NCBI RefSeq assembly: GCF_000280495.2
Contig: NZ_CP018017.1
Coordinates: forward strand, 226,109-290,108
DNA: 64,000 bases
Source: Kosakonia radicincitans DSM 16656
GTDB lineage: Bacteria; Pseudomonadota; Gammaproteobacteria; Enterobacterales; Enterobacteriaceae
Reading direction: 5' to 3'
Shown: positions 1-64,000 of the stretch, piece by piece
Layout of the letters: each line of letters begins with the position of its first letter
Numbering within the stretch: the stretch's first letter is position 1
The notes under the pieces: generated by a model
The model's input: the letters and a program-made list of their open reading frames with translations, nothing else
Databases searched by the model: none
Told to the model about the DNA's origin: nothing
Translations under genes and position numbers: made by a program

Positions 1-725
<725 letters not shown>

Positions 726-780
726 TCATATCCTTTTATTACTGTTTTTACTGACCCCATCAGACGTCTGCCTGGCAGAG

Positions 781-1056
781 TTAACGGAGATATGAGCGAA
801 CAATGGAAATAGCGTCGTTGATAGATTTCGTCTGCGACCCCCTTCTTTTGTTCGTATCGGGAAATTCTTCCCTGAGATAGCTTTCCAGAACAACAGTCAT
901 CAGGCCTTTAACGGCTCCTCGTACCGAAGCCAGTTGCTGCAACAATGAAGAACATTCCGCTTCGTTTTCAATCGCCTGTTCCAGCGCTGCAATCTGACCT
1001 TTGATACGTCGTACCCGGACAAGCGCCTGTTTCTTTTCTTCTGGAGAATGTGGCAT
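781..1056 (-). CDS. frmR: FrmR-type formaldehyde-responsive repressor
   Basis: CsoR/RcnR-family DNA-binding repressor of 91 aa that senses formaldehyde and derepresses frmA. The sequence opens MPHSPEEKKQAL and keeps Pro2 and Cys35 (context EAECSS), the residues known to take part in formaldehyde sensing in this family. E. coli FrmR has His at position 60 (LESHIRE); this protein has Tyr60 (LESYLRE), a visible difference at a position important in the family's metal/aldehyde site. The start is supported by AGGGACA just upstream. Its operator lies about 35 bases upstream at 1090-1111. First gene of a two-gene operon with frmA. Confidence 0.93.
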   Translation of the reverse strand: MPHSPEEKKQALVRVRRIKGQIAALEQAIENEAECSSLLQQLASVRGAVKGLMTVVLESYLREEFPDTNKRRGSQTKSINDAISIVRSYLR

Positions 1057-1089
1057 TGATTGTCCCTGTTAATCAGGATTGAAGAGACT

Positions 1090-1111
1090 ATAGTATACCC
1101 CCCTATACTAT
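1090..1111 (-). promoter_or_regulatory. FrmR operator (A/T arms around a C/G tract)
   Basis: Perfect inverted repeat: ATAGTATA, six C, then TATACTAT. A/T-rich arms around a G/C tract are the standard operator form for CsoR/RcnR-family repressors, and the site lies directly upstream of frmR, so it probably overlaps the frmRA promoter. Confidence 0.85.
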
Positions 1112-1342
1112 GCAAGAAAAAATGTTGACCCCACGATGTACAAATCCAGACAGATGACAGAGTTGTATCAGGCACATTCGTACTTTAACGGTACACAATA
1201 GAAGTGAACAGAACGCCAACTTATTGGTACAGAACAAATAACTTTTCTTCAGTCAGGCATAAATGCCTTACGTCGGGTTGTCATAAACTATAGTGTAGTA
1301 GTGTTAACGCTGTCCGGGGCGTTCCAACCAGGAGAGATCATA

Positions 1343-3319
1343 ATGTCCACAGGAAAATTCATTTTACATTCAGGCTATATCCCGTCAGGAGATCAGCCCG
1401 AAGCAATAGCCAGACTGATAGCGGGAGTCGAAGCAGGAGCGACACATCAGACACTTCAGGGGATAACCGGTTCGGGTAAAACCTTCACCATGGCGAATGT
1501 GATACACCGTTTGCAGCGCCCTACATTAATACTGGCTCCTAACAAGACGTTAACCGCACAGCTTTATCTGGAGATGAAGCAGTTTTTCCCAGAAAATGCT
1601 GTCGAATACTTCGTTTCTTACTACGACTTTTTTCAGCCAGAAGTCTATATCCCCGGAAGTGACCGCTTTATCCCGAAAGATTCCGCTATCAACGATCATC
1701 TTGAAAGGTTACGGTTATCTACGACCAAGGCATTGATTGAACGTCAGGATGTGATAGTCGTCGCTTCCGTCTCTTCGATATACGGATTAGGTGATCCGGA
1801 CGCATACAGAGAGATCCAGATCCCGGTATACCCGGGACGACAACTCGCCCAGCGGGAGTTAATTCATCAACTGGCACGTCTGCAGTATGCCCGTACAGAC
1901 AAAACTCTGGGACGGGCGATGTTCCGGGTTCGCGGTGACGTTATTGATATATTCCCTGCCGATTCCGAACATCAGGCCATCAGGGTCGAACTTTTTGATG
2001 ATGTTATAGAATCCGCAAAATGGATTGATCCTGTCAGTGGGAAAATTGCGGGCGACATTGAACATTATTTAATATCACCCAAAACACTCTTTGTTACACC
2101 GACCGCAAAAATACCCTCAGCCACCAAAAGCATTCTTACTGACATGGAGAAACGGGTTGCTGAACTTAACAAAGCAAATCGTCTGATAGAGGCTGAGCGC
2201 TTATACGAACGCGTCAACAATGATGTTGAAATGATCCGTGAACTGGGTTACTGCTCAGGTATGGAAAACTATTCCTGCTATTTCAGCGACAGAAATCCGG
2301 AACTCCCACCGACAACGCTGCTGGATTACCTGCCAAAAAATGGCCTGCTCTTTGTTGATGAATCGCACGTAATGGTCCCGCAAATCTCAGCCATGTACAG
2401 TGGCGATCAGAGTCGCAAGGATACTCTTATCGATTTCGGCTTCCGTCTGCCCTCCTCAAAAAACAATCGACCCCTGAGTTTTGCTGAGTTTGAGAAGATT
2501 AAGCCCCAGACTGTCTTTGTTTCCGCAACCCCAGGTAAATATGAATTGCAGAAATCAAAGAAAAATGTTGTTCAGCAAATTATCCGCCCCACCGGTTTAC
2601 TGGATCCCGAAATTGAGGTCCGAAGCAAAGACCAGTGTGTGGAGAACTTACTTGAAGAAATCCGTCATTGCGTCAACAGAAACAATCGTGTCCTGGTGAC
2701 AGTGCTGACCAAAAAGACCGCAGAAGAACTGAATGATTTTCTGACAGAAAATGGGATCCTGTCCCGATATCTGCATTCTGATATCAAAACAGATGAAAGA
2801 CAGGAAATTATCAATGGATTACGGGCCGGGGAATTTGATGTCTTAATCGGCATCAGTCTGCTGCGTGAAGGACTCGACATCCCTGAAGCCTCACTGGTCG
2901 CGATACTTGATGCTGACCATGCAGGTTTTTTACGTTCATCACACGCACTTATTCAGATGATTGGACGTGTGGCACGTAATGTGGAGGGTAAAGCCGTACT
3001 CTATGCAAACAGGATCACTCCGGCCATGAAACAGGCGATGGATGAAACGCACAATCGCAGGGAACGTCAGATAGCCTATAACCTGGAACATCATATTAAA
3101 CCAGTGACTTCAGTTCGTAAGCGGAGTACTGAACAGGATGAAAGCGTCTATCCTGCCACTCATACAGAGGCATTCTGTTCAACGCTATCAGAGTTGTGTG
3201 AAAGAATTACTGTTAAAGAAAAGCAATTACTGGCGATCGAGAATTCAGGTGAGGAGAAGGATATAGAAAAATTAAGAACAGAACTGAGTGATTTGTATCG
3301 TCAATTTATATTCATGTAA
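1343..3319 (+). CDS. uvrB: UvrB-like excision nuclease subunit, plasmid-borne
   Basis: Homologue of UvrB, the damage-verifying helicase-like subunit of UvrABC nucleotide excision repair. 658 aa against 673 in E. coli. Walker A GITGSGKT is near residue 40-47, the damage-probing hairpin region follows ([18 protein letters not shown]), the DEAD-type box DESHV is near 337, later helicase motifs include QMIGRVARN, and a short UVR-like segment ([19 protein letters not shown]) ends the protein. The start at 1343 is chosen over an upstream in-frame ATG at 1301 because AGGAGA sits 6 bases before it and MSTGKF matches the UvrB N-terminus. It is clearly divergent from the chromosomal enzyme. No LexA box (CTGT-N8-ACAG) is visible upstream, so SOS control is not supported. 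It may raise repair dosage, or work with host UvrA and UvrC on plasmid DNA. Confidence 0.92.
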
Positions 3320-3328
3320 CAGCATCAT

Positions 3329-3361
3329 AAAAATCATCCTGTATTAATCAGGATGATTTTT
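3329..3361 (+). terminator. Rho-independent terminator after uvrB
   Basis: Perfect 13-bp inverted repeat (AAAAATCATCCTG and CAGGATGATTTTT) with a 7-base loop, 9 bases after the uvrB stop. The T-rich arm closes the stem, so it should work in both directions. Confidence 0.8.
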
Positions 3362-3404
3362 ATACACACAATACTTTCCCTCTTGAAATCCGTATTCACA
3401 GGAA

Positions 3405-3616
3405 TTACTTTCCGTGCTTCCAGTAAGGAGTAGTTCCGATTTCATCGATAATAAAATCAATAAAATCAATAAAATCAATAAAACCCCTTACTTTATATGA
3501 CATGTTTTTTTGCGGATAAATAATCCAGATCGCTGATTCATTGGGGTACATACTGAATTCCCAGTCCGGAATAAAAAAGAAGAAAATGGTCCGTAAGATG
3601 TTAAGTAAATCCTGCT
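3405..3616 (-). pseudogene. LysR-type regulator C-terminal fragment
   Basis: The minus strand reads IPDWEFSMYPNESAIWIIYP then KVRGFIDFID, ending IGTTPYWKHGK and a stop at 3405. This is the typical end of a LysR co-inducer-binding domain (P.W...I..vYP...KvRaFIDF). No N-terminal HTH domain exists, so it is a remnant. The frame runs back without interruption to the stop codon of the flhD-like gene, so the two are fused head to tail around a TGA. The FIDF segment is expanded by a 9-bp tandem repeat (TAAAATCAA three times, 3452-3478), giving FIDFIDFIDF. Confidence 0.75.
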
Positions 3617-3620
3617 GAGC

Positions 3621-3887
3621 TCATCCCATTCCAGTGGACTGACTGAGTAATACATCTATCTGGTGGTGATCCCTGAGTCTGAGTACGGTAATCAGCTCCG
3701 GACGTTCAGCAAGACGAACCAGTTCGGGCAACGACAACTGCAGGAGTTTATCTCCGGTACACTTGTCGATACCTAGCCGAAACAGGGCTGTGTCTTCGTA
3801 ATGATTCAGAACCCGCTGGGCAAGCAATAAATAGGAAAGATTGTGATGCCAGATTTGCCTCTCAATCTCTGCATTCATTATTTTCAT
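3621..3887 (-). CDS. flhD: FlhD-like transcriptional regulator, C-terminally shortened
   Basis: 88 aa related to FlhD, the flagellar master regulator subunit that acts with FlhC. The shared core is NLSYLLLAQRV, ALFRLGID and LSLPELVRLAE. E. coli FlhD is about 116 aa; this copy stops after LLSQSTGMG, losing the last helices. The stop TGA joins directly to a LysR fragment in the same frame, suggesting a deletion fusion. GGGAGA precedes the ATG. No flhC lies nearby, so if it works it must pair with host FlhC or act as an interfering fragment. Followed by no clear terminator. Confidence 0.7.
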   Translation of the reverse strand: MKIMNAEIERQIWHHNLSYLLLAQRVLNHYEDTALFRLGIDKCTGDKLLQLSLPELVRLAERPELITVLRLRDHHQIDVLLSQSTGMG

Positions 3888-3935
3888 TCAGATTCTCCCT
3901 TTTTCCAGTAACGTCTGGGGGCAATAACAAAAGAG

Positions 3936-4649
3936 TCAGGGCTCTGTTGTCGCCAGGTAATGCCGTAAAGGATGTATTTGATGTCCCCGGTCATCGAAGT
4001 TGACAGTTCTAAGCCAGATAGTTATCGCACTGGATATTCTTTCCCATTCATCCTGAATGATTGAATACATTACAACGTCCACGCTCCTTGATTTAAGTAT
4101 TTGTTTATTACGCAGTACACCCTCTTTCTGGAACCCTAATCTCTCGGCAGATCTCATACCCTGAGAGTTGAGCCTGTCGGTTTGCCATTCACAGCGACGA
4201 TATTTAAGCACATCAAAAACATATGATAGTATCAGGAAAATTGCTTCTGTACTGACTGAAGTTCGTTTGATAACTGGAGTAAGATGTACGCCTCCTATTT
4301 CTGCTACGTCATTTTTATTGTCGAGGTTATACAGAGAAAGAGTTCCCACAGCATTTTCTGAATTATTTTCTATAATGGCGTAATGATATACTCCCTTCTG
4401 TTGAATGAGTTGCTGAATATAACTGTGGGTTGCCTGTTTTGTCGGCGGTCTTTCATCCGGAAGATAGGTCCAGTCACGTGAATCCTCTATACTGTGCCAT
4501 CCCTGGAAGAGGTCATTCCCGTGACGGGTGGACAGCAACTGCAGAGTGCAATAACGCCCTGGTAATTGGCGCAAATCAGGTAATGAAAGAGTGACGTCAT
4601 CGTCAAGGTGACTGCCTATATATTGACCGAAATTATTTTGCTCTGTCAT
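3936..4649 (-). CDS. GNAT-family N-acetyltransferase (RimJ/RimL type)
   Basis: 237-aa protein with the GNAT fold. The strand GTLSLYNLDNKNDVAEIGG and the segment HLTPVIKRTSVSTEAIFLIL correspond to the central sheet and acetyl-CoA loop; WQTDRLNSQGMRSAERLGFQ and KEGVLRN are typical of the RimL/SpeG-like C-terminal half. Likely acetylates a protein N-terminus or small amine; the substrate cannot be told. Strong AAGGAG 6 bases before the ATG. It ends 48 bases before the flhD-like gene in the same direction, so the two may be co-transcribed. Confidence 0.85.
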   Translation of the reverse strand: MTEQNNFGQYIGSHLDDDVTLSLPDLRQLPGRYCTLQLLSTRHGNDLFQGWHSIEDSRDWTYLPDERPPTKQATHSYIQQLIQQKGVYHYAIIENNSENAVGTLSLYNLDNKNDVAEIGGVHLTPVIKRTSVSTEAIFLILSYVFDVLKYRRCEWQTDRLNSQGMRSAERLGFQKEGVLRNKQILKSRSVDVVMYSIIQDEWERISSAITIWLRTVNFDDRGHQIHPLRHYLATTEP

Positions 4650-4746
4650 ATTCTTCTCCTTAAGAAACGTAAGGATAACAATGAGAAGTTTCGGCGTTTA
4701 TTTTAGATATAAGCAACTGAAATCTTAACGGTATGTACCATATCAG

Positions 4747-4980
4747 ATGTATCCTGAGAAACATCATATATTAACAATAGCATATATTGCGTTTGTATCA
4801 ACGCTTATATTCATTTTGAGAACATGTTCGCAATTAGTTAATTATCTCGAAGTAACGGAAATATGTCAGATATTATATTGTGATTATTATTGTGTGGGTA
4901 TTAATGATGTTGTTCATTATTTAAACAAAAAAAGACTGAGGGACCGTTATCCGGAAAATGTTGTATCGCCAGGAGGATAA
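4747..4980 (+). CDS. Possible small protein, weak support
   Basis: Open frame of 77 codons (MYPEKHHILTIAYIAFVSTL) with one hydrophobic stretch near the start and six Cys. No convincing ribosome site precedes it and I recognise no family. The surroundings are A+T-rich intergenic DNA, so this may be chance. Confidence 0.2.
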   Translation: MYPEKHHILTIAYIAFVSTLIFILRTCSQLVNYLEVTEICQILYCDYYCVGINDVVHYLNKKRLRDRYPENVVSPGG

Positions 4981-5335
4981 AACAGGACAAGTTTAGCAAC
5001 ATACGAGAAAACCGCAAACCAAATGAAAAACCGTTTTGGCAATTTCTGAATGAATCAAGAATTGCTCCCTGACTCACCGATCGTCAGCGTTTCCCGAAGG
5101 AATCTGATTCCGTCTGATATTTCTTAAGGATAAGACCAAAATATGAAAAAAGGGAAGTCAGGATGACCTCCCACTAATTGCCTGAAAACCTGTATTTTAT
5201 ACATTACTGGATGTTGAAAACACTGAGCGAACGCAAGGCATGATGTACGCGTGCTGTTCTGTTTCCAGTGCTGGATTCATTGATGGCGCAACCACCTCTG
5301 CCAGTCAGTCTCACATAACTACATACCAGGAACCG
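4981..5335. other. Non-coding stretch, nothing identified
   Basis: About 350 bases between the GNAT region and the vapC remnant. No frame with a ribosome site, no repeat and no RNA structure that I can recognise. Confidence 0.4.
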
Positions 5336-5733
5336 CTAGTTAACCCAGTCCTCAGGTACCAAGGTCGATATCCTCTCAAACTCCAGCGCATTATTCGTCA
5401 CCAGCACGGCACCGGCGACAATTGCGTGCCCGGCGATAGCTATGTCGATCGGGGTGCCAGCGAGGCGCAGCACCAGTTTAATCTCCGTGGTCGCATCTAC
5501 CGCTGCGCAGTCCCAGGTCAGAACGGCACACAGAACGCGTCAACCAACTGCTCGCGGGGTGGGGAGGCCTTCGGACCTGTGGCGCCAAAGCGCATCTCGG
5601 AGTAAGTGATAACCGAGACCACGATACGCTGGTCACGCAGCACCGCCGGCTCCAGGCGCTTCAGCACCACTTCCGACTGCTCGCGCATGATGAACGAGCA
5701 GATGTTGGTGTCGAGCATGTAGATCTTGTTCAC
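5336..5733 (-). pseudogene. vapC: VapC-type PIN-domain toxin, frameshifted
   Basis: VapC toxins are PIN-domain RNases that cleave initiator tRNA. The N-terminal half reads MNKIYMLDTNICSFIMREQS with the catalytic Asp of the LDTN motif and the conserved ITYSEMRFGA. The frame then breaks near 5518; the C-terminal half continues in another frame as TEIKLVLRLAGTPIDIAIAG and GAVLVTNNALEFERI, ending EDWVN and a stop at 5336. The join also lacks some residues. The gene starts with GTG and overlaps the end of vapB by 4 bases. Probably non-functional. Confidence 0.8.
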
Positions 5734-5935
5734 AGGTCAAATCGACCTTCATCGCTGACAACGTCCCCACGTTCCACCATAAAGTCCGGTTCGGCTTTTT
5801 CAAGCTGCGCGAACGAGCACCAGGTCGGCCGGACGGGACGCAGGATGATACAGTCCCCCTCCCGAACAATCTTCAGCTCGCTGACGCCCTCAAAATCCAG
5901 ATCGCGAGGCAGACGGATGGTTTTGAGAAAAACAT
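5730..5935 (-). pseudogene. vapB: VapB-type antitoxin, 5' end lost
   Basis: The minus strand reads TIRLPRDLDFEGVSELKIVR and ends MVERGDVVSDEGRFDL with a stop at 5730, matching the AbrB-like VapB antitoxin that partners VapC. The usual beginning (MRTVSIFKNGNNRA) is missing: upstream the frame has unrelated residues and no start codon. With the broken vapC it is a decayed toxin-antitoxin operon. Confidence 0.75.
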
Positions 5936-6033
5936 CGGGTAATGTACGCCAACTGGAATTTATCTCGCTACGTTACCGACAGTTCTGGCTCTGGTATGGA
6001 TAATGAGTCAACTGAGATTTCGGAGAAAAAAAG

Positions 6034-6864
6034 ATGCGTTATACCCGAACCAGCACTGCAACTGATGTCACTGATACACTCAGACAATACCAGGCTGACT
6101 TGCTGACAGGTCCTTGCTGGATGTCGGTATGGCCACTGATAGAGCGGCTACTGAGTCGTGAGAATGAAATGCAGTCGGTCTGGCAGAATATTGCCCGTCA
6201 GGCGCTAACCTGGCAGCAATGCTATTGTCTTCTGGAGCAAATCATACTGGCGGGCCGTTTCAGTAGACCTGATATCGTTTCCCGATTGAAAGAGGATTAT
6301 CGCCAGCTTGAAGAACTGAACCGGACTATCAGTAAGGAGGCCGGTGAACTGGCACAGAAGATATTGGTCCGAGATGCGATCCTGAACCGGAACGCATTCA
6401 CACTTGAGAGAACCACGCACATCGTGGAACTGATGGAGATGGCTGAAGATAATGATGGGCTTTACCGTTATTATCTTCATGAAACACTCGATGGCCTGAC
6501 CTGTCGTTATGACGGAAAATACTGGCCGGGACTCCCTGGCGTCCTGCAGGTTATAGCAAGGGAGCACCCGGAAATTGGATGTCTATCAGAAAGCGATCGG
6601 GCCATCATTAACGGGCGCGGCAAAATGCTCCCCGATTATCTCCGCGAATTATTCAGTAGCATCGAGAACGTCAGGCAGGGTCCATGGGGTCTGCCGAAAG
6701 AATTTACGTTGACGGACAGTAGCCTGGCTACGCTGGCCACTGTAACACTGGATCATACTGAAGTGTTCTCCGCTGATACGGTAAAAGTACGCCGGAGTGA
6801 ATTCAGCAAAAGAGGAGAGCGGGGAGCATGGCCATTTAAGCCACTGAAGGCAGTCGATATGTAG
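6034..6864 (+). CDS. Unknown protein upstream of the PHP-ATPase
   Basis: 276 aa, soluble, helix-rich, no family recognised. It begins MRYTRTSTATDVTDTL at an ATG with GGAGAAA upstream. The middle (FSRPDIVSRLKEDYRQLEELNR) looks like a short amphipathic or coiled segment; the end is basic. No catalytic motif stands out. It lies 151 bases before the PHP/ABC-ATPase gene on the same strand and may be its partner, which is an inference from position only. The gap between the two holds no other gene and no obvious terminator. Confidence 0.7.
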   Translation: MRYTRTSTATDVTDTLRQYQADLLTGPCWMSVWPLIERLLSRENEMQSVWQNIARQALTWQQCYCLLEQIILAGRFSRPDIVSRLKEDYRQLEELNRTISKEAGELAQKILVRDAILNRNAFTLERTTHIVELMEMAEDNDGLYRYYLHETLDGLTCRYDGKYWPGLPGVLQVIAREHPEIGCLSESDRAIINGRGKMLPDYLRELFSSIENVRQGPWGLPKEFTLTDSSLATLATVTLDHTEVFSADTVKVRRSEFSKRGERGAWPFKPLKAVDM

Positions 6865-7015
6865 ACCCCCGATGTGGACGAAGGTCTTATTTGCCTTCTG
6901 ACTTTTCCGCCAGACCGACTGAAGTTCATGCCAACAGCAATCATAACGGTTACTGAATTACCAGGTGAATGCTTCTATAGTGGGATTACCTTAGGCACCA
7001 CATGGAAAAGAAACA

Positions 7016-9703
7016 ATGACGGTAGGATCACGCTGGTTTAAATTTGATTTTCATAACCATACCCCGGCCTCAGATGACTACAAAGTCCCAGATCTCCAGC
7101 CCCGGGAATGGCTGCTGGCTTACATGCGGCAACAGGTCGACTGTGTTGTCATCAGTGACCATAACAGTGGGGCATGGATTGACGTGTTGAAAGCGGAACT
7201 GGCGAACATGTCCCGGGACGCCAGTTCCGGTGAACTGGCAGACTTCCGGCCGCTGACTTTGTTTCCCGGTGTGGAGCTCACGGCCACCGGCAACGTTCAT
7301 ATCCTCGCCGTGTTGCACACCCAGAGCACCAGTGCCGAGGTGGAACGGCTACTGGCACAGTGCAACAACAACTGTCCTATTTCGCGTGAAACCCCCAACC
7401 ATCATCTTGTGCTTCAGCTGGGACCCGCGGGCATTATCAGTAATATCCGTCGTAACCCGGAAGCTATTTGTATCCTCGCACACATTGATGCGGCGAAAGG
7501 CGTTCTGACAAGCCTTACTAATCAGGGGGAACTGACGGCCGCTTTTCAGTCAAATCCTCATGCAGTGGAGATCAGACACCGGGAGGAGGAGATTACGAAC
7601 GGGACTCACCGGCGTTTAATTGCGGATTTGCCATGGCTTCGGGGATCAGATGCGCACCACCCTGAACAAGCGGGAGTGCGCACCTGCTGGCTGAAGATGT
7701 CCGAGCCTGATTTTGACGGTCTCAGGCACGCATTACTCGATCCGGAAAACTGCGTGCTGTTTGATGATAATCCACCGGAGGCACCAGCTTCACATTTGCG
7801 CAGCCTGACATTCAGGACCCGTCTTTGCCAGCCGGCAGATCAGTATGGAGCCTCCGTTGAGTTTAGCCCGTTTTACAATGCGGTGATTGGCTCCCGGGGC
7901 AGTGGTAAATCCACGCTTATCGAAAGTATTCGTCTGGCCATGCGAAAAACCGAAGGGCTGACTGTGTCTCAACGCAACAAGTTGAACCAGTTTAGTCAGA
8001 TGGGGATGGGCATGGATGCGGATTCTTTCATCGAATGTGTGTTCCGCAAAGAAGGCACAGATTTTAGGCTCAGCTGGCGACCCGATGGTCGTAATGAATT
8101 GCATATTTTCAGCGAAGGTCAGTGGGTGCAGGACAATCACTGGTCACCAGATCGTTTTCCCCTCTCAATATACAGCCAGAAAATGCTCTACGAACTGGCG
8201 TCAGACACAGGGGCATTCCTGCGCGTCTGTGACGAGAGTCAGGTAGTCAACAAACGCGCCTGGAAAGAGCGCTGGGATCAACTGGAAAGGGAATACCTGA
8301 ATGAGCAAATAACGCTGCGTGGTCACCTGGCCAGCCAGACGATCGCAGATAAACTGCAGGGGGAGTTGTCTGATGCTGAACGGGCCGTCAGTCAGTTGCG
8401 GTCGAGCGCTTACTATCCGGTTTGCACCCGCCTGGCCACGGCTCGGGCTGAACTGTCTGCAGCAACGCTTCCTCTGGAGCATCATGAACAGCATGTCGCT
8501 GGTCTGAGGGCGCAGGAGAAAGAGCCAGTACAAGTCCCGGAGCTCCAGGTGGAGCCGTCTGCGACACTGACAGCATTTATGACGCGTCTTTCTGACGTAC
8601 AGCAAAAGTATGACCAGCGTCTTGACACACTGTTGTCGGACTATGCCGCGGAACTCAGTACCATTAGGCAGGACCCCCCTCTTCTCGCACTGGAAGAGGC
8701 GGTGCGTAACCAGGAGGAAACTGTACAACGTGAGGCCATGGTGCTACGAGAACAGGGACTCAATCCGAATGTCCTCGATGAGCTGATGACGCGCTGTGAG
8801 TCGCTGAAGTCGGAACTGAGAAATTACGCCGATCTTGACGGGACGATCGCGGCCTCAGCAGCGAGATCCACAGGATTACTGGCTGAAATGCGTAACCACC
8901 GGATGGTATTGACGGAAAAGCGGAAGGCGTTTCTGTCCTCTCTGTCTCTCAGCGCGCTGGATATTAAAATTCTGCCGCTCTGTGCCCCACACGAAGACAC
9001 CGTATCTGGTTATCAGGCGGTAACCGGGATCGGCAACTTTGCCGATCGTATCTATGATGATGGTGACGGGAGCGGGCTGCTTCATAGCTTCATCAGCTTG
9101 CGCCCGTACAGTCCGCTACCGTCGGCAACGGAAAACAAATATCTTGCGCTGGATACGCTTAAAGCTCTGCATCTTGCCATCCATCGCGAGGAGCCGGGAG
9201 CAGGGTCAGAGCTCCACGGAGCTTTCAGAAATCGCCTTAAAGGTCTGAATGATGCGCAACTGGATGCCCTGCAATGCTGGTATCCGGATGATGGGATCCA
9301 CATTCGGTACCAGACGCCCGGAGGAGGGATGGAAGATATTTCCTCTGCCTCACCGGGACAAAAAGGGGCGAGCATGTTGCAGTTCCTGCTGTCATATGGC
9401 ACCGATCCCCTCCTGCTGGATCAACCAGAAGACGACCTGGACTGCCTGATGCTGAGCATGAGCGTGATCCCTGCCATCATGGCAAACAAGAAACGCCGAC
9501 AGCTGATTATCGTGTCGCATTCTGCCCCAATAGTGGTCAATGGTGATGCGGAATACGTTATCAGTATGCAACACGACCGCTCTGGCCTGCACCCGGGGCT
9601 TTGTGGAGCGCTTCAGGAGACGCCGGTGAAGGAACTGATTTGCCGACAAATGGAGGGAGGGGAAAAAGCATTTCGTTCCCGCTATGAGCGGATACTCAGC
9701 TGA
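7016..9703 (+). CDS. PHP-domain ABC/SMC-type ATPase (Ppl/TrlF-like, predicted anti-phage)
   Basis: 895 aa. The N-terminal PHP phosphoesterase domain shows FDFHNHTPASDDY (HxH near residues 13-15), VISDHNSG, PGVELTATGNVHILAV, ILAHIDAAKG and GSDAHH, which together make a metal-binding site. An SMC/Rad50-like ATPase follows: Walker A GSRGSGKST near 292, a coiled-coil centre (about 400-640), ABC signature ASPGQKGAS near 775, Walker B DPLLLDQPEDDLD near 797 and the His switch VSHSAP near 830. This arrangement matches the Ppl single-gene defence protein (Gao and colleagues, 2020) and the TrlF family. All catalytic motifs look intact. A five-codon frame MEKKQ at 7002 overlaps its ATG. Likely cuts nucleic acid in response to phage, which is inference from the family. 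Confidence 0.88.
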   Translation: MTVGSRWFKFDFHNHTPASDDYKVPDLQPREWLLAYMRQQVDCVVISDHNSGAWIDVLKAELANMSRDASSGELADFRPLTLFPGVELTATGNVHILAVLHTQSTSAEVERLLAQCNNNCPISRETPNHHLVLQLGPAGIISNIRRNPEAICILAHIDAAKGVLTSLTNQGELTAAFQSNPHAVEIRHREEEITNGTHRRLIADLPWLRGSDAHHPEQAGVRTCWLKMSEPDFDGLRHALLDPENCVLFDDNPPEAPASHLRSLTFRTRLCQPADQYGASVEFSPFYNAVIGSRGSGKSTLIESIRLAMRKTEGLTVSQRNKLNQFSQMGMGMDADSFIECVFRKEGTDFRLSWRPDGRNELHIFSEGQWVQDNHWSPDRFPLSIYSQKMLYELASDTGAFLRVCDESQVVNKRAWKERWDQLEREYLNEQITLRGHLASQTIADKLQGELSDAERAVSQLRSSAYYPVCTRLATARAELSAATLPLEHHEQHVAGLRAQEKEPVQVPELQVEPSATLTAFMTRLSDVQQKYDQRLDTLLSDYAAELSTIRQDPPLLALEEAVRNQEETVQREAMVLREQGLNPNVLDELMTRCESLKSELRNYADLDGTIAASAARSTGLLAEMRNHRMVLTEKRKAFLSSLSLSALDIKILPLCAPHEDTVSGYQAVTGIGNFADRIYDDGDGSGLLHSFISLRPYSPLPSATENKYLALDTLKALHLAIHREEPGAGSELHGAFRNRLKGLNDAQLDALQCWYPDDGIHIRYQTPGGGMEDISSASPGQKGASMLQFLLSYGTDPLLLDQPEDDLDCLMLSMSVIPAIMANKKRRQLIIVSHSAPIVVNGDAEYVISMQHDRSGLHPGLCGALQETPVKELICRQMEGGEKAFRSRYERILS

Positions 9704-9788
9704 TAAACGGCACCATCCCTGGGACAGAGAGACATGTCAGAAGAGTGGCACCTGCGTGCCGCTGAGTATCTGAAAACCCGAACATAGA

Positions 9789-9822
9789 CCCCGATCAGGC
9801 TGCCCCAAGAGTTTGATCGGGG
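9789..9822. terminator. Stem-loop between two convergent genes
   Basis: CCCCGATCA (9789-9797) pairs with TGATCGGGG (9814-9822) in the gap between the ATPase gene and the convergent HEPN gene. T-runs are weak, but position and symmetry fit a two-way terminator. Confidence 0.5.
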
Positions 9823-9872
9823 CCTATGAGGCCGATGAGTTACCCTTTCTTCTGACAGTCTTCTCCTGAGTG

Positions 9873-11702
9873 TCAGTGGTGGGCATTGAGCCATGCTATC
9901 AAACGAGCATCGCTACGGGAAAGCGTCCCGTTTTTCAACTGATTATCAATGGCTGTGTATACTTTCTTTTCCGTGATCCCGTGAAGGGGGTTCAGTTCCC
10001 TGAAAACTGACTCACTGGTAAACTGGCACCGGGTAAATGCCTCCTCAGCGGTGCTGACGGTTGGGTGGATCACCACAATATTAAACAACGCGCTGATTGT
10101 TGCCCGCAGATAGTGTTCAAGGTTCACCGTCAGCAGGTCAATGTGCGGGCTGGTACCTGCATTGTGCACGATGGTATTTCTCAGCAGATACAGGCGGTGA
10201 AGATGTCGGGTGACTTTCTCGGCATGTTGCCCCAGTTTATCCGCCATTTTCTCGGGTGACGCACAGATCCCGGCAAGCTTACGCACCCGATACATGACAT
10301 AGGGAAAGTGCTGTAAATCTGTCTGAAGTTCACGGACCCGGTCCGCATCTTTAAGAAGGGCATAGAGTTGCCCCAGCGGAAGTGAAGCGATCTCCGGTGT
10401 GCGCAAGGGGTGCCCTGGCTCTCGCAGAATGAAGCGCAGAACTTTTCTTAGAGAAAACAGTTGCTTAACAACATAGTCCAGCACCATACAGGGAGCCACA
10501 ACACCGATGACATGCTGTTCATGTGATGGTGTGCCAGGGGCAACTCCTAGCGTTAATGATTCAAGCGCCGACCAGTAAGCGGTGAAACGACTCTCCTGAA
10601 CTTGGCTTTCAATGCCGTTACGGAAAAACCGAAATGCGGAGCTGATTTTTTTACGGGACACATCCGGTGTATCCGTGAACAGTCGGTTCATCGCCACCAT
10701 AAAGCGCGCAAACTCCTCGTCCGTTAACCGGTCCGCGTTTGCCTCGATTTCATTATCGAAGCGCGGCACTTCTGTTTCGTCTTCATCCCTGATTATCATG
10801 AACTGTTTCTGGACGGTGATATCTCCCTTACCTACCATGTAGGCAATGACATCCAGGGATTCACGAAGCATCTGACCGGCCATGTTACGGGCAGATGTGT
10901 CAGACATTGAGCAAACCGGTATATCGACTGAGAGGGAGAAGCGTTGTCGGGCTTCATCAAGTGGCATGAACACACATCCGTTGAACTGCAGTGTGGGTCC
11001 TTGCGTGTTAAGTAGGGTGTGCAGTTTCTCACTGGTAATAAACATCCGAACAGTCACGTCCCGAGTAGGCGTTACCAGTTTCTGCCGGAACGAGTGAAAG
11101 GCGGCCCGGAAAGCGTTCGGTTCAGTACTCACATTCCTGAAAATATTGATGTACAGCAGGTAACATTCCGTCAGTGTCATACCCCGGGTGAGGAGTACAC
11201 TCATCACTCCGTTTGTCAGTGAGTAAATATCCCGTGCATGGTGTTCATCCAGAGGGGGCCATGCAAACAGTTCCTGTTCAAGCATCTCAAGAGCCTCAGT
11301 GATATAACTGGCCTCGGTGATATCCGCCAGTTGTACACATAGGCTACAGATAAGACGAGGACGCTTTTCCACCGGGCTGCGAGTGGGGTCAACCAGCAAA
11401 TCTCTGTCCAGAAGAGTCACCAGTTGAGCGGGGATGTCCTCAAATGCTTCTCTCCTGAGAACTTGATCGGTCTCGAGTAACTCGAGCAGTTCAGTGGCCA
11501 CCCGGAGTCTTTTTTTATCGGCACTGAAACGATCTTCCATTTCGTAAAGAAATAGCAGTTCGCGGATGGTGCTGAGTGGATTGCTGTATCCGACCCGGTC
11601 AGTATCCGGGCTGTTTTTATGGCAGAAGTTGGACCAGCATTCAATAAAATAAAGCTGACGCTCGGTGAGTACATCCCTGCTCAGACGTCGGTCGATACGC
11701 AT
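9873..11702 (-). CDS. Large protein with a C-terminal HEPN RNase-like motif
   Basis: 609 aa. Near the C-terminus it has LYLLRNTIVHNAG, a textbook HEPN RxxxxH motif (R508, H513), in a helix-rich segment; the rest has no recognised domain. HEPN domains of this type are RNases in toxins and abortive-infection proteins such as ApeA. The first 400 residues (from MRIDRRLSRDVLTERQLY) may sense or bind a trigger. It faces the PHP-ATPase gene tail to tail with a 169-base gap holding a stem-loop, so the two are separate transcripts sharing one locus. The start has no strong ribosome site. A defensive or toxic role is inferred from motif and neighbours. Confidence 0.8.
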   Translation of the reverse strand: MRIDRRLSRDVLTERQLYFIECWSNFCHKNSPDTDRVGYSNPLSTIRELLFLYEMEDRFSADKKRLRVATELLELLETDQVLRREAFEDIPAQLVTLLDRDLLVDPTRSPVEKRPRLICSLCVQLADITEASYITEALEMLEQELFAWPPLDEHHARDIYSLTNGVMSVLLTRGMTLTECYLLYINIFRNVSTEPNAFRAAFHSFRQKLVTPTRDVTVRMFITSEKLHTLLNTQGPTLQFNGCVFMPLDEARQRFSLSVDIPVCSMSDTSARNMAGQMLRESLDVIAYMVGKGDITVQKQFMIIRDEDETEVPRFDNEIEANADRLTDEEFARFMVAMNRLFTDTPDVSRKKISSAFRFFRNGIESQVQESRFTAYWSALESLTLGVAPGTPSHEQHVIGVVAPCMVLDYVVKQLFSLRKVLRFILREPGHPLRTPEIASLPLGQLYALLKDADRVRELQTDLQHFPYVMYRVRKLAGICASPEKMADKLGQHAEKVTRHLHRLYLLRNTIVHNAGTSPHIDLLTVNLEHYLRATISALFNIVVIHPTVSTAEEAFTRCQFTSESVFRELNPLHGITEKKVYTAIDNQLKNGTLSRSDARLIAWLNAHH

Positions 11703-11851
11703 AGGTCTGGAAATCTCTTGTACAGTGAGTTATTATTTATTCATACCATATTTAAACCATCTGCCGCCATGCGGGGGATGTCACCGAAAAAAACGGCTCT
11801 CCCTTCCGTCAGTGGCTCAGTCCCGGGAAGGCTCAGGGCCTCATATCCAGA

Positions 11852-11873
11852 AAGCCACCCTTGCGGGTGGCTT
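11852..11873 (+). terminator. Rho-independent terminator
   Basis: AAGCCACCC, loop TTGC, GGGTGGCTT, followed on the plus strand by a run of T. No intact plus-strand gene lies just before it, so it may be left over from a lost gene. Confidence 0.75.
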
Positions 11874-11908
11874 TTTTTTCAGAAGTCCGGATGGTCCAGT
11901 GCAGGCAA

Positions 11909-12151
11909 CTACCTGGCGACCCGGATGATGTCCGCCTCCCGCCAGAACAGTGCTTCATTCATGTACCAGAACAGGTGGCGACGGAAGACATTTTGCTGAG
12001 GACGTTCCCGACCAGCCTGCTGCACACGCAGTGAAAGCCAGGGCACACCCATCCATCATGATGGGTTGGAGATTGAACATTCAGTCATCTCAGGCAGAGT
12101 AAACCCGGTCTCTGACAGAACGCCTGTGGGACGTTTATTGATGAAATTCAT
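11909..12151 (-). pseudogene. Short gene interrupted by one in-frame TGA
   Basis: From an ATG at 12151 with a GGAAGAGA site the minus strand encodes 31 residues (MNFINKRPTGVLSETGFTLP), a TGA at 12056-12058, then 48 more residues in the same frame (WMGVPWLSLRVQQAGRERPQ; NEALFWREADIIRVAR) to a TAG at 11909. The composition of the second half looks like real protein. Either a nonsense-mutated 80-residue gene or two tiny genes. Family unknown. Confidence 0.45.
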
Positions 12152-12223
12152 TCTCTTCCCCATTTATATTCCCTGCTGACCCTACAGAAAACTGAAAGGA
12201 AGTCATGAGACAATCATGAAGGT

Positions 12224-12703
12224 TTAAGGCTGGCTGTCCGTCAGCATGACTGAATAGTGAATACCTTGTGGCAGATTGATTGAGAATGGTTTATTCAGTG
12301 TAAGCGGGATGGTCTTTGGTGCAATCGGTATTGTCCTGATACTGTCTCCTACCAGGCGAGCATTCACGTATCGCTCGTGATCATAGTAATTTATCTCACC
12401 ACTGATCTCGGCCGTTCTGCTTTTTTCACCCGGAGACAAATCAATATACATCGTCGCTGCGGCAAATTTTCTGTCCAGCTCAGAGGTGAATGCTTTTCCA
12501 GGCATCGGTCGAAGTGCATACAGTATAGCGTTATGTGTATTGTCTTGTTTCATAAGGCTGTCCGCAGTTACGGTAATTATGGTTGCCCCTGATACTGGCG
12601 ACTGCATTTCCGTTCTGAGGTACTGCGCACTGTTTTCTGATGGCACGGCACTGCATCCCATCAGCGAGAGGCATAAAACAGCGAGTCCTGTCATTCTGTT
12701 CAA
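12224..12703 (-). CDS. Predicted lipoprotein of unknown function
   Basis: 159 aa with a lipoprotein signal: MNRMTGLAVLCLSLMGCSAV, lipobox LMGC with the lipidated Cys at 17. The residue after Cys is Ser, so outer-membrane sorting is expected. The mature part is rich in beta-strand-like sequence (TTSGATIITVTADSL-like segments, YVNARLVGDSIR, GIHYSVMLTD). No family recognised. It stands alone between non-coding stretches. Confidence 0.75.
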   Translation of the reverse strand: MNRMTGLAVLCLSLMGCSAVPSENSAQYLRTEMQSPVSGATIITVTADSLMKQDNTHNAILYALRPMPGKAFTSELDRKFAAATMYIDLSPGEKSRTAEISGEINYYDHERYVNARLVGDSIRTIPIAPKTIPLTLNKPFSINLPQGIHYSVMLTDSQP

Positions 12704-13084
12704 TTTAAATGTCCTTTATCCATTATCAATAATTGGTGGTCGCTCTGTCAGTATCGGCATGATTCATAAAATGTTGATACTGTTATGCCTGGACCCGAAA
12801 GATACGAAAGGCGAAAACTATCTTGCTCATAAGATAAATAGTGCTAGTTACCACTGCTTTGGCTGGAATGACCCCACGACAGAAGACAATTTATGTCCTC
12901 ACGAAGAGGCCTGTTCGAAGATCTTCGAACTGAGGGCGCGGAGAAGGCTGCGACGATTCAACATTATCTGTAGCAATTCAGTTTCAGAGCAGATGTGCAA
13001 AACATTTTTCAATAGACAGCAAAACCGGAAATGTAACTTTCCATAAAATCAGAACACTGATTAACCCAATCTCCGGAGATTCAC
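12704..13084. other. Intergenic region, nothing identified
   Basis: About 380 bases before the small membrane peptide. It contains a palindrome CGAAGATCTTCG near 12915 but no gene with a ribosome site. Confidence 0.35.
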
Positions 13085-13216
13085 ATGCCTTTCTCTGATT
13101 TTCTGAAAATCATTCAGAAGTTTCAGTGTGCAACTGTGCTGGAAAAAGTACTGATGCTGCTGTTTGTAATTCTGATCATTGTGCAACAGGTGATCGATAC
13201 GTTCTGCAGTCGATAA
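13085..13216 (+). CDS. 43-aa single-pass membrane peptide
   Basis: ATG at 13085 with GGAG 8 bases upstream; the product begins MPFSDFLKIIQKFQC, has a hydrophobic helix VLMLLFVILIIVQQVI (about residues 22-37) and ends DTFCSR. Size and shape resemble type I toxin-like or regulatory small membrane peptides, but no family is recognised. It stands alone, and no antisense RNA promoter was identified. Confidence 0.5.
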   Translation: MPFSDFLKIIQKFQCATVLEKVLMLLFVILIIVQQVIDTFCSR

Positions 13217-13447
13217 GACCCGGCCGGTAAGAAAGCGGGGTTGGATTAGACGGGTTTCTTACACGCCGGTCACAGCCAAGTGTCCTGCCGGAACGACAGG
13301 ACACAGCCTGAACACAACGGGATTTCTGGCAGAATAACCGTAACACCCACCTCTTTCTGCGGAGCGCCATCTATAGACATTCTTACGGAAAAAAACGACA
13401 CCTGATGGACAGGTACCGAAGGGTTAAACCAGCCAGGCTGATTAGAG

Positions 13448-14383
13448 TTATGGGAGTATTAGCTTCGTTTCGTTTGTTTCAAGCAGCTGTACTTGTTCGT
13501 CAATCCACTGCCCTGCAACAGCAGCTTCACTGAAATCTACTACCGGGTTATCTATCAGTTTCTGAAGGAGCTGTTCAATACGATCTATCCGGTAATGGAG
13601 ATCACGCATTTCGGCTAAAAAATCAAATTGCTCCTGGTGAAAGTGAGTGTACTCGAATTTCAACCGGTACCGGCCGTTATGATAATTAACCTGTTCCTCT
13701 GTGTGTTGCCTTGCCTTACGAACTTCGTCAGCCAGGAATGTGTCAACATCACGTGTTTCTAACTCTCCGCTAAGGCGCTGCAGGGCAGGAAAGTGGTCAG
13801 GATAACAAAGGGCGAAAGTAATCATCATTCCCTCTAAAAAATGATCCCCTAACGTTTTATTAATCCAGTCCTTCAGCCACTTGCAATGCCTTTGCAGCGT
13901 AGGATCTGCACCTACAGAGACTGGCTCATAGGCCGCTCGAGCGATAATATGGAACAGAAGCGCTACGCAGTACATTTTGCCTTTCGTGCTAACCTGAACG
14001 CGATCATCGTATTTGAGATTATATGGGTTGATGTTGGGCATAACATCATGACTGTAAACCAAAAACTCAAGCGACTCATCCATGACCTTCTCAAAACGCT
14101 GGCTGCGATTGTTTCTGTCACTGATAGAGCCGGCCTGATACCACCGGTCCGAAAGCTGTCGGTATCGACGGTAATAGTCATCCTCTTTTTGCTGAATAAA
14201 CTGATTCCGGATCTGGGCGTCAATCCGACGTGCCAGACCGGAGAAATCGGGTAGGACAAATTTCTCTGGTTCATTTTTCGGAGATATAAGTGCTATGAAT
14301 TCAGAAACCTGCATGTCTTTACTCTGAGGTCCATAACGTTTTCCTGACATGCGAGTGCCGATGAAAAAGCTTTCAATCGTCAT
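13448..14383 (-). CDS. Unknown 311-aa protein next to parA
   Basis: Soluble protein beginning MTIESFFIGTRMSGKRYGPQ, with AAAGGTAAG before the ATG. The C-terminal third has a likely coiled coil (FDFLAEMRDLHYRIDRIEQL). No catalytic motif or family recognised. It is divergent from parA with about 180 bases between the starts, which hold the TTTGTATT repeats, so both genes may be controlled from that region. Confidence 0.7.
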   Translation of the reverse strand: MTIESFFIGTRMSGKRYGPQSKDMQVSEFIALISPKNEPEKFVLPDFSGLARRIDAQIRNQFIQQKEDDYYRRYRQLSDRWYQAGSISDRNNRSQRFEKVMDESLEFLVYSHDVMPNINPYNLKYDDRVQVSTKGKMYCVALLFHIIARAAYEPVSVGADPTLQRHCKWLKDWINKTLGDHFLEGMMITFALCYPDHFPALQRLSGELETRDVDTFLADEVRKARQHTEEQVNYHNGRYRLKFEYTHFHQEQFDFLAEMRDLHYRIDRIEQLLQKLIDNPVVDFSEAAVAGQWIDEQVQLLETNETKLILP

Positions 14384-14480
14384 AACTTACCTTTCAGTGT
14401 CTATTCAGAAATTTTAAGTGTGCACTAACTATTCCATAAAACTGCATATCAAGACAAAATATCAATCAGTATAAAAATAC

Positions 14481-14500
14481 TTTTGTATTACATTTGTATT
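14481..14500. repeat. TTTGTATT half-sites upstream of parA
   Basis: Two direct half-sites TTTGTATT at 14482-14489 and 14493-14500, the same core as the palindromes at 15675, 16754, 20764 and 20842. The position before parA fits an operator or centromere half for the ribbon-helix-helix partner. Confidence 0.55.
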
Positions 14501-14561
14501 GCCAATGTGTGCGTAATGGATTACAACTACTCCTGACTGATAAACATAATCTGGAGCCGTT

Positions 14562-15389
14562 ATGATGAACAAGCTACAGGAACGATATGCTCGCATAATT
14601 GCGATAATGAACAATAAAGGTGGTCCTGGTAAGACCAGTTCGGCTACCAATCTGGCTGTTCACTATGCCAGATCAGGGAAGCGGACGCTGTTGATTGACT
14701 CGGACCAGCAGGCCAATACGACAGAAGTCACCGCAAATGGTAAAAAGTACTATTCCATGTATGGTCCAACTATTTGCGATCTCTACAGCAATTCTCGATT
14801 TGATATCCGCGATGTCATCATCCCCGCGATGGCCGGTGATGCTCCTATCCCTAACCTGGATCTGATTCCGTCTGACCCGACGTTCGAAAAAATTATTGAA
14901 CAGACCCTTACCCGCAGTCACCGCGAAAAAATCCTGGGCCGTCATCTCGAGAAAGTTCGCACTGAATATGATTACATCATTATTGACTGTGCACCTGGGC
15001 TCAATATCGCAACCGGCAATGCAATTTTTATCGCCGATCATGTTCTGGTACCTGTCGATGGCGGGAGTTTTTCTCTGAGTGGTCTTGAAATCATGCTGGA
15101 CTATATGGATGAGATCTCTGAGGAAGATTATGCACGCTTCAGTGTATTCCGGAACAATTACAATGGTGCAAATAAGAAAATAAACACTTATATCGAAACC
15201 GCCCTGGGCTCGCACGAGAGAATTTCTCCGAGACTATTGAAAAGCCGGATTCGTACTGATCAGGCCATAGTACAGTCTCAGGTGGCTTGTCTTCCTCTGT
15301 ACTACTACCAGAAAAGTGCAATGGCTTTAGTGGATTACGGCAAACTTGCCCGTGAGCTAGAAGAAATTATCAGCAGTGAGGCAGCATAA
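14562..15389 (+). CDS. parA: ParA-family partition ATPase
   Basis: 275-aa type Ib-like ParA (no N-terminal HTH). Deviant Walker A NNKGGPGKTS near residues 21-30, A' motif LLIDSDQQANTT near 45, Walker B YIIIDCAPG near 140. It moves plasmid copies apart on the nucleoid together with a centromere-binding partner. CTGGAG precedes the ATG. Stop and the next start share a base (TAATG), so it is coupled to the 94-aa gene. Short ParA plus small ribbon-helix-helix partner is the standard type Ib arrangement. Confidence 0.9.
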   Translation: MMNKLQERYARIIAIMNNKGGPGKTSSATNLAVHYARSGKRTLLIDSDQQANTTEVTANGKKYYSMYGPTICDLYSNSRFDIRDVIIPAMAGDAPIPNLDLIPSDPTFEKIIEQTLTRSHREKILGRHLEKVRTEYDYIIIDCAPGLNIATGNAIFIADHVLVPVDGGSFSLSGLEIMLDYMDEISEEDYARFSVFRNNYNGANKKINTYIETALGSHERISPRLLKSRIRTDQAIVQSQVACLPLYYYQKSAMALVDYGKLARELEEIISSEAA

Positions 15390-15673
15390 TGTCTAAAGAA
15401 CTTGTTCGACCTATAATGGAAAAACCTGAACGGGCCAGAAAAGAAAGTAGCCTGACTAACATTGCGGCTAAAAAGAAAAATACGACAGGCGAAACACCAA
15501 AAACTATACGCATGACACCTGCGGAAAAGATGCTGGCGCAGGAACTGGTTGAGCAGATCCAGGCACTTACGCACAAGAACATTACGGTTTCCACATTACT
15601 TCGTGCAGGGCTGTACCTTGCTCAGTCAGCAGGACCAGAAAAAGTTCTGAAGGCGATTAAAGAGAACATTTAG
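15389..15673 (+). CDS. Small ribbon-helix-helix centromere-binding protein (ParB-like)
   Basis: 94 aa with a basic disordered N-terminus (MSKELVRPIMEKPERARKES) and a C-terminal ribbon-helix-helix-like fold: strand KTIRMT, helix AEKMLAQELVEQIQAL, helix ITVSTLLRAGLYLAQ. It starts on the last base of the parA stop, so it is translated with ParA. Directly after its stop is the palindrome AATACAAATG/CATTTGTATT, a likely binding site. It should bind the centromere and repress the operon. Confidence 0.8.
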   Translation: MSKELVRPIMEKPERARKESSLTNIAAKKKNTTGETPKTIRMTPAEKMLAQELVEQIQALTHKNITVSTLLRAGLYLAQSAGPEKVLKAIKENI

Positions 15674-15674
15674 C

Positions 15675-15699
15675 AATACAAATGAAATACATTTGTATT
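15675..15699. repeat. Palindromic site after the par operon
   Basis: Perfect 10-bp inverted repeat AATACAAATG (15675-15684) and CATTTGTATT (15690-15699) with a 5-base spacer, starting 2 bases after the stop codon. Candidate centromere or operator. Confidence 0.65.
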
Positions 15700-15848
15700 T
15701 CATCTTCAGACATCTTTCCTGCTCAGTCTGGCCTGCGGGATCAGCAGGCCATCTTGTCCAGTTGCTTAATTATCTCAAGTTCTTCTTTAAGCAAAACAGG
15801 GTACTGATGGGTACAGGATTTTAACATTAAGAACTGGCGATTCTGTCT

Positions 15849-16556
15849 TCATTTTTCGTGTATTTTTGAAGGGAGCCCTTTAAAAGCGTCTTCCCAGTAG
15901 AGTTCCCTTTCCTCATCATTAACAACTTTACTCATCCATGATTCCGAACGGTTCCAGCGAGCAGCAACTTCCTTCATGGTCCAGTTTTTTTCTTTTAATA
16001 ATTTTTTAATCGTCTGAGTTGATAATCGGGCATTACTCCAGTTTTCAAGAGACTTTCTGGAAACATGAAAATCAAATTCAGGATATGTCTCTTCAAGTTT
16101 TTCTTTAGAAATAAAAGACCAGTTAGGTTCCTGGTACTGGTTGAAGTGAACCAGACTATATCGGTCATCCTGGGTTATGCTGATTTGAGATTCGTAATGT
16201 TCTACCCATACAGAATTCTCACGAACATACTCAAACAGAATTGATATCACTTCTTTACTTTTACGTTCCTGTGATTTAAATAAATCAAAAATCCCTTGCT
16301 GATTCTGTATTTTAATTGCACCGTCATTAATGAGTGCATTCACAGCTGATGCCCGTACACTCTCAACAGCATTGGTAATTGAAGTGTTATAATAATTTAA
16401 CAACTGAGCACAGAAAAAAATTATCTTCCCGTTAACGATCTGAACTTTTAAATAGCAAAATCCCTCATCATCCCAGAAGGCTCTGAACTGCAGAGGAAGA
16501 TATGTTTTTTTAAACCCTTCAATCAATCTGACACTGAGCTTCATCTTAGACTCCAA
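15849..16556 (-). CDS. Unknown protein with a C-terminal HTH module
   Basis: 235 aa. The N-terminal 180 residues match nothing I know. The last 50 form an HTH module (WTMKEVAARWNRSESWMSKV then NDEERELYWEDAFKGLP) closely similar to the 63-aa protein at 44183-44374 (RQALAQRWGKSERWISNISG; NEEREQHWNDALAGLP). An 18-bp palindrome with core TGAACTATAGTTCA lies just upstream, and the same site surrounds the 44-kb gene, so both probably bind it and regulate themselves. Likely a transcriptional regulator with an added sensing domain. Confidence 0.7.
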   Translation of the reverse strand: MESKMKLSVRLIEGFKKTYLPLQFRAFWDDEGFCYLKVQIVNGKIIFFCAQLLNYYNTSITNAVESVRASAVNALINDGAIKIQNQQGIFDLFKSQERKSKEVISILFEYVRENSVWVEHYESQISITQDDRYSLVHFNQYQEPNWSFISKEKLEETYPEFDFHVSRKSLENWSNARLSTQTIKKLLKEKNWTMKEVAARWNRSESWMSKVVNDEERELYWEDAFKGLPSKIHEK

Positions 16557-16574
16557 CTGATTTTATAATGATAA

Positions 16575-16592
16575 ATTGAACTATAGTTCAAT
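16575..16592. promoter_or_regulatory. 18-bp perfect palindrome, candidate operator
   Basis: ATTGAACTATAGTTCAAT, 18 bases before the start of the 235-aa HTH gene. The inner 14 bases recur at 44405-44418 beside a gene with the same HTH module. Confidence 0.7.
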
Positions 16593-16753
16593 ATTTGTCA
16601 AATCAACGTGCAAACTGATGTCGAAAGAAGGCTGATACCTGTGGGAGATATTTTGATGCGGTAACAACCAGGACGGTCAGGATTTCTCACTCAATAGAAT
16701 GAGTAACAACGCCAGCCAGAACCGGTAAAGACTGTAAGTGCATATCATCGGCA

Positions 16754-16795
16754 CCGAATACAAATGAATTACAAAAGTAGTTCATTTGTATTCGG
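16754..16795. repeat. Long palindromic TACAAATG/CATTTGTA site
   Basis: Perfect 15-bp inverted repeat CCGAATACAAATGAA and TTCATTTGTATTCGG with a 12-base spacer. The longest member of a repeat family scattered from 14.5 to 20.9 kb. It sits in the 518-base gap (16557-17074) between the HTH gene and the RES gene; the rest of that gap holds the palindromic operator and the short leader frame. Confidence 0.65.
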
Positions 16796-17025
16796 CGTAA
16801 TTTCACTTAAAAGCTAATTAAATGTTCAATTCTTCAGCCGGTATTACACGGAAACCTACCAAAATTAGTTGGTTATATCATTTAGTTCATCCTTTACCGA
16901 TCGTTCTAATACATCCAGCGCCAGGTGATGTATTATCAACTCAGTTGTCAGCTTAACGGGCAACTACCTCACGTTACGTCTGGATAACAGGCGCAACACA
17001 CACGTAAATCTGAGAGGAATTCCAC

Positions 17026-17103
17026 ATGGAAACTCAAAGAATTCGATATATAAACTTTACAGAAGGAATCATCCATGAACCAATTTACAGAGGACCTACA
17101 TAA
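17026..17103 (+). CDS. Possible 25-codon leader peptide overlapping the RES gene
   Basis: ATG at 17026 behind GAGAGG, product METQRIRYINFTEGIIHEPI then YRGPT. It ends inside the first codons of the RES gene in another frame, an arrangement that would couple translation. Could be chance. Confidence 0.35.
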   Translation: METQRIRYINFTEGIIHEPIYRGPT

Positions 17104-17698
17104 TGTAGTAGCTCAAATCTTAGCCGGCGCAGAAATCTCTGATAGTGAAATTTTCAAAGAATTAACTATTGAACCTGATTTTTACAAGGTGCAGGACCAG
17201 TATTACGGTGGAAATGGTATCTATTTCAACTCTGAATCAGAAACCCGCTTTTCACTGCGTAGCAAATCCAAAGGTGTATTGTATCTGGCCACCACGGCAT
17301 TTACAGGGCTGAAAGAGTTTTATCAGGATGCTCCGCTTGTTGAAACTGAGGATCTTGAGAAAAACTGTATGGCGGTAATTCAGGCAGCACGCACAATCAA
17401 GATTATTGATTTAGCTGCCCTGGCGCCCCATCTGAAAACTCCGTTAGGTTATTTGATGGGCTCTAAAGCTGTCTATGAGGATACTCAGTGGCTGGCAGAA
17501 GTGCTTTCTCATTATGCTGATGGTATTGAATATTTGTCTCAACACACCGGCAAAACCTGTATCGCGTTGTGGTCTGACACCGTTGATGGAAACGGAATGC
17601 TGAAGAACATCTCAGTCACTCCGTTAATCCAGTTCAGTCTCAACGGACAAAGTACGCAGGCGATCTTAAAATCAAAGCTGGGTATTCTTACTCTCTGA
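17075..17698 (+). CDS. RES-domain protein (possible NAD-degrading toxin)
   Basis: 207 aa with the RES-domain core: GGNGIYFNSESETRFSL (Arg58) followed by GVLYLATTAFTGLKEFYQ (Glu81), matching the conserved Gly-Gly, Arg and Glu of the family. Known RES toxins break down NAD and are neutralised by an Xre/ParS (DUF2384) antitoxin encoded in the same operon. Here the only DUF2384-like gene nearby faces it tail to tail, separated by a shared terminator. AAGGAA precedes the ATG. Toxicity is inferred. Confidence 0.65.
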   Translation: MNQFTEDLHNVVAQILAGAEISDSEIFKELTIEPDFYKVQDQYYGGNGIYFNSESETRFSLRSKSKGVLYLATTAFTGLKEFYQDAPLVETEDLEKNCMAVIQAARTIKIIDLAALAPHLKTPLGYLMGSKAVYEDTQWLAEVLSHYADGIEYLSQHTGKTCIALWSDTVDGNGMLKNISVTPLIQFSLNGQSTQAILKSKLGILTL

Positions 17699-17702
17699 GA
17701 TT

Positions 17703-17728
17703 AAAAATGGGCCAAAAGGCCCATTTTT
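17703..17728. terminator. Two-way terminator between RES and ParS-like genes
   Basis: AATGGGCC, loop AAAA, GGCCCATT with A- and T-runs on both sides, so it can stop both converging transcripts. Confidence 0.85.
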
Positions 17729-18406
17729 TTACATGGTATGGTTGGTACCAAAGTTTTCTGCCAGGATTCTGAAGTGGGTCATCTCTTCAGGCGTAGCGCC
17801 ACGGCGCAGCGCGTCAACAATAGAGACATGTGTTTCAGTTCCCGGAATATCAACTTTACGGGTAAAGAAGTGACATTTCCGCACAGCACTGACCTTGTGT
17901 TTAATCAGGGATAATAATTCCGGGATGCCGGCCAGCATACCGCCTTCTGAATTATTCTCACGTGTGCAAAACTGAAATACCGGGTAAAGGTTTTCAGAAC
18001 CCCATTTAATCTGAATAACTTCACCACGGTTTCCTCTTTTATGCAGGGTTGGCGGCGTGGTTGCCAGTATTTTTATAACGGCCGTTGATTTATGCACTCC
18101 GCCTGAATTCTCCAGCGACTTAAGAAATACTTCTCTCGCTTCAGCAAGATCTTCCTGGGCCTGTTTTTCAGGTGTCATGGTATTAATTAATGTCTGCAGC
18201 TGAGCCTGATTCTTTAATTCAGCCCAGAATGTTTCATCCTGCAGCGTGAGCAGTTCCAGTAACTTCTCGTGGGGCAGTTCATGCAGTGCTTCAACGAACT
18301 TGCTTCCCACATTCTGAATGCGGGTCTGCAGCAGCTGGATTTCAGTTTGCTCACGGTTTTTGAGGTGAGCACGGGCTTTATTAGGTGCATAACTGATGTT
18401 TGTCAT
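17729..18406 (-). CDS. ParS/DUF2384-like protein (possible antitoxin)
   Basis: 225 aa from an ATG at 18406, chosen over one at 18439 because GACGAGG lies before it. The end has the pattern of the ParS/MbcA toxin-binding domain: GEVIQIKWGSENLYPVFQF then SIVDALRRGATPEEMTHF and LAENFGTN. The middle (EDLAEAREVFLKSLENSGG) is helical; a DNA-binding part is not obvious. It could neutralise the RES protein across the terminator, or be an independent plasmid regulator. The convergent rather than operonic order is unusual for a toxin-antitoxin pair. Confidence 0.55.
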   Translation of the reverse strand: MTNISYAPNKARAHLKNREQTEIQLLQTRIQNVGSKFVEALHELPHEKLLELLTLQDETFWAELKNQAQLQTLINTMTPEKQAQEDLAEAREVFLKSLENSGGVHKSTAVIKILATTPPTLHKRGNRGEVIQIKWGSENLYPVFQFCTRENNSEGGMLAGIPELLSLIKHKVSAVRKCHFFTRKVDIPGTETHVSIVDALRRGATPEEMTHFRILAENFGTNHTM

Positions 18407-18870
18407 AGTCGCCTCGTCTCGGGTGTTTAAGATTTCCATGACTTAAGAATACACAAAATCTTAAAGAAGTGCAATTTTTGTACTTCCTGCATTCCCTGCA
18501 AAATCTGCATTCCGATTTCCGCTATTTGAGGAAAGGTCGCCCAACTGAGGGCAGTTTGTCACAGAACACAACATACAGCCCTTCCCTCCCCTTCAGACCC
18601 CATCATCCAGGCAAAAAGGATCCTTTTTCGATCCTTTTGCGATCCCATACTCTCCTCACGCTAAAATATTTGTTTCTGATTTATGGTATATATCCAGAAA
18701 GCGGAAATTCAGTGCACACCGCTCTGCGGGTTTTTTCCGTGGCAGTCGCGGTCGCGAGCAACGAAAATGACAGCAGAATTTCATCAGATTGCGCTACGTG
18801 AAAAATGGCAGGGTTGCAGGGGTGTAACCCGACAGAATTTACGTAGCGTGAGCGGACCAACGGGGACACC
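18407..18870. other. Intergenic region with a possible recombination site
   Basis: About 460 bases between the ParS-like gene and the tyrosine recombinase. Near its end GCTACGT (18793-18799) and ACGTAGC (18841-18847) are inverted arms around a smaller inverted repeat GGGTT...AACCC (18811-18830). A site just upstream of a ResD-like recombinase suggests a multimer-resolution or regulatory site. The remainder shows only an oddly C-rich stretch and the repeated words GGATCC-TTTTTCGATCC near 18618. Confidence 0.4.
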
Positions 18871-19635
18871 ATGACTCTGCCCTCTTTTATTAACGCCTCC
18901 CCTGCCCTGCCGGCGACAGGCCAGTCGGCTGGCCTGGACTACGGCCGCGCGCTTTCGCTACGCGAAATGGCCCGGCACTACACCGAGCTGCCAAAATATC
19001 TGCTGGCTCCGGAAGTGGCCGGACTGCTGCACTTTGTTCAGGACTGGGGTCAGCACGCTTTTTTTAATACGTTATGGAATACCGGGGCACGCCTGAACGA
19101 AGGCCTTGCCCTGAGACGGCGTGACTTTCACCTTAACGAGAGCATTCCGCATGTCGTTCTTCGCACCGCCAAACAGCGGCGTGCCGGCGGCGGCCGTCCG
19201 CGTAAGGGAAAAAGTGCCAACCGGGTGGTGCCGTTATCGGACCCGGCCTATGTCGATGAGATGCGCCGGCTGTTCGCCAGCACGAAGGAGCAGTTTGAAG
19301 ATGATCCGATTACAGGCGAACGTCGCGCGCAACCGGTGTGGAATGTTTCCGACCGGACGGTGCGTAACTGGCTGGTCCGGGCTACTGATGCCGCGGATCG
19401 TGACGGCGTCAGACTGAGCATCGACGTCAGCCCCCATACCTTCCGGCACAGTTTTGCAATGCACCTTTTATATGGCCACGTTCACCCTAAGGTACTCCAG
19501 GGTCTGCTGGGGCATGAGAAGTTTGAGAGTACTGAGGTCTATACGAAAATATTTGCGCTCGACGTGGCTGCCAGTCAGCAGCTGCGCTTCACCCTCGATA
19601 CACAGGATGCGCTGCAGCTACTGCGTATAAAATAG
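18871..19635 (+). CDS. Tyrosine recombinase, ResD-like (plasmid multimer resolution)
   Basis: 254-aa site-specific recombinase with the complete catalytic set: Arg74 (NTGARLNE), HTFRHSF (His189, Arg192), His215 (LLGHEKFES) and Tyr224 (TEVYTKIF). Size and sequence fit the F-plasmid ResD/RepFIB-associated integrase group, which resolves plasmid multimers at a nearby rfs site. The start follows GGGGACACC. Its likely site is just upstream. It is 19 bases before an HEPN/zinc-ribbon gene, which may be co-transcribed. Confidence 0.85.
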   Translation: MTLPSFINASPALPATGQSAGLDYGRALSLREMARHYTELPKYLLAPEVAGLLHFVQDWGQHAFFNTLWNTGARLNEGLALRRRDFHLNESIPHVVLRTAKQRRAGGGRPRKGKSANRVVPLSDPAYVDEMRRLFASTKEQFEDDPITGERRAQPVWNVSDRTVRNWLVRATDAADRDGVRLSIDVSPHTFRHSFAMHLLYGHVHPKVLQGLLGHEKFESTEVYTKIFALDVAASQQLRFTLDTQDALQLLRIK

Positions 19636-19654
19636 ATAACCAAGTTGAGTTCCC

Positions 19655-20749
19655 ATGAAAAAAACCAAATACAGATTTGAGAGTGATGACGATCCCTTTG
19701 TATCTAAAGATGTTTTGACTCTGATCGACAACGGACTTGTGTTTCTGGATAAGGCGCGTGAAGAATTGCAGGACTCCATGCCCAAATTTTCGATTGTCAG
19801 TTTCTGGACAGCGGTCGAGATCCTGCTGAAGGTACCTTTGTTACATGAGCACTGGAGTCTGGTGTGCTCCGGCAGGAAAATAGAGCGAGCAAGGTACCTT
19901 GCAGGTGATTTCCAGTCGGTGACATACGATGAAACATGTCAGCGATTAGCTGATGTTCTGGAACACCCTCTTCCTAAAGAAACCATCGACGTATTCAAAA
20001 AAGTCAAAGACCATCGCAACCGGGTGGTTCATTTTTATCATTCCGATTTCACAGACGAGCAATCAAAGAAAATTCTTCATGAACAGGCCGATGCCTGGTT
20101 TGCGCTAAATCGTTTTATGCGTGATCAGTGGTTTTCGATTTTTGGAGAGCCTCTGAACTCTAAGCTCGCATTAGACGAAGATGGAATGCTCCGGAGCTCG
20201 TTTTTTTATGCTGATGCTAAATTTCGTTATCTCAAGCCGGAACTTGATGGACTCGAAAAACAGGGATGTTCAGTCTCAGTTTGCCGCTCCTGTAGTAAAA
20301 AAGCTGCGGTTGATATGTGTATACATGAGGAAAGCGGAAATACCCTGCATGAATCTGACTGTCTGGTCTGCGGTACCAGGTCAGATCAGTATCTCGAAGT
20401 TACCTGCCCTGACTGCGGGATAAAGCAGAATTTATACGCTACCGGTGAAACAGAATTCACCTGCGTACAATGTAACCACTCTTCATCACGATACGATTTG
20501 CTTGATGAATGGGAGGGTAAACCAGAAGATTTTAGTCATTCTGGTCTTCCTGCAAGTTGTTCTGATTGTGACGGCTATGAGACGGTATGTGAGTACGGTG
20601 GTGGATACCTGTGCACCACCTGTCTCGTATTACATGACTCACTGGAAACCTGCGGATACTGTGGCGGGCATTCAACCTCAGTTCCTGAAATGAGCGGTCT
20701 TATAGGGTGTAACTTCTGTGATGGTAACGTGCGGTTGCTGGAGGAATAA
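19655..20749 (+). CDS. HEPN-like protein fused to zinc ribbons
   Basis: 364 aa. The N-terminal half has FKKVKDHRNRVVHFYH, an RxxxxH HEPN-type motif (R121, H126), in a helical domain. The C-terminal half contains eight CxxC pairs (CRSC, CLVC, CPDC, CVQC, CSDC, CTTC, CGYC, CNFC), enough for about four zinc-binding units. HEPN proteins are often RNases; zinc ribbons often bind nucleic acid. It follows the recombinase by 19 bases, so it may be read from the same promoter. Function unknown. Confidence 0.7.
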   Translation: MKKTKYRFESDDDPFVSKDVLTLIDNGLVFLDKAREELQDSMPKFSIVSFWTAVEILLKVPLLHEHWSLVCSGRKIERARYLAGDFQSVTYDETCQRLADVLEHPLPKETIDVFKKVKDHRNRVVHFYHSDFTDEQSKKILHEQADAWFALNRFMRDQWFSIFGEPLNSKLALDEDGMLRSSFFYADAKFRYLKPELDGLEKQGCSVSVCRSCSKKAAVDMCIHEESGNTLHESDCLVCGTRSDQYLEVTCPDCGIKQNLYATGETEFTCVQCNHSSSRYDLLDEWEGKPEDFSHSGLPASCSDCDGYETVCEYGGGYLCTTCLVLHDSLETCGYCGGHSTSVPEMSGLIGCNFCDGNVRLLEE

Positions 20750-20763
20750 GTATATAAATGAAT

Positions 20764-20871
20764 TACATTTGAAATTCCTTTGAATTACAAATGTATGTCT
20801 TATGTAGTTATTATCTGGTACCTCTTAGAAACACAATAACAAATACAAATGAATTTCAAATGTATTACATT
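20764..20871. repeat. Two more TACATTTG/CAAATGTA-type sites
   Basis: TACATTTG (20764-20771) pairs with CAAATGTA (20788-20795), and AATACAAATG begins at 20842 with TGTATT closing it near 20865. The second lies a few bases before the gene at 20883, so it may be its operator. Confidence 0.55.
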
Positions 20872-20882
20872 GAGGGTGTTCG

Positions 20883-21620
20883 ATGTCAACGTGGACAGAT
20901 ATCTCTATCGGTAACTTCACTCTGTACGATACGCAGAATGACTATCATCAATGGTATTTTCAGAAGGCCGATCGTGTCAGGGAGATTGTCAAAGACGAGG
21001 ACGGGAGCTGGTCAGAAGGAACGTTTATCGGCTATCGGACGACCGTGGCACAGATGCGCCGACGGTTACAGCTGAACGGATATGACCGGGCCGCTCTCGA
21101 ACGGGATTTTTCGACTGCCATTGAGTCCTGGAAAACGGATTCTATTGCGGAGCTGGCCAAACTTGAAAGCGAAGAACATCCCCACGGAGAAAATTATCTT
21201 CAGTACAGAATCACCTGGCTGAAGCACGTCATCCCGGTTCTTGAAAATGCAACGCTGGATGACTGGCTTGACCGGTTAAATAAGGCGGCATGTTGGCCGA
21301 GTAACGAGAGAGATTTTGCCCAACTTTTGACGTGGATTGAAACCGGTGATCCTGTGCTTTCCCTGATGGTCAGCTCGGTTGACGGTGATTGCTCCTGGGT
21401 TCGTGATTCGAACTTTAATTTCCCGTGTACACAACGAGATTTTTACTCTTTAGCGATTCTGCTAATCACTGAGGATGGCGCTGTATGCGAACTGGACCTG
21501 AAATGGCTCATATCTGCCGAATTGACTGATGATTTTGACGATCTGGAAGAAAAACATGCGGGAGCCACTCAACCGCTTAGACATGCCAGACAGAGCCTCT
21601 CTGAGTTGAGTGCACTGGTA
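20883..21620 (+). pseudogene. HEPN/Toprim-N-like protein, cut by IS26
   Basis: About 246 native residues beginning MSTWTDISIGNFTLYDTQND. The opening resembles the HEPN/Toprim N-terminal domain (a short strand pair followed by an LF-like segment), found in predicted defence proteins. The reading frame runs straight into IS26 at 21621 and ends at 21782 inside it, so the true 3' end is lost. An AATACAAATG site lies just upstream. Family call is tentative. Confidence 0.5.
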
Positions 21621-22440
21621 GGCACTGTTGCAAAGTTAGCGATGAGGCAGCCTTTTGTCTTATTCAAAGGCCTTACATTTCAAAAACTCTGCTTACCAGG
21701 CGCATTTCGCCCAGGGGATCACCATAATAAAATGCTGAGGCCTGGCCTTTGCGTAGTGCACGCATCACCTCAATACCTTTGATGGTGGCGTAAGCCGTCT
21801 TCATGGATTTAAATCCCAGCGTGGCGCCGATTATCCGTTTCAGTTTGCCATGATCGCATTCAATCACGTTGTTCCGGTACTTAATCTGTCGGTGTTCAAC
21901 GTCAGACGGGCACCGGCCTTCGCGTTTGAGCAGAGCAAGCGCGCGACCATAGGCGGGCGCTTTATCCGTGTTGATGAATCGCGGGATCTGCCACTTCTTC
22001 ACGTTGTTGAGGATTTTACCCAGAAACCGGTATGCAGCTTTGCTGTTACGACGGGAGGAGAGATAAAAATCGACAGTGCGGCCCCGGCTGTCGACGGCCC
22101 GGTACAGATACGCCCAGCGGCCATTGACCTTCACGTAGGTTTCATCCATGTGCCACGGGCAAAGATCGGAAGGGTTACGCCAGTACCAGCGCAGCCGTTT
22201 TTCCATTTCAGGCGCATAACGCTGAACCCAGCGGTAAATCGTGGAGTGATCGACATTCACTCCGCGTTCAGCCAGCATCTCCTGCAGCTCACGGTAACTG
22301 ATGCCGTATTTGCAGTACCAGCGTACGGCCCACAGAATGATGTCACGCTGAAAATGCCGGCCTTTGAATGGGTTCATGTGCAGCTCCATCAGCAAAAGGG
22401 GATGATAAGTTTATCACCACCGACTATTTGCAACAGTGCC
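21621..22440 (-). mobile_element. IS26: IS26, complete
   Basis: 820 bp, the exact IS26 length, bounded by GGCACTGTTGCAAA at 21621 and its inverse TTTGCAACAGTGCC ending at 22440. The flanking octamers CACTGGTA and GGATATGC do not match, so there is no target duplication, which points to an IS26-mediated deletion or cointegrate joining foreign DNA on the right. Confidence 0.97.
21673..22377 (-). CDS. tnpA: IS26 transposase (IS6 family)
   Basis: 234 aa from MNPFKGRHFQRDIILWAVRW, an exact match to remembered IS26 TnpA length and sequence. HTH near residues 30-60 and the DDE core at WHMDETYVK, FINTDKAPAY and NVIECDHGKLKR. The frame could start 6 codons earlier, but the MNPFKG start is the accepted one. 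Intact, so the element is likely active. Confidence 0.97.
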   Translation of the reverse strand: MNPFKGRHFQRDIILWAVRWYCKYGISYRELQEMLAERGVNVDHSTIYRWVQRYAPEMEKRLRWYWRNPSDLCPWHMDETYVKVNGRWAYLYRAVDSRGRTVDFYLSSRRNSKAAYRFLGKILNNVKKWQIPRFINTDKAPAYGRALALLKREGRCPSDVEHRQIKYRNNVIECDHGKLKRIIGATLGFKSMKTAYATIKGIEVMRALRKGQASAFYYGDPLGEMRLVSRVFEM

Positions 22441-22998
22441 GGATATGCAAGAGTATCAACCAGCCATCAGAAACTGACGAGCCAGATTACTGAACTCAAA
22501 ACAGCGGGAGTGAGGGATGATCGTGTATTTACTGACATGATGTCAGGAGCAACTGATGAGCGTGCAGGGCTACAGAGACTCCTTGCCAGAGCGGAGAAAG
22601 ATGACATCATCCTCTGTACTAAAATGGATCGTCTAGGACGTAATACCGCTGATATGATTCGTATTGTGGATACTTGCTATAAAAAAGGCATCGCTATCCT
22701 ATTTCTAGAGAATGGTCTTAGTACTGAAGGCACAATGGGAAAAATGGTTATCCAGATACTAGCAGCTGTTGCCGAGGCGGAACGAGAAAGGATCTTGGAG
22801 CGAACTAACGATGGGCGGAAGACCGCTATGATTAAGGGGGTCAAATTCGGAAGAAAGCCTCACAAGAAGGCTGAATTAGCTAATGAATTGATTAATAAGG
22901 ACGTACAAGTTAAGGAAGTAATGGAAAAAACGGGTATATCAAGGGCGACCTATTTTAGGCTGAAAAGAAAAACAGCTATTAACTCTAACGAAGGATGA
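22441..22998 (+). pseudogene. Serine resolvase/invertase lacking its first codons
   Basis: About 185 residues starting in phase at GYARVSTSHQKLTSQITEL, so only the first few residues are replaced by IS26. The catalytic Ser is in ARVSTS, with MDRLGRNTADMIRIV and EAERERILERTNDGR typical of Tn3/Hin-type recombinases and a C-terminal HTH (GISRATYFRLKRK). An in-frame ATG inside IS26 at 22402, directly behind AAAAGGGG, could supply a new start and give an almost complete protein. It ends 7 bases before the SIR2 gene. Confidence 0.75.
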
Positions 22999-23005
22999 AT
23001 TCAAA

Positions 23006-24397
23006 GTGAGTCAATACTTAAAGCTTGGAGATGACCAGTCTCCGGTTCAGTTGGATCCACACAGCGAAGTTGGTGCATTTAAAGTTGTTGGACACTGCTC
23101 ATGGGCAAAACCAGGAGATAAAATCACTCCTGATTTTTTGCGTTTAAGAATAGAACCTTGGTTAACTGCTCTTTTTCAGTCTGAACACCTAAATATACTT
23201 ATTGGCGCGGGACTTAGTTCAGCAATCCAAGAGTCAGCGACAGGCACGAAACCTCAAGGCATGGGATGGATTAATGATCTCAAAGTTTGCAAGGCTGAAA
23301 TAGATAGTTATGTAGCTAAAACAGCTGAAGCCTCAGGAAGAGGAAGAGGTAATATTGAAGACCAAATCCGTTCAATTAATGAGTTAATTAAAGGATTAGA
23401 GATTTTAACTGCGCAAAATCTCCCACTTCCAGAACCGCCTCCTGGTGCTCTCCCATATCGAAATTTAAAAAGTGAGTTAGTTGAGTTAAATAATGAGCTA
23501 ACAAGATGTTTGAAATTATTCTCAGATTCAGTTAGTAATGGGGAAAAGTTAATTCGCGATGCAAAAAACGATTTAAAAACACAAACGTTTAATTATTTAG
23601 TAAGTTTTTTGATGAGTTTTTCAAGTCGAACAGCGACAAGGGATCGATTACATATTTTCACGACGAATTACGACAGGATAATTGAAGCAGGAGCTGAAAT
23701 AGCAGGTATTCGACTAATTGACAGATTTGTTGGTACTATAGCGCCTATTTTCAGATCTTCGCGACTAGAAGTCGACTATCATTATAATCCACCGGGTATT
23801 CGTGGTGAACCAAGATATTTGGAAGGTGTGGCGCGCTTTACTAAATTACATGGCTCATTGGACTGGTATACTACCGAAGGAGCCATAAGGCGATTTGGAT
23901 TACCTTTTGGTGCGAGTTCGGTGGAACCCTTTTTACAAGTGGAGGCTGCTGGAGCAGCGAACTATCATCAATTAATGATTTATCCAAACTCGGTTAAAGA
24001 CCGAGAAACATCAGAATACCCTTATGTTGAACTATTCAGAGACTTAGCATCTGCAACATGTCGTCCTAATAGTACTTTGGTAACATATGGTTATAGTTTT
24101 GGAGATGAACATATAAACCGTGTTATTATTGACATGCTGACAATACCCTCAACGCATATAGTAATAATTGCCTACGGCGATCCACTCGGTAGAATTATGC
24201 GCTTTGTAAACGAAAGTGGAAGAAAAGCTCAAATATCTTTATTACTTGGTGACCACTTTGGAGATATCAAGAATTTAGTGGATTTTTATCTTCCTAAAGC
24301 AGCGATAGACAGATCATCAATTCGTATGGCAGAACTATTGAAATCAAGGGGTTTATATCGTACAACAATTTCAAATAATAGCGAGGATGCTGAATGA
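23006..24397 (+). CDS. SIR2-domain NADase of a SIR2-HerA defence pair
   Basis: 463 aa. The SIR2 nucleotide-binding fold is seen in NILIGAGLSS (GAGLS at 67-71), FTTNYDRII near 218, the catalytic-type LHGSLDW near 280 and VTYGYSFGDEHINRVI near 361. SIR2-HerA systems are known anti-phage complexes in which SIR2 depletes NAD and HerA forms a hexamer. The GTG start has AAGGA upstream and follows the resolvase stop by 7 bases. It overlaps herA by 4 bases (ATGA). The pair is visibly richer in A+T than the surroundings. Confidence 0.85.
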   Translation: MSQYLKLGDDQSPVQLDPHSEVGAFKVVGHCSWAKPGDKITPDFLRLRIEPWLTALFQSEHLNILIGAGLSSAIQESATGTKPQGMGWINDLKVCKAEIDSYVAKTAEASGRGRGNIEDQIRSINELIKGLEILTAQNLPLPEPPPGALPYRNLKSELVELNNELTRCLKLFSDSVSNGEKLIRDAKNDLKTQTFNYLVSFLMSFSSRTATRDRLHIFTTNYDRIIEAGAEIAGIRLIDRFVGTIAPIFRSSRLEVDYHYNPPGIRGEPRYLEGVARFTKLHGSLDWYTTEGAIRRFGLPFGASSVEPFLQVEAAGAANYHQLMIYPNSVKDRETSEYPYVELFRDLASATCRPNSTLVTYGYSFGDEHINRVIIDMLTIPSTHIVIIAYGDPLGRIMRFVNESGRKAQISLLLGDHFGDIKNLVDFYLPKAAIDRSSIRMAELLKSRGLYRTTISNNSEDAE

Positions 24398-26460
24398 ACT
24401 CATTTCCGATTGAACAAGGTGAGCAACTCAGGGTCGGCACTGTAGATTTTGTTTCACCTAATGAAATTAGAGCAATATTAGAGATTGACTCACCTGATAC
24501 TGTTGCTTTGAATGCAGGAACGCCTAGAAACTTTCCAAGAGTAAACAGTTATGTATTAATATCATGTGATAATGGTTACTTAGTTGGGCAAATAGAGTGG
24601 CTTGCTGTAGAACATTCGCCTTATCCAAAACAAAGAGATGTTCAAGAATTTGGTTTAGTAAATCTACCATTCCCCCGAAAAAAAATAAGTTTGAATCCGG
24701 TGGGAATGCTTAAACGTTTGTCCAAAGATGGTACTGATTATTTCAGATTTCAACGAGGTTCTGAATCGTTTCCTTCTATTGGGGCTGCTATTTTACTACC
24801 GACAGATTTACAACTTAGATCAATAGTCGAATCTGGAAATAATAGGCGAGTGATCATTGGACAAAGTCCACTTGCGAACAATGCAAATGTAGCTGTAGAT
24901 CCTGATAGATTATTTGGTCGTCATATAGCAGTGCTCGGAAATACTGGTAGCGGTAAGTCTTGCTCTGTATCTGGATTAATCCAGTGGTCACTCGAATCTG
25001 CATTGGAATCACAAATAAAACCAAATGCCAGATTTATCATCCTAGACCCCAACGGCGAGTATGCACGTGCTTTGGGGCCAACGACGAAATTTAAAGGTAG
25101 AGTATTTAAGGTTGAGGCTGAAGGCAGTGAAAACCAATTACAAGTACCCTCATGGTTTTGGAATAGTTCGGAGTGGGCATCATTCACGCAAGCAAGTCCT
25201 AAAGCACAACTTCCATTACTAAAACGCTCCTTGAGAGCAATGAGAAATGAAGAATTTGATTTACAAAAGAATATAGATATAGAAGTTAAAAAATACCTAG
25301 GTACAATTTTGGTTTCTTTAAAAGCGGATAAATCTAAAGGAGCAGCGGCACTTAATGATTTCCCTGGAGCCAAAAATCTTTTGGCTAAAATTAATATTTG
25401 GCGTCAGAGTCTGGAAGAATACAAAGCGAGATTAACTACACCATGCCCTGAGCTAGATAAATTAATCATCTCTATTCAAGATTTTTGTGGGCAAAGAGAA
25501 GGCAGATATCCAGATTACAATGCTAAAGTTAGCGCAGTTGATAACATCATAAATGGAGTGTTATCTTCATTTCAGAGCCTTGGAGGCGATGAGTGTGAAC
25601 TCCTTCCTAAAAACGAGGATATCCCCGTCCCTTTTGACGGAAATAATTTAGTCTCCTATTTAGAGGCGTTAGCACAAGAAAATGGTAGCGAGCAATATGT
25701 TGAATATCTAGTAGCTAGAATACGCACAATGCTTGCGGATACAAGAATGAAACCCATAACCAATGACTCAGAGCATAGAGTTGACTTGGCTAATTGGTTA
25801 GAAACATATATTGGGAAAGATGGTGATGGTGATAGCTGCGTTTCAATTATTGATCTTTCTTTAGTACCAACTGAAATTACTCATCTTGTGACAGCTGTCA
25901 TTTCAAGAATTATTTTTGAATCATTGCAACGTTATAGACGACTATATAACAAATCTTTACCTACGGTACTTGTTGCTGAAGAAGCACATACATTTATTAA
26001 ACGGTATCGTGAGGACAGTGAAAATCAGGATGTCGCAGCTGTTTGCTGTCAAGTATTTGAGAAAATTGCACGAGAAGGCAGGAAATTTGGTCTCGGTATG
26101 GTTATTTCTTCGCAACGACCATCAGAATTATCACCTACAGTTTTATCTCAATGTAATACTTTTCTTCTGCATCGAATTAGCAATGACAAAGATCAGGAGC
26201 AAGTTCATAAAATGGTACCCGACAATTTGCGAGGATTACTCCGTGAATTGCCTTCATTGCCATCTCAACATGCAATACTGATGGGCTGGGCATCTGAACT
26301 TCCTGTCTTAGTTAAAATGAAAAATTTGACGAAAGAGCAGCAACCCCATTCTGATGACCCTGATTTCTGGGATGTTTGGACAAGAAAGGATGCTGATGGG
26401 AAATTGGTCGAGAGAACGGCCAATTGGGAAGCTGTTGTAAAGGAATGGCAACAAAATTGA
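24394..26460 (+). CDS. herA: HerA-type hexameric ATPase of the SIR2-HerA pair
   Basis: 688 aa. An N-terminal HAS-barrel-like segment, Walker A GNTGSGKSCSV near residue 182, Walker B LVAEEAHTF near 525 and the conserved VISSQRPSELSPTVLSQ near 570, all characteristic of HerA/FtsK-type translocases. In the known system it assembles with SIR2 and controls its NADase. It begins inside the last codons of the SIR2 gene, so the two are coupled. Its 3' end is not followed by a clear terminator. Complete by length. Confidence 0.87.
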   Translation: MNSFPIEQGEQLRVGTVDFVSPNEIRAILEIDSPDTVALNAGTPRNFPRVNSYVLISCDNGYLVGQIEWLAVEHSPYPKQRDVQEFGLVNLPFPRKKISLNPVGMLKRLSKDGTDYFRFQRGSESFPSIGAAILLPTDLQLRSIVESGNNRRVIIGQSPLANNANVAVDPDRLFGRHIAVLGNTGSGKSCSVSGLIQWSLESALESQIKPNARFIILDPNGEYARALGPTTKFKGRVFKVEAEGSENQLQVPSWFWNSSEWASFTQASPKAQLPLLKRSLRAMRNEEFDLQKNIDIEVKKYLGTILVSLKADKSKGAAALNDFPGAKNLLAKINIWRQSLEEYKARLTTPCPELDKLIISIQDFCGQREGRYPDYNAKVSAVDNIINGVLSSFQSLGGDECELLPKNEDIPVPFDGNNLVSYLEALAQENGSEQYVEYLVARIRTMLADTRMKPITNDSEHRVDLANWLETYIGKDGDGDSCVSIIDLSLVPTEITHLVTAVISRIIFESLQRYRRLYNKSLPTVLVAEEAHTFIKRYREDSENQDVAAVCCQVFEKIAREGRKFGLGMVISSQRPSELSPTVLSQCNTFLLHRISNDKDQEQVHKMVPDNLRGLLRELPSLPSQHAILMGWASELPVLVKMKNLTKEQQPHSDDPDFWDVWTRKDADGKLVERTANWEAVVKEWQQN

Positions 26461-26964
26461 ACTGAAGTAGGATGTGAAAACGGGAGGGCAGATCGGAATT
26501 GAAGGAACTTTATGCAATCAATCTACTTGGTATTGCGTTCCATCGACCATCAGCCCCATGATCATTGGAGTAGCTGTAAATGCAGCACCTAATAATTAAA
26601 ATAAAACAATAGGTTAACCTATTAACGTGGTTTTTTACATCGTTGGCCCTCAAACCCCTAAAATCAGAAAAGTATCTTTCCAGACCTGTCAAATGGAAGC
26701 ATTAACAAATCAGTTAACAAAACGGACAATATAGTAAAAAGTGGCTGGTAAGCATACTAACCACCTGATAGGCAGGTAGCAGCATAAAAGGGGAACCGAG
26801 TAATGAAAGGCTGTATCACCCGAAAAAGGTGTTTTCAGAGATGCACTATATGATGGAATAACAAGTTTTTGCAGATACTACCGGCGTAGAGGATGTCCCG
26901 AACACCTATAGCTGGAGTATCGATATTCACGGCATAATACGAATAAACCGAATGGGATATAAAT
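26461..26964. other. Intergenic region after herA
   Basis: About 500 bases, A+T-rich, no gene with a ribosome site and no clear terminator. It probably includes the right boundary of the imported DNA, but no inverted repeat marks it. Confidence 0.4.
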
Positions 26965-27462
26965 ATGGCAATTATTTTGGGTGTTTTATTTGTGATAACA
27001 TTAACACTTAGCATCTATCAGTTGCGGAAGATAAGAAGACTATCATCCCGAATTAACACATTGGAATCCGTTATCCTGGGTGAACGGACGGGAAAGACAA
27101 TTCCTTATGAATCGTTGCACCTTCTCAATATTTTGAGATTACAGGCACGACAATGGACTAGTTCGGAGGAAAATCCCGCTTTATTAACTATCCGGCCAGT
27201 TTGTATTGAACTGCTGGATGATTATATGTCTAAACTTTTAGCTTCTATTCCAGAATTGAATTTGATGATAGAACCTCGTCCTTCATATGCATCGCTATAC
27301 AGTATCAATTCTGTAATGTTCTACATCGATAGTGAGAAACATGAAAAGTTGCCTATTCGCTTTCATTGCGCCAATCAAGACCTGGCAGAGCGCATTGCAA
27401 ACTTGTTGCTATCGAAGGGCATTGAAGCTCGCGCAGCGATTGAAATGTCACACGTAGATTAG
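26965..27462 (+). CDS. Membrane-anchored protein of unknown function
   Basis: 165 aa. One N-terminal transmembrane helix (IILGVLFVITLTLSIYQL), a short coiled segment (RKIRRLSSRINTLES), then a soluble domain. GGGATA lies before the ATG. No family recognised. It faces the small minus-strand membrane gene that follows. Confidence 0.65.
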   Translation: MAIILGVLFVITLTLSIYQLRKIRRLSSRINTLESVILGERTGKTIPYESLHLLNILRLQARQWTSSEENPALLTIRPVCIELLDDYMSKLLASIPELNLMIEPRPSYASLYSINSVMFYIDSEKHEKLPIRFHCANQDLAERIANLLLSKGIEARAAIEMSHVD

Positions 27463-27498
27463 CCTGATATAAATAGATGGGCATTCTGTCCGGGTTGT

Positions 27499-27750
27499 TT
27501 ATGCAGCCCTGTTTACAATGCACTGAATAAAACGGACAGCAATAACATAAGCCGTTAGCAAAAATCCCTCAATCAGAACCGTGGAAACAGCGACAGTCGT
27601 AAAATCCGTTGTTAGCTTGATCGCTGCTACTATCACCAGTCCGCCAAAAAGAATGCAGCGGGTAGCGATAGTTTCACGTTGAAACCAGCTAAAGAAAGCG
27701 CCCGCGATAATGACCAGGGAACAGTAAATCGAAAAAAGAAGTGTCATCAT
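27499..27750 (-). CDS. Small three-helix membrane protein
   Basis: 83 aa, nearly all hydrophobic: helices around LFSIYCSLVIIAGAFFSW, CILFGGLVIVAAIKL and VLIEGFLLTAYVIAVRF. AGGATAA precedes the ATG. Unknown function. It lies next to another small membrane gene on the same strand 100 bases upstream. Confidence 0.65.
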   Translation of the reverse strand: MMTLLFSIYCSLVIIAGAFFSWFQRETIATRCILFGGLVIVAAIKLTTDFTTVAVSTVLIEGFLLTAYVIAVRFIQCIVNRAA

Positions 27751-27850
27751 ATTCTGTTATCCTATCTAACACAGAAAAAACTGGCCCGAAGCTTTTGAAA
27801 CATATATGGAAATCAATCAGAGCACGTCTAACGAGCACGGTCTTATATAT

Positions 27851-28057
27851 TCAATAACTATACATGTTGCTTATCATCATAAATGGATTTGGTATAGAGT
27901 GGCCAAAGAAAAAGGTAACAACAGTGGCAAGGACAACACAGGCTAACAATATCCACTCAAACTTTTCTGGAATGAATAATACCCGGATGGAACCTGCTGC
28001 GATAGTGCCACCAACTAAACCACCAATCAACGCTTCAGAAATTGTTGATAGTTCCAT
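27851..28057 (-). CDS. Small two-helix membrane protein
   Basis: 68 aa with two hydrophobic helices (ALIGGLVGGTIAAGSIRVLF, WILLACVVLATVVTFFF). Strong AGGAGA 8 bases before the ATG. Likely an operon with the 83-aa membrane gene downstream. No family recognised; the Gly-rich first helix is holin-like in shape only. Confidence 0.6.
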   Translation of the reverse strand: MELSTISEALIGGLVGGTIAAGSIRVLFIPEKFEWILLACVVLATVVTFFFGHSIPNPFMMISNMYSY

Positions 28058-28471
28058 AAATTAAGTCTCCTGGTGTTTGGAGGGCTTCGGGAAGTTGCAC
28101 CAGCTTATTCGCCAGACGCGTCCACTCACGTTAATAATAAAATCTGTCAGAAAACAACTCTACCAGAACCGTTGAAACTTCGATAAAAAAAGGACGCTGT
28201 TTTGAGGGCGTTTTCTATGCAAGTTATTTACAATGTTTCAGGCAATTACTTCACTACCGTAAGTTTTCGTTCGACAAACATTCAGATCCCATAGTTTGCG
28301 CTGGAACTGACCTATGTGGACGAGATCTGCTGTAGGTCTGTAGGGATTGGGGGCCATAGAGTAAATCTGGCATTTTTAGCTATAAAGTAATGATTGGGCT
28401 ACACGTATGTAGGTTTTAAGGTTATGTTATCTCTGCCTCGTAATTCTGCGAGCACCTCATTAGGGAATAAT
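28058..28471. other. Intergenic region, nothing firm
   Basis: Divergent spacer of about 410 bases between the small membrane gene and the 99-aa gene. Promoters for both must be here, but I could not fix one with confidence. Confidence 0.35.
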
Positions 28472-28771
28472 ATGAGTAACTTAAACCACATGGATAGAAC
28501 CGTAACACAATACGTAAACACTAAAGTATTAGTGGCGCGTTTAGTACATCTTAGCGCCACTATCAGAAAGCTTGAATCCTACCAATCGTCATCTTGGGCA
28601 GATAGAGCTCTCCATGATTTATATGCAGAACTTCAGCGAATTTGGCCACAGGTGGAAGAGTATTATACTCAGATGCCAACATACCAAATGGAACGTGAGT
28701 TTTACGCTGAACTCGTGCAAATAAAGATAAAGGCTGAAGAGTACCTACGTAGAACTAAGCAGGAACAATAA
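28472..28771 (+). CDS. Unknown 99-aa helical protein
   Basis: Starts MSNLNHMDRTVTQYVNTKVL at an ATG behind AGGGAA; an upstream in-frame ATG at 28394 lacks a ribosome site. Mostly alpha-helical by sequence (ARLVHLSATIRKLESY, EFYAELVQIKIKAEEYLRR). Followed at once by a strong terminator, so it is a single-gene transcript. Confidence 0.6.
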   Translation: MSNLNHMDRTVTQYVNTKVLVARLVHLSATIRKLESYQSSSWADRALHDLYAELQRIWPQVEEYYTQMPTYQMEREFYAELVQIKIKAEEYLRRTKQEQ

Positions 28772-28787
28772 AACAATTCGTTTTTGG

Positions 28788-28810
28788 GGAGCCCGGTGGG
28801 CTCCTTTTTT
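28788..28810 (+). terminator. Rho-independent terminator
   Basis: GGAGCCC, loop GGT, GGGCTCC, then TTTTTT, 17 bases after the 99-aa gene. Confidence 0.9.
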
Positions 28811-28886
28811 GTGATGGTTCAATCCGGTGACGTGGGGTTACCGAGCTGGCGCATTCCCACGATTCGCACCTGATGGATTACCGGTT

Positions 28887-30500
28887 TTACTTGGTCAGTT
28901 CTAACCGGCGCTGATAACGCTCCCAGCGCATGACGAGATTCGCCGGGTCTATCGGACGGCAAAGCCCGGTAATCACATGGCCATCGTATTGCTGCAAATC
29001 GGGATCTTCGGCCTGCGCGACAGGGTCAACGTGGACGGTCAACGTCTCCGGGCAAATGGCAAGGACGTTGTCGTCAAACAGCCGGTGCAGATCGATACGA
29101 AGCAGCAAGCCATTACTCCAGTGATCCAGACCACCAGCACTATGCTCTACCAGGTGTGCGGCCTCTGTCCTGCGGCGTAAGCTTGCTCCTGTAATCACGC
29201 AGCGGTCGTTACAGTTTCGACGGACGGTAGCAGCGAAATCAGCCTGATCCGGCCTGGTCACCACGCAGGTTGTAGAGCCTTCACGTTTAGGGTGCGCCAG
29301 GGGCGCAACAGACGGTTCCTGCATGGAGACGCGGGATTGTTCAACTTCGACGGAGATCAGGGCTGGCTGGGGTGCTGGCTGCGATTCTCGCACTACATCG
29401 TGCGTAATGCCGTTGGTTTCCGCTTCTTTAAGCTTTCCGACCTGGCTTGCTGCGGCCAGCGCACGGTCACGCGCTTCCTGCTTTTCTTCCTTCGTCCATT
29501 TACGTTTGGCAGGTTCGTGTGTGGGAGCCGGGAGATTATCTGGTTCATTGACCGGCACAGGGTCAACCATCTTTTTGCCTTGCATTGACTCAGCCATAAA
29601 CCGGCGAGCCAGCACATCAGCGCGTAGTCCCGTATCGCGATGCTCATAAAGATAGGTGCGAAATTCCGTCACACGTCCGCCCACCAGCTTAATGGCCTCA
29701 CTCATTCCGGCCTTGTTGATGGAAGCGCTACTGGTTTTCAGGTTGGGCAAACCGTACTGACGTGGGTTTTCTTTCTGGGTGCTTTCAGCGCCGGTCAGAC
29801 GGCTCTCTCTGATTTTTCCATTATGCCGGGTCGGTGAATCGCCATTCGGATGTTCAGGAGATCGCCAGGTGTCTGCGGGAGGCGTATACGTTGTACCGTT
29901 CTTCTGGGCCATGTAGGCGAGCACTTCCCGCATATCAACACGGGTCTTTTTGCGCTCGGCAATACCTTCATCAATCTGACGTTCAAGATCCGCTCGCTTC
30001 TCTTTGTGCAGGCGGCGCGATTCCAGTACGGTTTCGTTATCATTCAGGCGTTCTACTATCTCACCGGTATTTAAATTCTGGTTTGCCAGTTCGCGCACCA
30101 TGCTCAGCACTAAATCGCCCATTGGATGCCGGGTTGTGATACCCAGGCGCTCAAACGCCCGGTTGGTGATCTCGTTTCTGCGGGTTTGATTGGCCAGTTC
30201 CGTGATCTTCTTCAGGCGCTCGATTTCGGCAAGCTGTGCCCGCTTCATCAATTCGCTGCCGGTTAGCATGGCAACAATCTGAACCTGACTCTCACCCTTC
30301 AGTAAGTGCTCGGTGATGAATGTAGAAAGAGCTGCCCGCCCACCGTGATTTTTAGGGATACCCAGCGTGGCCAGAATGTCTCTCTTTAGAATATTACGCA
30401 GGTTAGCGGCCTTTTTTTCCGCTTCATGTTTGGCCTGCATGTCCCGGCTATGCTGCTTACGTTCGGCCCGGGTTTTCTTCACCTTCACTTTCGTCGTCAC
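28887..30500 (-). CDS. HNH endonuclease-domain protein, long form
   Basis: 537 aa. A long basic, helical N-terminal region (coiled coil around KRAQLAEIERLKKITELANQ) and a C-terminal HNH domain near residues 430-480: CVITGASLRRRTEAAHLVEH, then DHWSNGLLLRIDLHRLFDD. The His, Asn and His of the motif are present. The domain is closely related to the shorter protein at 41049-41768, so they are paralogues. GTG start with only a weak AAAGAG. It lies beside the 16-bp-repeat region upstream. It may nick or cut plasmid or foreign DNA; the role is unknown. Confidence 0.78.
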   Translation of the reverse strand: MTTKVKVKKTRAERKQHSRDMQAKHEAEKKAANLRNILKRDILATLGIPKNHGGRAALSTFITEHLLKGESQVQIVAMLTGSELMKRAQLAEIERLKKITELANQTRRNEITNRAFERLGITTRHPMGDLVLSMVRELANQNLNTGEIVERLNDNETVLESRRLHKEKRADLERQIDEGIAERKKTRVDMREVLAYMAQKNGTTYTPPADTWRSPEHPNGDSPTRHNGKIRESRLTGAESTQKENPRQYGLPNLKTSSASINKAGMSEAIKLVGGRVTEFRTYLYEHRDTGLRADVLARRFMAESMQGKKMVDPVPVNEPDNLPAPTHEPAKRKWTKEEKQEARDRALAAASQVGKLKEAETNGITHDVVRESQPAPQPALISVEVEQSRVSMQEPSVAPLAHPKREGSTTCVVTRPDQADFAATVRRNCNDRCVITGASLRRRTEAAHLVEHSAGGLDHWSNGLLLRIDLHRLFDDNVLAICPETLTVHVDPVAQAEDPDLQQYDGHVITGLCRPIDPANLVMRWERYQRRLELTK

Positions 30501-30653
30501 TACTCTTTACCTGGCAGGGCATCATCATCATTGATACCGGTCGCGGAGGCCTGCGGTCGTTACCTATCCCCCGCCGCTGGCCGCACATTTGATGGCGAGA
30601 GTATACCTGCTCTGTCGGCAGCGCGTCTTTTCTTGTCTTCATATATGCAAAAT

Positions 30654-30669
30654 TAGTCCAACATACAAA
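30654..30669 (-). repeat. 16-bp repeat, copy 1 (inverted)
   Basis: On the minus strand reads TTTGTATGTTGGACTA, the same as copies at 31048 and 31370. A weak GGGT/ACCC hairpin lies next to it. Confidence 0.8.
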
Positions 30670-31000
30670 TGCGATCAGGGTCAACACCCCCGCGTCCACC
30701 CTGCAAAGCGCCCTTGACCTTTATACCCACTGAAACCCTCGCGCCCCCGGCCCCTCTTTTTTTTCTCTTTTTTTCTCTCTTTTTCTCATATTTTCTCGCA
30801 TGGCTCATCCAGCGACCGGAGTCCCTATGTGGGGTTTGCAGGAACCGGACGGAAAGACCGGCACGGCCCGGTTGCCGCAGGCGGGGGAAATGGCCAGACC
30901 GGGCACGGCGGTTTCTTTTTAAAATGGTGGGCCCGGGCAGAATGGTTACCCCGGGCACGGGCCCGATCCTGAAAACGACACGGAGGTTTCAGGTACGGCT
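30670..31000. other. G+C-rich spacer between repeat copies 1 and 2
   Basis: Contains a strong pyrimidine tract (C and T only for about 50 bases near 30745-30790) and G+C-rich imperfect repeats of ACCGG, GGGCACGG and CCCGGGC. The longest frames on both strands look non-natural in composition. No gene can be supported. Confidence 0.5.
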
Positions 31001-31040
31001 CCCCTTTCTGCCCCAAGCGAAGCGCAGGGGCAGAAAGGGG
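31001..31040 (+). other. Strong hairpin before repeat copy 2
   Basis: Perfect 14-bp stem CCCCTTTCTGCCCC/GGGGCAGAAAGGGG with a 12-base loop, ending 7 bases before the second 16-bp repeat. Terminator-like or a structured recombination site. Confidence 0.75.
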
Positions 31041-31047
31041 AAGTTTA

Positions 31048-31063
31048 TTTGTATGTTGGACTA
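31048..31063 (+). repeat. 16-bp repeat, copy 2
   Basis: TTTGTATGTTGGACTA, direct copy. It contains GTTGGAC, which fits the GTTRRRY core of integron attC sites, though no full attC structure is present. Confidence 0.8.
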
Positions 31064-31079
31064 ATAGAGGGTGATTTAC

Positions 31080-31346
31080 GTGAATTCTGCCCGGGTTTTC
31101 CCGGCGATTATCCCGGAATCCATCACCGATATTCTTCCCTTTATCCTAATACCGGTGATGGCCACCGGCACAAAATGCAGGGTGTTCCGGCCCGGCGAAG
31201 ATGCGGCCGCAAACCAGCACGAAAGTGTCGGTCGGAAAAAGGTGAAGCCAATGCTGGTGGCCGCACGGAATTCAGGCGGGCACTCGACGTTACTCACCCA
31301 CGACTCCGGGTTAACGGTTCGACTCCGGGTAGCCTGGCCCGGGTGA
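31080..31346 (+). CDS. Possible 88-aa cassette-like protein
   Basis: GTG start at 31080 with AGAGGG 8 bases upstream; product begins MNSARVFPAIIPESITDILP and ends LTVRLRVAWPG. It fills the space between repeat copies 2 and 3 and its stop runs into the hairpin at 31327-31365, the layout of a one-gene cassette. No family recognised; composition is plausible for a real gene. Confidence 0.4.
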   Translation: MNSARVFPAIIPESITDILPFILIPVMATGTKCRVFRPGEDAAANQHESVGRKKVKPMLVAARNSGGHSTLLTHDSGLTVRLRVAWPG

Positions 31347-31385
31347 AGCCCGGGGCAGGCTACCCTGTTTTTGTATGTTGGACTA
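31327..31385 (+). repeat. Hairpin followed by 16-bp repeat copy 3
   Basis: GGGTAGCCTG (31327-31336) pairs with CAGGCTACCC (31356-31365), with an inner GCCCGGG stem. A T-run merges into TTTGTATGTTGGACTA at 31370-31385. Same order, hairpin then repeat, as at 31001-31063. Confidence 0.8.
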
Positions 31386-31557
31386 TTTTGACGGGTACTG
31401 GAGCAAACCACTCTGCCACACGATATGGCATTTAGTTACCGCTCTTGCGGTTCATGGATGAAATAGTCGGTTCTGTCAGGAGGGAGTCAGGGAAATGTGA
31501 AGAACCGAAATGGCCACGCTGAAAGATCATGTAGCCAGTTCAGATAAGCAAATTGAG

Positions 31558-31776
31558 TTAACGCCCTCGCTCATACCGCACCAGCTCTTCAGGTTTAGAC
31601 AACCACTCTGTAATCTGGTGATCATGCATTGACGTATCGTATTCAAAGTCTGGCGGATAATACATATCGCCAACAAACCACTCTTCCTGCTTTAATTCAT
31701 CCTCATCTATATCACAACCGCTATCAAGCCAGTCCCATCGGCCTCTTTTGTTAAAAATCACTCTCCCATTCGGCAT
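31558..31776 (-). CDS. Small acidic unknown protein
   Basis: 72 aa (MPNGRVIFNKRGRWDWLDSG) with an acidic middle (CDIDEDELKQEEWF). Strong AAGGAG before the ATG supports it. No family recognised. Confidence 0.6.
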   Translation of the reverse strand: MPNGRVIFNKRGRWDWLDSGCDIDEDELKQEEWFVGDMYYPPDFEYDTSMHDHQITEWLSKPEELVRYERGR

Positions 31777-32058
31777 AAAAGCTCCTTATTCAGTCAGATG
31801 GTTACGGTCTCGATATCTCGATGCCAGGTTAACATCGTTCACCAGTTTTACCACGGCTGGACGTTCGGCTTCAGTCCAGGAATCAGGCTGATAGTACACC
31901 CGCAGCGATTATCATCAAACTACTTCGCCTCTCAATCCCGCGCTCTCAAATTTCTGTTATGCATCATGCCAGAGTACAATATGAGGACACTATCGCCGGA
32001 ATATTACCGACCGCCCCGACGATTAACGTTACCGGCCTAAGCTGAGGAAAATGGTTCT

Positions 32059-32382
32059 ATGAAGTCATTTCTGATCAAAATGTCAAACGCGCATAACGAA
32101 CACATCCGGGAAGTCGCTTCCGTGGATGAAGCTATTCGTATCGCATCCGAAAGAGCAAATGAAGGTTTCTGGCTTCCACCCAGCCGGGTCTGCGAAATGA
32201 GCAAGGAACATGAAGGCCGGTATACAGTCGGTGATGATGGCTGGTTCCGCCCCATCGAGCTGGCGGTTCCAGTCGAAATAGAAGAAGTGAAGTCGTCCTA
32301 CGGGAACGGTGGTTACGACATGATTTCCGTAGGCAAATGGATCCAGACTCAATCAGGCTGGCAACCGTCACCGGCTGTCTGA
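32059..32382 (+). CDS. Unknown 107-aa protein
   Basis: MKSFLIKMSNAHNEHIREVA start, GAGGAAA upstream. Soluble, with an alpha-helical first half (VDEAIRIASERANEG) and a beta-rich second half. The only plus-strand gene among minus-strand neighbours. Unknown. The 280 bases before it show nothing else. Confidence 0.6.
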   Translation: MKSFLIKMSNAHNEHIREVASVDEAIRIASERANEGFWLPPSRVCEMSKEHEGRYTVGDDGWFRPIELAVPVEIEEVKSSYGNGGYDMISVGKWIQTQSGWQPSPAV

Positions 32383-32417
32383 CTCTCCTTTTGTTTCGGT
32401 GGGGCTAGAGTGCCCCA

Positions 32418-33281
32418 CTATTCTTCCGCTTTACGCTCGCGTTTTTCTTTGTCGCACTTCACTTTTTCATAAGCCTTGCCAAACCACTTAGGCTCTTTTC
32501 CCATCCCCGAATAAGATAGTCCTTCCGGCAGACTCTTCCAGAACACCGTTATCGCCTCGGCAAATTCTCTAAACTGTTCCTCGGAAACTTCAAGTTCTTC
32601 GTGGCGAGCTGGTCTCTCTTGCGGATAACCTTCGCATTGCCATACTGAGTAGTACTCCGGGTGAGCATTAACCAGTTTCTGGTGGGCATCACCATCTCCA
32701 TGTTTATAAACGTTGACAACCTGATGACATGCACTGATTAACGGGAAACATGGCATGTTTCGTACTTCAATACCCAGCCATTCCATCAAATCCATAAGCC
32801 TCGGAAAACTGAGGTTCCAGATCAAATCTGATATCACAACCATGTCGAGCCACCGCCAGCTTCTGGCCTCCCGGATAAGCAGATCTCGTAATGCCTTGTC
32901 AAACTGGTGGTACATCCCAGCGGTCAGGGAAAGCGTGACCGTGACCTTCATTTCCCGCAACGCAACCCAGTGGCAAGCTTCAATCTGTTCAATATTCTCG
33001 TATACGTCACTTTCGTCGTGGTAATCAGGATTGAACCAGTCTCCAGCTGACTCTATAAATGACTCGCCTTTCTTTGTCGCTTCACTCCTGATCTCCACAT
33101 CACTGAACTGCGACAGCAAACGTTCCTGCGCTTGTTCAGCGTAAAAAAGATGCGGGTTAAGCACCCACGGTCGGTCAATTGCCGCAAAGAAAAAGATGTT
33201 CCATCTCGGGTCGATAATTTCTTTTTCAGCATCAACAGCTGGCGCTGATACACTGCGGTTTGATTGTTTTTTTCTACCCAT
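32418..33281 (-). CDS. Unknown 287-aa protein
   Basis: Start taken at MGRKKQSNRSVSAPAVDAEK (33281), which has GGATAG nearby, rather than 20 codons upstream where no ribosome site is seen and the frame overlaps a terminator. Basic at both ends, helical in the middle (MYHQFDKALRDLLIREARSW; VVNVYKHGDGDAHQKL). The second segment is loosely HEPN/MAE_28990-like, but the call is too weak to name. Confidence 0.6.
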   Translation of the reverse strand: MGRKKQSNRSVSAPAVDAEKEIIDPRWNIFFFAAIDRPWVLNPHLFYAEQAQERLLSQFSDVEIRSEATKKGESFIESAGDWFNPDYHDESDVYENIEQIEACHWVALREMKVTVTLSLTAGMYHQFDKALRDLLIREARSWRWLDMVVISDLIWNLSFPRLMDLMEWLGIEVRNMPCFPLISACHQVVNVYKHGDGDAHQKLVNAHPEYYSVWQCEGYPQERPARHEELEVSEEQFREFAEAITVFWKSLPEGLSYSGMGKEPKWFGKAYEKVKCDKEKRERKAEE

Positions 33282-33300
33282 ACCACTATCCAAATTAAAA

Positions 33301-33333
33301 ACAGACGAAAAAAAACCGTCCAGCTGGACGGTT
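33301..33333 (-). terminator. Rho-independent terminator on the minus strand
   Basis: AACCGTCCAG/CTGGACGGTT stem (33314-33333) followed on the minus strand by eight T. It ends the transcript from the genes at 33522-34466 and separates them from the 287-aa gene. Confidence 0.85.
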
Positions 33334-33521
33334 AATATCAAAATATCCTTCAGAAGTCTGACACGGGTCAGGCGCTAACCCGGGCAGTCGCTACTCACTA
33401 ATTAAACCCCGCATAGGGGAAAACAATATTTTGATACTCCGACAACGCACCCCGCGATGGGGGAAGGTATGTCAGGCCAGTCTAACAAACCCAAAGCTCG
33501 TTGCAACCGCCAATCAGTGAC

Positions 33522-33896
33522 TTAATCCTGGCAATCCTGATCATCAGTTTCAGTTCCGCAACTTAAGTAATCCATATTTAAAAACATTTTGTTCCCCGAG
33601 CCTGCCAATGCAGACAGACCTGAGATTTTACAGATCACGACAATCGACGGTACGCGTTTATAAATCTCGATTTCGCTTTCCCAACTTGACGCAAGATACC
33701 TTTCAAGCTGAAGTTCAGGGGTTACATCAACAGGTTGAATTCTGACCACAAAACCGTCTTTTCGCCCCTCATTGCGAAGAGATGTTAGCTGTTTTATCTC
33801 TGCATCGTTGAGTGTGGAAAATTTACGGCCATTAAGAATATGAGAGCAAAAATTGAAGCCAGTGATATGAGATGAGCCACCAGTTATCGATTCCAA
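33522..33896 (-). CDS. Unknown protein, second half of a possibly split gene
   Basis: Frame of up to 124 codons (MESITGGSSHITGFNFCSHI), opening with a TTG inside the preceding 51-aa gene. The two frames overlap by 13 bases and differ by one, so either translation is coupled or a one-base shift has split one gene of about 170 codons. No family recognised. Confidence 0.5.
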   Translation of the reverse strand: MESITGGSSHITGFNFCSHILNGRKFSTLNDAEIKQLTSLRNEGRKDGFVVRIQPVDVTPELQLERYLASSWESEIEIYKRVPSIVVICKISGLSALAGSGNKMFLNMDYLSCGTETDDQDCQD

Positions 33897-34039
33897 AATG
33901 CTTGCATATTAGCTATCTGGGGGTTAGGCTCGCCTGTTTGCGGAGTGGATTCACATAATTCAAGGAGTCTTTCCAATTCCGATTTGGAATCACCCATACC
34001 CAATTCATTGCAAGGAAAAACATTGTGATTATTATTCAT
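33884..34039 (-). CDS. 51-aa protein, first half of a possibly split gene
   Basis: ATG at 34039 with ACGGAG upstream; MNNNHNVFPCNELGMGDSKS and a helix LERLLELCEST. It stops at FWNR, where the next frame continues ITGGSSH. Probably the start of the protein encoded at 33522-33896. Confidence 0.5.
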   Translation of the reverse strand: MNNNHNVFPCNELGMGDSKSELERLLELCESTPQTGEPNPQIANMQAFWNR

Positions 34040-34067
34040 GAAAACTCCGTAGCATTAGATTTGAAGG

Positions 34068-34466
34068 CTAGTTTTCAACACTATGGGATCCCGAAATAAG
34101 TTCTCCCCCCCGCTCCCGGTAAGCTTTCGTTAATACCGCATAACTTTCTGAATTAACATGCTCATCAACCCCCGAACAAATCAGCCGGTTCGTCGGTGCT
34201 TCAAAAGCGTGGCGTTCGTATTTTTCGACCACGCGACAATCTTCCGACCATCTCTTGCCGAGCAACAAATCATTTGTGGTAATTGATGGAAACATCATCA
34301 ATGCAAAAATTCCCCCAAGACAGCCTATTGGCACGAGCCACATGCAAACGATCTTGTTTTCGGAGCGTACAAATTTCAACCCGATGGTAGCGCCTATGAT
34401 AGTCACGACAAATACCACCAGCAGAATTTTTAAGGGTAAAATCAGATCTGCGGCATAAATTAGCAT
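34068..34466 (-). CDS. Two-helix membrane protein of unknown function
   Basis: 132 aa with two N-terminal membrane helices (ILLVVFVVTIIGATIGLKF, WLVPIGCLGGIFALMMF) and a soluble C-terminal part with two Cys. GGAGAT precedes the ATG. Part of a minus-strand run with 33884-34805. Confidence 0.65.
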   Translation of the reverse strand: MLIYAADLILPLKILLVVFVVTIIGATIGLKFVRSENKIVCMWLVPIGCLGGIFALMMFPSITTNDLLLGKRWSEDCRVVEKYERHAFEAPTNRLICSGVDEHVNSESYAVLTKAYRERGGELISGSHSVEN

Positions 34467-34487
34467 TAATCATATCTCCTTAACTTT

Positions 34488-34805
34488 TCAATATTTGGTT
34501 CCTTCAAAAAGCCATCCATACTTTCCTTCATCTGGATGATCTGTCTTGTAGTTTATCTGGCAAGTGGTGAACTGACGCATCCATTCTCGTGACCTAAAAA
34601 ATTTCCCACGAGGAAGTTTATCGCCAGGTAAGCATTGTTCAGCCCATTCGACAAAAGCAGGACAAACCCCCTTAAAGTGAGGAATAACAACTTGCGTGGC
34701 TTCTTTACGCATTACTGCTGACTGAATGGTTTTGGGATCAATCGTCATGGCTTCACAGGCTAACCCGACTTCACAAACATTTCTATTCTGCTGATGTTCT
34801 GTCAT
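34488..34805 (-). CDS. Unknown 105-aa protein
   Basis: MTEHQQNRNVCEVGLACEAM start, GGAAGG upstream. Four Cys and a basic, Trp-rich C-terminal half (RSREWMRQFTTCQINY). No family recognised. It is 21 bases before the membrane gene, so they are likely co-transcribed. Confidence 0.6.
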   Translation of the reverse strand: MTEHQQNRNVCEVGLACEAMTIDPKTIQSAVMRKEATQVVIPHFKGVCPAFVEWAEQCLPGDKLPRGKFFRSREWMRQFTTCQINYKTDHPDEGKYGWLFEGTKY

Positions 34806-34892
34806 AGCGCCTTCCAGTTGAAGTTAAGTAGGGTCAGTTTGGATTTGAAAATTGTTGTACGGTAAGCCTGTTCTTGAACCTGCTTCGTGATC

Positions 34893-35378
34893 TTATGCCC
34901 GTTTGATGGCCACGGACTGACGCAAAAGTGCAAGAACGTCACTGACACTCATATCCCACGCATCCGCCTGCCGTTTCAGAATAAATGCCCCTACTTCCAT
35001 TCTTTGGGCATGGTTCAACATATGCGTCAGCATATCCCCACCATGAGAAAAGTTTATCCCGCAGCCGGATGCACCATTGTTGATGAGCGTAAAACCTTTG
35101 TTTTTATCGGTTCCGTGAAAGTTTGCCCTCATCTCCTTTTCCAGCCCGAACAATACCGCGCAACATTGAGTTAATTCATAGCGATTCAGCTGGATGACGC
35201 GCTTAAGCTCCCATTGGGCTTCTTTTGCGCCATCAGCAATCGGAGCCATAGTGATGTTCACCGTGGGAAACGCATCCTTACCAGGCGAAACCACATATTG
35301 AAAATCAAGAGCAGTACGTTTTGCGCCCGTTTGCCGGTCTGCATAAAGCTTCAGCTGCTTACCAAATGTCGAAGTCAT
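34893..35378 (-). CDS. Unknown 161-aa protein near the first replicon
   Basis: MTSTFGKQLKLYADRQTGAK start with a strong GGAGG. Compact alpha/beta sequence (FPTVNITMAPIADGAKEAQW; ELTQCCAVLFGLEKEMRANF; ISFSHGGD-like INFSHGGDMLTHML). It resembles single-stranded-DNA-binding or PC4-like proteins only vaguely. Leader DNA upstream holds the iteron-like repeats of the first rep gene. Confidence 0.6.
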   Translation of the reverse strand: MTSTFGKQLKLYADRQTGAKRTALDFQYVVSPGKDAFPTVNITMAPIADGAKEAQWELKRVIQLNRYELTQCCAVLFGLEKEMRANFHGTDKNKGFTLINNGASGCGINFSHGGDMLTHMLNHAQRMEVGAFILKRQADAWDMSVSDVLALLRQSVAIKRA

Positions 35379-35450
35379 AACTATCCTCCAGAACTTAATT
35401 TACCCTGGTCATTCCAGCCGACAAAAGATTGTCGGGTTGTTTTCTACAGG

Positions 35451-35505
35451 CCTTCCCTCTCAATCCCACCGGGTATATTTTCCCCTTCCCTCTCGTTCCC
35501 ACCGG
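35451..35505. repeat. Iterons of the first rep gene, left pair
   Basis: Two near-identical copies, CCTTCCCTCTCAATCCCACC plus GG at 35451-35472 and CCTTCCCTCTCGTTCCCACC plus GG at 35484-35505, 33 bases apart. Inverted related words (GTGGGTTTGAGAGGGAAA at 35696, CCGGTGGGAATGAGACA at 35734) precede the rep stop. The 410 bases between 35379 and 35788 hold no gene. Confidence 0.75.
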
Positions 35506-35788
35506 CGATAAAAACTGTGCAGATTAAAAAAGTATCTTTTTGGGATTAGGCGAACAGCAGTAATTATAAAGAGGAGTGTTATTTTCTTTATTTTTCATGG
35601 TAATACAAGTTGTATTCAATAGAGGCCTGACGCGCCCCATCAGCTTTTCAGATGTAAATGGGACTATTTATCCTTTAGCGACTACAAAATCACGGGTGGG
35701 TTTGAGAGGGAAACGTCAACTTAGTGTTTTTGACCGGTGGGAATGAGACAGCACATTCCCGGAACCGGGCAAAAAGACGTTTCAAACA

Positions 35789-36655
35789 TCAGGAACCTGT
35801 TAGTTTGGGATTCCGATCCGTGATCTGAATGGTGGGTACGCTGGTGTCCACCAGGTAGTAAAATTTCAGGTAACCGATGCTGGCAAGCACATCGAGAGCA
35901 GTTCGCATTTTCCGGTTCTGTTCGGCAATGCGCCCATTGAGCAGTAAACGCTGTCGAAGTCTGTCAAAGGTGATCGGGGCTGGATGTTGAGGTAGCGCTT
36001 CAAAAAATGTATAGAGCGCCTGAGCCGTTTCATTCCTGGTAAGTAGCTCCAGGGGTTTCTTCCGCAACAGAGTAAGATGATCTGAACGGTACAAATCCCA
36101 GAGTCGTTCGTCGGCTTCCAGGATGATGTAATCACTTTCACCATCAAATTCCGCCTCTTTCAGCAACCCGGCTACTTTGAACTTGGTGATCCCCGGGTTC
36201 TTCTCAAACCGAATGCTTTTTGAGCGAATCTTCGTCAACGAATCGGCTATCTCATTGCGCAGTTTCGTGCTGTAGCGTTTTGATGGGTAGCCGCAGAGTT
36301 TGGCAAATTCACTAAAGGGCATTTTAATCCGGTTACCTTTCAGCGCATCAGGCGATACGCTGAAGGAATGGACGATTGCTGTCCAGCACCGGAAGTCCTG
36401 GAAATAATTCAGCATCGGGCCGGTGATCTTTATGTCCGTGTACCCTTCCTGTTTTGCAATTTCCAGACTGGATAGCGCTTCCGTCACGTTTAGCGTGACC
36501 GTTGCCTCTGTTCGGCAACTGGGAGTAAAAACGCCCAGGCGGAGCAGTGATACAGGTTGTACTGATGAATTTTTTGTCACCGTCAGCTTTCCAGTCGACG
36601 GCTGATTGAAGTCGGGAATAGCGTCCTTGAAAAGAAGAACTTCATTCGAGTTCAT
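35789..36655 (-). CDS. Replication initiator, Rep_3 type (first replicon)
   Basis: 288 aa with the twin winged-helix layout of iteron-binding initiators. Typical segments: VSLLRLGVFTPS, MPFSEFAKLCGYPSKRYSTK, RNETAQALYTFFEALPQHPA and LDVLASIGYLKFYY. It aligns by eye with the initiator at 38402 (SIALMRLGLFVPS, KESAQALYTFIESLPPNPI, LEELASIGYLQY). IncHI-type plasmids carry two such proteins. Iterons of CCTTCCCTCTCAATCCCACC type lie on both sides (35451-35505; 36984-37085). It should bind them to start replication and limit copy number. Which IncHI group is uncertain. Confidence 0.85.
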   Translation of the reverse strand: MNSNEVLLFKDAIPDFNQPSTGKLTVTKNSSVQPVSLLRLGVFTPSCRTEATVTLNVTEALSSLEIAKQEGYTDIKITGPMLNYFQDFRCWTAIVHSFSVSPDALKGNRIKMPFSEFAKLCGYPSKRYSTKLRNEIADSLTKIRSKSIRFEKNPGITKFKVAGLLKEAEFDGESDYIILEADERLWDLYRSDHLTLLRKKPLELLTRNETAQALYTFFEALPQHPAPITFDRLRQRLLLNGRIAEQNRKMRTALDVLASIGYLKFYYLVDTSVPTIQITDRNPKLTGS

Positions 36656-36983
36656 CGTGTGGATCCCCCAGTTTTATTGTTATTTTCCGGGTATCTTGGA
36701 ATGCCCAGTCCGGGCGAATGTATCACGGTGATTTTTATTGATCATGAGAAATAGGGGTCATTTAGTCCCCATTTATCGGGTATTGGTTTTTATTTGTACT
36801 AAATCAATACGTTATTTCAGAGATGAATCGGATAAATGTCGTTGACATCAAATTTTTGATCTGCTGCCAGTGTGGACAAAAAATGAATACCGATCACCTA
36901 TTTTTGAGATTTGTTACGTATGATTATGTTTTTATTTGATGTTTTCATTAGCACAGCAGATGTTGATAATTAAGTTCCTTTCC

Positions 36984-37085
36984 CCTTCCAATCCCACCGT
37001 TATTCCCTTTGAACACCACCAGCTACCAGGCTAACCCCACCGACAGCCCTTCAGAGCTCACTTTTTTCCCTCTCAACCCCACCGG
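36984..37085. repeat. Iterons of the first rep gene, right cluster
   Basis: CCTTCCAATCCCACCG at 36984, GGCTAACCCCACCGACAG near 37029 and TTTTTCCCTCTCAACCCCAC near 37063. The same CCCTCTCAAYCCCACCG core as on the left. The A+T-rich 36656-36983 between them and the rep start is a candidate origin. Confidence 0.7.
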
Positions 37086-37227
37086 GGCAGGTCTTCAGAG
37101 CTTACCAGCTGCGGGTTTGCGGGAGCGGGGATCTTTTTGGTTCTATTTGGTCTTAATCTGGATCGATCTGTTGATCTACCCGGTGGATATGTGGATTAGT
37201 TGAGTCACGTCCTTGTTACTCGGTTGC

Positions 37228-37476
37228 TTAAATTTGGCCACTACGAACTGTCTCAATACCACTCTGAACAACATCCCAGTTGATACCGATATCACCATCG
37301 TGAGTTCGGTCTATCAACGCTAAGGTCGACTCAGCTTCGCTAGCTGAAACCTGCGGCATGTTTCGGTCTATTGCTAACTCCTGAACATCAGACTTGTACC
37401 AGACACGGACTAGCACCTTTTCGTCAGGGTTCATTTTTTGCAGCTTTGCGATAATTTCTTTTGCAGTTGCGTACAT
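37228..37476 (-). CDS. Unknown 82-aa protein
   Basis: Start at MYATAKEIIAKLQKMNPDEK (37476) with AGAGG upstream; 43 further codons upstream in frame lack a site and overlap the promoter. Small alpha/beta protein (VLVRVWYKSDVQELAID). A TTCGTCA-N16 promoter lies 56 bases before the start. Confidence 0.65.
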   Translation of the reverse strand: MYATAKEIIAKLQKMNPDEKVLVRVWYKSDVQELAIDRNMPQVSASEAESTLALIDRTHDGDIGINWDVVQSGIETVRSGQI

Positions 37477-37507
37477 GTGAGTGCCTCTTATCGTTTTGTT
37501 TACACAA

Positions 37508-37538
37508 TCAGTAAAGCACCGAGTCAGTAGCTGACGAA
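37508..37538 (-). promoter_or_regulatory. TTCGTCA-N16 promoter-like element
   Basis: Minus strand TTCGTCA, 16 bases, TTTACTGA; 56 bases before the 82-aa gene. Confidence 0.6.
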
Positions 37539-37552
37539 GGCAAAAAAGATAC

Positions 37553-37759
37553 TTTTCCACAGGACAGTTCCAATAAAGAGATCCCAAAGGTGCAACGGAG
37601 TACAAAAGAGATCCCTGTACGCTGCAAGCCGCATGGTTACTGGGCTCAAGGGCATTTTATGACAATGGTAATGACTTTTTTGACATTGGTAATGATTAAA
37701 ATGACATTGGTAGTGACTATTTCGACGTTAGTAGTGAGTATTTGTGACAATGGTAGTGA
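37553..37759 (+). repeat. Origin module, copy 1: DnaA-like box, leader, five 21-bp iterons
   Basis: TTTTCCACA (one change from the DnaA box TTATCCACA) at 37553, then AGTTCCAATAA and CAAAAGAGATCCC, then iterons of consensus TGACAWYGGTARTGA starting at 37660, 37681, 37702, 37723 and 37745. Same layout and spacing as 37976-38181. Confidence 0.85.
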
Positions 37760-37975
37760 GTTTTATTGTGTGATCTGAAGGTATAACTCTTAAAGAGTTT
37801 TGAGTATATTTCTATTATAATTCATATAGATACCATCTATCACCTGTATGATGAAACAAAATTATTAAAATCTTATCCACTGTTTTCTATACGCATTTTC
37901 CTTTCATGCCCGTACATATTTTCGACAATTTAGCTATTCGATGTTGATTTAACTCGAAGAGAGAATTTATCCCCA
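37760..37975 (+). other. A+T-rich stretch between iteron modules, probable oriV
   Basis: Very A+T-rich, with TTATCCACT at 37873-37881, one base from a DnaA box. Lying between two iteron blocks and upstream of rep, it is the best candidate for the unwinding region. Confidence 0.6.
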
Positions 37976-38181
37976 TTTTCCACAAGGTAGTTCCAATAAT
38001 TAGTACCTTACGAGTTCCCATAGATCACAAGAGATCCCCGCAGCTCGGAAGCCAGACGGCACAAGGCCTGGAAGCCAATCGGTGACAACGGTAGTGATTA
38101 TTTTGACATTGGTAGTGAGTTTTTTAACGGTAGTAGTGAGTTTTTTGACAACGGTAGTGATTGCGGCGACAATGGTAGTGA
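37976..38181 (+). repeat. Origin module, copy 2
   Basis: TTTTCCACA at 37976, AGTTCCAATAA, ACAAGAGATCCCC, then iterons at 38083, 38104, 38125, 38146 and 38167, exactly 21 bases apart. First iteron is 107 bases after the DnaA-like box, the same distance as in copy 1. Confidence 0.85.
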
Positions 38182-38401
38182 TTTTTTAAAGGATCTTTTT
38201 CACCGGAATTGATCCTTTGTTGATAAACTACGTATGTATTTGTTTTTATGTGAATTTCAGAGTTTTATATTTAGTCGTGGCGTTTTTTTAGCCTGGACTT
38301 ATGCACAATCTGAGATCGTCGCAGAGATCCCTTAAGTGACACTGAGGGCTTTGGGCGATAGTATTCAATAATCTGTTGATTAATACAGTCGATAAACCAC
38401 T

Positions 38402-39520
38402 ATGACCAATGAGAAAGATTCTGAGCAGCAAGGCCAGATGGTTACCAGGGCTTTCTCTGTAACAGAGAGAGAGACAGGTAAAGAAATTATTTTACGTCCT
38501 AATAGCAGCAGGACGGTTCAGTCTATCGCGCTCATGCGCCTTGGGTTGTTTGTGCCATCACCAAAAAGCGTTGGCCGTCAGAGTCGTGAATACAAAACTG
38601 TTGGCTTTGATGCCACGAAAGAACTACAGACACTTTCTTTGATGGAGAGCGAGGGTTTCACCAATATCTCGATCGTGGGTCAGCGCCTCGATATGTCTGT
38701 TGACTTCAAAACGTGGATGGGAATCATCCGAACGCTAGCTAACCATCCGATTGATAACGATAAGATCAGCCTCAAATTTACTGAGTTTCTGAAGCTCTGT
38801 AACCCTGAAAATTATCGTTCCTCTACCGCATCCCGTAAGCGTATCGACGCGTCGTTACGCAGGCTGGCATCCGTGATGTTGTCCTTCACCAGCACCCACT
38901 CGTCAAAGGTGTATACGACGCACCTGGTGCAGTCTGCCTTGCTTGACCCGGACTCTGATCAGGTAGAGCTACAGATAGACCCTAAGATATTCGAGTTGTA
39001 TCAGTACGACCACAAGGTTTTGATGCAGCTGAAGGCTATCAAGGAACTGGCGAAAAAAGAGAGCGCACAGGCGCTTTACACGTTCATTGAGTCACTTCCA
39101 CCAAATCCAATCCCGATCTCCTTAACGAGACTTAAGAACCGATTAAATCTTAAGACCCGTGCCAACAGCCAGAACGCCACAGTACGTAAGGCATTGGAGG
39201 AGCTGGCATCCATTGGTTACCTTCAGTACACCGAAGTAAAAAAAGATGGGAAGGTTTATTTCCAGATCCACAAACGCGATCCTGATTTGAATCTGAACAA
39301 TATCCAACCACCACCTGATGGTGATGGCGAGGGTGATGCTGATGAGGAGAACAATGGCACGTCGGGTAAAAATAATGGTGAGCCACTGGAAGGTGAATTG
39401 TGCCCACCAGATGAGCCCATTGATGGGGATGAAACGTTAACCATCCATGACTTAACAGCTGAAGAACTTCACTACATTCGCAGCCTTAGAAGCCAGAAAA
39501 AGAACAATCCCGCCAGCTAG
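38402..39520 (+). CDS. Replication initiator, Rep_3 type (second replicon)
   Basis: 372 aa. Two winged-helix domains shown by SIALMRLGLFVPSPKSVGRQ, FTEFLKLCNPENYRSSTASR, KESAQALYTFIESLPPNPI and LEELASIGYLQYTEV, then an acidic tail rich in Pro, Asp, Glu and Asn (from about residue 300). It is surrounded by TGACAAYGGTARTGA iterons on both sides, so it should bind them, start replication at 37.55-38.2 kb and be titrated by the 39.6-41.0 kb field. Resembles initiators of IncHI1B/pNDM-MAR-like replicons, by memory. Confidence 0.88.
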   Translation: MTNEKDSEQQGQMVTRAFSVTERETGKEIILRPNSSRTVQSIALMRLGLFVPSPKSVGRQSREYKTVGFDATKELQTLSLMESEGFTNISIVGQRLDMSVDFKTWMGIIRTLANHPIDNDKISLKFTEFLKLCNPENYRSSTASRKRIDASLRRLASVMLSFTSTHSSKVYTTHLVQSALLDPDSDQVELQIDPKIFELYQYDHKVLMQLKAIKELAKKESAQALYTFIESLPPNPIPISLTRLKNRLNLKTRANSQNATVRKALEELASIGYLQYTEVKKDGKVYFQIHKRDPDLNLNNIQPPPDGDGEGDADEENNGTSGKNNGEPLEGELCPPDEPIDGDETLTIHDLTAEELHYIRSLRSQKKNNPAS

Positions 39521-39597
39521 CATTCCCTCCGGGCTGTCAGATGACGGCCTGGAACCCTCCCTCCCTGCACATCGTCAGAGAATCCTGTTTAGCTTAA

Positions 39598-41038
39598 TGA
39601 CAACGGTATTGAGTGACGCGGTCACTACTGTTGTCATTGCGGGGTGACCACTCATGACAATGGTAATGAGACTAGATAGCTCACTACTGTTGTCATCATC
39701 GACATCTCTCCAGACCAGCTTCTCAGGGAAGGTCTTACACCGCTCACTACCATTGTCGGAATCGCCGGTACAGACAAATCGCTGATACCCATGACACCAT
39801 GACATCGGCAATGAGTCTTGGCAGCTCACTGCTGTTGTCATCATCGACAACTCTCCAGAGCAGCTTCTCGGAGAAGACCTCATACCGCTCACTACCATTG
39901 TCGGCATCGTCAGTACGGATTTATCGCTGATTCCCATGACACAATGACAACGGTAATGAGTGATTTGACTCACTACCGCTGTCATTTGCTCCCGGCGCAT
40001 TTGAATGACCACTGTATTGACTAAGAATACTCACTACCGTTGTCATTCATGATTCAGACCAAGTTCTTACTGCTCCACCAGCACAATGACAACGGAAATG
40101 AGTTCTGTTGGTCATTACCGTTGTCATATGCATTCCAGGTTAATCAGGCCTTTCAGGTAGCTATGGTAAGGATTCACTCGCCGTACTGTCTGCTCGTACT
40201 TGAGGGGCGGGATGAATGACCGTGGTAGTGACCGCGTCACTCCCTGTCGTTGTCGTTGTATGAATACATGGCCTGTCGGTGACAATGGAAATGAGTCCAA
40301 CCGCTGTCGTAGCTAACCTGATTGGTCAATGACAATGGATGTGATTTTTTCAAGTCTCTACCATTGTCATCGTTTCCAAGTACATTTCAGTGGGGTCGTT
40401 CCGGCGATGACGAATCAAGTGAGTGCGGGATCACAACCATTGTCGAGGCACAACTTGCCGGTTGTAGCCATACCGAACGCTGCGACAACGATAGTGATCT
40501 CGATCACTCATTACCGTTGTCACCAGGCGGATGGTGAAGCACCAGAATCACTACTGTTGTCATCTAACATTCTGCTACCCATGCAACCAATGACGATGGT
40601 AGTGAGCAACGCCGTCTACTTGCTGTATATAGGGATAGTATGATGAGCCATAACAATGGTAATGACTCACTACCATTGTCATAGTTCCTGTACTTGATTG
40701 CCGGTAACCAGACAAGGGTTAACCATTAAGTCACTACCGTTGTCATTACAGAAAGGTACTTTCCTTAATTGTCATTACCGTTGTCGACCATGCACCCTCT
40801 TACCAGTAGTAACGGTTCGTTAATTATGTGAAGGTGATCATTACCATTGTCACTGGTTACACTCCCGGCAGATTCAAAAATCGAGTGACAATGGATGTGA
40901 GTTCGATGCGCAGGACGGCATCTCAGTGCCGATGGCAATAGTTATGAGCTGACCAGACTGGTGACAACGATAATGAGCCAAGCATTGAAGCCCGTTTGCT
41001 ACGACAACGGTAATGATTAGGCCTCACTACCGTTGTCA
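39598..41038. repeat. Large iteron field after the second rep gene
   Basis: By eye about 34 copies of TGACAAYGGTARTGA or its inverse TCAYTACCRTTGTCA, allowing a few changes. Many form head-to-head pairs a few bases apart, for example at 39598/39622, 39946/39970 and 40506/40484. No gene is present in these 1.4 kb. Such fields usually titrate the initiator and set incompatibility and copy number. Confidence 0.9.
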
Positions 41039-41048
41039 GACACGATGC

Positions 41049-41768
41049 TTACTTCGGCCAGGTAAGTTCATCCCACCGGGATTTTAACCAGGCAGGGTTT
41101 ACAGGTTTTCTTGTCGGTAATATTGGCCGAGCTTCATACGCGATGAGATCGTCATCCTTAGCCAGGATAGTGGGGTGGAAATGGATTGTCAGGGTGCTGG
41201 GATTAATCACACACAGGCCGTTGTCGTATAACCGATGTATGTCTGCCCGAAGCCACAGGCCATTACTCCAGTGGTCAGAGCCCGCTTTATGATGCTCAAT
41301 CAGATGTGCTGCTTCTCCCCTGCATTTTGTCTTCACACCGGTGACGACACACCGCTCCATGCAGTTGAAGTATACCCTGTCGCTGAATTTCTTCTGATCA
41401 GGACGGGACATCGCACCGTACCGGCGATATCCAAAGCGTTTTGGTGAGACTTTCTCATCCAGGTCATCGTCAAATGAATCCTGACTCTCAGGCCGGAAGG
41501 TCTTCAGACGAACTTCCCAGCGAATGCCGTCACGTGCAAATTGCTGCCCTACGCGTGGGTCATCATCAGGCCAGATAGCTATTCCCTTAGCTTTAACAGC
41601 CAGCCGGAACTGGCGGGCATCAGCAGGGGTTCCCGTGCGGGTTAGTGTCATAAATTCATGGACACTCCGGTACTCCACTGGTTCTCCTGATGAGCCAGCA
41701 GGCCTGGCGAGAACCTTGTCTTTAATATCGCGGGCGAGTTTATCGGTTTGATTTTTATCTGAAGCCAT
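41049..41768 (-). CDS. HNH endonuclease-domain protein, short form
   Basis: 239 aa. HNH domain in the C-terminal half: CVVTGVKTKCRGEAAHLIEH and DHWSNGLWLRADIHRLYDN, closely matching the protein at 28887-30500. The long N-terminal region of that paralogue is replaced by about 125 residues with no recognised domain. The gene is bracketed by iterons at 41024 and 41839, so it belongs to the replicon region. It may act in replication, copy control or exclusion; this is inference. Confidence 0.78.
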   Translation of the reverse strand: MASDKNQTDKLARDIKDKVLARPAGSSGEPVEYRSVHEFMTLTRTGTPADARQFRLAVKAKGIAIWPDDDPRVGQQFARDGIRWEVRLKTFRPESQDSFDDDLDEKVSPKRFGYRRYGAMSRPDQKKFSDRVYFNCMERCVVTGVKTKCRGEAAHLIEHHKAGSDHWSNGLWLRADIHRLYDNGLCVINPSTLTIHFHPTILAKDDDLIAYEARPILPTRKPVNPAWLKSRWDELTWPK

Positions 41769-41838
41769 GTGAGCTATGCCATACCGGAAGAGGGAGGCAT
41801 GAATAATGGGCTGTTTTCCGAGGATAAGCCATAGATAC

Positions 41839-41878
41839 TCACTACTGTTGTCATTCTTGTCGATGACAACAGTAGTGA
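41839..41878. repeat. Head-to-head iteron pair upstream of the HNH gene
   Basis: TCACTACTGTTGTCA (41839) and TGACAACAGTAGTGA (41864) are exact inverses of one another 10 bases apart, 71 bases before the HNH start. Rep may therefore control the HNH gene. Confidence 0.8.
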
Positions 41879-41921
41879 GTCTGGTTGGTATGCATCATGT
41901 CGAAATCGGAGCACCGGTGAC

Positions 41922-42347
41922 TTATCGAATAGTCTGAACTGACTTGTAATGCGCTTGTGCAGGGTGGCCATAAGCCGTATTCGAGCGTGGAACTTCGAGG
42001 TGACCCGGCATCCATCCGGTCGTTTTTGCAACCCAGAAACAGCGTTCCTCACCGTCATCGGTAGTGACTCTAACACGACAACCTTCAAGCCCAATTAGTT
42101 GGGGGGAAAGATTACCGGGGCAGCATTTCCGGGAAGCGTTAGCATATACCTGCCCGCGCCGCATGAGTTCTGCACATTGTTCAAAATGTTCTTCTGTACC
42201 CAGTGCAGCTACTGGTGCTTCAACGTCCATCCAGTCAGCTACGGCGGTTGCTTTTGTATGCAGGAGATCAAATCCGTAGCTTGATAGAATAGAGCCACAT
42301 TTAAGAACATAGAGCTGCTGCTCTTTGTTAATGTTTTCGAGTTTCAT
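41922..42347 (-). CDS. Unknown 141-aa protein
   Basis: MKLENINKEQQLYVLKCGSI start with a strong AGGAG. Basic C-terminal half (RVRVTTDDGEERCFWVAKTT). No family recognised. A variant ATCGTCA-N16 element lies 75 bases upstream. Confidence 0.65.
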   Translation of the reverse strand: MKLENINKEQQLYVLKCGSILSSYGFDLLHTKATAVADWMDVEAPVAALGTEEHFEQCAELMRRGQVYANASRKCCPGNLSPQLIGLEGCRVRVTTDDGEERCFWVAKTTGWMPGHLEVPRSNTAYGHPAQAHYKSVQTIR

Positions 42348-42400
42348 AGCCGCTCCTGTTAGATTATCGTTGCCTGTTATTTAAAACATGGCTTTTCAGT

Positions 42401-42428
42401 AAATAAATAACCACACCTGCATGACGAT
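42401..42428 (-). promoter_or_regulatory. TTCGTCA-N16 element, variant
   Basis: Minus strand ATCGTCA, 16 bases, ATTTACTG; before the 141-aa gene. Confidence 0.4.
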
Positions 42429-42458
42429 TGGGACGCGATAATAAATAACGAGTATCTA

Positions 42459-42761
42459 TTAGCTTTGAGTGCCGAAAAAACCACAATCCATAAGTTGCTC
42501 ACCAACGGTATTGTCGAATAACATATCGTCTACTGAAACTTCATAGCTATTCTCTGATGAAAAATATCCAGCGTTATCATAGTCGACTTCTAAAGCGTCA
42601 CCATCAATAACCACAACCTCAGTATTAACGAAAAGATCATCAAGGTCTGAAATAACCTCAATATCTTCACTCTGTTCATCGGTAATGACAATGACAACCA
42701 TATCATCTTCAAACTCGGAAGCTGATACTTCATCATATCTTGCTGCAATTAAATCTGACAT
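42459..42761 (-). CDS. Extremely acidic 100-aa protein (possible DNA mimic)
   Basis: MSDLIAARYDEVSASEFEDD start, strong GGAGG. By count 28 of 100 residues are Asp or Glu, with one Arg and no Lys, so net charge is about -27. Acidic residues run through the whole chain rather than in a tail. Size and charge match DNA-mimic proteins such as Ocr, DMP19 and ArdA, but no sequence family is recognised. A TTCGTCA-type promoter lies 58 bases before the start, so it is probably expressed with the backbone set. An anti-restriction or nucleoid-protein-antagonist role is a guess from charge. Confidence 0.7.
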   Translation of the reverse strand: MSDLIAARYDEVSASEFEDDMVVIVITDEQSEDIEVISDLDDLFVNTEVVVIDGDALEVDYDNAGYFSSENSYEVSVDDMLFDNTVGEQLMDCGFFGTQS

Positions 42762-42796
42762 ATTAGCCTCCAGTTGAATGTGATTGCCTATATGTC

Positions 42797-42825
42797 TATA
42801 TTACCACCCACATGCTTGTGACGAA
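42797..42825 (-). promoter_or_regulatory. TTCGTCA-N15/16 promoter-like element
   Basis: Minus strand TTCGTCA, 15-16 bases, TAATAT; 58 bases before the acidic gene. Confidence 0.55.
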
Positions 42826-42853
42826 GTGATTTGGCTTATTTTTAATCGTTTAA

Positions 42854-42889
42854 AACAAAAAAGCCACCCCGGTTATTTCCTTGGTGGCT
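42854..42889 (-). terminator. Rho-independent terminator
   Basis: AGCCACC (42862-42868) and GGTGGCT (42883-42889); the minus strand continues into a T-run. Ends the gene at 42898-43443. Confidence 0.8.
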
Positions 42890-42897
42890 AATTGATA

Positions 42898-43443
42898 TTA
42901 TCCCTCGGCTAGTTCCAGCGCTTCCTTCTGGGAAGTGGCTTCACCGAACCAGACCAGATCATAATGCGTGAAGTCAGTAGATAACATGCTCCTGACCCGT
43001 TGTTCCTCTGTTGCCACAGTGCGGCTATAGACAGCTACACAGCGCTCTCTCTTCCCGCCCCGCAATGATGAAGGGCTGTTGAAAATCGCAAAACACATCG
43101 TTTCCGGCTTAACGTTAACCCCGCCCATTTTTTCAATGACGTAATCATAGGCAATTTTTTCAATGTCATAAAATGAGCCGTCAGATGACACCATTGAATA
43201 TTTCAGAACAGTACCCCCCAGAGCTCGCTTAATCTGGTGCTCCCTTTGCTGCTCGTTGTTCCAGCGAAAGGTTTGACGGCTGCTGGGGTGTCCTACTTTC
43301 TGTTCCGCTTTTGCACGTGGGCTATAGCCGTCAGCAATGAGTGAATCCATAAATTCACGCATTGATAAAATCTTACCGTTATGACGAATTTGTTTGGCTA
43401 GGAAGTTTTCAATACGTTTTTCGTTGGCTTTTTGAAGTGTCAT
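42898..43443 (-). CDS. Unknown 181-aa basic protein
   Basis: MTLQKANEKRIENFLAKQIR start. Basic N-terminal half with a possible HTH (ILSMREFMDSLIADGYSPRA); acidic C-terminus. Ribosome site is weak. A TTCGTCA-N16 promoter lies 57 bases upstream and a terminator follows, so it is a single-gene unit. Confidence 0.65.
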   Translation of the reverse strand: MTLQKANEKRIENFLAKQIRHNGKILSMREFMDSLIADGYSPRAKAEQKVGHPSSRQTFRWNNEQQREHQIKRALGGTVLKYSMVSSDGSFYDIEKIAYDYVIEKMGGVNVKPETMCFAIFNSPSSLRGGKRERCVAVYSRTVATEEQRVRSMLSTDFTHYDLVWFGEATSQKEALELAEG

Positions 43444-43476
43444 TTTTTCTGGCCTATGGTTCGTTGTCGTTATATT

Positions 43477-43506
43477 CAGTAAACCATAGGTCGTTCATGT
43501 GACGAA
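43477..43506 (-). promoter_or_regulatory. TTCGTCA-N16 promoter-like element
   Basis: Minus strand TTCGTCA, 16 bases, TTTACTG; 57 bases before the 181-aa gene. Confidence 0.6.
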
Positions 43507-43514
43507 ACGTGTAT

Positions 43515-44039
43515 TTATTCAACCCTATCTTCAATTATTTCGGTCATTAGAAAACGCAAATGATGATTATCGCCATCAGGATTGATTTTGTTTTTGTGAT
43601 AATCCATTACGCTTACATTTCTTGCTTGTTTGAAGTGGTAATTATCCATCGCGTTTACAGTTTTCTCATAGTAAGCTTCAGCTGAATAATCCAATAAACT
43701 TCGATAATAGGCAGCGACAACATCCCATCGACGATTTTCCGATGCTTTACATAACTCTTCGTCGTCACCTATTGCCGCTATGATATAACCATATATATAG
43801 CCAAGACATATGTCATGATTAATGGCTTTTCTGAATAATTCGGGAGAATATACCATAAGTATAAAGCCTAAAGACCTATGTATAAATACCCTGCTGTCAT
43901 GGACTATTTTTCTGTCATGTTCGATAGCTGATGGCGCGTTATCACCCTCAAGAGTAACAGGTTCAGGTATAGAGACTGACGGTTCCGCCCTCTCCTGTTT
44001 TGTTGCGCCAGCGAAAAACCTGCTTATACGTTCAAACAT
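43515..44039 (-). CDS. Unknown 174-aa protein
   Basis: Start set at MFERISRFFAGATKQERAEP (44039), with GGAGGA 8 bases before, rather than 14 codons upstream. Helical; contains SLGFILMVYSPELFRKAI and ICLGYIYGYIIAAIG, mildly hydrophobic but not clear membrane spans. No family recognised. Confidence 0.6.
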   Translation of the reverse strand: MFERISRFFAGATKQERAEPSVSIPEPVTLEGDNAPSAIEHDRKIVHDSRVFIHRSLGFILMVYSPELFRKAINHDICLGYIYGYIIAAIGDDEELCKASENRRWDVVAAYYRSLLDYSAEAYYEKTVNAMDNYHFKQARNVSVMDYHKNKINPDGDNHHLRFLMTEIIEDRVE

Positions 44040-44154
44040 AATGTGTCCTCCGCATTTTTGACTCAGTATAGCCAGGAGCACTGGCCCGTGTGCGGGAACG
44101 GAAGATGACCGTCGATATCCCGTTGTTACTTAACCAGCCTTACCGTACTATCAG

Positions 44155-44170
44155 GTGAATTATAGTTCAC
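44155..44170. promoter_or_regulatory. Near-palindromic operator
   Basis: GTGAATTATAGTTCAC, one mismatched pair, 12 bases before the 63-aa HTH gene. Confidence 0.6.
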
Positions 44171-44182
44171 GTGGATTAACCT

Positions 44183-44374
44183 ATGTACAAACCCACCAGC
44201 GATGAATTTAAAGCAGAGATGAAACGCAAAGGCTGGACGCGGCAGGCGCTGGCACAGCGCTGGGGCAAGTCCGAAAGATGGATAAGTAATATTTCAGGTA
44301 ATGAGGAACGCGAGCAGCATTGGAACGATGCGCTTGCAGGACTACCAGTATTAAAAAAAACCAAGAATAAGTGA
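44183..44374 (+). CDS. 63-aa HTH regulator
   Basis: MYKPTSDEFKAEMKRKGWTR start; HTH RQALAQRWGKSERWISNISG followed by NEEREQHWNDALAGLP. It is a stand-alone copy of the HTH module that ends the 235-aa protein at 15849-16556. The palindrome TGAACTATAGTTCA or close variants lie before it (44155), after it (44371) and before the next gene (44405), so it likely represses itself and its neighbour. Confidence 0.75.
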   Translation: MYKPTSDEFKAEMKRKGWTRQALAQRWGKSERWISNISGNEEREQHWNDALAGLPVLKKTKNK

Positions 44375-44418
44375 AGTATAGTTCCCTTTTTTATTGATTA
44401 AATGTGAACTATAGTTCA
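44371..44418. promoter_or_regulatory. Two operator copies before the 107-aa gene
   Basis: Imperfect GTGAAGTATAGTTCCC at 44371-44386 and perfect TGAACTATAGTTCA at 44405-44418. The latter is identical to the core at 16577-16590. Confidence 0.65.
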
Positions 44419-44465
44419 TGCTTTCTCGTGTGTTCGACTTCACTTCCCATCGAGGAGCAGCAGGC

Positions 44466-44789
44466 ATGAACGTAGATCAGCGGCAACGTATTGAGCAGGA
44501 AATTGCCCGGGCAGCAGCAACCGGGTTGATTGAAGCAGGATATAGCATCTCGGTATTCGACTCAGAAGAGATTGTGCTGAAGCGCTCTACGAACGTAGAA
44601 CGTATTGTTGAAGCCATGTTCTCTACTGATGAAGACTACTTCTATGCTTATCGCCCTGAAGAAACTGAACGTGCAGGTTACGTCCATTTTGTTTACGGCA
44701 ATGAGGGATGGAATGTTATCAGCGATAACAGCCTGTCGCTTGAACCGGCGCTTGAAGCCGCTACTGCTCTGTCTGAGTCTTATGCCTGA
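44466..44789 (+). CDS. Unknown 107-aa protein under the shared operator
   Basis: Start at MNVDQRQRIEQEIARAAATG with GAGGAG upstream; an earlier in-frame ATG at 44418 lies inside the operator. Acidic, alpha/beta. No family recognised. Its promoter region holds two copies of the HTH operator, so it is probably a target of the 63-aa regulator. Confidence 0.65.
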   Translation: MNVDQRQRIEQEIARAAATGLIEAGYSISVFDSEEIVLKRSTNVERIVEAMFSTDEDYFYAYRPEETERAGYVHFVYGNEGWNVISDNSLSLEPALEAATALSESYA

Positions 44790-44956
44790 CCCTCAATGGC
44801 CCACTTAGTACTCGCAAGTGGGCTGTTTCTTATTCATACCCCATATGAATAGCAACATTATCACCACCTCGTGCCTATCCCTTTCTCCGTTCTTCGCCCC
44901 GGCACCAAGCCGTTCCGTTTTGTAATTGATGCCACAGCTGTAACGCGAAGAAATAA

Positions 44957-44992
44957 AAAGCCCGCTTGCAACGACTAAAGCGGGCTTTTTTT
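44957..44992. terminator. Two-way terminator
   Basis: AAAGCCCGC (44957-44965) and GCGGGCTTT (44980-44988) with a T-run. It lies between the convergent 107-aa gene and the 1125-aa gene. Two copies of TTATTCATAC...CATATGA (44831, 44992) flank it. Confidence 0.85.
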
Positions 44993-45010
44993 TATTCATA
45001 CTGCATATGA

Positions 45011-48000
45011 TTAACGGTCTATCCACCGTTCAATAATCCCATCAGGTACATCGAAATCATTGTCGCGGAAGAAATCCTTTTCGTATTTTCTGGCCTGCGG
45101 CATCGTCTTGAGTACGAAGAGGATGGCATCCTCCTTGGAACTGAACGAAGTCCGCGTAATGACGTGATCCGGCGCGTGAATGTGGGAGAGTGCCAGGCTT
45201 TCTTCGGTTCCTGGCTTACACAAATCACACCAGTGCTTATGCCAGAATGTCTCACCATTCTTCTTCAGCTTCGCCCCTGGTTCACCGGTTGGCGCTGGGT
45301 TAATAACCACCTCAAGAATATCTACCGGCTCATCTGCATCTCGCGCCGCATCGCCGAGCAGTTGATCGATAAGCAACTCCCCGGCTGAACTGACCAGGTT
45401 GCTGGCTATCGTGAAGCGACGGTGTAAGCCGCGATCTGCCTCTTGCTGAATCAGCGCTATCTGCGATTTAAACGATACCATATGCGTAAGCACAGCATGG
45501 TTAACGCCGAAATCAGGCCCATATGTCTCTATGTTTCGGTCTGCGCTAAAAGGGGCCATGTCCGGGCGCTGTTTTGTGCAAAAGAGACCCAGACTTGTTT
45601 TCTTATTGGCAAGATTATCGAGCTTACCCTCTTTGACCTCGTAATTTGAAATCAGACGGTGGGCTACCCGGGCCTTGAGTGCCTTATCATTCAGATTCTG
45701 ATAGATATACTCGACCGCAGAGCCGCGTGTACCAAGATATAAGTATGACCACTCCTCACGGTCGACAATAAGACCAATCGGGATCATCATTACTGGCTTT
45801 TGAACGATCCCGCCAGTCGGTCGGTAGAAGTTCATTTCTTCAAAAGCATTAATCCACAATTCTGCCAGCTCGCTCAGACCTTCCTGGTTGCTGGGATTCA
45901 GACGCTTGAGAGTCTCACGGCCCAGTTCAATGTCTGCCAGAGCTTTAAGTTTCCGGTCGTAGCTTTCAAATACAGACTTTAACCCTTTCCACTCATCCAC
46001 CAGCGGCCATTCTTTGAGGGTGCATTCAGATACGCTCAGTTCGTTAACCAGAGCCCATGAGCGAGATACCTCTTTCACACCGGTACGCGTCAGACTCAAT
46101 ACCACACGTATAGCCCATTTGTGTTTCTCAGCTGCATCGTTTCGTTCTTCAGCTCGTGGGGCTACATACAGGCCCAGTTTGCCGTTTGGCATTACCACAA
46201 GCCGTAGAGGAGAGTTTCCAAGTTGCTCACAGTAGCATTCAATTTGCGGGATGCTTGCATGACCTCGCCATGCAATTAAATCCATCATGGCAAGGAGCGC
46301 TTTCCATTGCTTCTCATCTTCCAGACCACTTTGGAGGGATGCACCTCGGTTTGCGCAGCGCCACGTCTGAATCGTTTTATCTACAGCCGCAACCCGGTCA
46401 TTTTCGTCACCGATGTTCCCGGCGTTTAAAGCCGCCAGCATTTTGCTTCGGTATTGTTCTTCATGCGTTTCTTCCAGCTTCAGCAGTGCCGCAAGTTCTT
46501 TGAAGAGCCGGATGTAATAAAGATGGTTAGCCCGGATACGCCGGTTGTGAATGTAATATTCGAGATCGGCGGATTTCACCGTGTCCAGGCAAAGATAGCC
46601 AAGGCTATCAGAGGTTCTGAATTTTGAGAGGCATACCTTGGCATTGAATTCTCGTTTGTCTGACTTCGCATTACGGCTGTAGGTGTGCTGAACGACTGGC
46701 ACATCAACGTAGATCTCTTCATTCTTCTGGTATGCCACGCTGGTACTACGGCTTTTAACGAAATCAACCGTGAATGAATGTCCCCGGTAGCCGTTACCTG
46801 AATCATCCTTAGCTGCCCCGGGTGCGGTAACCGGATTAACGACCTGTCTCCACTCACAAAAGACGCGTGAACCAGAACGCAGGTGCTGGTTCGCCTGCTT
46901 AATGTAGGACTCCAGCGATGGTCTGGTATCGGCCTCCGGGTCACTCAACAGACCGGTTCCATCTGCGTCATGAATAAAGCGGCAATATTTCTCCTGGAAG
47001 TCCATCGAGATGAAATTAATGTTACTACTGCGATCATAGAATTCGCCAAACAGGCGCTCACGCTGGTCGAGCCCGCAGCAAAGGATCAGGAAACGTTTAT
47101 AGTGCAGCGCCATCTTTTCATGCGCCCGCAGCCGGTCAGTGTAAGCTACATCGCGGAAGGTGATGCGAGAACCGTCAAAACCGCGAAAAAGCGCGTCCTG
47201 CTCGTCACGTTCAGGGAACAGCGTATGAGCGCCCAGATGAGATTCAACCGGGCTGCATACCTGGTAAATATTTTCGCCGTCTCGTACCAGCAGGAAGACA
47301 CATCTGTTTTGAAAGTCTTTGGCCGCAGCCTCCCACGGATCCTGATAATTGACGTGCCGTCTGGTGACGGCCATAACCAGTACGCAACGTTGGGTCGGGA
47401 AAATCTGCTCGATTAGGCCCGGGTGTTTTTGCAGTGCCTGGTCGAATAAATCTGCTTTGGTGAAATCGAACCAGTCTCCCAGATCCAGATAGACAGCGAG
47501 CTCCTCATCCATCAGTAGCTTTTTCTGGACAAATGTCAGAGGAATGTCGCTCGGGGCTGAATTGCCTTTGATTATCGTGTTGACGACAACATCTTTGCCG
47601 ATGAAAAGATCCAGAGACGCAATCCCTTTCATCAGCGATTCAACGTTCTCCCTGCTCTCTTCGAATGCGGCCAGCTGCGCCGCAGCCATTTCCTGGTAAT
47701 AGGGTACGACGGCCTGAACGGCCCTGGTAATTTCGTTATTCTTACCTTGTAGCCATTCAGATTGTATGACGGCCAGTTTATGTCCATGCCGAGCCGCTTC
47801 CATCATTCCCTTAATGCTTTCCTCATTGACACCGGATGTCAGCGCATTTTCTAACGGGCCGGTGGCGAGGTTTGTGTACTGGTCAATCGTCGCGGGTAGA
47901 GTATTGAGTTTGTTCTCGCTTTTTTCTGTCTGCTCTTTTTCAAGGCGTTCCGCAATGATCTCTTTCATGCGTTCAGGGTTTGTCATCGCCTCGGAAAGTT

Positions 48001-48388
48001 CAACGGTCAGCTTCTGAGCCAACTGCTGGCAGGCCTGCACTTCACTTTCGCGGACTTCTTTCGAGTCAGCAGCAAAGGTGAATTTGTTAACGAAGTCATC
48101 AAACAAAAAGCGGTGCTGAGTGAAGCTACGGGTAGTGCCACAAGTGCGGCCAGATTCATCGGTATATTCAAACCGAATGTGTTGGCCATGTTTTGATGGG
48201 TGGGTGCGCAGAATGACCGTATGCAGTTTGTTGTCGACCCAACGCAGCGATTCAATCAGCAGTACTTCGGAAGCGGCAATGTTCTCTTCAGCAATGGCTT
48301 CATTTGCCCGCCAGTACTGACCGCCTTGAAGAGAATGGAAACGTTCAATTCGCTCTACCGGTTGTTCAATGCGCACGATACCCGTCAT
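45011..48388 (-). CDS. Very large unknown protein (1125 aa)
   Basis: Begins MTGIVRIEQPVERIERFHSL at an ATG with AAGGAG. No Walker motif, membrane helix or recognised catalytic site. A helical section (about 120-280) is followed by alpha/beta segments; the C-terminal part has a Cys pair (HWCDLCKPG) and ends ERWIDR. Its own TTCGTCA-N16 promoter is 124 bases upstream. Not followed by a close minus-strand gene. Similar very large unknown proteins occur on IncHI-type plasmids; a link to conjugation or DNA processing is only a guess. Confidence 0.8.
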   Translation of the reverse strand: MTGIVRIEQPVERIERFHSLQGGQYWRANEAIAEENIAASEVLLIESLRWVDNKLHTVILRTHPSKHGQHIRFEYTDESGRTCGTTRSFTQHRFLFDDFVNKFTFAADSKEVRESEVQACQQLAQKLTVELSEAMTNPERMKEIIAERLEKEQTEKSENKLNTLPATIDQYTNLATGPLENALTSGVNEESIKGMMEAARHGHKLAVIQSEWLQGKNNEITRAVQAVVPYYQEMAAAQLAAFEESRENVESLMKGIASLDLFIGKDVVVNTIIKGNSAPSDIPLTFVQKKLLMDEELAVYLDLGDWFDFTKADLFDQALQKHPGLIEQIFPTQRCVLVMAVTRRHVNYQDPWEAAAKDFQNRCVFLLVRDGENIYQVCSPVESHLGAHTLFPERDEQDALFRGFDGSRITFRDVAYTDRLRAHEKMALHYKRFLILCCGLDQRERLFGEFYDRSSNINFISMDFQEKYCRFIHDADGTGLLSDPEADTRPSLESYIKQANQHLRSGSRVFCEWRQVVNPVTAPGAAKDDSGNGYRGHSFTVDFVKSRSTSVAYQKNEEIYVDVPVVQHTYSRNAKSDKREFNAKVCLSKFRTSDSLGYLCLDTVKSADLEYYIHNRRIRANHLYYIRLFKELAALLKLEETHEEQYRSKMLAALNAGNIGDENDRVAAVDKTIQTWRCANRGASLQSGLEDEKQWKALLAMMDLIAWRGHASIPQIECYCEQLGNSPLRLVVMPNGKLGLYVAPRAEERNDAAEKHKWAIRVVLSLTRTGVKEVSRSWALVNELSVSECTLKEWPLVDEWKGLKSVFESYDRKLKALADIELGRETLKRLNPSNQEGLSELAELWINAFEEMNFYRPTGGIVQKPVMMIPIGLIVDREEWSYLYLGTRGSAVEYIYQNLNDKALKARVAHRLISNYEVKEGKLDNLANKKTSLGLFCTKQRPDMAPFSADRNIETYGPDFGVNHAVLTHMVSFKSQIALIQQEADRGLHRRFTIASNLVSSAGELLIDQLLGDAARDADEPVDILEVVINPAPTGEPGAKLKKNGETFWHKHWCDLCKPGTEESLALSHIHAPDHVITRTSFSSKEDAILFVLKTMPQARKYEKDFFRDNDFDVPDGIIERWIDR

Positions 48389-48489
48389 TATGATCTCCTT
48401 CCCCCGGCTTTAGCCATGTTGCCGCTATTGTACTAGGACATGGTGTTTCTAATGGCTTAAATGGGGGACATATTGTTTGTGATACTTTG

Positions 48490-48518
48490 ATTTTATCGTT
48501 GGGGGGGCAGGTGACGAA
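48490..48518 (-). promoter_or_regulatory. TTCGTCA-N16 promoter-like element
   Basis: Minus strand TTCGTCA, 16 bases, TAAAAT; before the 1125-aa gene. Confidence 0.55.
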
Positions 48519-48591
48519 TAGCTCTGGGGGATGAAAGGCAACGAAGAGTTGCCTTTTACGAAAAGGAAGATGCAGTACGAATTGCGGGTGG

Positions 48592-48843
48592 TCAGGAAAG
48601 AGGGTTTACCCAGCCTTTTCCGGTCACGAACTGAATTTTGCCAGCCTTTCTTAGCGCCTGTAACCGCCGGTCAAGAATGCGGAATGGCATCGGCTTATTC
48701 CTCTCCTCATCAGCGAGTCGGGAACACTCACCAGCTACGTCTGGAAGCATAATCAGTGAAAATGGAACCGGCTCTTTGCCGAGTATTTTCATGATCGCAC
48801 TGTCCAGAACGGCGTACTTGTTTTTAGCAACTTGCATGTTCAC
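48592..48843 (-). CDS. Small winged-helix-like protein
   Basis: 83 aa; FRILDRRLQALRKAGKIQFV then TGKGWVNP resembles the recognition helix and wing of a winged-helix fold. GTG start with AGGGGAC upstream (a following ATG is also possible). Likely a DNA-binding regulator. Confidence 0.6.
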   Translation of the reverse strand: MNMQVAKNKYAVLDSAIMKILGKEPVPFSLIMLPDVAGECSRLADEERNKPMPFRILDRRLQALRKAGKIQFVTGKGWVNPLS

Positions 48844-48885
48844 TGTCCCCTCTCTCTATAGCGTGGTGATCGGTTCGCCTGATAC

Positions 48886-49545
48886 CTACGGAACACATTC
48901 CGGTGGGACGGCCTTATTTTTATCCTGCCAACGTAGAGCAGCCTTAATACACTGCTTACACGTTATTTCACATACGTAAGGCCCGTACTCACCATCACTA
49001 TGGGTGGCTGGGTTAACCCAAAGCTTGCCGTTACTTCCACCTGCGGCGGTGCAAAGAAAATCCCCTTCATTTCTGACCAGGCGCCCATCACGTATGTCCT
49101 CAAGTAAAAGCACGTGAATCACAGTTCGCCGGTTTATACCGTTACCGCTACTGTTTTCCGTCAGCCCGGAAATCACCGATTTGAATCCGCTTGTCCATCG
49201 TACCGGAAGATACAAACGAGCGTTTCGCTCTTGCGCCTGTTGCATCAGCTTCATATCGAGAGCGGCCTTTTGCTGTCGTTCTTCTTCTTGCCGTGTCAGA
49301 CGTTGTCTGGCCTGTTCCTCTCGTCGGGCCCGGCTATCAATCTCAGTTTCAGCTTTAATATCGAACCGGTCAGGTGTAAGAAACAAAGTCGCACCTACCG
49401 GAGGGAGTGTGCCCTCCACCAGCAGCAGGTTATCCTTTGTTGCTTCCACATAAACTGTTCCAACCTCGGTAACCACACCCGTTTTATCTTTTTCCCCCCG
49501 GAACCAGAAGGGCGATGGGTAAGGAGGGTATTTGAGAACGATCAT
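48886..49545 (-). CDS. Unknown 219-aa protein with a coiled coil
   Basis: MIVLKYPPYPSPFWFRGEKD start with AAAGGA. A beta-rich N-terminus, a charged coiled coil (RARREEQARQRLTRQEEERQ), then a C-terminal domain with CEITCKQC and another Cys. No family recognised. Confidence 0.65.
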   Translation of the reverse strand: MIVLKYPPYPSPFWFRGEKDKTGVVTEVGTVYVEATKDNLLLVEGTLPPVGATLFLTPDRFDIKAETEIDSRARREEQARQRLTRQEEERQQKAALDMKLMQQAQERNARLYLPVRWTSGFKSVISGLTENSSGNGINRRTVIHVLLLEDIRDGRLVRNEGDFLCTAAGGSNGKLWVNPATHSDGEYGPYVCEITCKQCIKAALRWQDKNKAVPPECVP

Positions 49546-49606
49546 AATTTTTCCTTTCTGAAATACCGCATCGAGTTAATTTACTGGTTGTCAGAACGCA
49601 GTAATG

Positions 49607-50431
49607 TTATTTCTGATTTTGTTCCCGGTACTTCATTACGATATCCATTTCCTGTTGAGTTAATCCATTCTGAACTGCGGCCCGGCCTTGCCATATGTGA
49701 AAGAGCACCTCAAGAAAGACCCTTTCTTCTTCCTCTGATACTGAACCACTTGAATCAGGTGAGTAATCATCTTTCATAAAGCTATCGAACAGAACTCTTT
49801 CGCTGAGCCCCGCTATAGCAGGTTGTTCGCTGTGGGTCAGCCAACCGTGATGCCACGAAAACATGCAGTAGGCTGCTACATCACGTGGATCACCTTTTGA
49901 AAGGTGTCGGTGGAGCTCTTTGAGGCATTCATCCTTCCAGTCAGATTTTGCCCATTCAGCCCCACGACCATACTTCTCCTGGGCCCGGTAAAGCTTACCC
50001 GCCATCTCAGAGGCGAAGTTAACTACAAGCTGAGCTGTTGCATCGTGTAAACCAGCAGGGATCTTTACGAGGTGATTTGTGAGGCCACACTCATTGATAA
50101 CTACCCGCAGACCACGCTTTATCTCTTCAACATCATCGGAACCAATTGCACCCTCACCAGATGCCGCGTGGAACGCGTAGGCCATTGCGTCCGTTATTTC
50201 TACCGATGAATCAGCCTTTTCGCCTGACGTACACGTTTCTTGAACCAGCTCGCCCTTCTGTTTGTTGTCCAGCAGACTAATCATGGTGTTTTTAAGTAAC
50301 GTTGCTTTTTTGACGGCTTCCATATTGCCGTTCTGCAAAGCGGTCGTAATCTCAGTATCTATCTCGTTAATGCCTAGCTGAAGCTCTTCAGCACTGGCAT
50401 AGAATATATTTACGATTTTTGTCTGGCGCAT
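49607..50431 (-). CDS. Phage-early-gene-like protein
   Basis: 274 aa. The C-terminal half carries KYGRGAEWAKSDWKDECLKE, KGDPRDVAAYCMFSWHHGW, a pattern common in small enterobacterial phage and prophage early proteins. The N-terminal half is acidic and helical. Its start overlaps the next gene's stop region by one base, so the two are coupled. Function unknown. Confidence 0.65.
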   Translation of the reverse strand: MRQTKIVNIFYASAEELQLGINEIDTEITTALQNGNMEAVKKATLLKNTMISLLDNKQKGELVQETCTSGEKADSSVEITDAMAYAFHAASGEGAIGSDDVEEIKRGLRVVINECGLTNHLVKIPAGLHDATAQLVVNFASEMAGKLYRAQEKYGRGAEWAKSDWKDECLKELHRHLSKGDPRDVAAYCMFSWHHGWLTHSEQPAIAGLSERVLFDSFMKDDYSPDSSGSVSEEEERVFLEVLFHIWQGRAAVQNGLTQQEMDIVMKYREQNQK

Positions 50432-50730
50432 TAATTTTCCTTTTCAATAATTTTATGTCCAAGAGAATCAAGTATTGCAATAACTTGGTCTCTGGAATAT
50501 GCAGGATAACTATGATCTGCAAAGCAACATGCAGGGGGTGGCAGTATGATTTTTTGTGGGCTTTTATTTCTTAGTTCCTTTAACTCCAATAATATGCTGA
50601 GTAATTGAGACGCTTTCTTTTCCATCGCATCAGCTCGGCTTGGGCTGATAAGTGCCCTCTGCGCATATAGCAGTTCAGTTGTAGTCTCAGTAATCATCGA
50701 GTCGAGTTTTGCAGGTGTCAGTTGCTCCAT
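50431..50730 (-). CDS. Unknown 99-aa protein
   Basis: MEQLTPAKLDSMITETTTEL start. A helical first half (ASQLLSILLELKELRN) and a short Cys pair. Its stop touches the start of the 274-aa gene, so they form an operon. Confidence 0.6.
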   Translation of the reverse strand: MEQLTPAKLDSMITETTTELLYAQRALISPSRADAMEKKASQLLSILLELKELRNKSPQKIILPPPACCFADHSYPAYSRDQVIAILDSLGHKIIEKEN

Positions 50731-50762
50731 TTTTCCACCGGTTATTAATGCAATAATTGAAT

Positions 50763-51113
50763 TCAGACCGTCTCTTTTGAATAGACAACGTTTTTAGCGA
50801 GTTCGAATACAAAATCGCTTACGAAGGTAAAATCGCGCCATACCAGCACACCATCTACCTTATGCCGCAACTCAACCTGAGTGGATGTGTTGCTATACTT
50901 AGTGACCTTGATGTCCCAATCAATGAAACCACCAGCATTCTGAAGTTCAGTGACAGCGGCTAGGTTTTCCTGTTGCTTCAGGTTGTAGGCCTCGTCTGAG
51001 TCGTCGTTCTTCACAAGCTGGATTTTTTTGAATACCATGCGGAATCGGTCGGCCAGAACTTTGCCACGCATTTTTTCAACATCATTAAATACCTGCTCGA
51101 CGTATGCACTCAT
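50763..51113 (-). CDS. Unknown 116-aa protein
   Basis: MSAYVEQVFNDVEKMRGKVL start with GAGGA. Alpha/beta; ends VFELAKNVVYSKETV. No family recognised. First gene of the run leading to 49607. The 250 bases upstream are A+T-rich with no gene. Confidence 0.6.
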   Translation of the reverse strand: MSAYVEQVFNDVEKMRGKVLADRFRMVFKKIQLVKNDDSDEAYNLKQQENLAAVTELQNAGGFIDWDIKVTKYSNTSTQVELRHKVDGVLVWRDFTFVSDFVFELAKNVVYSKETV

Positions 51114-51363
51114 GGTTTTCCTCGTGACTTTAATGATAGCAATTACAAAACCCGTATAGCCTGATTAGGCTCTGTATTTTTTAAAAATTAATCCGTGAGT
51201 AACATTATTAACTGCATTAAACCTACGACGAAATTTAAAAGAAGACAAAATGTGCTTGAATTTAAGAAATATTGAATTCGTTTAGTTTATCTGTTAAAAA
51301 AATACTGCTATTGAGCACCAAAAAAGGTGTCTTCTTACAGCGGAAACAAAAAACGCTAGAAAG

Positions 51364-51711
51364 TTACTTTTTCCTCATTGGAAGGCTTTTTAAAAGCGTT
51401 TCCATCGGGATGGCTTCGACGGATTGTTTCATTTTCTCTGGTTCTACTCCAAGAGATGCCAGCTGCCGGTACAGTACTTCCCGTTCTTGCAGGAGGCTTA
51501 TCGCCAGCCGTGATATTGCAGCGGCGTTTTCCAGGGCGATTGCAAGGTTGTTTTCGGATGGAAAACTATCCCATGTATCCACTATGCCTTTTGCCAGGCA
51601 CACGGTTCGCTTAAGCGGCTGAGGAACGTTTAATGGGTTAACGCCGGGTGGCATACCGGACAACTGCCTAATCAGTGCTCTTCCTTTCATTCCATCAGTT
51701 CTGTCTGCCAT
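51364..51711 (-). CDS. Unknown 115-aa helical protein
   Basis: MADRTDGMKGRALIRQLSGM start with AGAGG. Helical (ALENAAAISRLAISLLQERE). It follows the exported-protein gene by 10 bases, so it is co-transcribed with 51722-54555. Confidence 0.6.
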   Translation of the reverse strand: MADRTDGMKGRALIRQLSGMPPGVNPLNVPQPLKRTVCLAKGIVDTWDSFPSENNLAIALENAAAISRLAISLLQEREVLYRQLASLGVEPEKMKQSVEAIPMETLLKSLPMRKK

Positions 51712-51721
51712 AGCAAGACCT

Positions 51722-52096
51722 CTATTCGTTGTACGTGGTCACTTCGGCTGAGTAGCAGTGCTGCTGATAACAGGCCTCTGTCTGACCAGACAAAGCGGTA
51801 CGCAGCATTACGGTAGTTCCGGGTACGGGCGCGGATTTTGACCCGGGCGGAAAATCACTTAGCTCTACACTGATTCCGGCATGACCCGAAAACAGCACTG
51901 GGTTTTCACGCATTTTCATGCCGATATTCTGGTTACCATTTGCAATGCGATACATCACTTGTTCGATAGTAATCTGAACAGGTTCGTTGATCCGTAAAGG
52001 CCTGTTCCCGTTGCTGCCATTAGCCTGGCTGCACAGCAACAACATAGATGCTACTGTCGTAATAGCAACAGAGCCTAGTGAAAGCATGATTTTCAT
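51722..52096 (-). CDS. Exported protein of unknown function
   Basis: 124 aa with a Sec signal (MKIMLSLGSVAITTVASMLL then LCSQANG). The mature part is beta-rich with two Cys near the end (EACYQQHCYS) that could form a disulphide in the periplasm. AGGGAA precedes the ATG. Confidence 0.7.
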   Translation of the reverse strand: MKIMLSLGSVAITTVASMLLLCSQANGSNGNRPLRINEPVQITIEQVMYRIANGNQNIGMKMRENPVLFSGHAGISVELSDFPPGSKSAPVPGTTVMLRTALSGQTEACYQQHCYSAEVTTYNE

Positions 52097-52119
52097 TATT
52101 TTCCCTTTATTCCAGGCAG

Positions 52120-54555
52120 TTAAGCCGCCTCACAAAATTCACTCTGACCAATGCTTGTTAAACCTGACAATTGCCACAGCCTGATTAACCGCATCATTAT
52201 TTTGATATGGATCCGTAACGCGTCCGCGTTCTGAGTTGCCAGTTCCTGTATGTGTATCAGGCCAAGGCTCAACTCTTTATGGCTATTGAGTTCATAAAGC
52301 GCACGTCGATAAATATTGAACATCTCACGAGCCACCAGCGATTTAAGGACTTCCGGTACTGAAGCACAGTGCGCGAAAGCTCGGGCCCGCTCCTGTCTCC
52401 AGTAGCGGCGCAGCGCATTTGATGTATCAGGTTTGTTGCCCACGTCACTCATCACAAGACACCAGGCATTGGTCTGGTTGATCAGGACAGTTTCCAGGCT
52501 GTTTTTGCACAGCGTTTTCTCGTCCATAAGCTCGTTATGGCTTTCCTGGCGTAAGACGCGATGCAGCCAGAACCCAAATTCTGTCATGCGGGTCATGTGG
52601 TACTGGATGGTGAAAGCGAGGTTAGCCCACCATTTAAAACGAATGATCCGGGCCTCCAGCGTTCTTTTCAGAACATGCTGGTATTTCTCGGTCGAGAGGA
52701 TGCGAAGGTCTTTTCGAGCTGTGATCCCTTCCATCGACTGGAATCCGGTCAGGCCGAGTCGATGGTAGGTTTGACCACGCTGCATCATTTTGTGATACAA
52801 GGCTGACTTACCTTTGCACAGAGATACCGTGCCGAAACGCAGGTAGAACTGCGCCGCGCTCCCAGCGGTGTACGCCCCGCTCTCAATAGCAGATTTAAGG
52901 CGTGGGTATTCCACCCATAACACAAAGCTTGCAGACTCTTCATCTACGGTAACTTCGTTATCTTCGCTGAAACTGACAACACGACGGTGGCCGTCTCTTG
53001 TCTTGATGACACGTGCGGCGCGTTCGTCATCTCCGCCGTCGAAATAGGTCATTTCCGCAACAGGATCAGCCAGCCCATCAAATAGTGAGTCATCGCCAAA
53101 TTTCCCCACCTTCAGCCAGACTGCTTTAGGGATTGGGGACTGAGGGACTACAGGCATCGTCGGTTCATCAGTCAACAGATCCAGCTCGCCGTGGGCCCAG
53201 ACGCGGTGGTAGATCTCCAGTGCCCTAAAAGGCTTGTCATTGAAATGATGGAAAGCCCACATGAAATCGACATGCACAACGGCTTCTTCGCTGACGATGC
53301 GGAACTGAGGCCGGGACATGCGACGGTTATGCGCATTGTCTTCCAGCAAGCCGTAAGCGAGTTTCTCGGCAACGTCATCGGCGCGTTGCTGCTCTACGTA
53401 GTCGGCGCTACAGCAGATGTGTAACAGACGTTCCAGGAATTTCGGCGAGTATACATCTGGCTGGATCTTAATATACCCACCTTCGTATACCGTGCGGCCC
53501 ACTGGATGGCGGTCTTCCCAGGCATAACGGCGTTTGGCAATGAAACGCTGAAGCCGGTTCAGGATAGCCATATAGCCATATTTCTCCGGGTCGGCATTCA
53601 GCAGGTTTTCCATAGAGCGGTCGAGCCCTACAGCCTGGCAAAGGTAACAGCCAAATCGTGAACCACAGGCGCTTTTTGCTTTTTCAGAACCCGTCCAGAC
53701 ACATTCGCCCGTAGCCTCTTTGTAGAGCTCAGCAGTTTCATTATTGTTAGGCAGGTAACTGGGTAACGCAAAACGAGCCTCATCCCCGGACGATAGCAGG
53801 AATTCCCATACGTTCCCCTGATGCCAGTGACGGATCGGATAGAGCTCACCGCCCTCTTTTGTCTGTTTAACGTCTTCAGCGCTCCCGCCTTTTTTTTCGA
53901 TGTTCATGGCACGGGTTGTGCTCTCTGCATCACGGGAACCCAGCAGCAGACAAACGCGCTGACGAACGGCTTTAGGCAGTCCTCGCATGTACTCGGCACG
54001 GGCCCGACGTGCAGGATCGACCTTCAAGTCGATCGAGCACTGTCTGGCGGAACTATTTGAAAATGTTGGCAATCCTCGCCCTGAAAGGATGCGGCCAGTC
54101 CACCCAGATGTCAGTCCAGGCTTACCAATTACAATGCTCAGCGGTAACTGGTGCTTTTCAACGAATGCCTCAAGTTCGGCGAGTTTTGTGTCTGCCAGCC
54201 AGCGGACGGCTGGATTCTCGATGCCCGTGTCGGTGTGGATCACATAGTGATGCTGGCTGATGTTTGTGCCATTGCGGGTAGCCCTTACCAGCGCCATCAG
54301 GAAGAGGTGCAGAACGCACTCAGAGTCCTTTCCTGATGAATACGCCAGGCTCATAGTCCAGCCGTCAGTAAGCGCTTTATAAATGGCGTTTGTGCCGGTG
54401 GTGATAAGATTGGCCATGCTCGTGCCAGTGCTGGCATCGACATAATTCAGGTCTTCGTCATTAGCCAGTGTTTGCCAAACCGTATCCCATTTATCCCCGG
54501 TAAGGATTGGGGCAAGGGTCGGTTCTGATGTGCCAAAGTCGATTACCTGTTGCAT
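52120..54555 (-). CDS. Large DndC/PAPS-reductase-like protein
   Basis: 811 aa. The ATP-pyrophosphatase loop SSGKDS is at residues 73-78, followed by HTDTGIENPAVR and the cysteine-rich SACGSRFGCYLCQAVG near 300, as in DndC, the Fe-S enzyme of DNA phosphorothioation, and in PAPS reductases. The last 400 residues match nothing I know. No dndB, dndD, dndE or sulphite reductase partner is nearby, so it is an orphan. Large PAPS-reductase-like proteins of this sort are a known backbone gene of IncHI-type plasmids. Own TTCGTCA promoter 57 bases upstream. Confidence 0.82.
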   Translation of the reverse strand: MQQVIDFGTSEPTLAPILTGDKWDTVWQTLANDEDLNYVDASTGTSMANLITTGTNAIYKALTDGWTMSLAYSSGKDSECVLHLFLMALVRATRNGTNISQHHYVIHTDTGIENPAVRWLADTKLAELEAFVEKHQLPLSIVIGKPGLTSGWTGRILSGRGLPTFSNSSARQCSIDLKVDPARRARAEYMRGLPKAVRQRVCLLLGSRDAESTTRAMNIEKKGGSAEDVKQTKEGGELYPIRHWHQGNVWEFLLSSGDEARFALPSYLPNNNETAELYKEATGECVWTGSEKAKSACGSRFGCYLCQAVGLDRSMENLLNADPEKYGYMAILNRLQRFIAKRRYAWEDRHPVGRTVYEGGYIKIQPDVYSPKFLERLLHICCSADYVEQQRADDVAEKLAYGLLEDNAHNRRMSRPQFRIVSEEAVVHVDFMWAFHHFNDKPFRALEIYHRVWAHGELDLLTDEPTMPVVPQSPIPKAVWLKVGKFGDDSLFDGLADPVAEMTYFDGGDDERAARVIKTRDGHRRVVSFSEDNEVTVDEESASFVLWVEYPRLKSAIESGAYTAGSAAQFYLRFGTVSLCKGKSALYHKMMQRGQTYHRLGLTGFQSMEGITARKDLRILSTEKYQHVLKRTLEARIIRFKWWANLAFTIQYHMTRMTEFGFWLHRVLRQESHNELMDEKTLCKNSLETVLINQTNAWCLVMSDVGNKPDTSNALRRYWRQERARAFAHCASVPEVLKSLVAREMFNIYRRALYELNSHKELSLGLIHIQELATQNADALRIHIKIMMRLIRLWQLSGLTSIGQSEFCEAA

Positions 54556-54590
54556 GGTTCACCTGTTTATTTATTCGTTTTGTATATTTA

Positions 54591-54618
54591 TTTAAACACG
54601 GGCGTACCAGCTGACGAA
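54591..54618 (-). promoter_or_regulatory. TTCGTCA-N16 promoter-like element
   Basis: Minus strand TTCGTCA, 16 bases, TTAAATA; 57 bases before the 811-aa gene. Confidence 0.55.
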
Positions 54619-54644
54619 TAAGGCCAGCGGTATTATTTAATGAT

Positions 54645-55010
54645 TTATTTAGTAATCGGGGATGGAAATAATTGATCAAGACAACTCATTGGTTTGCCAA
54701 TGGCATTTGTGAGCTTTAGAATTTCTCCCGGCGTAACTGCCTTAAGCATTTCAGAGCGCCCTTCACGGATATATTCATCTACAGACATATTCCGCCATCC
54801 TGCTTTTGGTCGATTACTGCAACCTTGCCAGTTTGAATCAGCATTATCCCGACGAAGAACATATACATCGATAGAGCGAGTTAACCCTGCACCGAACGCA
54901 GCCTGAGCAGTAATTTTCACTTCAGATCCATCCTTGCGTTTAATGACCTGCGATATACGCGTGATTAACTCTTCAGGTGCGGATGCGTTGTTCTGAGTTT
55001 CATTTGTCAT
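54645..55010 (-). CDS. Unknown 121-aa protein
   Basis: MTNETQNNASAPEELITRIS start with AGGTG. Beta-rich (SEVKITAQAAFGAGLTRSID; VYVLRRDNADSNWQGCSNRP). No family recognised. Own TTCGTCA-N16 promoter 59 bases upstream. Confidence 0.6.
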   Translation of the reverse strand: MTNETQNNASAPEELITRISQVIKRKDGSEVKITAQAAFGAGLTRSIDVYVLRRDNADSNWQGCSNRPKAGWRNMSVDEYIREGRSEMLKAVTPGEILKLTNAIGKPMSCLDQLFPSPITK

Positions 55011-55045
55011 AAAACACCTCGTGAATATTGTCCGGTTTGTTTACT

Positions 55046-55075
55046 TATTAAATCACGAGGCATTCGGGTGACGAA
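55046..55075 (-). promoter_or_regulatory. TTCGTCA-N16 promoter-like element
   Basis: Minus strand TTCGTCA, 16 bases, TTAATAA; 59 bases before the 121-aa gene. Confidence 0.6.
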
Positions 55076-55136
55076 GTGATGTTCAGAAAGATACTTTTCT
55101 TTGCTGGAGCAGGCTTAACCGTTGGTTGTCTGGATG

Positions 55137-55337
55137 CTACCATTCATAAGAAATGACGGTTAGCGTATCACTCACCTGTTCTTTGGTGATCTTTGGTTTT
55201 ACCGGTTCGGGTAAAATTGTAATCGAAATTTGAATAGTTGCCGTTGCCTGTTGCTTTTTATCACCACTATTTCCCTCATCCTGTGCCAGTGCATTCCATG
55301 AAACAACGAATAATAAAGCTGAGAGTATCGTTTTCAT
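55137..55337 (-). CDS. Small exported protein
   Basis: 66 aa with a clear signal peptide MKTILSALLFVVSWNALA and a short charged mature part. AGGTG precedes the ATG. Function unknown. Confidence 0.65.
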   Translation of the reverse strand: MKTILSALLFVVSWNALAQDEGNSGDKKQQATATIQISITILPEPVKPKITKEQVSDTLTVISYEW

Positions 55338-55372
55338 TTTACACCTATATAAAAGATTGCTGTCCGTAGAAC

Positions 55373-55402
55373 CATTATCTATCGGGCCAATCAGCTGGCG
55401 AA
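55373..55402 (-). promoter_or_regulatory. TTCGTCA-N16 element, variant
   Basis: Minus strand TTCGCCA, 17 bases, ATAATG; 59 bases before the small exported-protein gene. Confidence 0.4.
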
Positions 55403-55459
55403 ATTAAACAGTCGAAAACCTTTAATTAAATATCAGGATAAGGTCAGTAGCTTTTATGG

Positions 55460-56878
55460 TCAGTCGTCATCATGATACTCAGGGCCACCATAATTATCAA
55501 ATCGAGACCATTGACCATTAAATGTGAGACGTACTGTCCCTATAGGCCCGTTGCGCTGTTTACCTATGATAATTTCGGCTATACCTTTCATATCGCTATT
55601 TTCGTGATAGACCTCATCACGGTAAATAAACATGATCAGGTCAGCATCCTGCTCAATGGAGCCTGACTCTCGCAAATCTGAGTTTACCGGACGTTTATCG
55701 GCACGTTGTTCAAGCGAGCGGTTTAGTTGCGATAAAGCGATTACCGGTACATTCAGCTCTTTTGCCAGTGCTTTCAGAGATCGGGAGATTTCAGCAATTT
55801 CCAGAGTTCTGTTGTCAGATAACGACGGTACACGCATCAACTGAAGGTAGTCGATCATAATGAGGCTAAGCCCACCGTGTTCGCGGGACAATCGACGCGC
55901 CCGGGAGCGAACGTCCATAGGTGTTAGGCCAGAGCTGTCATCAATGTAAATGTTCTTTTTTTCCAGCAGCAGTCCCATTGTGCCGGATAACCGGGCCCAG
56001 TCCTCGTCATCGAGCTGTCCGGTTCGGATGCTGGTCTGGTTGACGCGTGATAGCGATGCCAGTGAGCGCATCATGAGCTGTTCCGTAGGCATTTCCAGGC
56101 TGAAAATCATGACGGGCTTATCGTTTGTCAGCGATACATTCTCGCAGATGTTCATTGCAAACGTAGTTTTCCCCATTGAGGGTCTGGCAGCGATAATAAT
56201 CAAATCCGAGGGCTGTAGACCGGCTGTCTTCTTGTTCACGTCCACGTAGCCGGTATCAACTCCAGTGACCCCGTCATGGGGACGCTGGAACAAGGCTTCA
56301 ATCTTGGTAACGGTTCTGTCCAGAATGCTGCTGATATTTTCCGGCCCACCGCTTTTATTTCCCCTTTGCTCTGCAATCTGGAAAATCCGGCTTTCTGCAA
56401 GATCAAGCAATTCGTCACTTGTCCTACCTTCCGGGTTGTAACCGGCCTCGGTTATTTCGTTGGCAACTTTTATCATTTCCCTGATTACGGCACGTTCCCT
56501 GACGATCTGCGCGTAGGCAATTATATTTGCCGCACTGGGCGTATTTTTTGACAGTTCTGCCAGATAGGCGAAACCGCCGAGACTATCCAGCTTACCTTCT
56601 CCCTCGTTTTCGATGTGCTCAGCGAGGGTTATCAAATCAATCGGGAATTGATTCGCAACGAGCGATCTCATTGCAGAGAAAATTGAGCGATGCGGTCGAG
56701 AACTAAAATCCTGCTCACTAACGATTTCTGCCACATCATCCCATCTCTGGTTTTCAAGCATTAACCCGCCCAGCACGGACTGTTCCGCTTCTATCGATTG
56801 CGGAGGGGTTTTTAAGCTGTATTCAGCTGTTTGCTTTGTCTCACCTGTTTCGGTAAACGAGATGTCCGCCATAGTCAT
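55460..56878 (-). CDS. dnaB: DnaB-type replicative helicase, plasmid-encoded
   Basis: 472 aa from MTMADISFTETGETKQTAEY (56878), chosen because the upstream codons overlap the previous gene and GAGGCC precedes this start. N-terminal DnaB domain (SIEAEQSVLGGLML; GGFAYLAELSKNTPSAANI), then a RecA-like motor: Walker A RPSMGKTT near 232-239, MIFSLEMPTEQLMMRSLA, Walker B LIMIDYLQLM and ESGSIEQDADLIMFIYRD. Complete by length against E. coli DnaB (471). It probably loads at the plasmid origin. It follows 56887 by 8 bases in one operon. Confidence 0.92.
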   Translation of the reverse strand: MTMADISFTETGETKQTAEYSLKTPPQSIEAEQSVLGGLMLENQRWDDVAEIVSEQDFSSRPHRSIFSAMRSLVANQFPIDLITLAEHIENEGEGKLDSLGGFAYLAELSKNTPSAANIIAYAQIVRERAVIREMIKVANEITEAGYNPEGRTSDELLDLAESRIFQIAEQRGNKSGGPENISSILDRTVTKIEALFQRPHDGVTGVDTGYVDVNKKTAGLQPSDLIIIAARPSMGKTTFAMNICENVSLTNDKPVMIFSLEMPTEQLMMRSLASLSRVNQTSIRTGQLDDEDWARLSGTMGLLLEKKNIYIDDSSGLTPMDVRSRARRLSREHGGLSLIMIDYLQLMRVPSLSDNRTLEIAEISRSLKALAKELNVPVIALSQLNRSLEQRADKRPVNSDLRESGSIEQDADLIMFIYRDEVYHENSDMKGIAEIIIGKQRNGPIGTVRLTFNGQWSRFDNYGGPEYHDDD

Positions 56879-56886
56879 AAGTGGCC

Positions 56887-57255
56887 TCAGAGGTTCTGGA
56901 ATAGCTTTTGTTTTTGTAATTGTCGTGCGCATTCCGATACCAACTCCGGGTAACTGGATGCTATTGCCTTTAGAATTGCTTCAGAGAGCTCATTCGCTTC
57001 ATCAGAGCGGCCCACCAGCCTCAGCTCGGCTACTGTACCGGGGTCGCAGTTTGTCAGGTTGGCGCGGGCGTAATTGACTTTCAGCCGCGCCAGAAATTCC
57101 ACCCCGGGCTTGCGCTTCACCGCGTGGACAGAAAGTGTTTTTCGGCAAAATCGACCAGCTGTACGGCGTTCGTGATGCTCCAGAGCTTTTGCTTCCAGCT
57201 CCTGCCCGGCGATAACGGTCACATAGAGGCTACTAATCAACGCCGATACATTCAT
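56887..57255 (-). CDS. Unknown 122-aa protein in the dnaB operon
   Basis: MNVSALISSLYVTVIAGQEL start overlapping the end of the previous gene by 4 bases (ATGA). Helical and basic. No family recognised. Its tight coupling to dnaB hints at a helicase-loading or origin role, which is inference. Confidence 0.6.
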   Translation of the reverse strand: MNVSALISSLYVTVIAGQELEAKALEHHERRTAGRFCRKTLSVHAVKRKPGVEFLARLKVNYARANLTNCDPGTVAELRLVGRSDEANELSEAILKAIASSYPELVSECARQLQKQKLFQNL

Positions 57256-57827
57256 GCAGCAATCCCCCGCTTATTAGCCAGCGCAACGGTATCCAGAAGT
57301 ACGAAGTCATCAAGCAGGTTCAGTCCTGCGGGCGTCTTCTGATCACGCCATAGCGCATCCAGTACATCGGTGTCTGGCATTCCCGTTGGGATTAGGCTTA
57401 GAAGTTCGGATAACGTATCTACCTGTAGCATGTGGCAGATAGAAGCCAGCATTATTCCCTCTGACGCTTTATCCATAAGACCACCGATCAGAATCTGAAT
57501 TTCCGGGGTCATAACAAAATGCTCATAATTGGATTTATTGAATCGGCACTGAATGAGTTTATAACCCTTGAACTCAGTAATTAACTCCTGAAGGAATACA
57601 TGCAGCATATCTGGTTTTGTTTTTCTAATAGCCGCTACCTGCATTGCAATTTTTAAAATGCCATCATCAACTCTTTCGTGCGGGCATCCTGCGGAGGAAT
57701 AAATACTTTTTGCCTTTTCGAGCCAATTTTGCAGCTCGATATAATTAGTCTGAATATTCAACGCGACCCCCATTGCTATCCAAAAAAGTCTATAACCCTG
57801 ATATTTTAATGCGCTCCTGTCTATCAT
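57252..57827 (-). CDS. Unknown 191-aa protein in the dnaB operon
   Basis: MIDRSALKYQGYRLFWIAMG start; an internal ATG at MGVALNIQ is an alternative because neither has a strong site. Helical; ends VALANKRGIAA. Overlaps the next gene by 4 bases. No family recognised. Confidence 0.6.
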   Translation of the reverse strand: MIDRSALKYQGYRLFWIAMGVALNIQTNYIELQNWLEKAKSIYSSAGCPHERVDDGILKIAMQVAAIRKTKPDMLHVFLQELITEFKGYKLIQCRFNKSNYEHFVMTPEIQILIGGLMDKASEGIMLASICHMLQVDTLSELLSLIPTGMPDTDVLDALWRDQKTPAGLNLLDDFVLLDTVALANKRGIAA

Positions 57828-57946
57828 CGAAAAATTTAAGGCAGCAAAATGCGGCCATTTATATGTGCAAAAATATGAGCCGGTTTATCCGGCCCATCAG
57901 AATGAAAAGGAATTTTATGCAGGTCTGTTAAAGACCTGCTGGGAGG

Positions 57947-59122
57947 TTAGTACACCGGGTGCAGCTGAGTCTCTTCAGTTTCACCATTCTGCTGGTTAGC
58001 GCCATCGGTATCGGCATCAGTCGCATCGTCAGCACCGCCGTTGTTTTCAGCACTATCACCGTCGTTGTCACCATTAGCTTCAGCATCTTCTGCCTGTTTT
58101 GCTGATTCCAGTTCAGCCAGGGTAGCCATCAGAGTACGGGCCATTTCAGGAGTCAGGCGTAAGACGACTTCTTCCGGCACGGTTTCCGTAATTTCGATCT
58201 GATTTTCATGCTCACCTTCCGGCTGCGGCGGGATCTGGTCGCGCAGCTGGCTCAGGGTTGGCAACAGGCTGTCGAAGGTTTTACGGATAACTTTCGGTTT
58301 CAGGCCAGTCTTTTTCTTGGAACTCACGAATTTGGCAGTGACGCGGGTTTTCCCAGCTCCTTCTGCCTTTTTCAGGGATTCCATCAGGACTTCATACGGG
58401 TCGCGGTCAGTACCCTGACATTCGTTAATAACGTCAACGGCAACGTCACCAGATACCTTATCTTCTTTCACCAGCATCTTGATGCTGAAGTCAGCGTTTG
58501 CCAGCACGATACTGCGGCGAACGGTGACCAGAGAGACACCCAGACGCTGAGCAATCGACTCAATGGTGTGACCCCAGCCAATCAGGCGCTTGAAGCCTTC
58601 AGCGCGTTCCACCATCTTCAACTGAAGGGAGTTGGCGCTCTCGATCATGTTGTAGACTTCTTCGTCCTTGCCGCCTTCAAATTCCTCGACGGTGATTTTC
58701 TGGAAGCTCGCGCCCTCAGCAATCGCCATCATCAGGCCAGCAAAACGGTGGTGGCCATCAATGATTTTCAGGCGGGTTACGCCTTCCACTACTACTGGTT
58801 TAACGCGGATGACAGGCACTGACTGAGGACGTTCCAGATAAGCGTGTTTGAACATTACCGCACGGTCATAATTTACGTCGCGGAGGTTCAGTCCCTCTTC
58901 CACAAACAACCAGTACGGGCTCACCGCAAAGACGTTGTTACGCCCGATATCGGCTTCTTCGAACTGTTCCGTATTGCCGCTTTTACGCGCTTTGGTTACG
59001 AAATCGCTCAGTGCTCGGAGTGATGATGGCGCTTTGTCTAAGCTGCGCATCAGTACCGCAGCGCCTTCCAGATTTTCCAGGGTACGGCTTTGTTCGAAGA
59101 TAGCTTTAACGTCGGTGTTCAT
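57947..59122 (-). CDS. parB: ParB/Spo0J-family partition protein
   Basis: 391 aa. ParB N-terminal nucleotide-binding domain with DGHHRFAG (residues 122-129, in place of the usual GERR box) and NMIESANSLQLKMVERAEGF; HTH TIESIAQRLGVSLVTVRRSI near 190-212; acidic C-terminal tail rich in Asp, Glu, Asn and Gly. It should load on a parS site and work with a ParA-type ATPase; no large ParA gene of its own is in the window. It has a TTCGTCA-N16 promoter 78 bases upstream. This is a second partition system besides the ParA/RHH pair at 14.5 kb. Confidence 0.88.
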   Translation of the reverse strand: MNTDVKAIFEQSRTLENLEGAAVLMRSLDKAPSSLRALSDFVTKARKSGNTEQFEEADIGRNNVFAVSPYWLFVEEGLNLRDVNYDRAVMFKHAYLERPQSVPVIRVKPVVVEGVTRLKIIDGHHRFAGLMMAIAEGASFQKITVEEFEGGKDEEVYNMIESANSLQLKMVERAEGFKRLIGWGHTIESIAQRLGVSLVTVRRSIVLANADFSIKMLVKEDKVSGDVAVDVINECQGTDRDPYEVLMESLKKAEGAGKTRVTAKFVSSKKKTGLKPKVIRKTFDSLLPTLSQLRDQIPPQPEGEHENQIEITETVPEEVVLRLTPEMARTLMATLAELESAKQAEDAEANGDNDGDSAENNGGADDATDADTDGANQQNGETEETQLHPVY

Positions 59123-59177
59123 GGTGTTTCTCCGCTTTAGTTATTGTGTCGCGAGGTTCGTTGCTTGCTGTAAATCC

Positions 59178-59206
59178 AGTTAAACACACACCAAACAGGT
59201 GACGAA
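59178..59206 (-). promoter_or_regulatory. TTCGTCA-N16 promoter-like element
   Basis: Minus strand TTCGTCA, 16 bases, TTAACTG; 78 bases before parB. Confidence 0.55.
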
Positions 59207-59245
59207 GCGTATTTGGGGACAAAATGTCTCTTTTTTTTCGGGTAC

Positions 59246-59279
59246 ATAAAAAAGCCCTGTAATCCAGTGATTACAAGGC
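59246..59279 (-). terminator. Rho-independent terminator
   Basis: Stem GCCTTGTAATC/GATTACAGGGC (59254-59279, one bulge) with a T-run on the minus strand. Ends the gene run 59281-61056. Confidence 0.8.
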
Positions 59280-59280
59280 C

Positions 59281-59967
59281 TTAGCTCGTAATGATGACAT
59301 CAAGATGGCGACGTTTTTCGATTTTGACCGCATTTTTCATCAAAATTGTCATCACTTCATTTAGTTTTGAACTCTCCCCTTCCTCATATGAACCCCAAGG
59401 TAGGAATGGAGTAGGACTATTGATATTGAATGCAACGCCCGTAGGGCATCGCCATGCAGTTGGCTTCTTTGAGTCAGGTTCCCATTTCACCAGGAGTATT
59501 GGCGCGTTACAGTCGATGTCATCGATGGCTGGTATAGCCTCATATAAAAACACTCCCGCATCATCCCCACTGAAGAAAGCTAGATGCTTATACGCGCTGG
59601 CAAAAGAGACTACGCCCGCGAAAAGGCCCACAACGATGAGGTTAAGGTTCGATGTTTTGTGACGGATACGTTTTTGCTTCAGGCGAACCATTGTCAGGGC
59701 TGACAAGAAGATAGCCACCAGCCCCCCGGCTCCTGCGAACCAAACGGAATTGATTTGCAGGAAGGAAATCAAATCACGATGCTCTCTCTGGTTTTCTTCA
59801 AGCATCAACGACACAAAAGTTGTTGTTACTGGCATTGATATCAGGAATATCGTGATCATCACTATTGCAAAAGTCTGTATGGAATAGCGGTCTCTATTTT
59901 CCTCTATAACAGAATTAAAGGATAACAGATAAACAAATGTAAATAATAAAATGGAAAGAAGGTACAT
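59281..59967 (-). CDS. Multi-pass membrane protein of unknown function
   Basis: 228 aa with four hydrophobic helices (YLLSILLFTFVYLLSF, FAIVMITIFLISMPVTTTFV, WFAGAGGLVAIFLSALTMV, NLIVVGLFAGVVSFASAY) and a soluble C-terminal domain. No family recognised. It follows the metalloprotease gene by 20 bases, so they are one transcript. Confidence 0.65.
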   Translation of the reverse strand: MYLLSILLFTFVYLLSFNSVIEENRDRYSIQTFAIVMITIFLISMPVTTTFVSLMLEENQREHRDLISFLQINSVWFAGAGGLVAIFLSALTMVRLKQKRIRHKTSNLNLIVVGLFAGVVSFASAYKHLAFFSGDDAGVFLYEAIPAIDDIDCNAPILLVKWEPDSKKPTAWRCPTGVAFNINSPTPFLPWGSYEEGESSKLNEVMTILMKNAVKIEKRRHLDVIITS

Positions 59968-59987
59968 TGGTTATGCCTTTTTTTGGG

Positions 59988-60749
59988 TTATCGCTGAATT
60001 CTTTTATTTAATTCTGTTCTGAAAAATGCATACAAGAACTGCCACCCATCACCATGAGCCGTTCTGAAATCTTTTTCAGGGAGTACCGGAAAACCAAATT
60101 TAAAATTATCTTTTCCAGTGTGGCGCTGGCAAAAGTGCGCAAGCTCATGTGCCACTACGCCTTTGATATGATCCAGTTGATTGATTGAATAAAATGCTCC
60201 GATGTCCTTACGCTGCTCTATATGTGCGTACTCATGGTAGCGATAGCGCGGTGTATCACTGTCAGGATAAATGGACGATGGTGAAATAGTGATTGAGCTC
60301 CTGCCGCCCCATGAATGTTTGGCACTCCAGTTGACCCGAACTTCAGGCGCAGGGCCGGTGAAACCATATGCCTGTCTATAGAGGTGCAGAAGATACCCTG
60401 AATACAGAAAAACAACTTTCTCCGCCGTCATAACGCGAGAAACGCCATAGCGAGCAACTGCCCTATCTCTGGCTGTCAGAACGGGGGTTTTTACCCGTGG
60501 GGAGAATAATTTTGTTGGGCTGAATAGCCAGACTTCTGAATCGTCATCAGGCATATCCAGTATCACCTGAATTTCTTCAGGCGACCCAACTCGTTGATGC
60601 CACCTTTCAAGATTATCGCCCACTTCATTCAGGCTGATTAAATCATCGGCATTCTCGTAGAATAACCAGATCAGCGTTCCTCGTGGGAGTGCTTTCTCAG
60701 CTGTAATATGTGAGAGGATAATTTGACGTGGTGTCATCTTATTCGCCAC
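59988..60749 (-). CDS. SprT-like zinc metalloprotease
   Basis: 253 aa. The C-terminal third holds VVAHELAHFCQRH (HExxH at 201-205) and a third zinc ligand in TAHGDGWQFL (His232), the SprT/Wss1 pattern. Such proteases can degrade proteins crosslinked to DNA or act as regulators. The N-terminal 150 residues match nothing I know. It overlaps the previous gene by 11 bases. A role at the plasmid origin or in conjugation is inference only. Confidence 0.75.
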   Translation of the reverse strand: MANKMTPRQIILSHITAEKALPRGTLIWLFYENADDLISLNEVGDNLERWHQRVGSPEEIQVILDMPDDDSEVWLFSPTKLFSPRVKTPVLTARDRAVARYGVSRVMTAEKVVFLYSGYLLHLYRQAYGFTGPAPEVRVNWSAKHSWGGRSSITISPSSIYPDSDTPRYRYHEYAHIEQRKDIGAFYSINQLDHIKGVVAHELAHFCQRHTGKDNFKFGFPVLPEKDFRTAHGDGWQFLYAFFRTELNKRIQR

Positions 60750-61056
60750 AGTTCCCGGATGCTTCTATCAGTTTTATTTTTGTTGCTTCTGCCGCCTGCA
60801 TTTTTTGTTTCATCTTCTCAATGCTAGCGGTCACACGGCGGGCGCACCATTGATACGCTGCCTGACGTGATTCGAAAAACTCATAATCCGCGTGCAGGTA
60901 AACTGATGTGCCGTAGGAGACGGACATACGGTAACCCTTCGGCGTTTCATTGATGACTTCCCGTTCTTCTACACAGTTTTCAAACTCAGGGACATAATCC
61001 ACGAATCGACGACGCAGAATGCAAAACAGCACCTTTATTTGGTTTTCATCAGTCAT
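60739..61056 (-). CDS. Unknown 105-aa protein
   Basis: MTDENQIKVLFCILRRRFVD start with AGGATA. Alpha/beta; C-terminal helix rich in Lys and Gln. Co-transcribed with the metalloprotease. In the ancestral order it followed the 57-aa gene now split by the IS2-like element. Confidence 0.6.
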   Translation of the reverse strand: MTDENQIKVLFCILRRRFVDYVPEFENCVEEREVINETPKGYRMSVSYGTSVYLHADYEFFESRQAAYQWCARRVTASIEKMKQKMQAAEATKIKLIEASGNCGE

Positions 61057-61184
61057 TTGTTATCCTCGTTATTCTTCTTATTTATCATCAACCTTTCTTA
61101 ATTGTCGATGCTGAATACGGCGGAGCGGATTTCACGCTTGGCCTGCTGACGGGCGCGGTGTTTGCTTACACGATGGATTGGCCC

Positions 61185-62090
61185 CTATATTTCCATACAC
61201 TTTTTATCACTTAACCCATTACTGGTTCGCCGCCGCAGATATTCCCGTGGCGAACGATACCCCAGTGCACTATGCGGATGCCATTCGTTGTAATGTTCGA
61301 AGGCCTCCGCAAGGTTCTTTACCGCTGTTAACCCGTCGGGTTTCGGCATGATGCTGATGTAATCGCGCTTCATCGTTTTCACGAAGCTCTCTGCCATCCC
61401 GTTGCTTTCCGGGCTACGTACCGCCGTATGTTTAGGCTCCAGTCCTACCATTCTGGCGAACTGACGCGTCTGATAAGAACGGTAGGCTGAACCGTTGTCT
61501 GTCAGCCACTCAACTGGGGATGTCGGCAGGCTGTTACCGAAGCGACGCTCCACGGCACCCAGCATGACGTCCTGCACGGTTTCACTGTCATATCCACCGT
61601 TACTGGCCGCCCAGTAAAGTGCCTCGCGATCGCAACAGTCCAGAGCGAACGTGACCCGCAGTTTTTCACCGTTATCACAGCTGAACTCGAAGCCGTCAGA
61701 GCACCACCGCTGGTTACTTTCTCCAACGGCCACTTTCCCTGTATGCGCCCGCTTCGATGGCGGTATTTCCGGTTTACGCTCAAGCAGCAGCGCATTCTGA
61801 CGCATGATGCGGTATACGCGTTTGGCATTGATCACCGCCATGTCGTCAGTTTCTGATTGTCTGCGCAGCAGTGCCCATACCCGACGATAACCATAGGTGG
61901 GCAGATCGCCGATAACGGTATGGATACGGGCCAGCGCGTCAGTATCATCAGGCTTGCGCTTGCACCGACGATCCTGCCAGTCCTTCGACCGACGGGCCAT
62001 GGCATGCAGTTGCGCACGTGAGACCCGGAGGCAACGACTGACAAGGCTTATTCGCCATCCTCCGGCAACAAGGGCACGTGCGCTATCCAC
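61185..62090 (-). CDS. IS2-like OrfB, transposase catalytic part
   Basis: 301 aa from [20 protein letters not shown]. rve integrase core with the DDE residues in [25 protein letters not shown] and [14 protein letters not shown]. It is normally made as an OrfAB fusion by a -1 shift at a slippery A-run with G near 62088-62095. No stops; the transposase looks intact. Confidence 0.9.
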
Positions 62091-62413
62091 TTTTTTTGTC
62101 GGCCATATTCAACGGCTTCTTTTAGCAGCTCGTTTTCCATGGTTTTCTTGCCCAACAGGCGCTGCAGCTCTTTAATTTGCTTCATCGCAGATGCCAGCTC
62201 CGACGCGGGCACAACCTGTTCTCCTGCGGCAACGGCTGTAAGGCTGCCTTCCTGATACTGCTTACGCCACAGGAACAGCTGACTGGCAGCAACGCCATGC
62301 TGACGGGCGACCAGCGACACGGTCATTCCGGGCTCAAAACTCTGCTGAACAAGGGCGATTTTTTCCTGAACACTTCGCCGTCTGCGCTTCTCTGGACCTA
62401 AAATATCAATCAT
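62048..62413 (-). CDS. IS2-like OrfA
   Basis: 121 aa from [20 protein letters not shown] (62413), the usual OrfA start; the frame extends 21 codons upstream without support. [23 protein letters not shown] and a leucine-zipper-like segment [23 protein letters not shown]-binding and repressor part of the element. Confidence 0.9.
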
Positions 62414-62639
62414 TCGGACTCCAACGACTAGTCTAAAAACTAGTATTAAGACTATCACTAACTTAAGTGATACCAACTGTCTGGAGATTCAGGGGGCCAG
62501 TCTACACGAAGAGATCTATCGTATGCATTGTTTTTACGATAGCCACGCGAGCGGCACAGTGAACAAGTGCAGCCTTCTACTGAATAGAAAATCCCAAACG
62601 GTTTCATAAGTATCACCTTTAAGCTTGATAATAATGTTT

Positions 62640-62668
62640 ATCATAGCTGGAGTTATTCAGGTGACGAA
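62640..62668 (-). promoter_or_regulatory. TTCGTCA-N16 promoter-like element
   Basis: Minus strand TTCGTCA, 16 bases, TATGAT (the best -10 of the set); 55 bases before the split 57-aa gene. Confidence 0.65.
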
Positions 62669-62671
62669 TAG

Positions 62672-62896
62672 TTAAGGGGCGCGTTTTGCTTGGGTTTTTA
62701 CACTATCGTTTATTGAGTCGATGAGGTCGGAAATAGAAAGGAGTTTTCTGCCAAAGAATAGTTTTCGTCTGGCTTCTATTTCGTAGCGGAAGGGTTCAAT
62801 AATTTCATCTTCATGCATGATTACGAAACGATAGCCGTTATTAAGGAGTTTATGCAGCTTGTTTGTTTTTTTTCTTATGGGACTTAGCTTAAACAT
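62672..62896 (-). CDS. Unknown 74-aa basic protein
   Basis: Start at MFKLSPIRKKTNKLHKLLNN (62896), preferring ATG over a TTG three codons earlier. Basic and helical, with a beta pair (GYRFVIMHEDEIIEPFRYE). No family recognised. The start of the next transcript (62640-62668) follows it. Confidence 0.55.
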   Translation of the reverse strand: MFKLSPIRKKTNKLHKLLNNGYRFVIMHEDEIIEPFRYEIEARRKLFFGRKLLSISDLIDSINDSVKTQAKRAP

Positions 62897-63008
62897 TGTT
62901 ATCAACTTCTCATCATGATCACCTGAATTGTTATAACACAGTTATTTCCGACACGCTGCTGCTTTTGCTGAAGAACTCGGATTGCTTTGGGCTGGGCCAG
63001 CAGGTTGT

Positions 63009-63028
63009 ATGCCGGGCGAACCCGGCAT
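63009..63028. other. Short perfect hairpin after the AAA+ gene
   Basis: ATGCCGGG, loop CGAA, CCCGGCAT; stable tetraloop hairpin just after the AAA+ stop, without a T-run. Terminator-like or REP-like. Confidence 0.5.
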
Positions 63029-63033
63029 CGTTA

Positions 63034-64000
63034 TCACAGGGCTTTTTCTTTTCCCTTTCGTTCTATCCCACGAAACATCGCGCATTTCCGCACAATATCC
63101 AGTGTCGGGATGCTACCACTCCCCTGCTCTTTCACGCTCATTCGCAACGTGAGCCGTAGCAACATCTTGATGTCACGTGGTGGAAGTTCTGGGTAAGTGT
63201 TTACAAGTGATCTGACCAGTTCATCAGGAATGTTCACGCCAAAGTTCTCACCCATAATCTTCCAGATCTTTTGGGCATCTGATTTCTCCGGCACATCATA
63301 GTGAATGATTGCAGCGCATCTTGGTATGATAGCCTCATCGATGTCACTACCCCGGTTGCTTGTCATGAACATCAACCCATCGAAATACTCCAGTGTACGG
63401 AGGAACTCCGCAACGATGGCATTTTGAGTCAGTGATGCTCCACGCTGCATGACAAACACATCGGCTTCGTCCAGAAGCAGGACACAGTTCCAGCGTTTAG
63501 CCCGGGTCAGAATCGTCCGCAGATTTTTCTCAATGTCATCGGCGTTGGTTCCCAGTGCGCCAGCATGAATTGAGTACAGGGGCCGTTCAATGACCTCTGC
63601 ATACACTTCAGCAGTTAATGTCTTCCCAAGTCCGGGTGAGCCCACGCACATGATGATGTTACCCGCGCTTTTCCCTTCAACAATATCGCTGGTGAAAGCG
63701 CTGATATCCGTGGTCAGTATATCGAGTAAATCACGGTGGTCTTCCGGCAAAACCATCTTTTTTGGCAGTTCTTTATCATACTTGTATGGTTCTACGTTAT
63801 TGGCATGTATCCAGATAAAGTCTTGCAGCGAGAGATCAAAATAACGCTGCACAGGAATTTCGGGTAAAAGGCCAAACTGGTCATCTTCAAAAAGAGGCGA
63901 CTCCACTTCTGCACCGTAGGCATCGCACTCACTATCAGGCAAATCGTGTATCAGTTTATGCCCTGCTATTTCCAGATTCCGGTCGCTGTAGCTATACGAT
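63034..64000 (-). CDS. AAA+ ATPase, partial (N-terminus beyond the window)
   Basis: At least 320 residues; the frame is open from 64000 with no firm start inside the window (a TTG at 63942 is only one possibility). Walker A VGSPGLGKTLTAE, Walker B VLLLDEADVFV, sensor 1 MTSNRGS and the arginine-finger region IPRCAAI mark a classical AAA+ module of the Bcs1/CDC48-like kind, preceded by an N-terminal domain running off the edge. It ends IERKGKEKAL. Role unknown; unfoldase or remodelling ATPase by family. Confidence 0.85.
   Translation of the reverse strand, partial: SYSYSDRNLEIAGHKLIHDLPDSECDAYGAEVESPLFEDDQFGLLPEIPVQRYFDLSLQDFIWIHANNVEPYKYDKELPKKMVLPEDHRDLLDILTTDISAFTSDIVEGKSAGNIIMCVGSPGLGKTLTAEVYAEVIERPLYSIHAGALGTNADDIEKNLRTILTRAKRWNCVLLLDEADVFVMQRGASLTQNAIVAEFLRTLEYFDGLMFMTSNRGSDIDEAIIPRCAAIIHYDVPEKSDAQKIWKIMGENFGVNIPDELVRSLVNTYPELPPRDIKMLLRLTLRMSVKEQGSGSIPTLDIVRKCAMFRGIERKGKEKAL

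Follow-up and report, generated by a model that had tools for sequence, protein, structure and literature searches.

In the IncN plasmids pKM101 and R46, the ardB, ardK and repA promoters carry a conserved upstream word that is bound by the plasmid-encoded, self-controlling repressor ArdK (PMC6289460). In p576, a Bacillus plasmid of the pLS20 family, variable establishment operons are clustered behind related promoters under one plasmid repressor, Reg, and the clades of this family differ in their regulatory sequences (PMC8708921). Promoters of the IncP-1 plasmid RK2 are co-regulated by the plasmid proteins KorA and KorB, the latter a member of the ParB family; KorB acts together with KorA from OB sites located 4–10 bp or 45 to more than 1000 bp upstream of promoters (PMC11790492). 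In Rts1, setC and setD were found by deletion to be needed for transfer (PMC10838148).

We analyzed the last 64 kb (the window) of a plasmid that is 290 kb long and belongs to the pKPC_CAV1321-244 group. Of the systems above, ArdK-CUP and Reg-EGeRS2 come nearest to what was found. As in the ArdK-CUP system, one word, TTCGTCA, stands before several plasmid promoters; the CUP sites described for ArdK number three and have a consensus of 13 bases, whereas here the word belongs to an 11-base block located at −35 in approximately 38 promoters. As in the Reg-EGeRS2 system, establishment-type genes lie under related promoters and the regulatory word varies by lineage. Reg differs in that it is predicted to belong to the ribbon-helix-helix proteins and in that its operators flank the promoter, on one side or on both; here the block is at −35 and the factor is putative. 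The likeness to KorB is that an orphan protein encoded in the window, ParB2, has a predicted ParB fold; unlike the KorB operators, the word is non-palindromic and lies inside the promoter, and ParB2 is a candidate binder. The likeness to the AcaCD/SetCD systems of IncC, SXT and Rts1 is that AcaB- and FlhC-family proteins are encoded on the same plasmid, but that regulon covers tra operons, where other repeats are seen (by eye), whereas the TTCGTCA genes are mostly non-tra. No description of the element was found in the open-access PMC literature searched, which does not prove that there is none.

Enrichment and architecture of the element

An earlier note on this DNA had listed eight TTCGTCA copies in the window, and all eight were recovered at their positions on the minus strand. 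Measured from the first T of the word, the distance to the ATG is +61 to +65 for six copies, +84 for the copy at 59200 and +130 for the copy at 48512, which equals the 55–59 and 75–124 intervening bases that had been claimed. The note had set enrichment before starts as the check, and the outcome was decisive: in the annotated pKPC_CAV1321-244 (CAV), 27 of 81 TTCGTCA copies are located 50–85 bases before an annotated start, compared with a mean of 1.85 and a maximum of 7 in 2000 circular shifts. For 419 permuted words the mean was 0.73, and the maximum of 9 came from the overlapping word ACTTCGT. The remaining 54 of the 81 copies lie outside the promoter position. On both strands of the window, 21 copies were counted vs. 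10.24 expected (S.D. 3.20), a number reached by none of 100 dinucleotide shuffles; thus, about half of the copies in the window are background.

A relaxed matrix scan of the plasmid returned 52 places as against 6–15 in five simulated plasmids, so that the weak matrix matches are partly noise. From 54 scored places, 38 sites were chosen by eye, using the nearby start, and the base frequencies of these sites are therefore partly selected; the 16 dropped places were mostly within genes or distant from starts, and two retained sites (CAV 186490 and CAV 216538) have no good annotated start. All 38 sites are unchanged in the plasmid studied here, and ten of them fall in the window. That the controlled genes are all on the minus strand, as had been claimed, holds within the window but not plasmid-wide, since two of the 38 curated sites (C2 42582 and 105190) are opposite to the rest.

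The consensus of the 38 sites is TTCGTCAcCtG-N5-cccGTGn-TATAaT, in which the 11-base block (also written TTCGTCAsCtG) occupies the −35 place at a near-fixed distance from an extended −10. Among the 27 sites before starts, a −10-like xAxxxT is present at gap 16 in 14, more than at any other gap, which agrees with the near-constant spacing of 16 given in the earlier note; gaps 22 and 15 account for six and five sites, and each remaining gap from 10 to 23 for zero to three. TGn precedes the −10 at gap 16 in 11 of the 27 sites, which is above every other gap. By its sequence, the element can be assigned, as a class and not at every site, to the extended −10 sigma70 promoters.

No dyad beyond the CAsCTG core was seen by eye in the base frequencies of the 11-base block. 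An attractive palindromic dyad across the spacer of the CAV sites (CAC..G-N5-C..GTG) was rejected and read as extended −10, since IncT plasmids retain just the TG. To our knowledge, ParB proteins with known sites bind palindromes; because the block is not palindromic, the element was not filed as a KorB-type operator. Spacers and flanks vary from copy to copy, and recent duplication thus fails as an explanation.

TTCGTC matches TTGACA at two of six positions, in keeping with the earlier remark that it is unlike a usual sigma70 −35 box, and the words of other lineages described below, TTCGAC and TTATTAG, do no better by eye; thus, none of the lineages has a good sigma70 −35 at the word. A plasmid factor, ParB2 or another, might therefore replace the missing −35 by recruiting RNA polymerase via sigma70 region 4 in class-II fashion, and the near-fixed gap of 15–16 between word and −10 would suit such an activator. 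We treat activation as possible but do not favor it, because extended −10 promoters are able to function without a −35 and because the plasmid-wide regulators compared here (KorB with KorA, ArdK and Reg) have been described as repressors.

Element copies in the window and the genes behind them

All ten window sites are on the minus strand. The copy at 62640..62668 (TTCGTCACCTG-...-TATGAT) precedes a 57-aa ORF (start 62607), and that at 59178..59206 (TTCGTCACCTG-...-GTGtTTAACT) precedes the orphan parB gene, parB2 (57947..59122, minus strand), which encodes a 391-aa protein of predicted ParB/KorB/Noc fold. The copy at 54590..54618 (TTCGTCAGCTG-...-GTGtTTAAAT) stands before the PAPS-reductase (DndC-like) gene at 54555–52120; parB and the DndC-like gene are thus among the genes served, as the earlier note had said. 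A further copy at 48490..48518 (TTCGTCACCTG-...-TAAAAT) lies 130 bases before the gene for a 1125-aa protein (48388–45011), for which a PDB sequence search gave no matches at E up to 1.

Shorter ORFs follow the other copies: a 121-aa ORF (start 55010) that at 55047..55075 (TTCGTCACCCG-...-GTGaTTTAAT), with GTAAACAAACCG in the leader; a 181-aa ORF (start 43443) that at 43478..43506 (TTCGTCACATG-...-TTTACT); a 100-aa ORF (start 42761) that at 42797..42825 (TTCGTCACAAG, gap 15 to TAATAT); and an 82-aa ORF (start 37476) that at 37510..37538 (TTCGTCAGCTA-...-TTTACT), with GTAAACAAAACG in the leader. Of the two variants claimed earlier, the one at 55396 (TTCGCCA-N16-GATAAT, ATG at +65) was borne out; it forms the site at 55374..55402 (TTCGCCAGCTG-...-GATAAT) before a 66-aa ORF (start 55337). 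The one at 42422 (ATCGTCA, with TATTTA at the −10 place) was unconvincing. A diverged variant absent from the earlier list lies at 35425 (TTTGTCGGCTG-N12-TAAATT; 35397..35425), with the annotated start 47 bases on, before the 161-aa ORF at 35378–34893 that adjoins repB.

The genes behind the element are of upkeep and establishment types, including parB2, the PAPS-reductase/DndC-like gene, ssb, dnaN and others, and a Lar-type restriction alleviation gene is located near them. The element is absent from most of the tra operons examined, which carry other repeated sequences by eye.

Genes of this kind (ssb, dnaN, the nearby Lar-type gene), mostly on one strand, are reminiscent of leading-region genes, and the sites might be single-stranded-DNA promoters of the Frpo/ssi type, expressed early on conjugative entry. 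Folding was calculated for both strands at 20 of the 38 sites; the mean z was −0.95 for one strand and −0.91 for the other, vs. 0.01 in 30 control stretches. Inverted repeats of at least 7 bp were present at five of 37 sites, compared with a mean of 0.78 and a maximum of 4 in 300 permutations. Examples are an 8-bp repeat (CCTCGTGA / TCACGAGG) that reaches the RBS at the element at 55047..55075 and a 9-bp repeat (CCTATGGTT / AACCATAGG) at the element at 43478..43506. However, z was −2 or lower in only five of 20 coding-strand sites, which does not amount to an Frpo-type hairpin; at the Proteus, Moellerella, IncT and IncHI sites, inverted repeats did not exceed those in permuted pairs; and what is conserved is a short linear word. 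The promoter boxes sought in the Frpo study were TTGACA/TATAAT. We thus consider single-stranded promoters very improbable.

Recognition words in other plasmid lineages

The same promoter layout was directly seen in other plasmids with a lineage-specific word: TTCGTCA in divergent Proteus and Moellerella plasmids, TTCGACC in IncT and TTATTAG in IncHI. In a de novo 7-mer count confined to the −80 to −42 zone before starts, TTCGTCA was the top word in CAV (23 vs. 1.37) and in the present plasmid (23 vs. 1.68). The top word in Proteus and Moellerella, TCGTCAG, is a one-base shift of TTCGTCA, which itself occurred 17 (vs. 1.37) and 14 (vs. 1.28) times. TTCGACC led in IncT (12 vs. 0.67) and TTATTAG in IncHI1 (8 vs. 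0.41). When the three words were counted in eight plasmids, each was enriched solely within its own lineage and the IncC plasmid was enriched for none; among the sites of this count that have one mismatch and odd spacing, some are matches by chance. The word lies 18 rather than 16 bases from the −10 in IncHI, and the IncHI word may therefore be an independent invention. Separately, the words found in Arsenophonus stem from apparently duplicated gene arrays.

Orthologous genes carry the local word. It is present upstream of the 1125-aa gene in six of six plasmids (as TTATTTG in IncHI1; the IncHI2 ortholog is a short ORF), of the DUF4942 gene in six of six (as CTATTAG in IncHI; some copies are just past the mechanical start) and of gene 114331 in four of the five shown, IncC aside. 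The element precedes the PAPS-reductase (DndC-like) orthologs of Proteus and Moellerella, and TTCGACC precedes an IncT ortholog of the 82-aa ORF (start 37476). The Proteus ortholog of the 161-aa ORF (35378–34893) has TTTCGTCACGGG close to its mechanical start, and no clear element copy was found for the Moellerella and IncT orthologs. The word is found at dinG in IncT, as variants in Proteus and Moellerella and not in CAV; for the 121-aa gene it is present in CAV and IncHI and absent in Proteus and Moellerella.

The −10 is sigma70-like, and a host protein or ordinary RNA polymerase might read the block with no need of a plasmid regulator, the likeness between sites being due to duplicated promoters. 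This we consider unlikely. The word differs among plasmids of one host family, as Proteus and Moellerella (TTCGTCA) and Providencia IncT (TTCGACC) all belong to Morganellaceae; several orthologous promoters switched word together; spacers and flanks are not the same from copy to copy; and a looser pattern has 19 matches in the 0.29 Mb of the plasmid as against 38 in the 5.82 Mb of the chromosome, a density on the plasmid that is higher by a factor of about 10. The change of word within a host family and the difference in density agree with the earlier suggestion of a common, probably plasmid-encoded, factor. Since the layout is constant while the recognition word differs, each plasmid may have its own matching master regulator, and the lineage-specific words point to a plasmid-encoded regulator that evolves together with its site.

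Candidate regulators and proposed control

The leading regulator candidate is ParB2 (59122–57947), which itself lies behind the element. Pfam scans comprised 50 entries for 49 different CAV proteins, one being scanned twice, and gave an HTH_ParB match for ParB2 (E 8.5e-5); in an NCBIfam scan of 10 proteins the only matches were weak ones of ParB/Noc type, for ParB2. With the AlphaFold2 model (mean pLDDT 72.4, pTM 0.58), Foldseek retrieved Noc, KorB and ParB structures at a best E of 7e-7 to 1e-6 and a query-normalized TM of only 0.2–0.4. Together, these results predict a ParB/KorB/Noc fold with a helix-turn-helix, and the fold search supports the family, not the function.

An iterated HMM search found ParB2 homologs in six of six plasmids, and the local word stands upstream of parB2 orthologs in four of six, including Proteus, Moellerella and IncT; it is missing before the genes of the two IncHI homologs (26% and 23% identical). 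The same search extended to the ParB of IncC, a plasmid that lacks such a word, so possession of a ParB relative lacks specificity. In P. aeruginosa LYT4, which has a ParB2 relative at 34%, the only word was a weak one, TTGGGAT (6 vs. 0.47), and no comparable word was seen in pHJ90-1, a Proteus plasmid with a ParB2-like protein at 35%.

Other regulator-like CAV proteins in the Pfam scans were FlhC, AcaB (below cut-off), PerC (87731), a SarA/Rot-like protein (95090, below cut-off), HTH_35 (80222) and FCD (112057). PerC, HTH_35 and FCD were rejected, as the iterated search gave no IncT or IncHI matches, and the SarA-like protein because it is present in IncC too, where the element is absent. The AcaCD/FlhC regulon was rejected on the grounds of the tra operons described above. 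RepB, the Tus-like protein and Dam, which are DNA-binding and widespread, were set aside on their known roles alone. The one ribbon-helix-helix-like candidate noticed by eye (CAV 176827–177357) belongs to the stbA operon rather than to the genes behind the element, and Pfam gave no domain for it.

With two boxes at a sigma-like spacing, TTCGTCA/TATAAT could also be read by a plasmid-encoded alternative sigma factor, which we hold to be the most remote of the alternatives. Sigma-70 region 2 was found in none of four plasmids, and hence no sigma factor with regions 2 and 4. Region 4 gave matches at E up to 1 in all four, with a single match past the cut-off, in the Proteus plasmid, and the best CAV match, below the cut-off, was the helix-turn-helix of ParB2 itself.

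On balance, it seems reasonably probable that approximately 38 sigma70 promoters (10 in the window) form a plasmid-wide regulon, in which a plasmid-encoded factor, probably a repressor and with ParB2 as the leading candidate, binds the lineage-specific block at −35. The promoters would be of the extended −10 type (GTGnTATAAT), with the −35 place taken by the TTCGTCAsCtG recognition block, and the factor bound there would set all these genes jointly. It would more likely be a repressor, keeping upkeep and establishment genes low and self-limited in the established cell, and entry into a new recipient devoid of repressor would then give a burst of expression; an activator of class-II type would come a close second.

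A broader reading, which we offer tentatively and consider rather unlikely, is that in each of several large MOBH plasmid lineages (CAV1321 type, Proteus/Moellerella type, IncT and IncHI) much of the non-transfer backbone is one regulon, whose −35 word is private to the lineage and is recognized by an orphan protein of the ParB family, with word and reader drifting together. If true, each lineage would have an orthogonal promoter language, a newly captured gene that bears the word would thereby be marked as adopted into the regulon, and a ParB-family protein serving as a −35-site promoter factor would represent a new mode of action. The lineage-specific words make this co-evolution of regulator and site open to small reporter assays. 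Plasmids of the pKPC_CAV1321-244 group can bear genes for carbapenemases, as CAV1321 does with KPC-2, and for many genes of their backbone the annotation reads 'hypothetical'. One word would suffice to tell which of these are run together, and therefore which may belong to upkeep or to establishment after entry.

Position and structure of the TTCGTCA element

When the eight TTCGTCA copies named in the earlier note were examined, all eight were confirmed in the window; of its two variants, the one at 55396 fits the element and the one at 42422 is unconvincing, and a further variant copy is present at 35425. The window contains 21 TTCGTCA versus 10.24 in shuffled sequences, a raw excess. The enrichment before starts that the note had proposed as a test was borne out: on NZ_CP011611.1, an annotated plasmid of the pKPC_CAV1321-244 group, 27 of 81 TTCGTCA copies were located 50-85 bases upstream of starts whose annotation was independent of motif knowledge (null mean 1.85, maximum 7 in 2000 circular shifts), and none was closer than 50 bases. 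The 419 permuted words gave a mean of 0.73 and a maximum of 9, the latter from an overlapping word. A near-constant spacing of 16 was likewise recovered, as the -10-like pattern xAxxxT peaked at gap 16 (14/27 sites; gap 15, 5; gap 22, 6), with TGn ahead of it at this gap in 11/27.

The window covers bases 226109-290108 of contig C2, and its backbone is of the pKPC_CAV1321-244 group type. Its 811-aa PAPS-reductase gene occurs at an identity of at least 99% in 99 plasmid records, and a 6.2 kb backbone stretch gave matches of at least 99% identity in 107 records, at least 80% of the stretch being present in 98. The annotated plasmid of the group, NZ_CP011611.1 (CAV), encodes a MobH relaxase, mobI, AcaB-family and FlhC-family regulators, ParM/StbA, ParA/ParB, and an extra orphan ParB. 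In the K. radicincitans assembly (6.12 Mb in 3 contigs), a looser pattern occurred 19 times on the plasmid C2 (290,108 bases, 0.29 Mb) and 38 times on the chromosome (5.82 Mb). Since the total of 57 compares with 49 for the reversed control, which covers the whole genome with no per-contig split, it is the density on C2 that is notable, the genome-wide count being close to chance.

Thirty-eight promoters were curated out of 54 scored places. All 38 were identical in C2 over the 50-base stretches compared, 36 on the minus strand, and 10 lie within the window. The consensus begins with TTCGTCA (each base 92-100%), followed by c/g, C, t, and G (82%); after five free bases come c, c, c, G (63%), t/g, and G (74%), and then, past a single unconstrained position, a hexamer resembling TATAaT (final T 89%). 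Of the two blocks, the right-hand one is an extended -10, and the left-hand one stands at the -35 place, with 17 bases from TTCGTC to the -10, and matches TTGACA at only 2/6 positions, in agreement with the note's view that it is not a usual -35 box.

A second common sequence, GTAAACAAAACG (at most one mismatch), was found in 7/38 sites around the expected transcript start. Leader copies of GTAAACAAAACG(AA) occur in the window at 37503-37492 and 55044-55033 (minus strand) and at many places in L026-L030 (CAV), L035-L048, and L095-L111 (Moellerella plasmid pXJ22MSE2-1); the leader sequence is also present as GTAAACAAAACGGATG close to some tra genes, and related copies lie downstream of mobI.

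At 10/37 CAV-lineage sites, the spacer/-10 region shows complementarity of 6-9 bases to sequence further downstream, by the ribosome site, the letters differing from site to site (e.g. window 55075-55005 and 43506-43445; CAV 187542, 188593, and 190459, in L029). The permuted mean was 3.2 and the maximum 8 (300 permutations); complementarity of at least 7 bases was seen at 5/37 sites (permuted maximum 4), but the mean length, 4.49, was below the permuted maximum of 4.57. A stricter repeat, run on 22 CAV sites, counted 5 against a permuted mean of 1.6 and a permuted maximum of 8, and the excess was absent from Proteus, Moellerella, IncT, and IncHI sites. The complementary spacer is a possible insulation device: read-through transcripts could mask the ribosome site, which would stay free in the transcript that starts at the promoter itself.

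Lineage words in related plasmids

Every 7-mer in the -80..-42 zone ahead of predicted starts was counted, with no word preselected. TTCGTCA or its one-base shift ranked first in CAV, C2, Proteus NZ_CP085482, and Moellerella NZ_CP120975, TTCGACC in IncT NZ_CP098042, and TTATTAG in IncHI1 NZ_MZ773210. No correction for the 16,384 words was applied to the P values; it would leave the results for IncT (9e-12) and IncHI1 (1e-8) standing, and TTATTAG in IncHI2 NZ_MW264504 (6 versus 0.52, P 2e-5) holds only as a repeat of IncHI1. The top IncHI2 words are ones we take to be IS26 sequence. In a matrix of three words and eight plasmids, each word was enriched in its own lineage only, and none of the three in the IncC plasmid. 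The most frequent gap to the -10 was 16 in CAV (16/28 sites), Proteus (16/26), Moellerella (16/28), and IncT (14/20), and 18 in IncHI1 (10/17) and IncHI2 (9/13). In the P. aeruginosa LYT4 plasmid (L120-L126), a weak TTGGGAT, perhaps another lineage word, precedes parB2-like, PAPS-reductase, and other genes (6 versus 0.47).

Orthologs of the gene for a 1125-aa protein display the word swap directly, with TTCGTCACCTG in CAV, TTCGTCAGCTG in Proteus, TTCGTCACCGG in Moellerella, TTCGACC in IncT, TTATTTG in IncHI1, and TTATTAG in IncHI2, where the ortholog is a short ORF; the distance to the start is about 60-67 bases (CAV, 130). At parB2, element and -10 are in register across four plasmids, and the upstream word is missing in both IncHI plasmids. 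The dam gene has the word in IncHI2 and none in CAV, Proteus, or Moellerella. IncT dinG is preceded by it and the Proteus and Moellerella genes by variants, CAV dinG by neither; a 121-aa gene is preceded by it in CAV and IncHI and lacks it in Proteus and Moellerella.

Genes behind the element and the candidate regulator

Upstream sites were found for parB2, the PAPS-reductase/DndC-like gene, the 1125-aa protein, ssb, dnaN, a DUF4942 protein, a 256-aa protein adjoining the FlhC gene, and many small genes of unknown function. The 256-aa protein has, by eye, a lipoprotein-like N-terminus and weak profile similarity (E 5e-3) to an IncC protein taken to be the surface-exclusion protein Sfx because it sits between traN and acaB (excerpted text of PMC11493245). 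The element is missing from most transfer operons examined, where other repeats looked, on visual inspection, like AcaCD boxes; traK is preceded by a weaker match, TTCGTTA, and the Proteus plasmid has TTCGTCACC at that place.

Since one word is changed over many promoters, its reader must change along with it, and since plasmids of different words share host families, the reader is probably encoded on the plasmid. Of the proteins outside transfer for which an iterated HMM found homologs in all six plasmids, the orphan ParB-family protein ParB2 (window 57947-59122, minus strand) was judged the most plausible transcription factor and is the foremost candidate for the reader. It carries HTH_ParB (Pfam), and its moderate AlphaFold2 model (pLDDT 72.4, pTM 0.58) resembles the structures of Noc, KorB, and ParB (best E 7e-7 to 1e-6). 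The recognition helix reads SLVTVRRS in CAV, SGVTVRRS in Proteus, and NIQTVRRS in IncT and is dissimilar in IncHI, which parallels the words TTCGTCA, TTCGTCA, TTCGACC, and TTATTAG; this is suggestive only, because any co-inherited gene would give some such parallel. Against ParB2, however, the block is non-palindromic, IncHI parB2 is without the element upstream, the iterated HMM also reached IncC ParB, and pHJ90-1 has a distant ParB2 relative yet no word.

Other sequences were observed in these plasmids. A AAAAGTATCTTTT palindrome lies on either side of the repB region (window 35528-35540 and 37544-37556; 0.03 expected). As AAAAGTnACTTTT occurs in 25 and 23 copies in IncHI plasmids and IncHI1 ParB is 73% identical to CAV ParB, the palindromes may be centromere sites of ParB. 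At L029:26827-27357 (minus strand) lies a homolog of orf249/setR, the transfer repressor of Rts1 (excerpted text of PMC10838148); its position immediately after a StbA/ParM gene and its ribbon-helix-helix-like N-terminus suggest that it may be a ParR-type partner. The palindrome TTTCGCATGCGAAA has 14 copies on pXJ22MSE2-1 (L095-L111), and in the IncC plasmid (L032) TAACCC...GGG stem-loop-like intergenic sequences of varying letters precede many consecutive genes. A small SarA/Rot-like protein (L027:45090-45437, minus strand) has homologs in Proteus, Moellerella, IncT, and IncC plasmids; its gene adjoins the palindrome-like AATCATATGGGATATGATTAAGG between two divergent genes.

Proposed mode of regulation and relation to known systems

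We lean towards a repressor as the putative regulator, because an extended -10 promoter is able to work without a -35 and, by analogy, because the plasmid-wide regulators compared, ArdK, Reg, and KorB with KorA, are repressors (excerpted texts of PMC6289460, PMC8708921, and PMC11790492, respectively). Such a repressor would hold the promoters down, with a burst of expression after plasmid entry. The near-fixed spacing to the -10 speaks for an activator that would bind the block. Reading of the element by a plasmid sigma factor is disfavoured, as is the view that its copies are ssDNA promoters.

The ArdK-CUP, Reg-EGeRS2, and KorA/KorB systems are of the same kind, a single plasmid regulator serving many promoters. 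Among the matches listed in open-access PMC text there was no description of a TTCGTCA regulon. As far as we have seen, what is new is the size of the putative regulon (about 38 promoters), a block standing where the -35 would be, and words that differ by lineage across several groups of MOBH plasmids.
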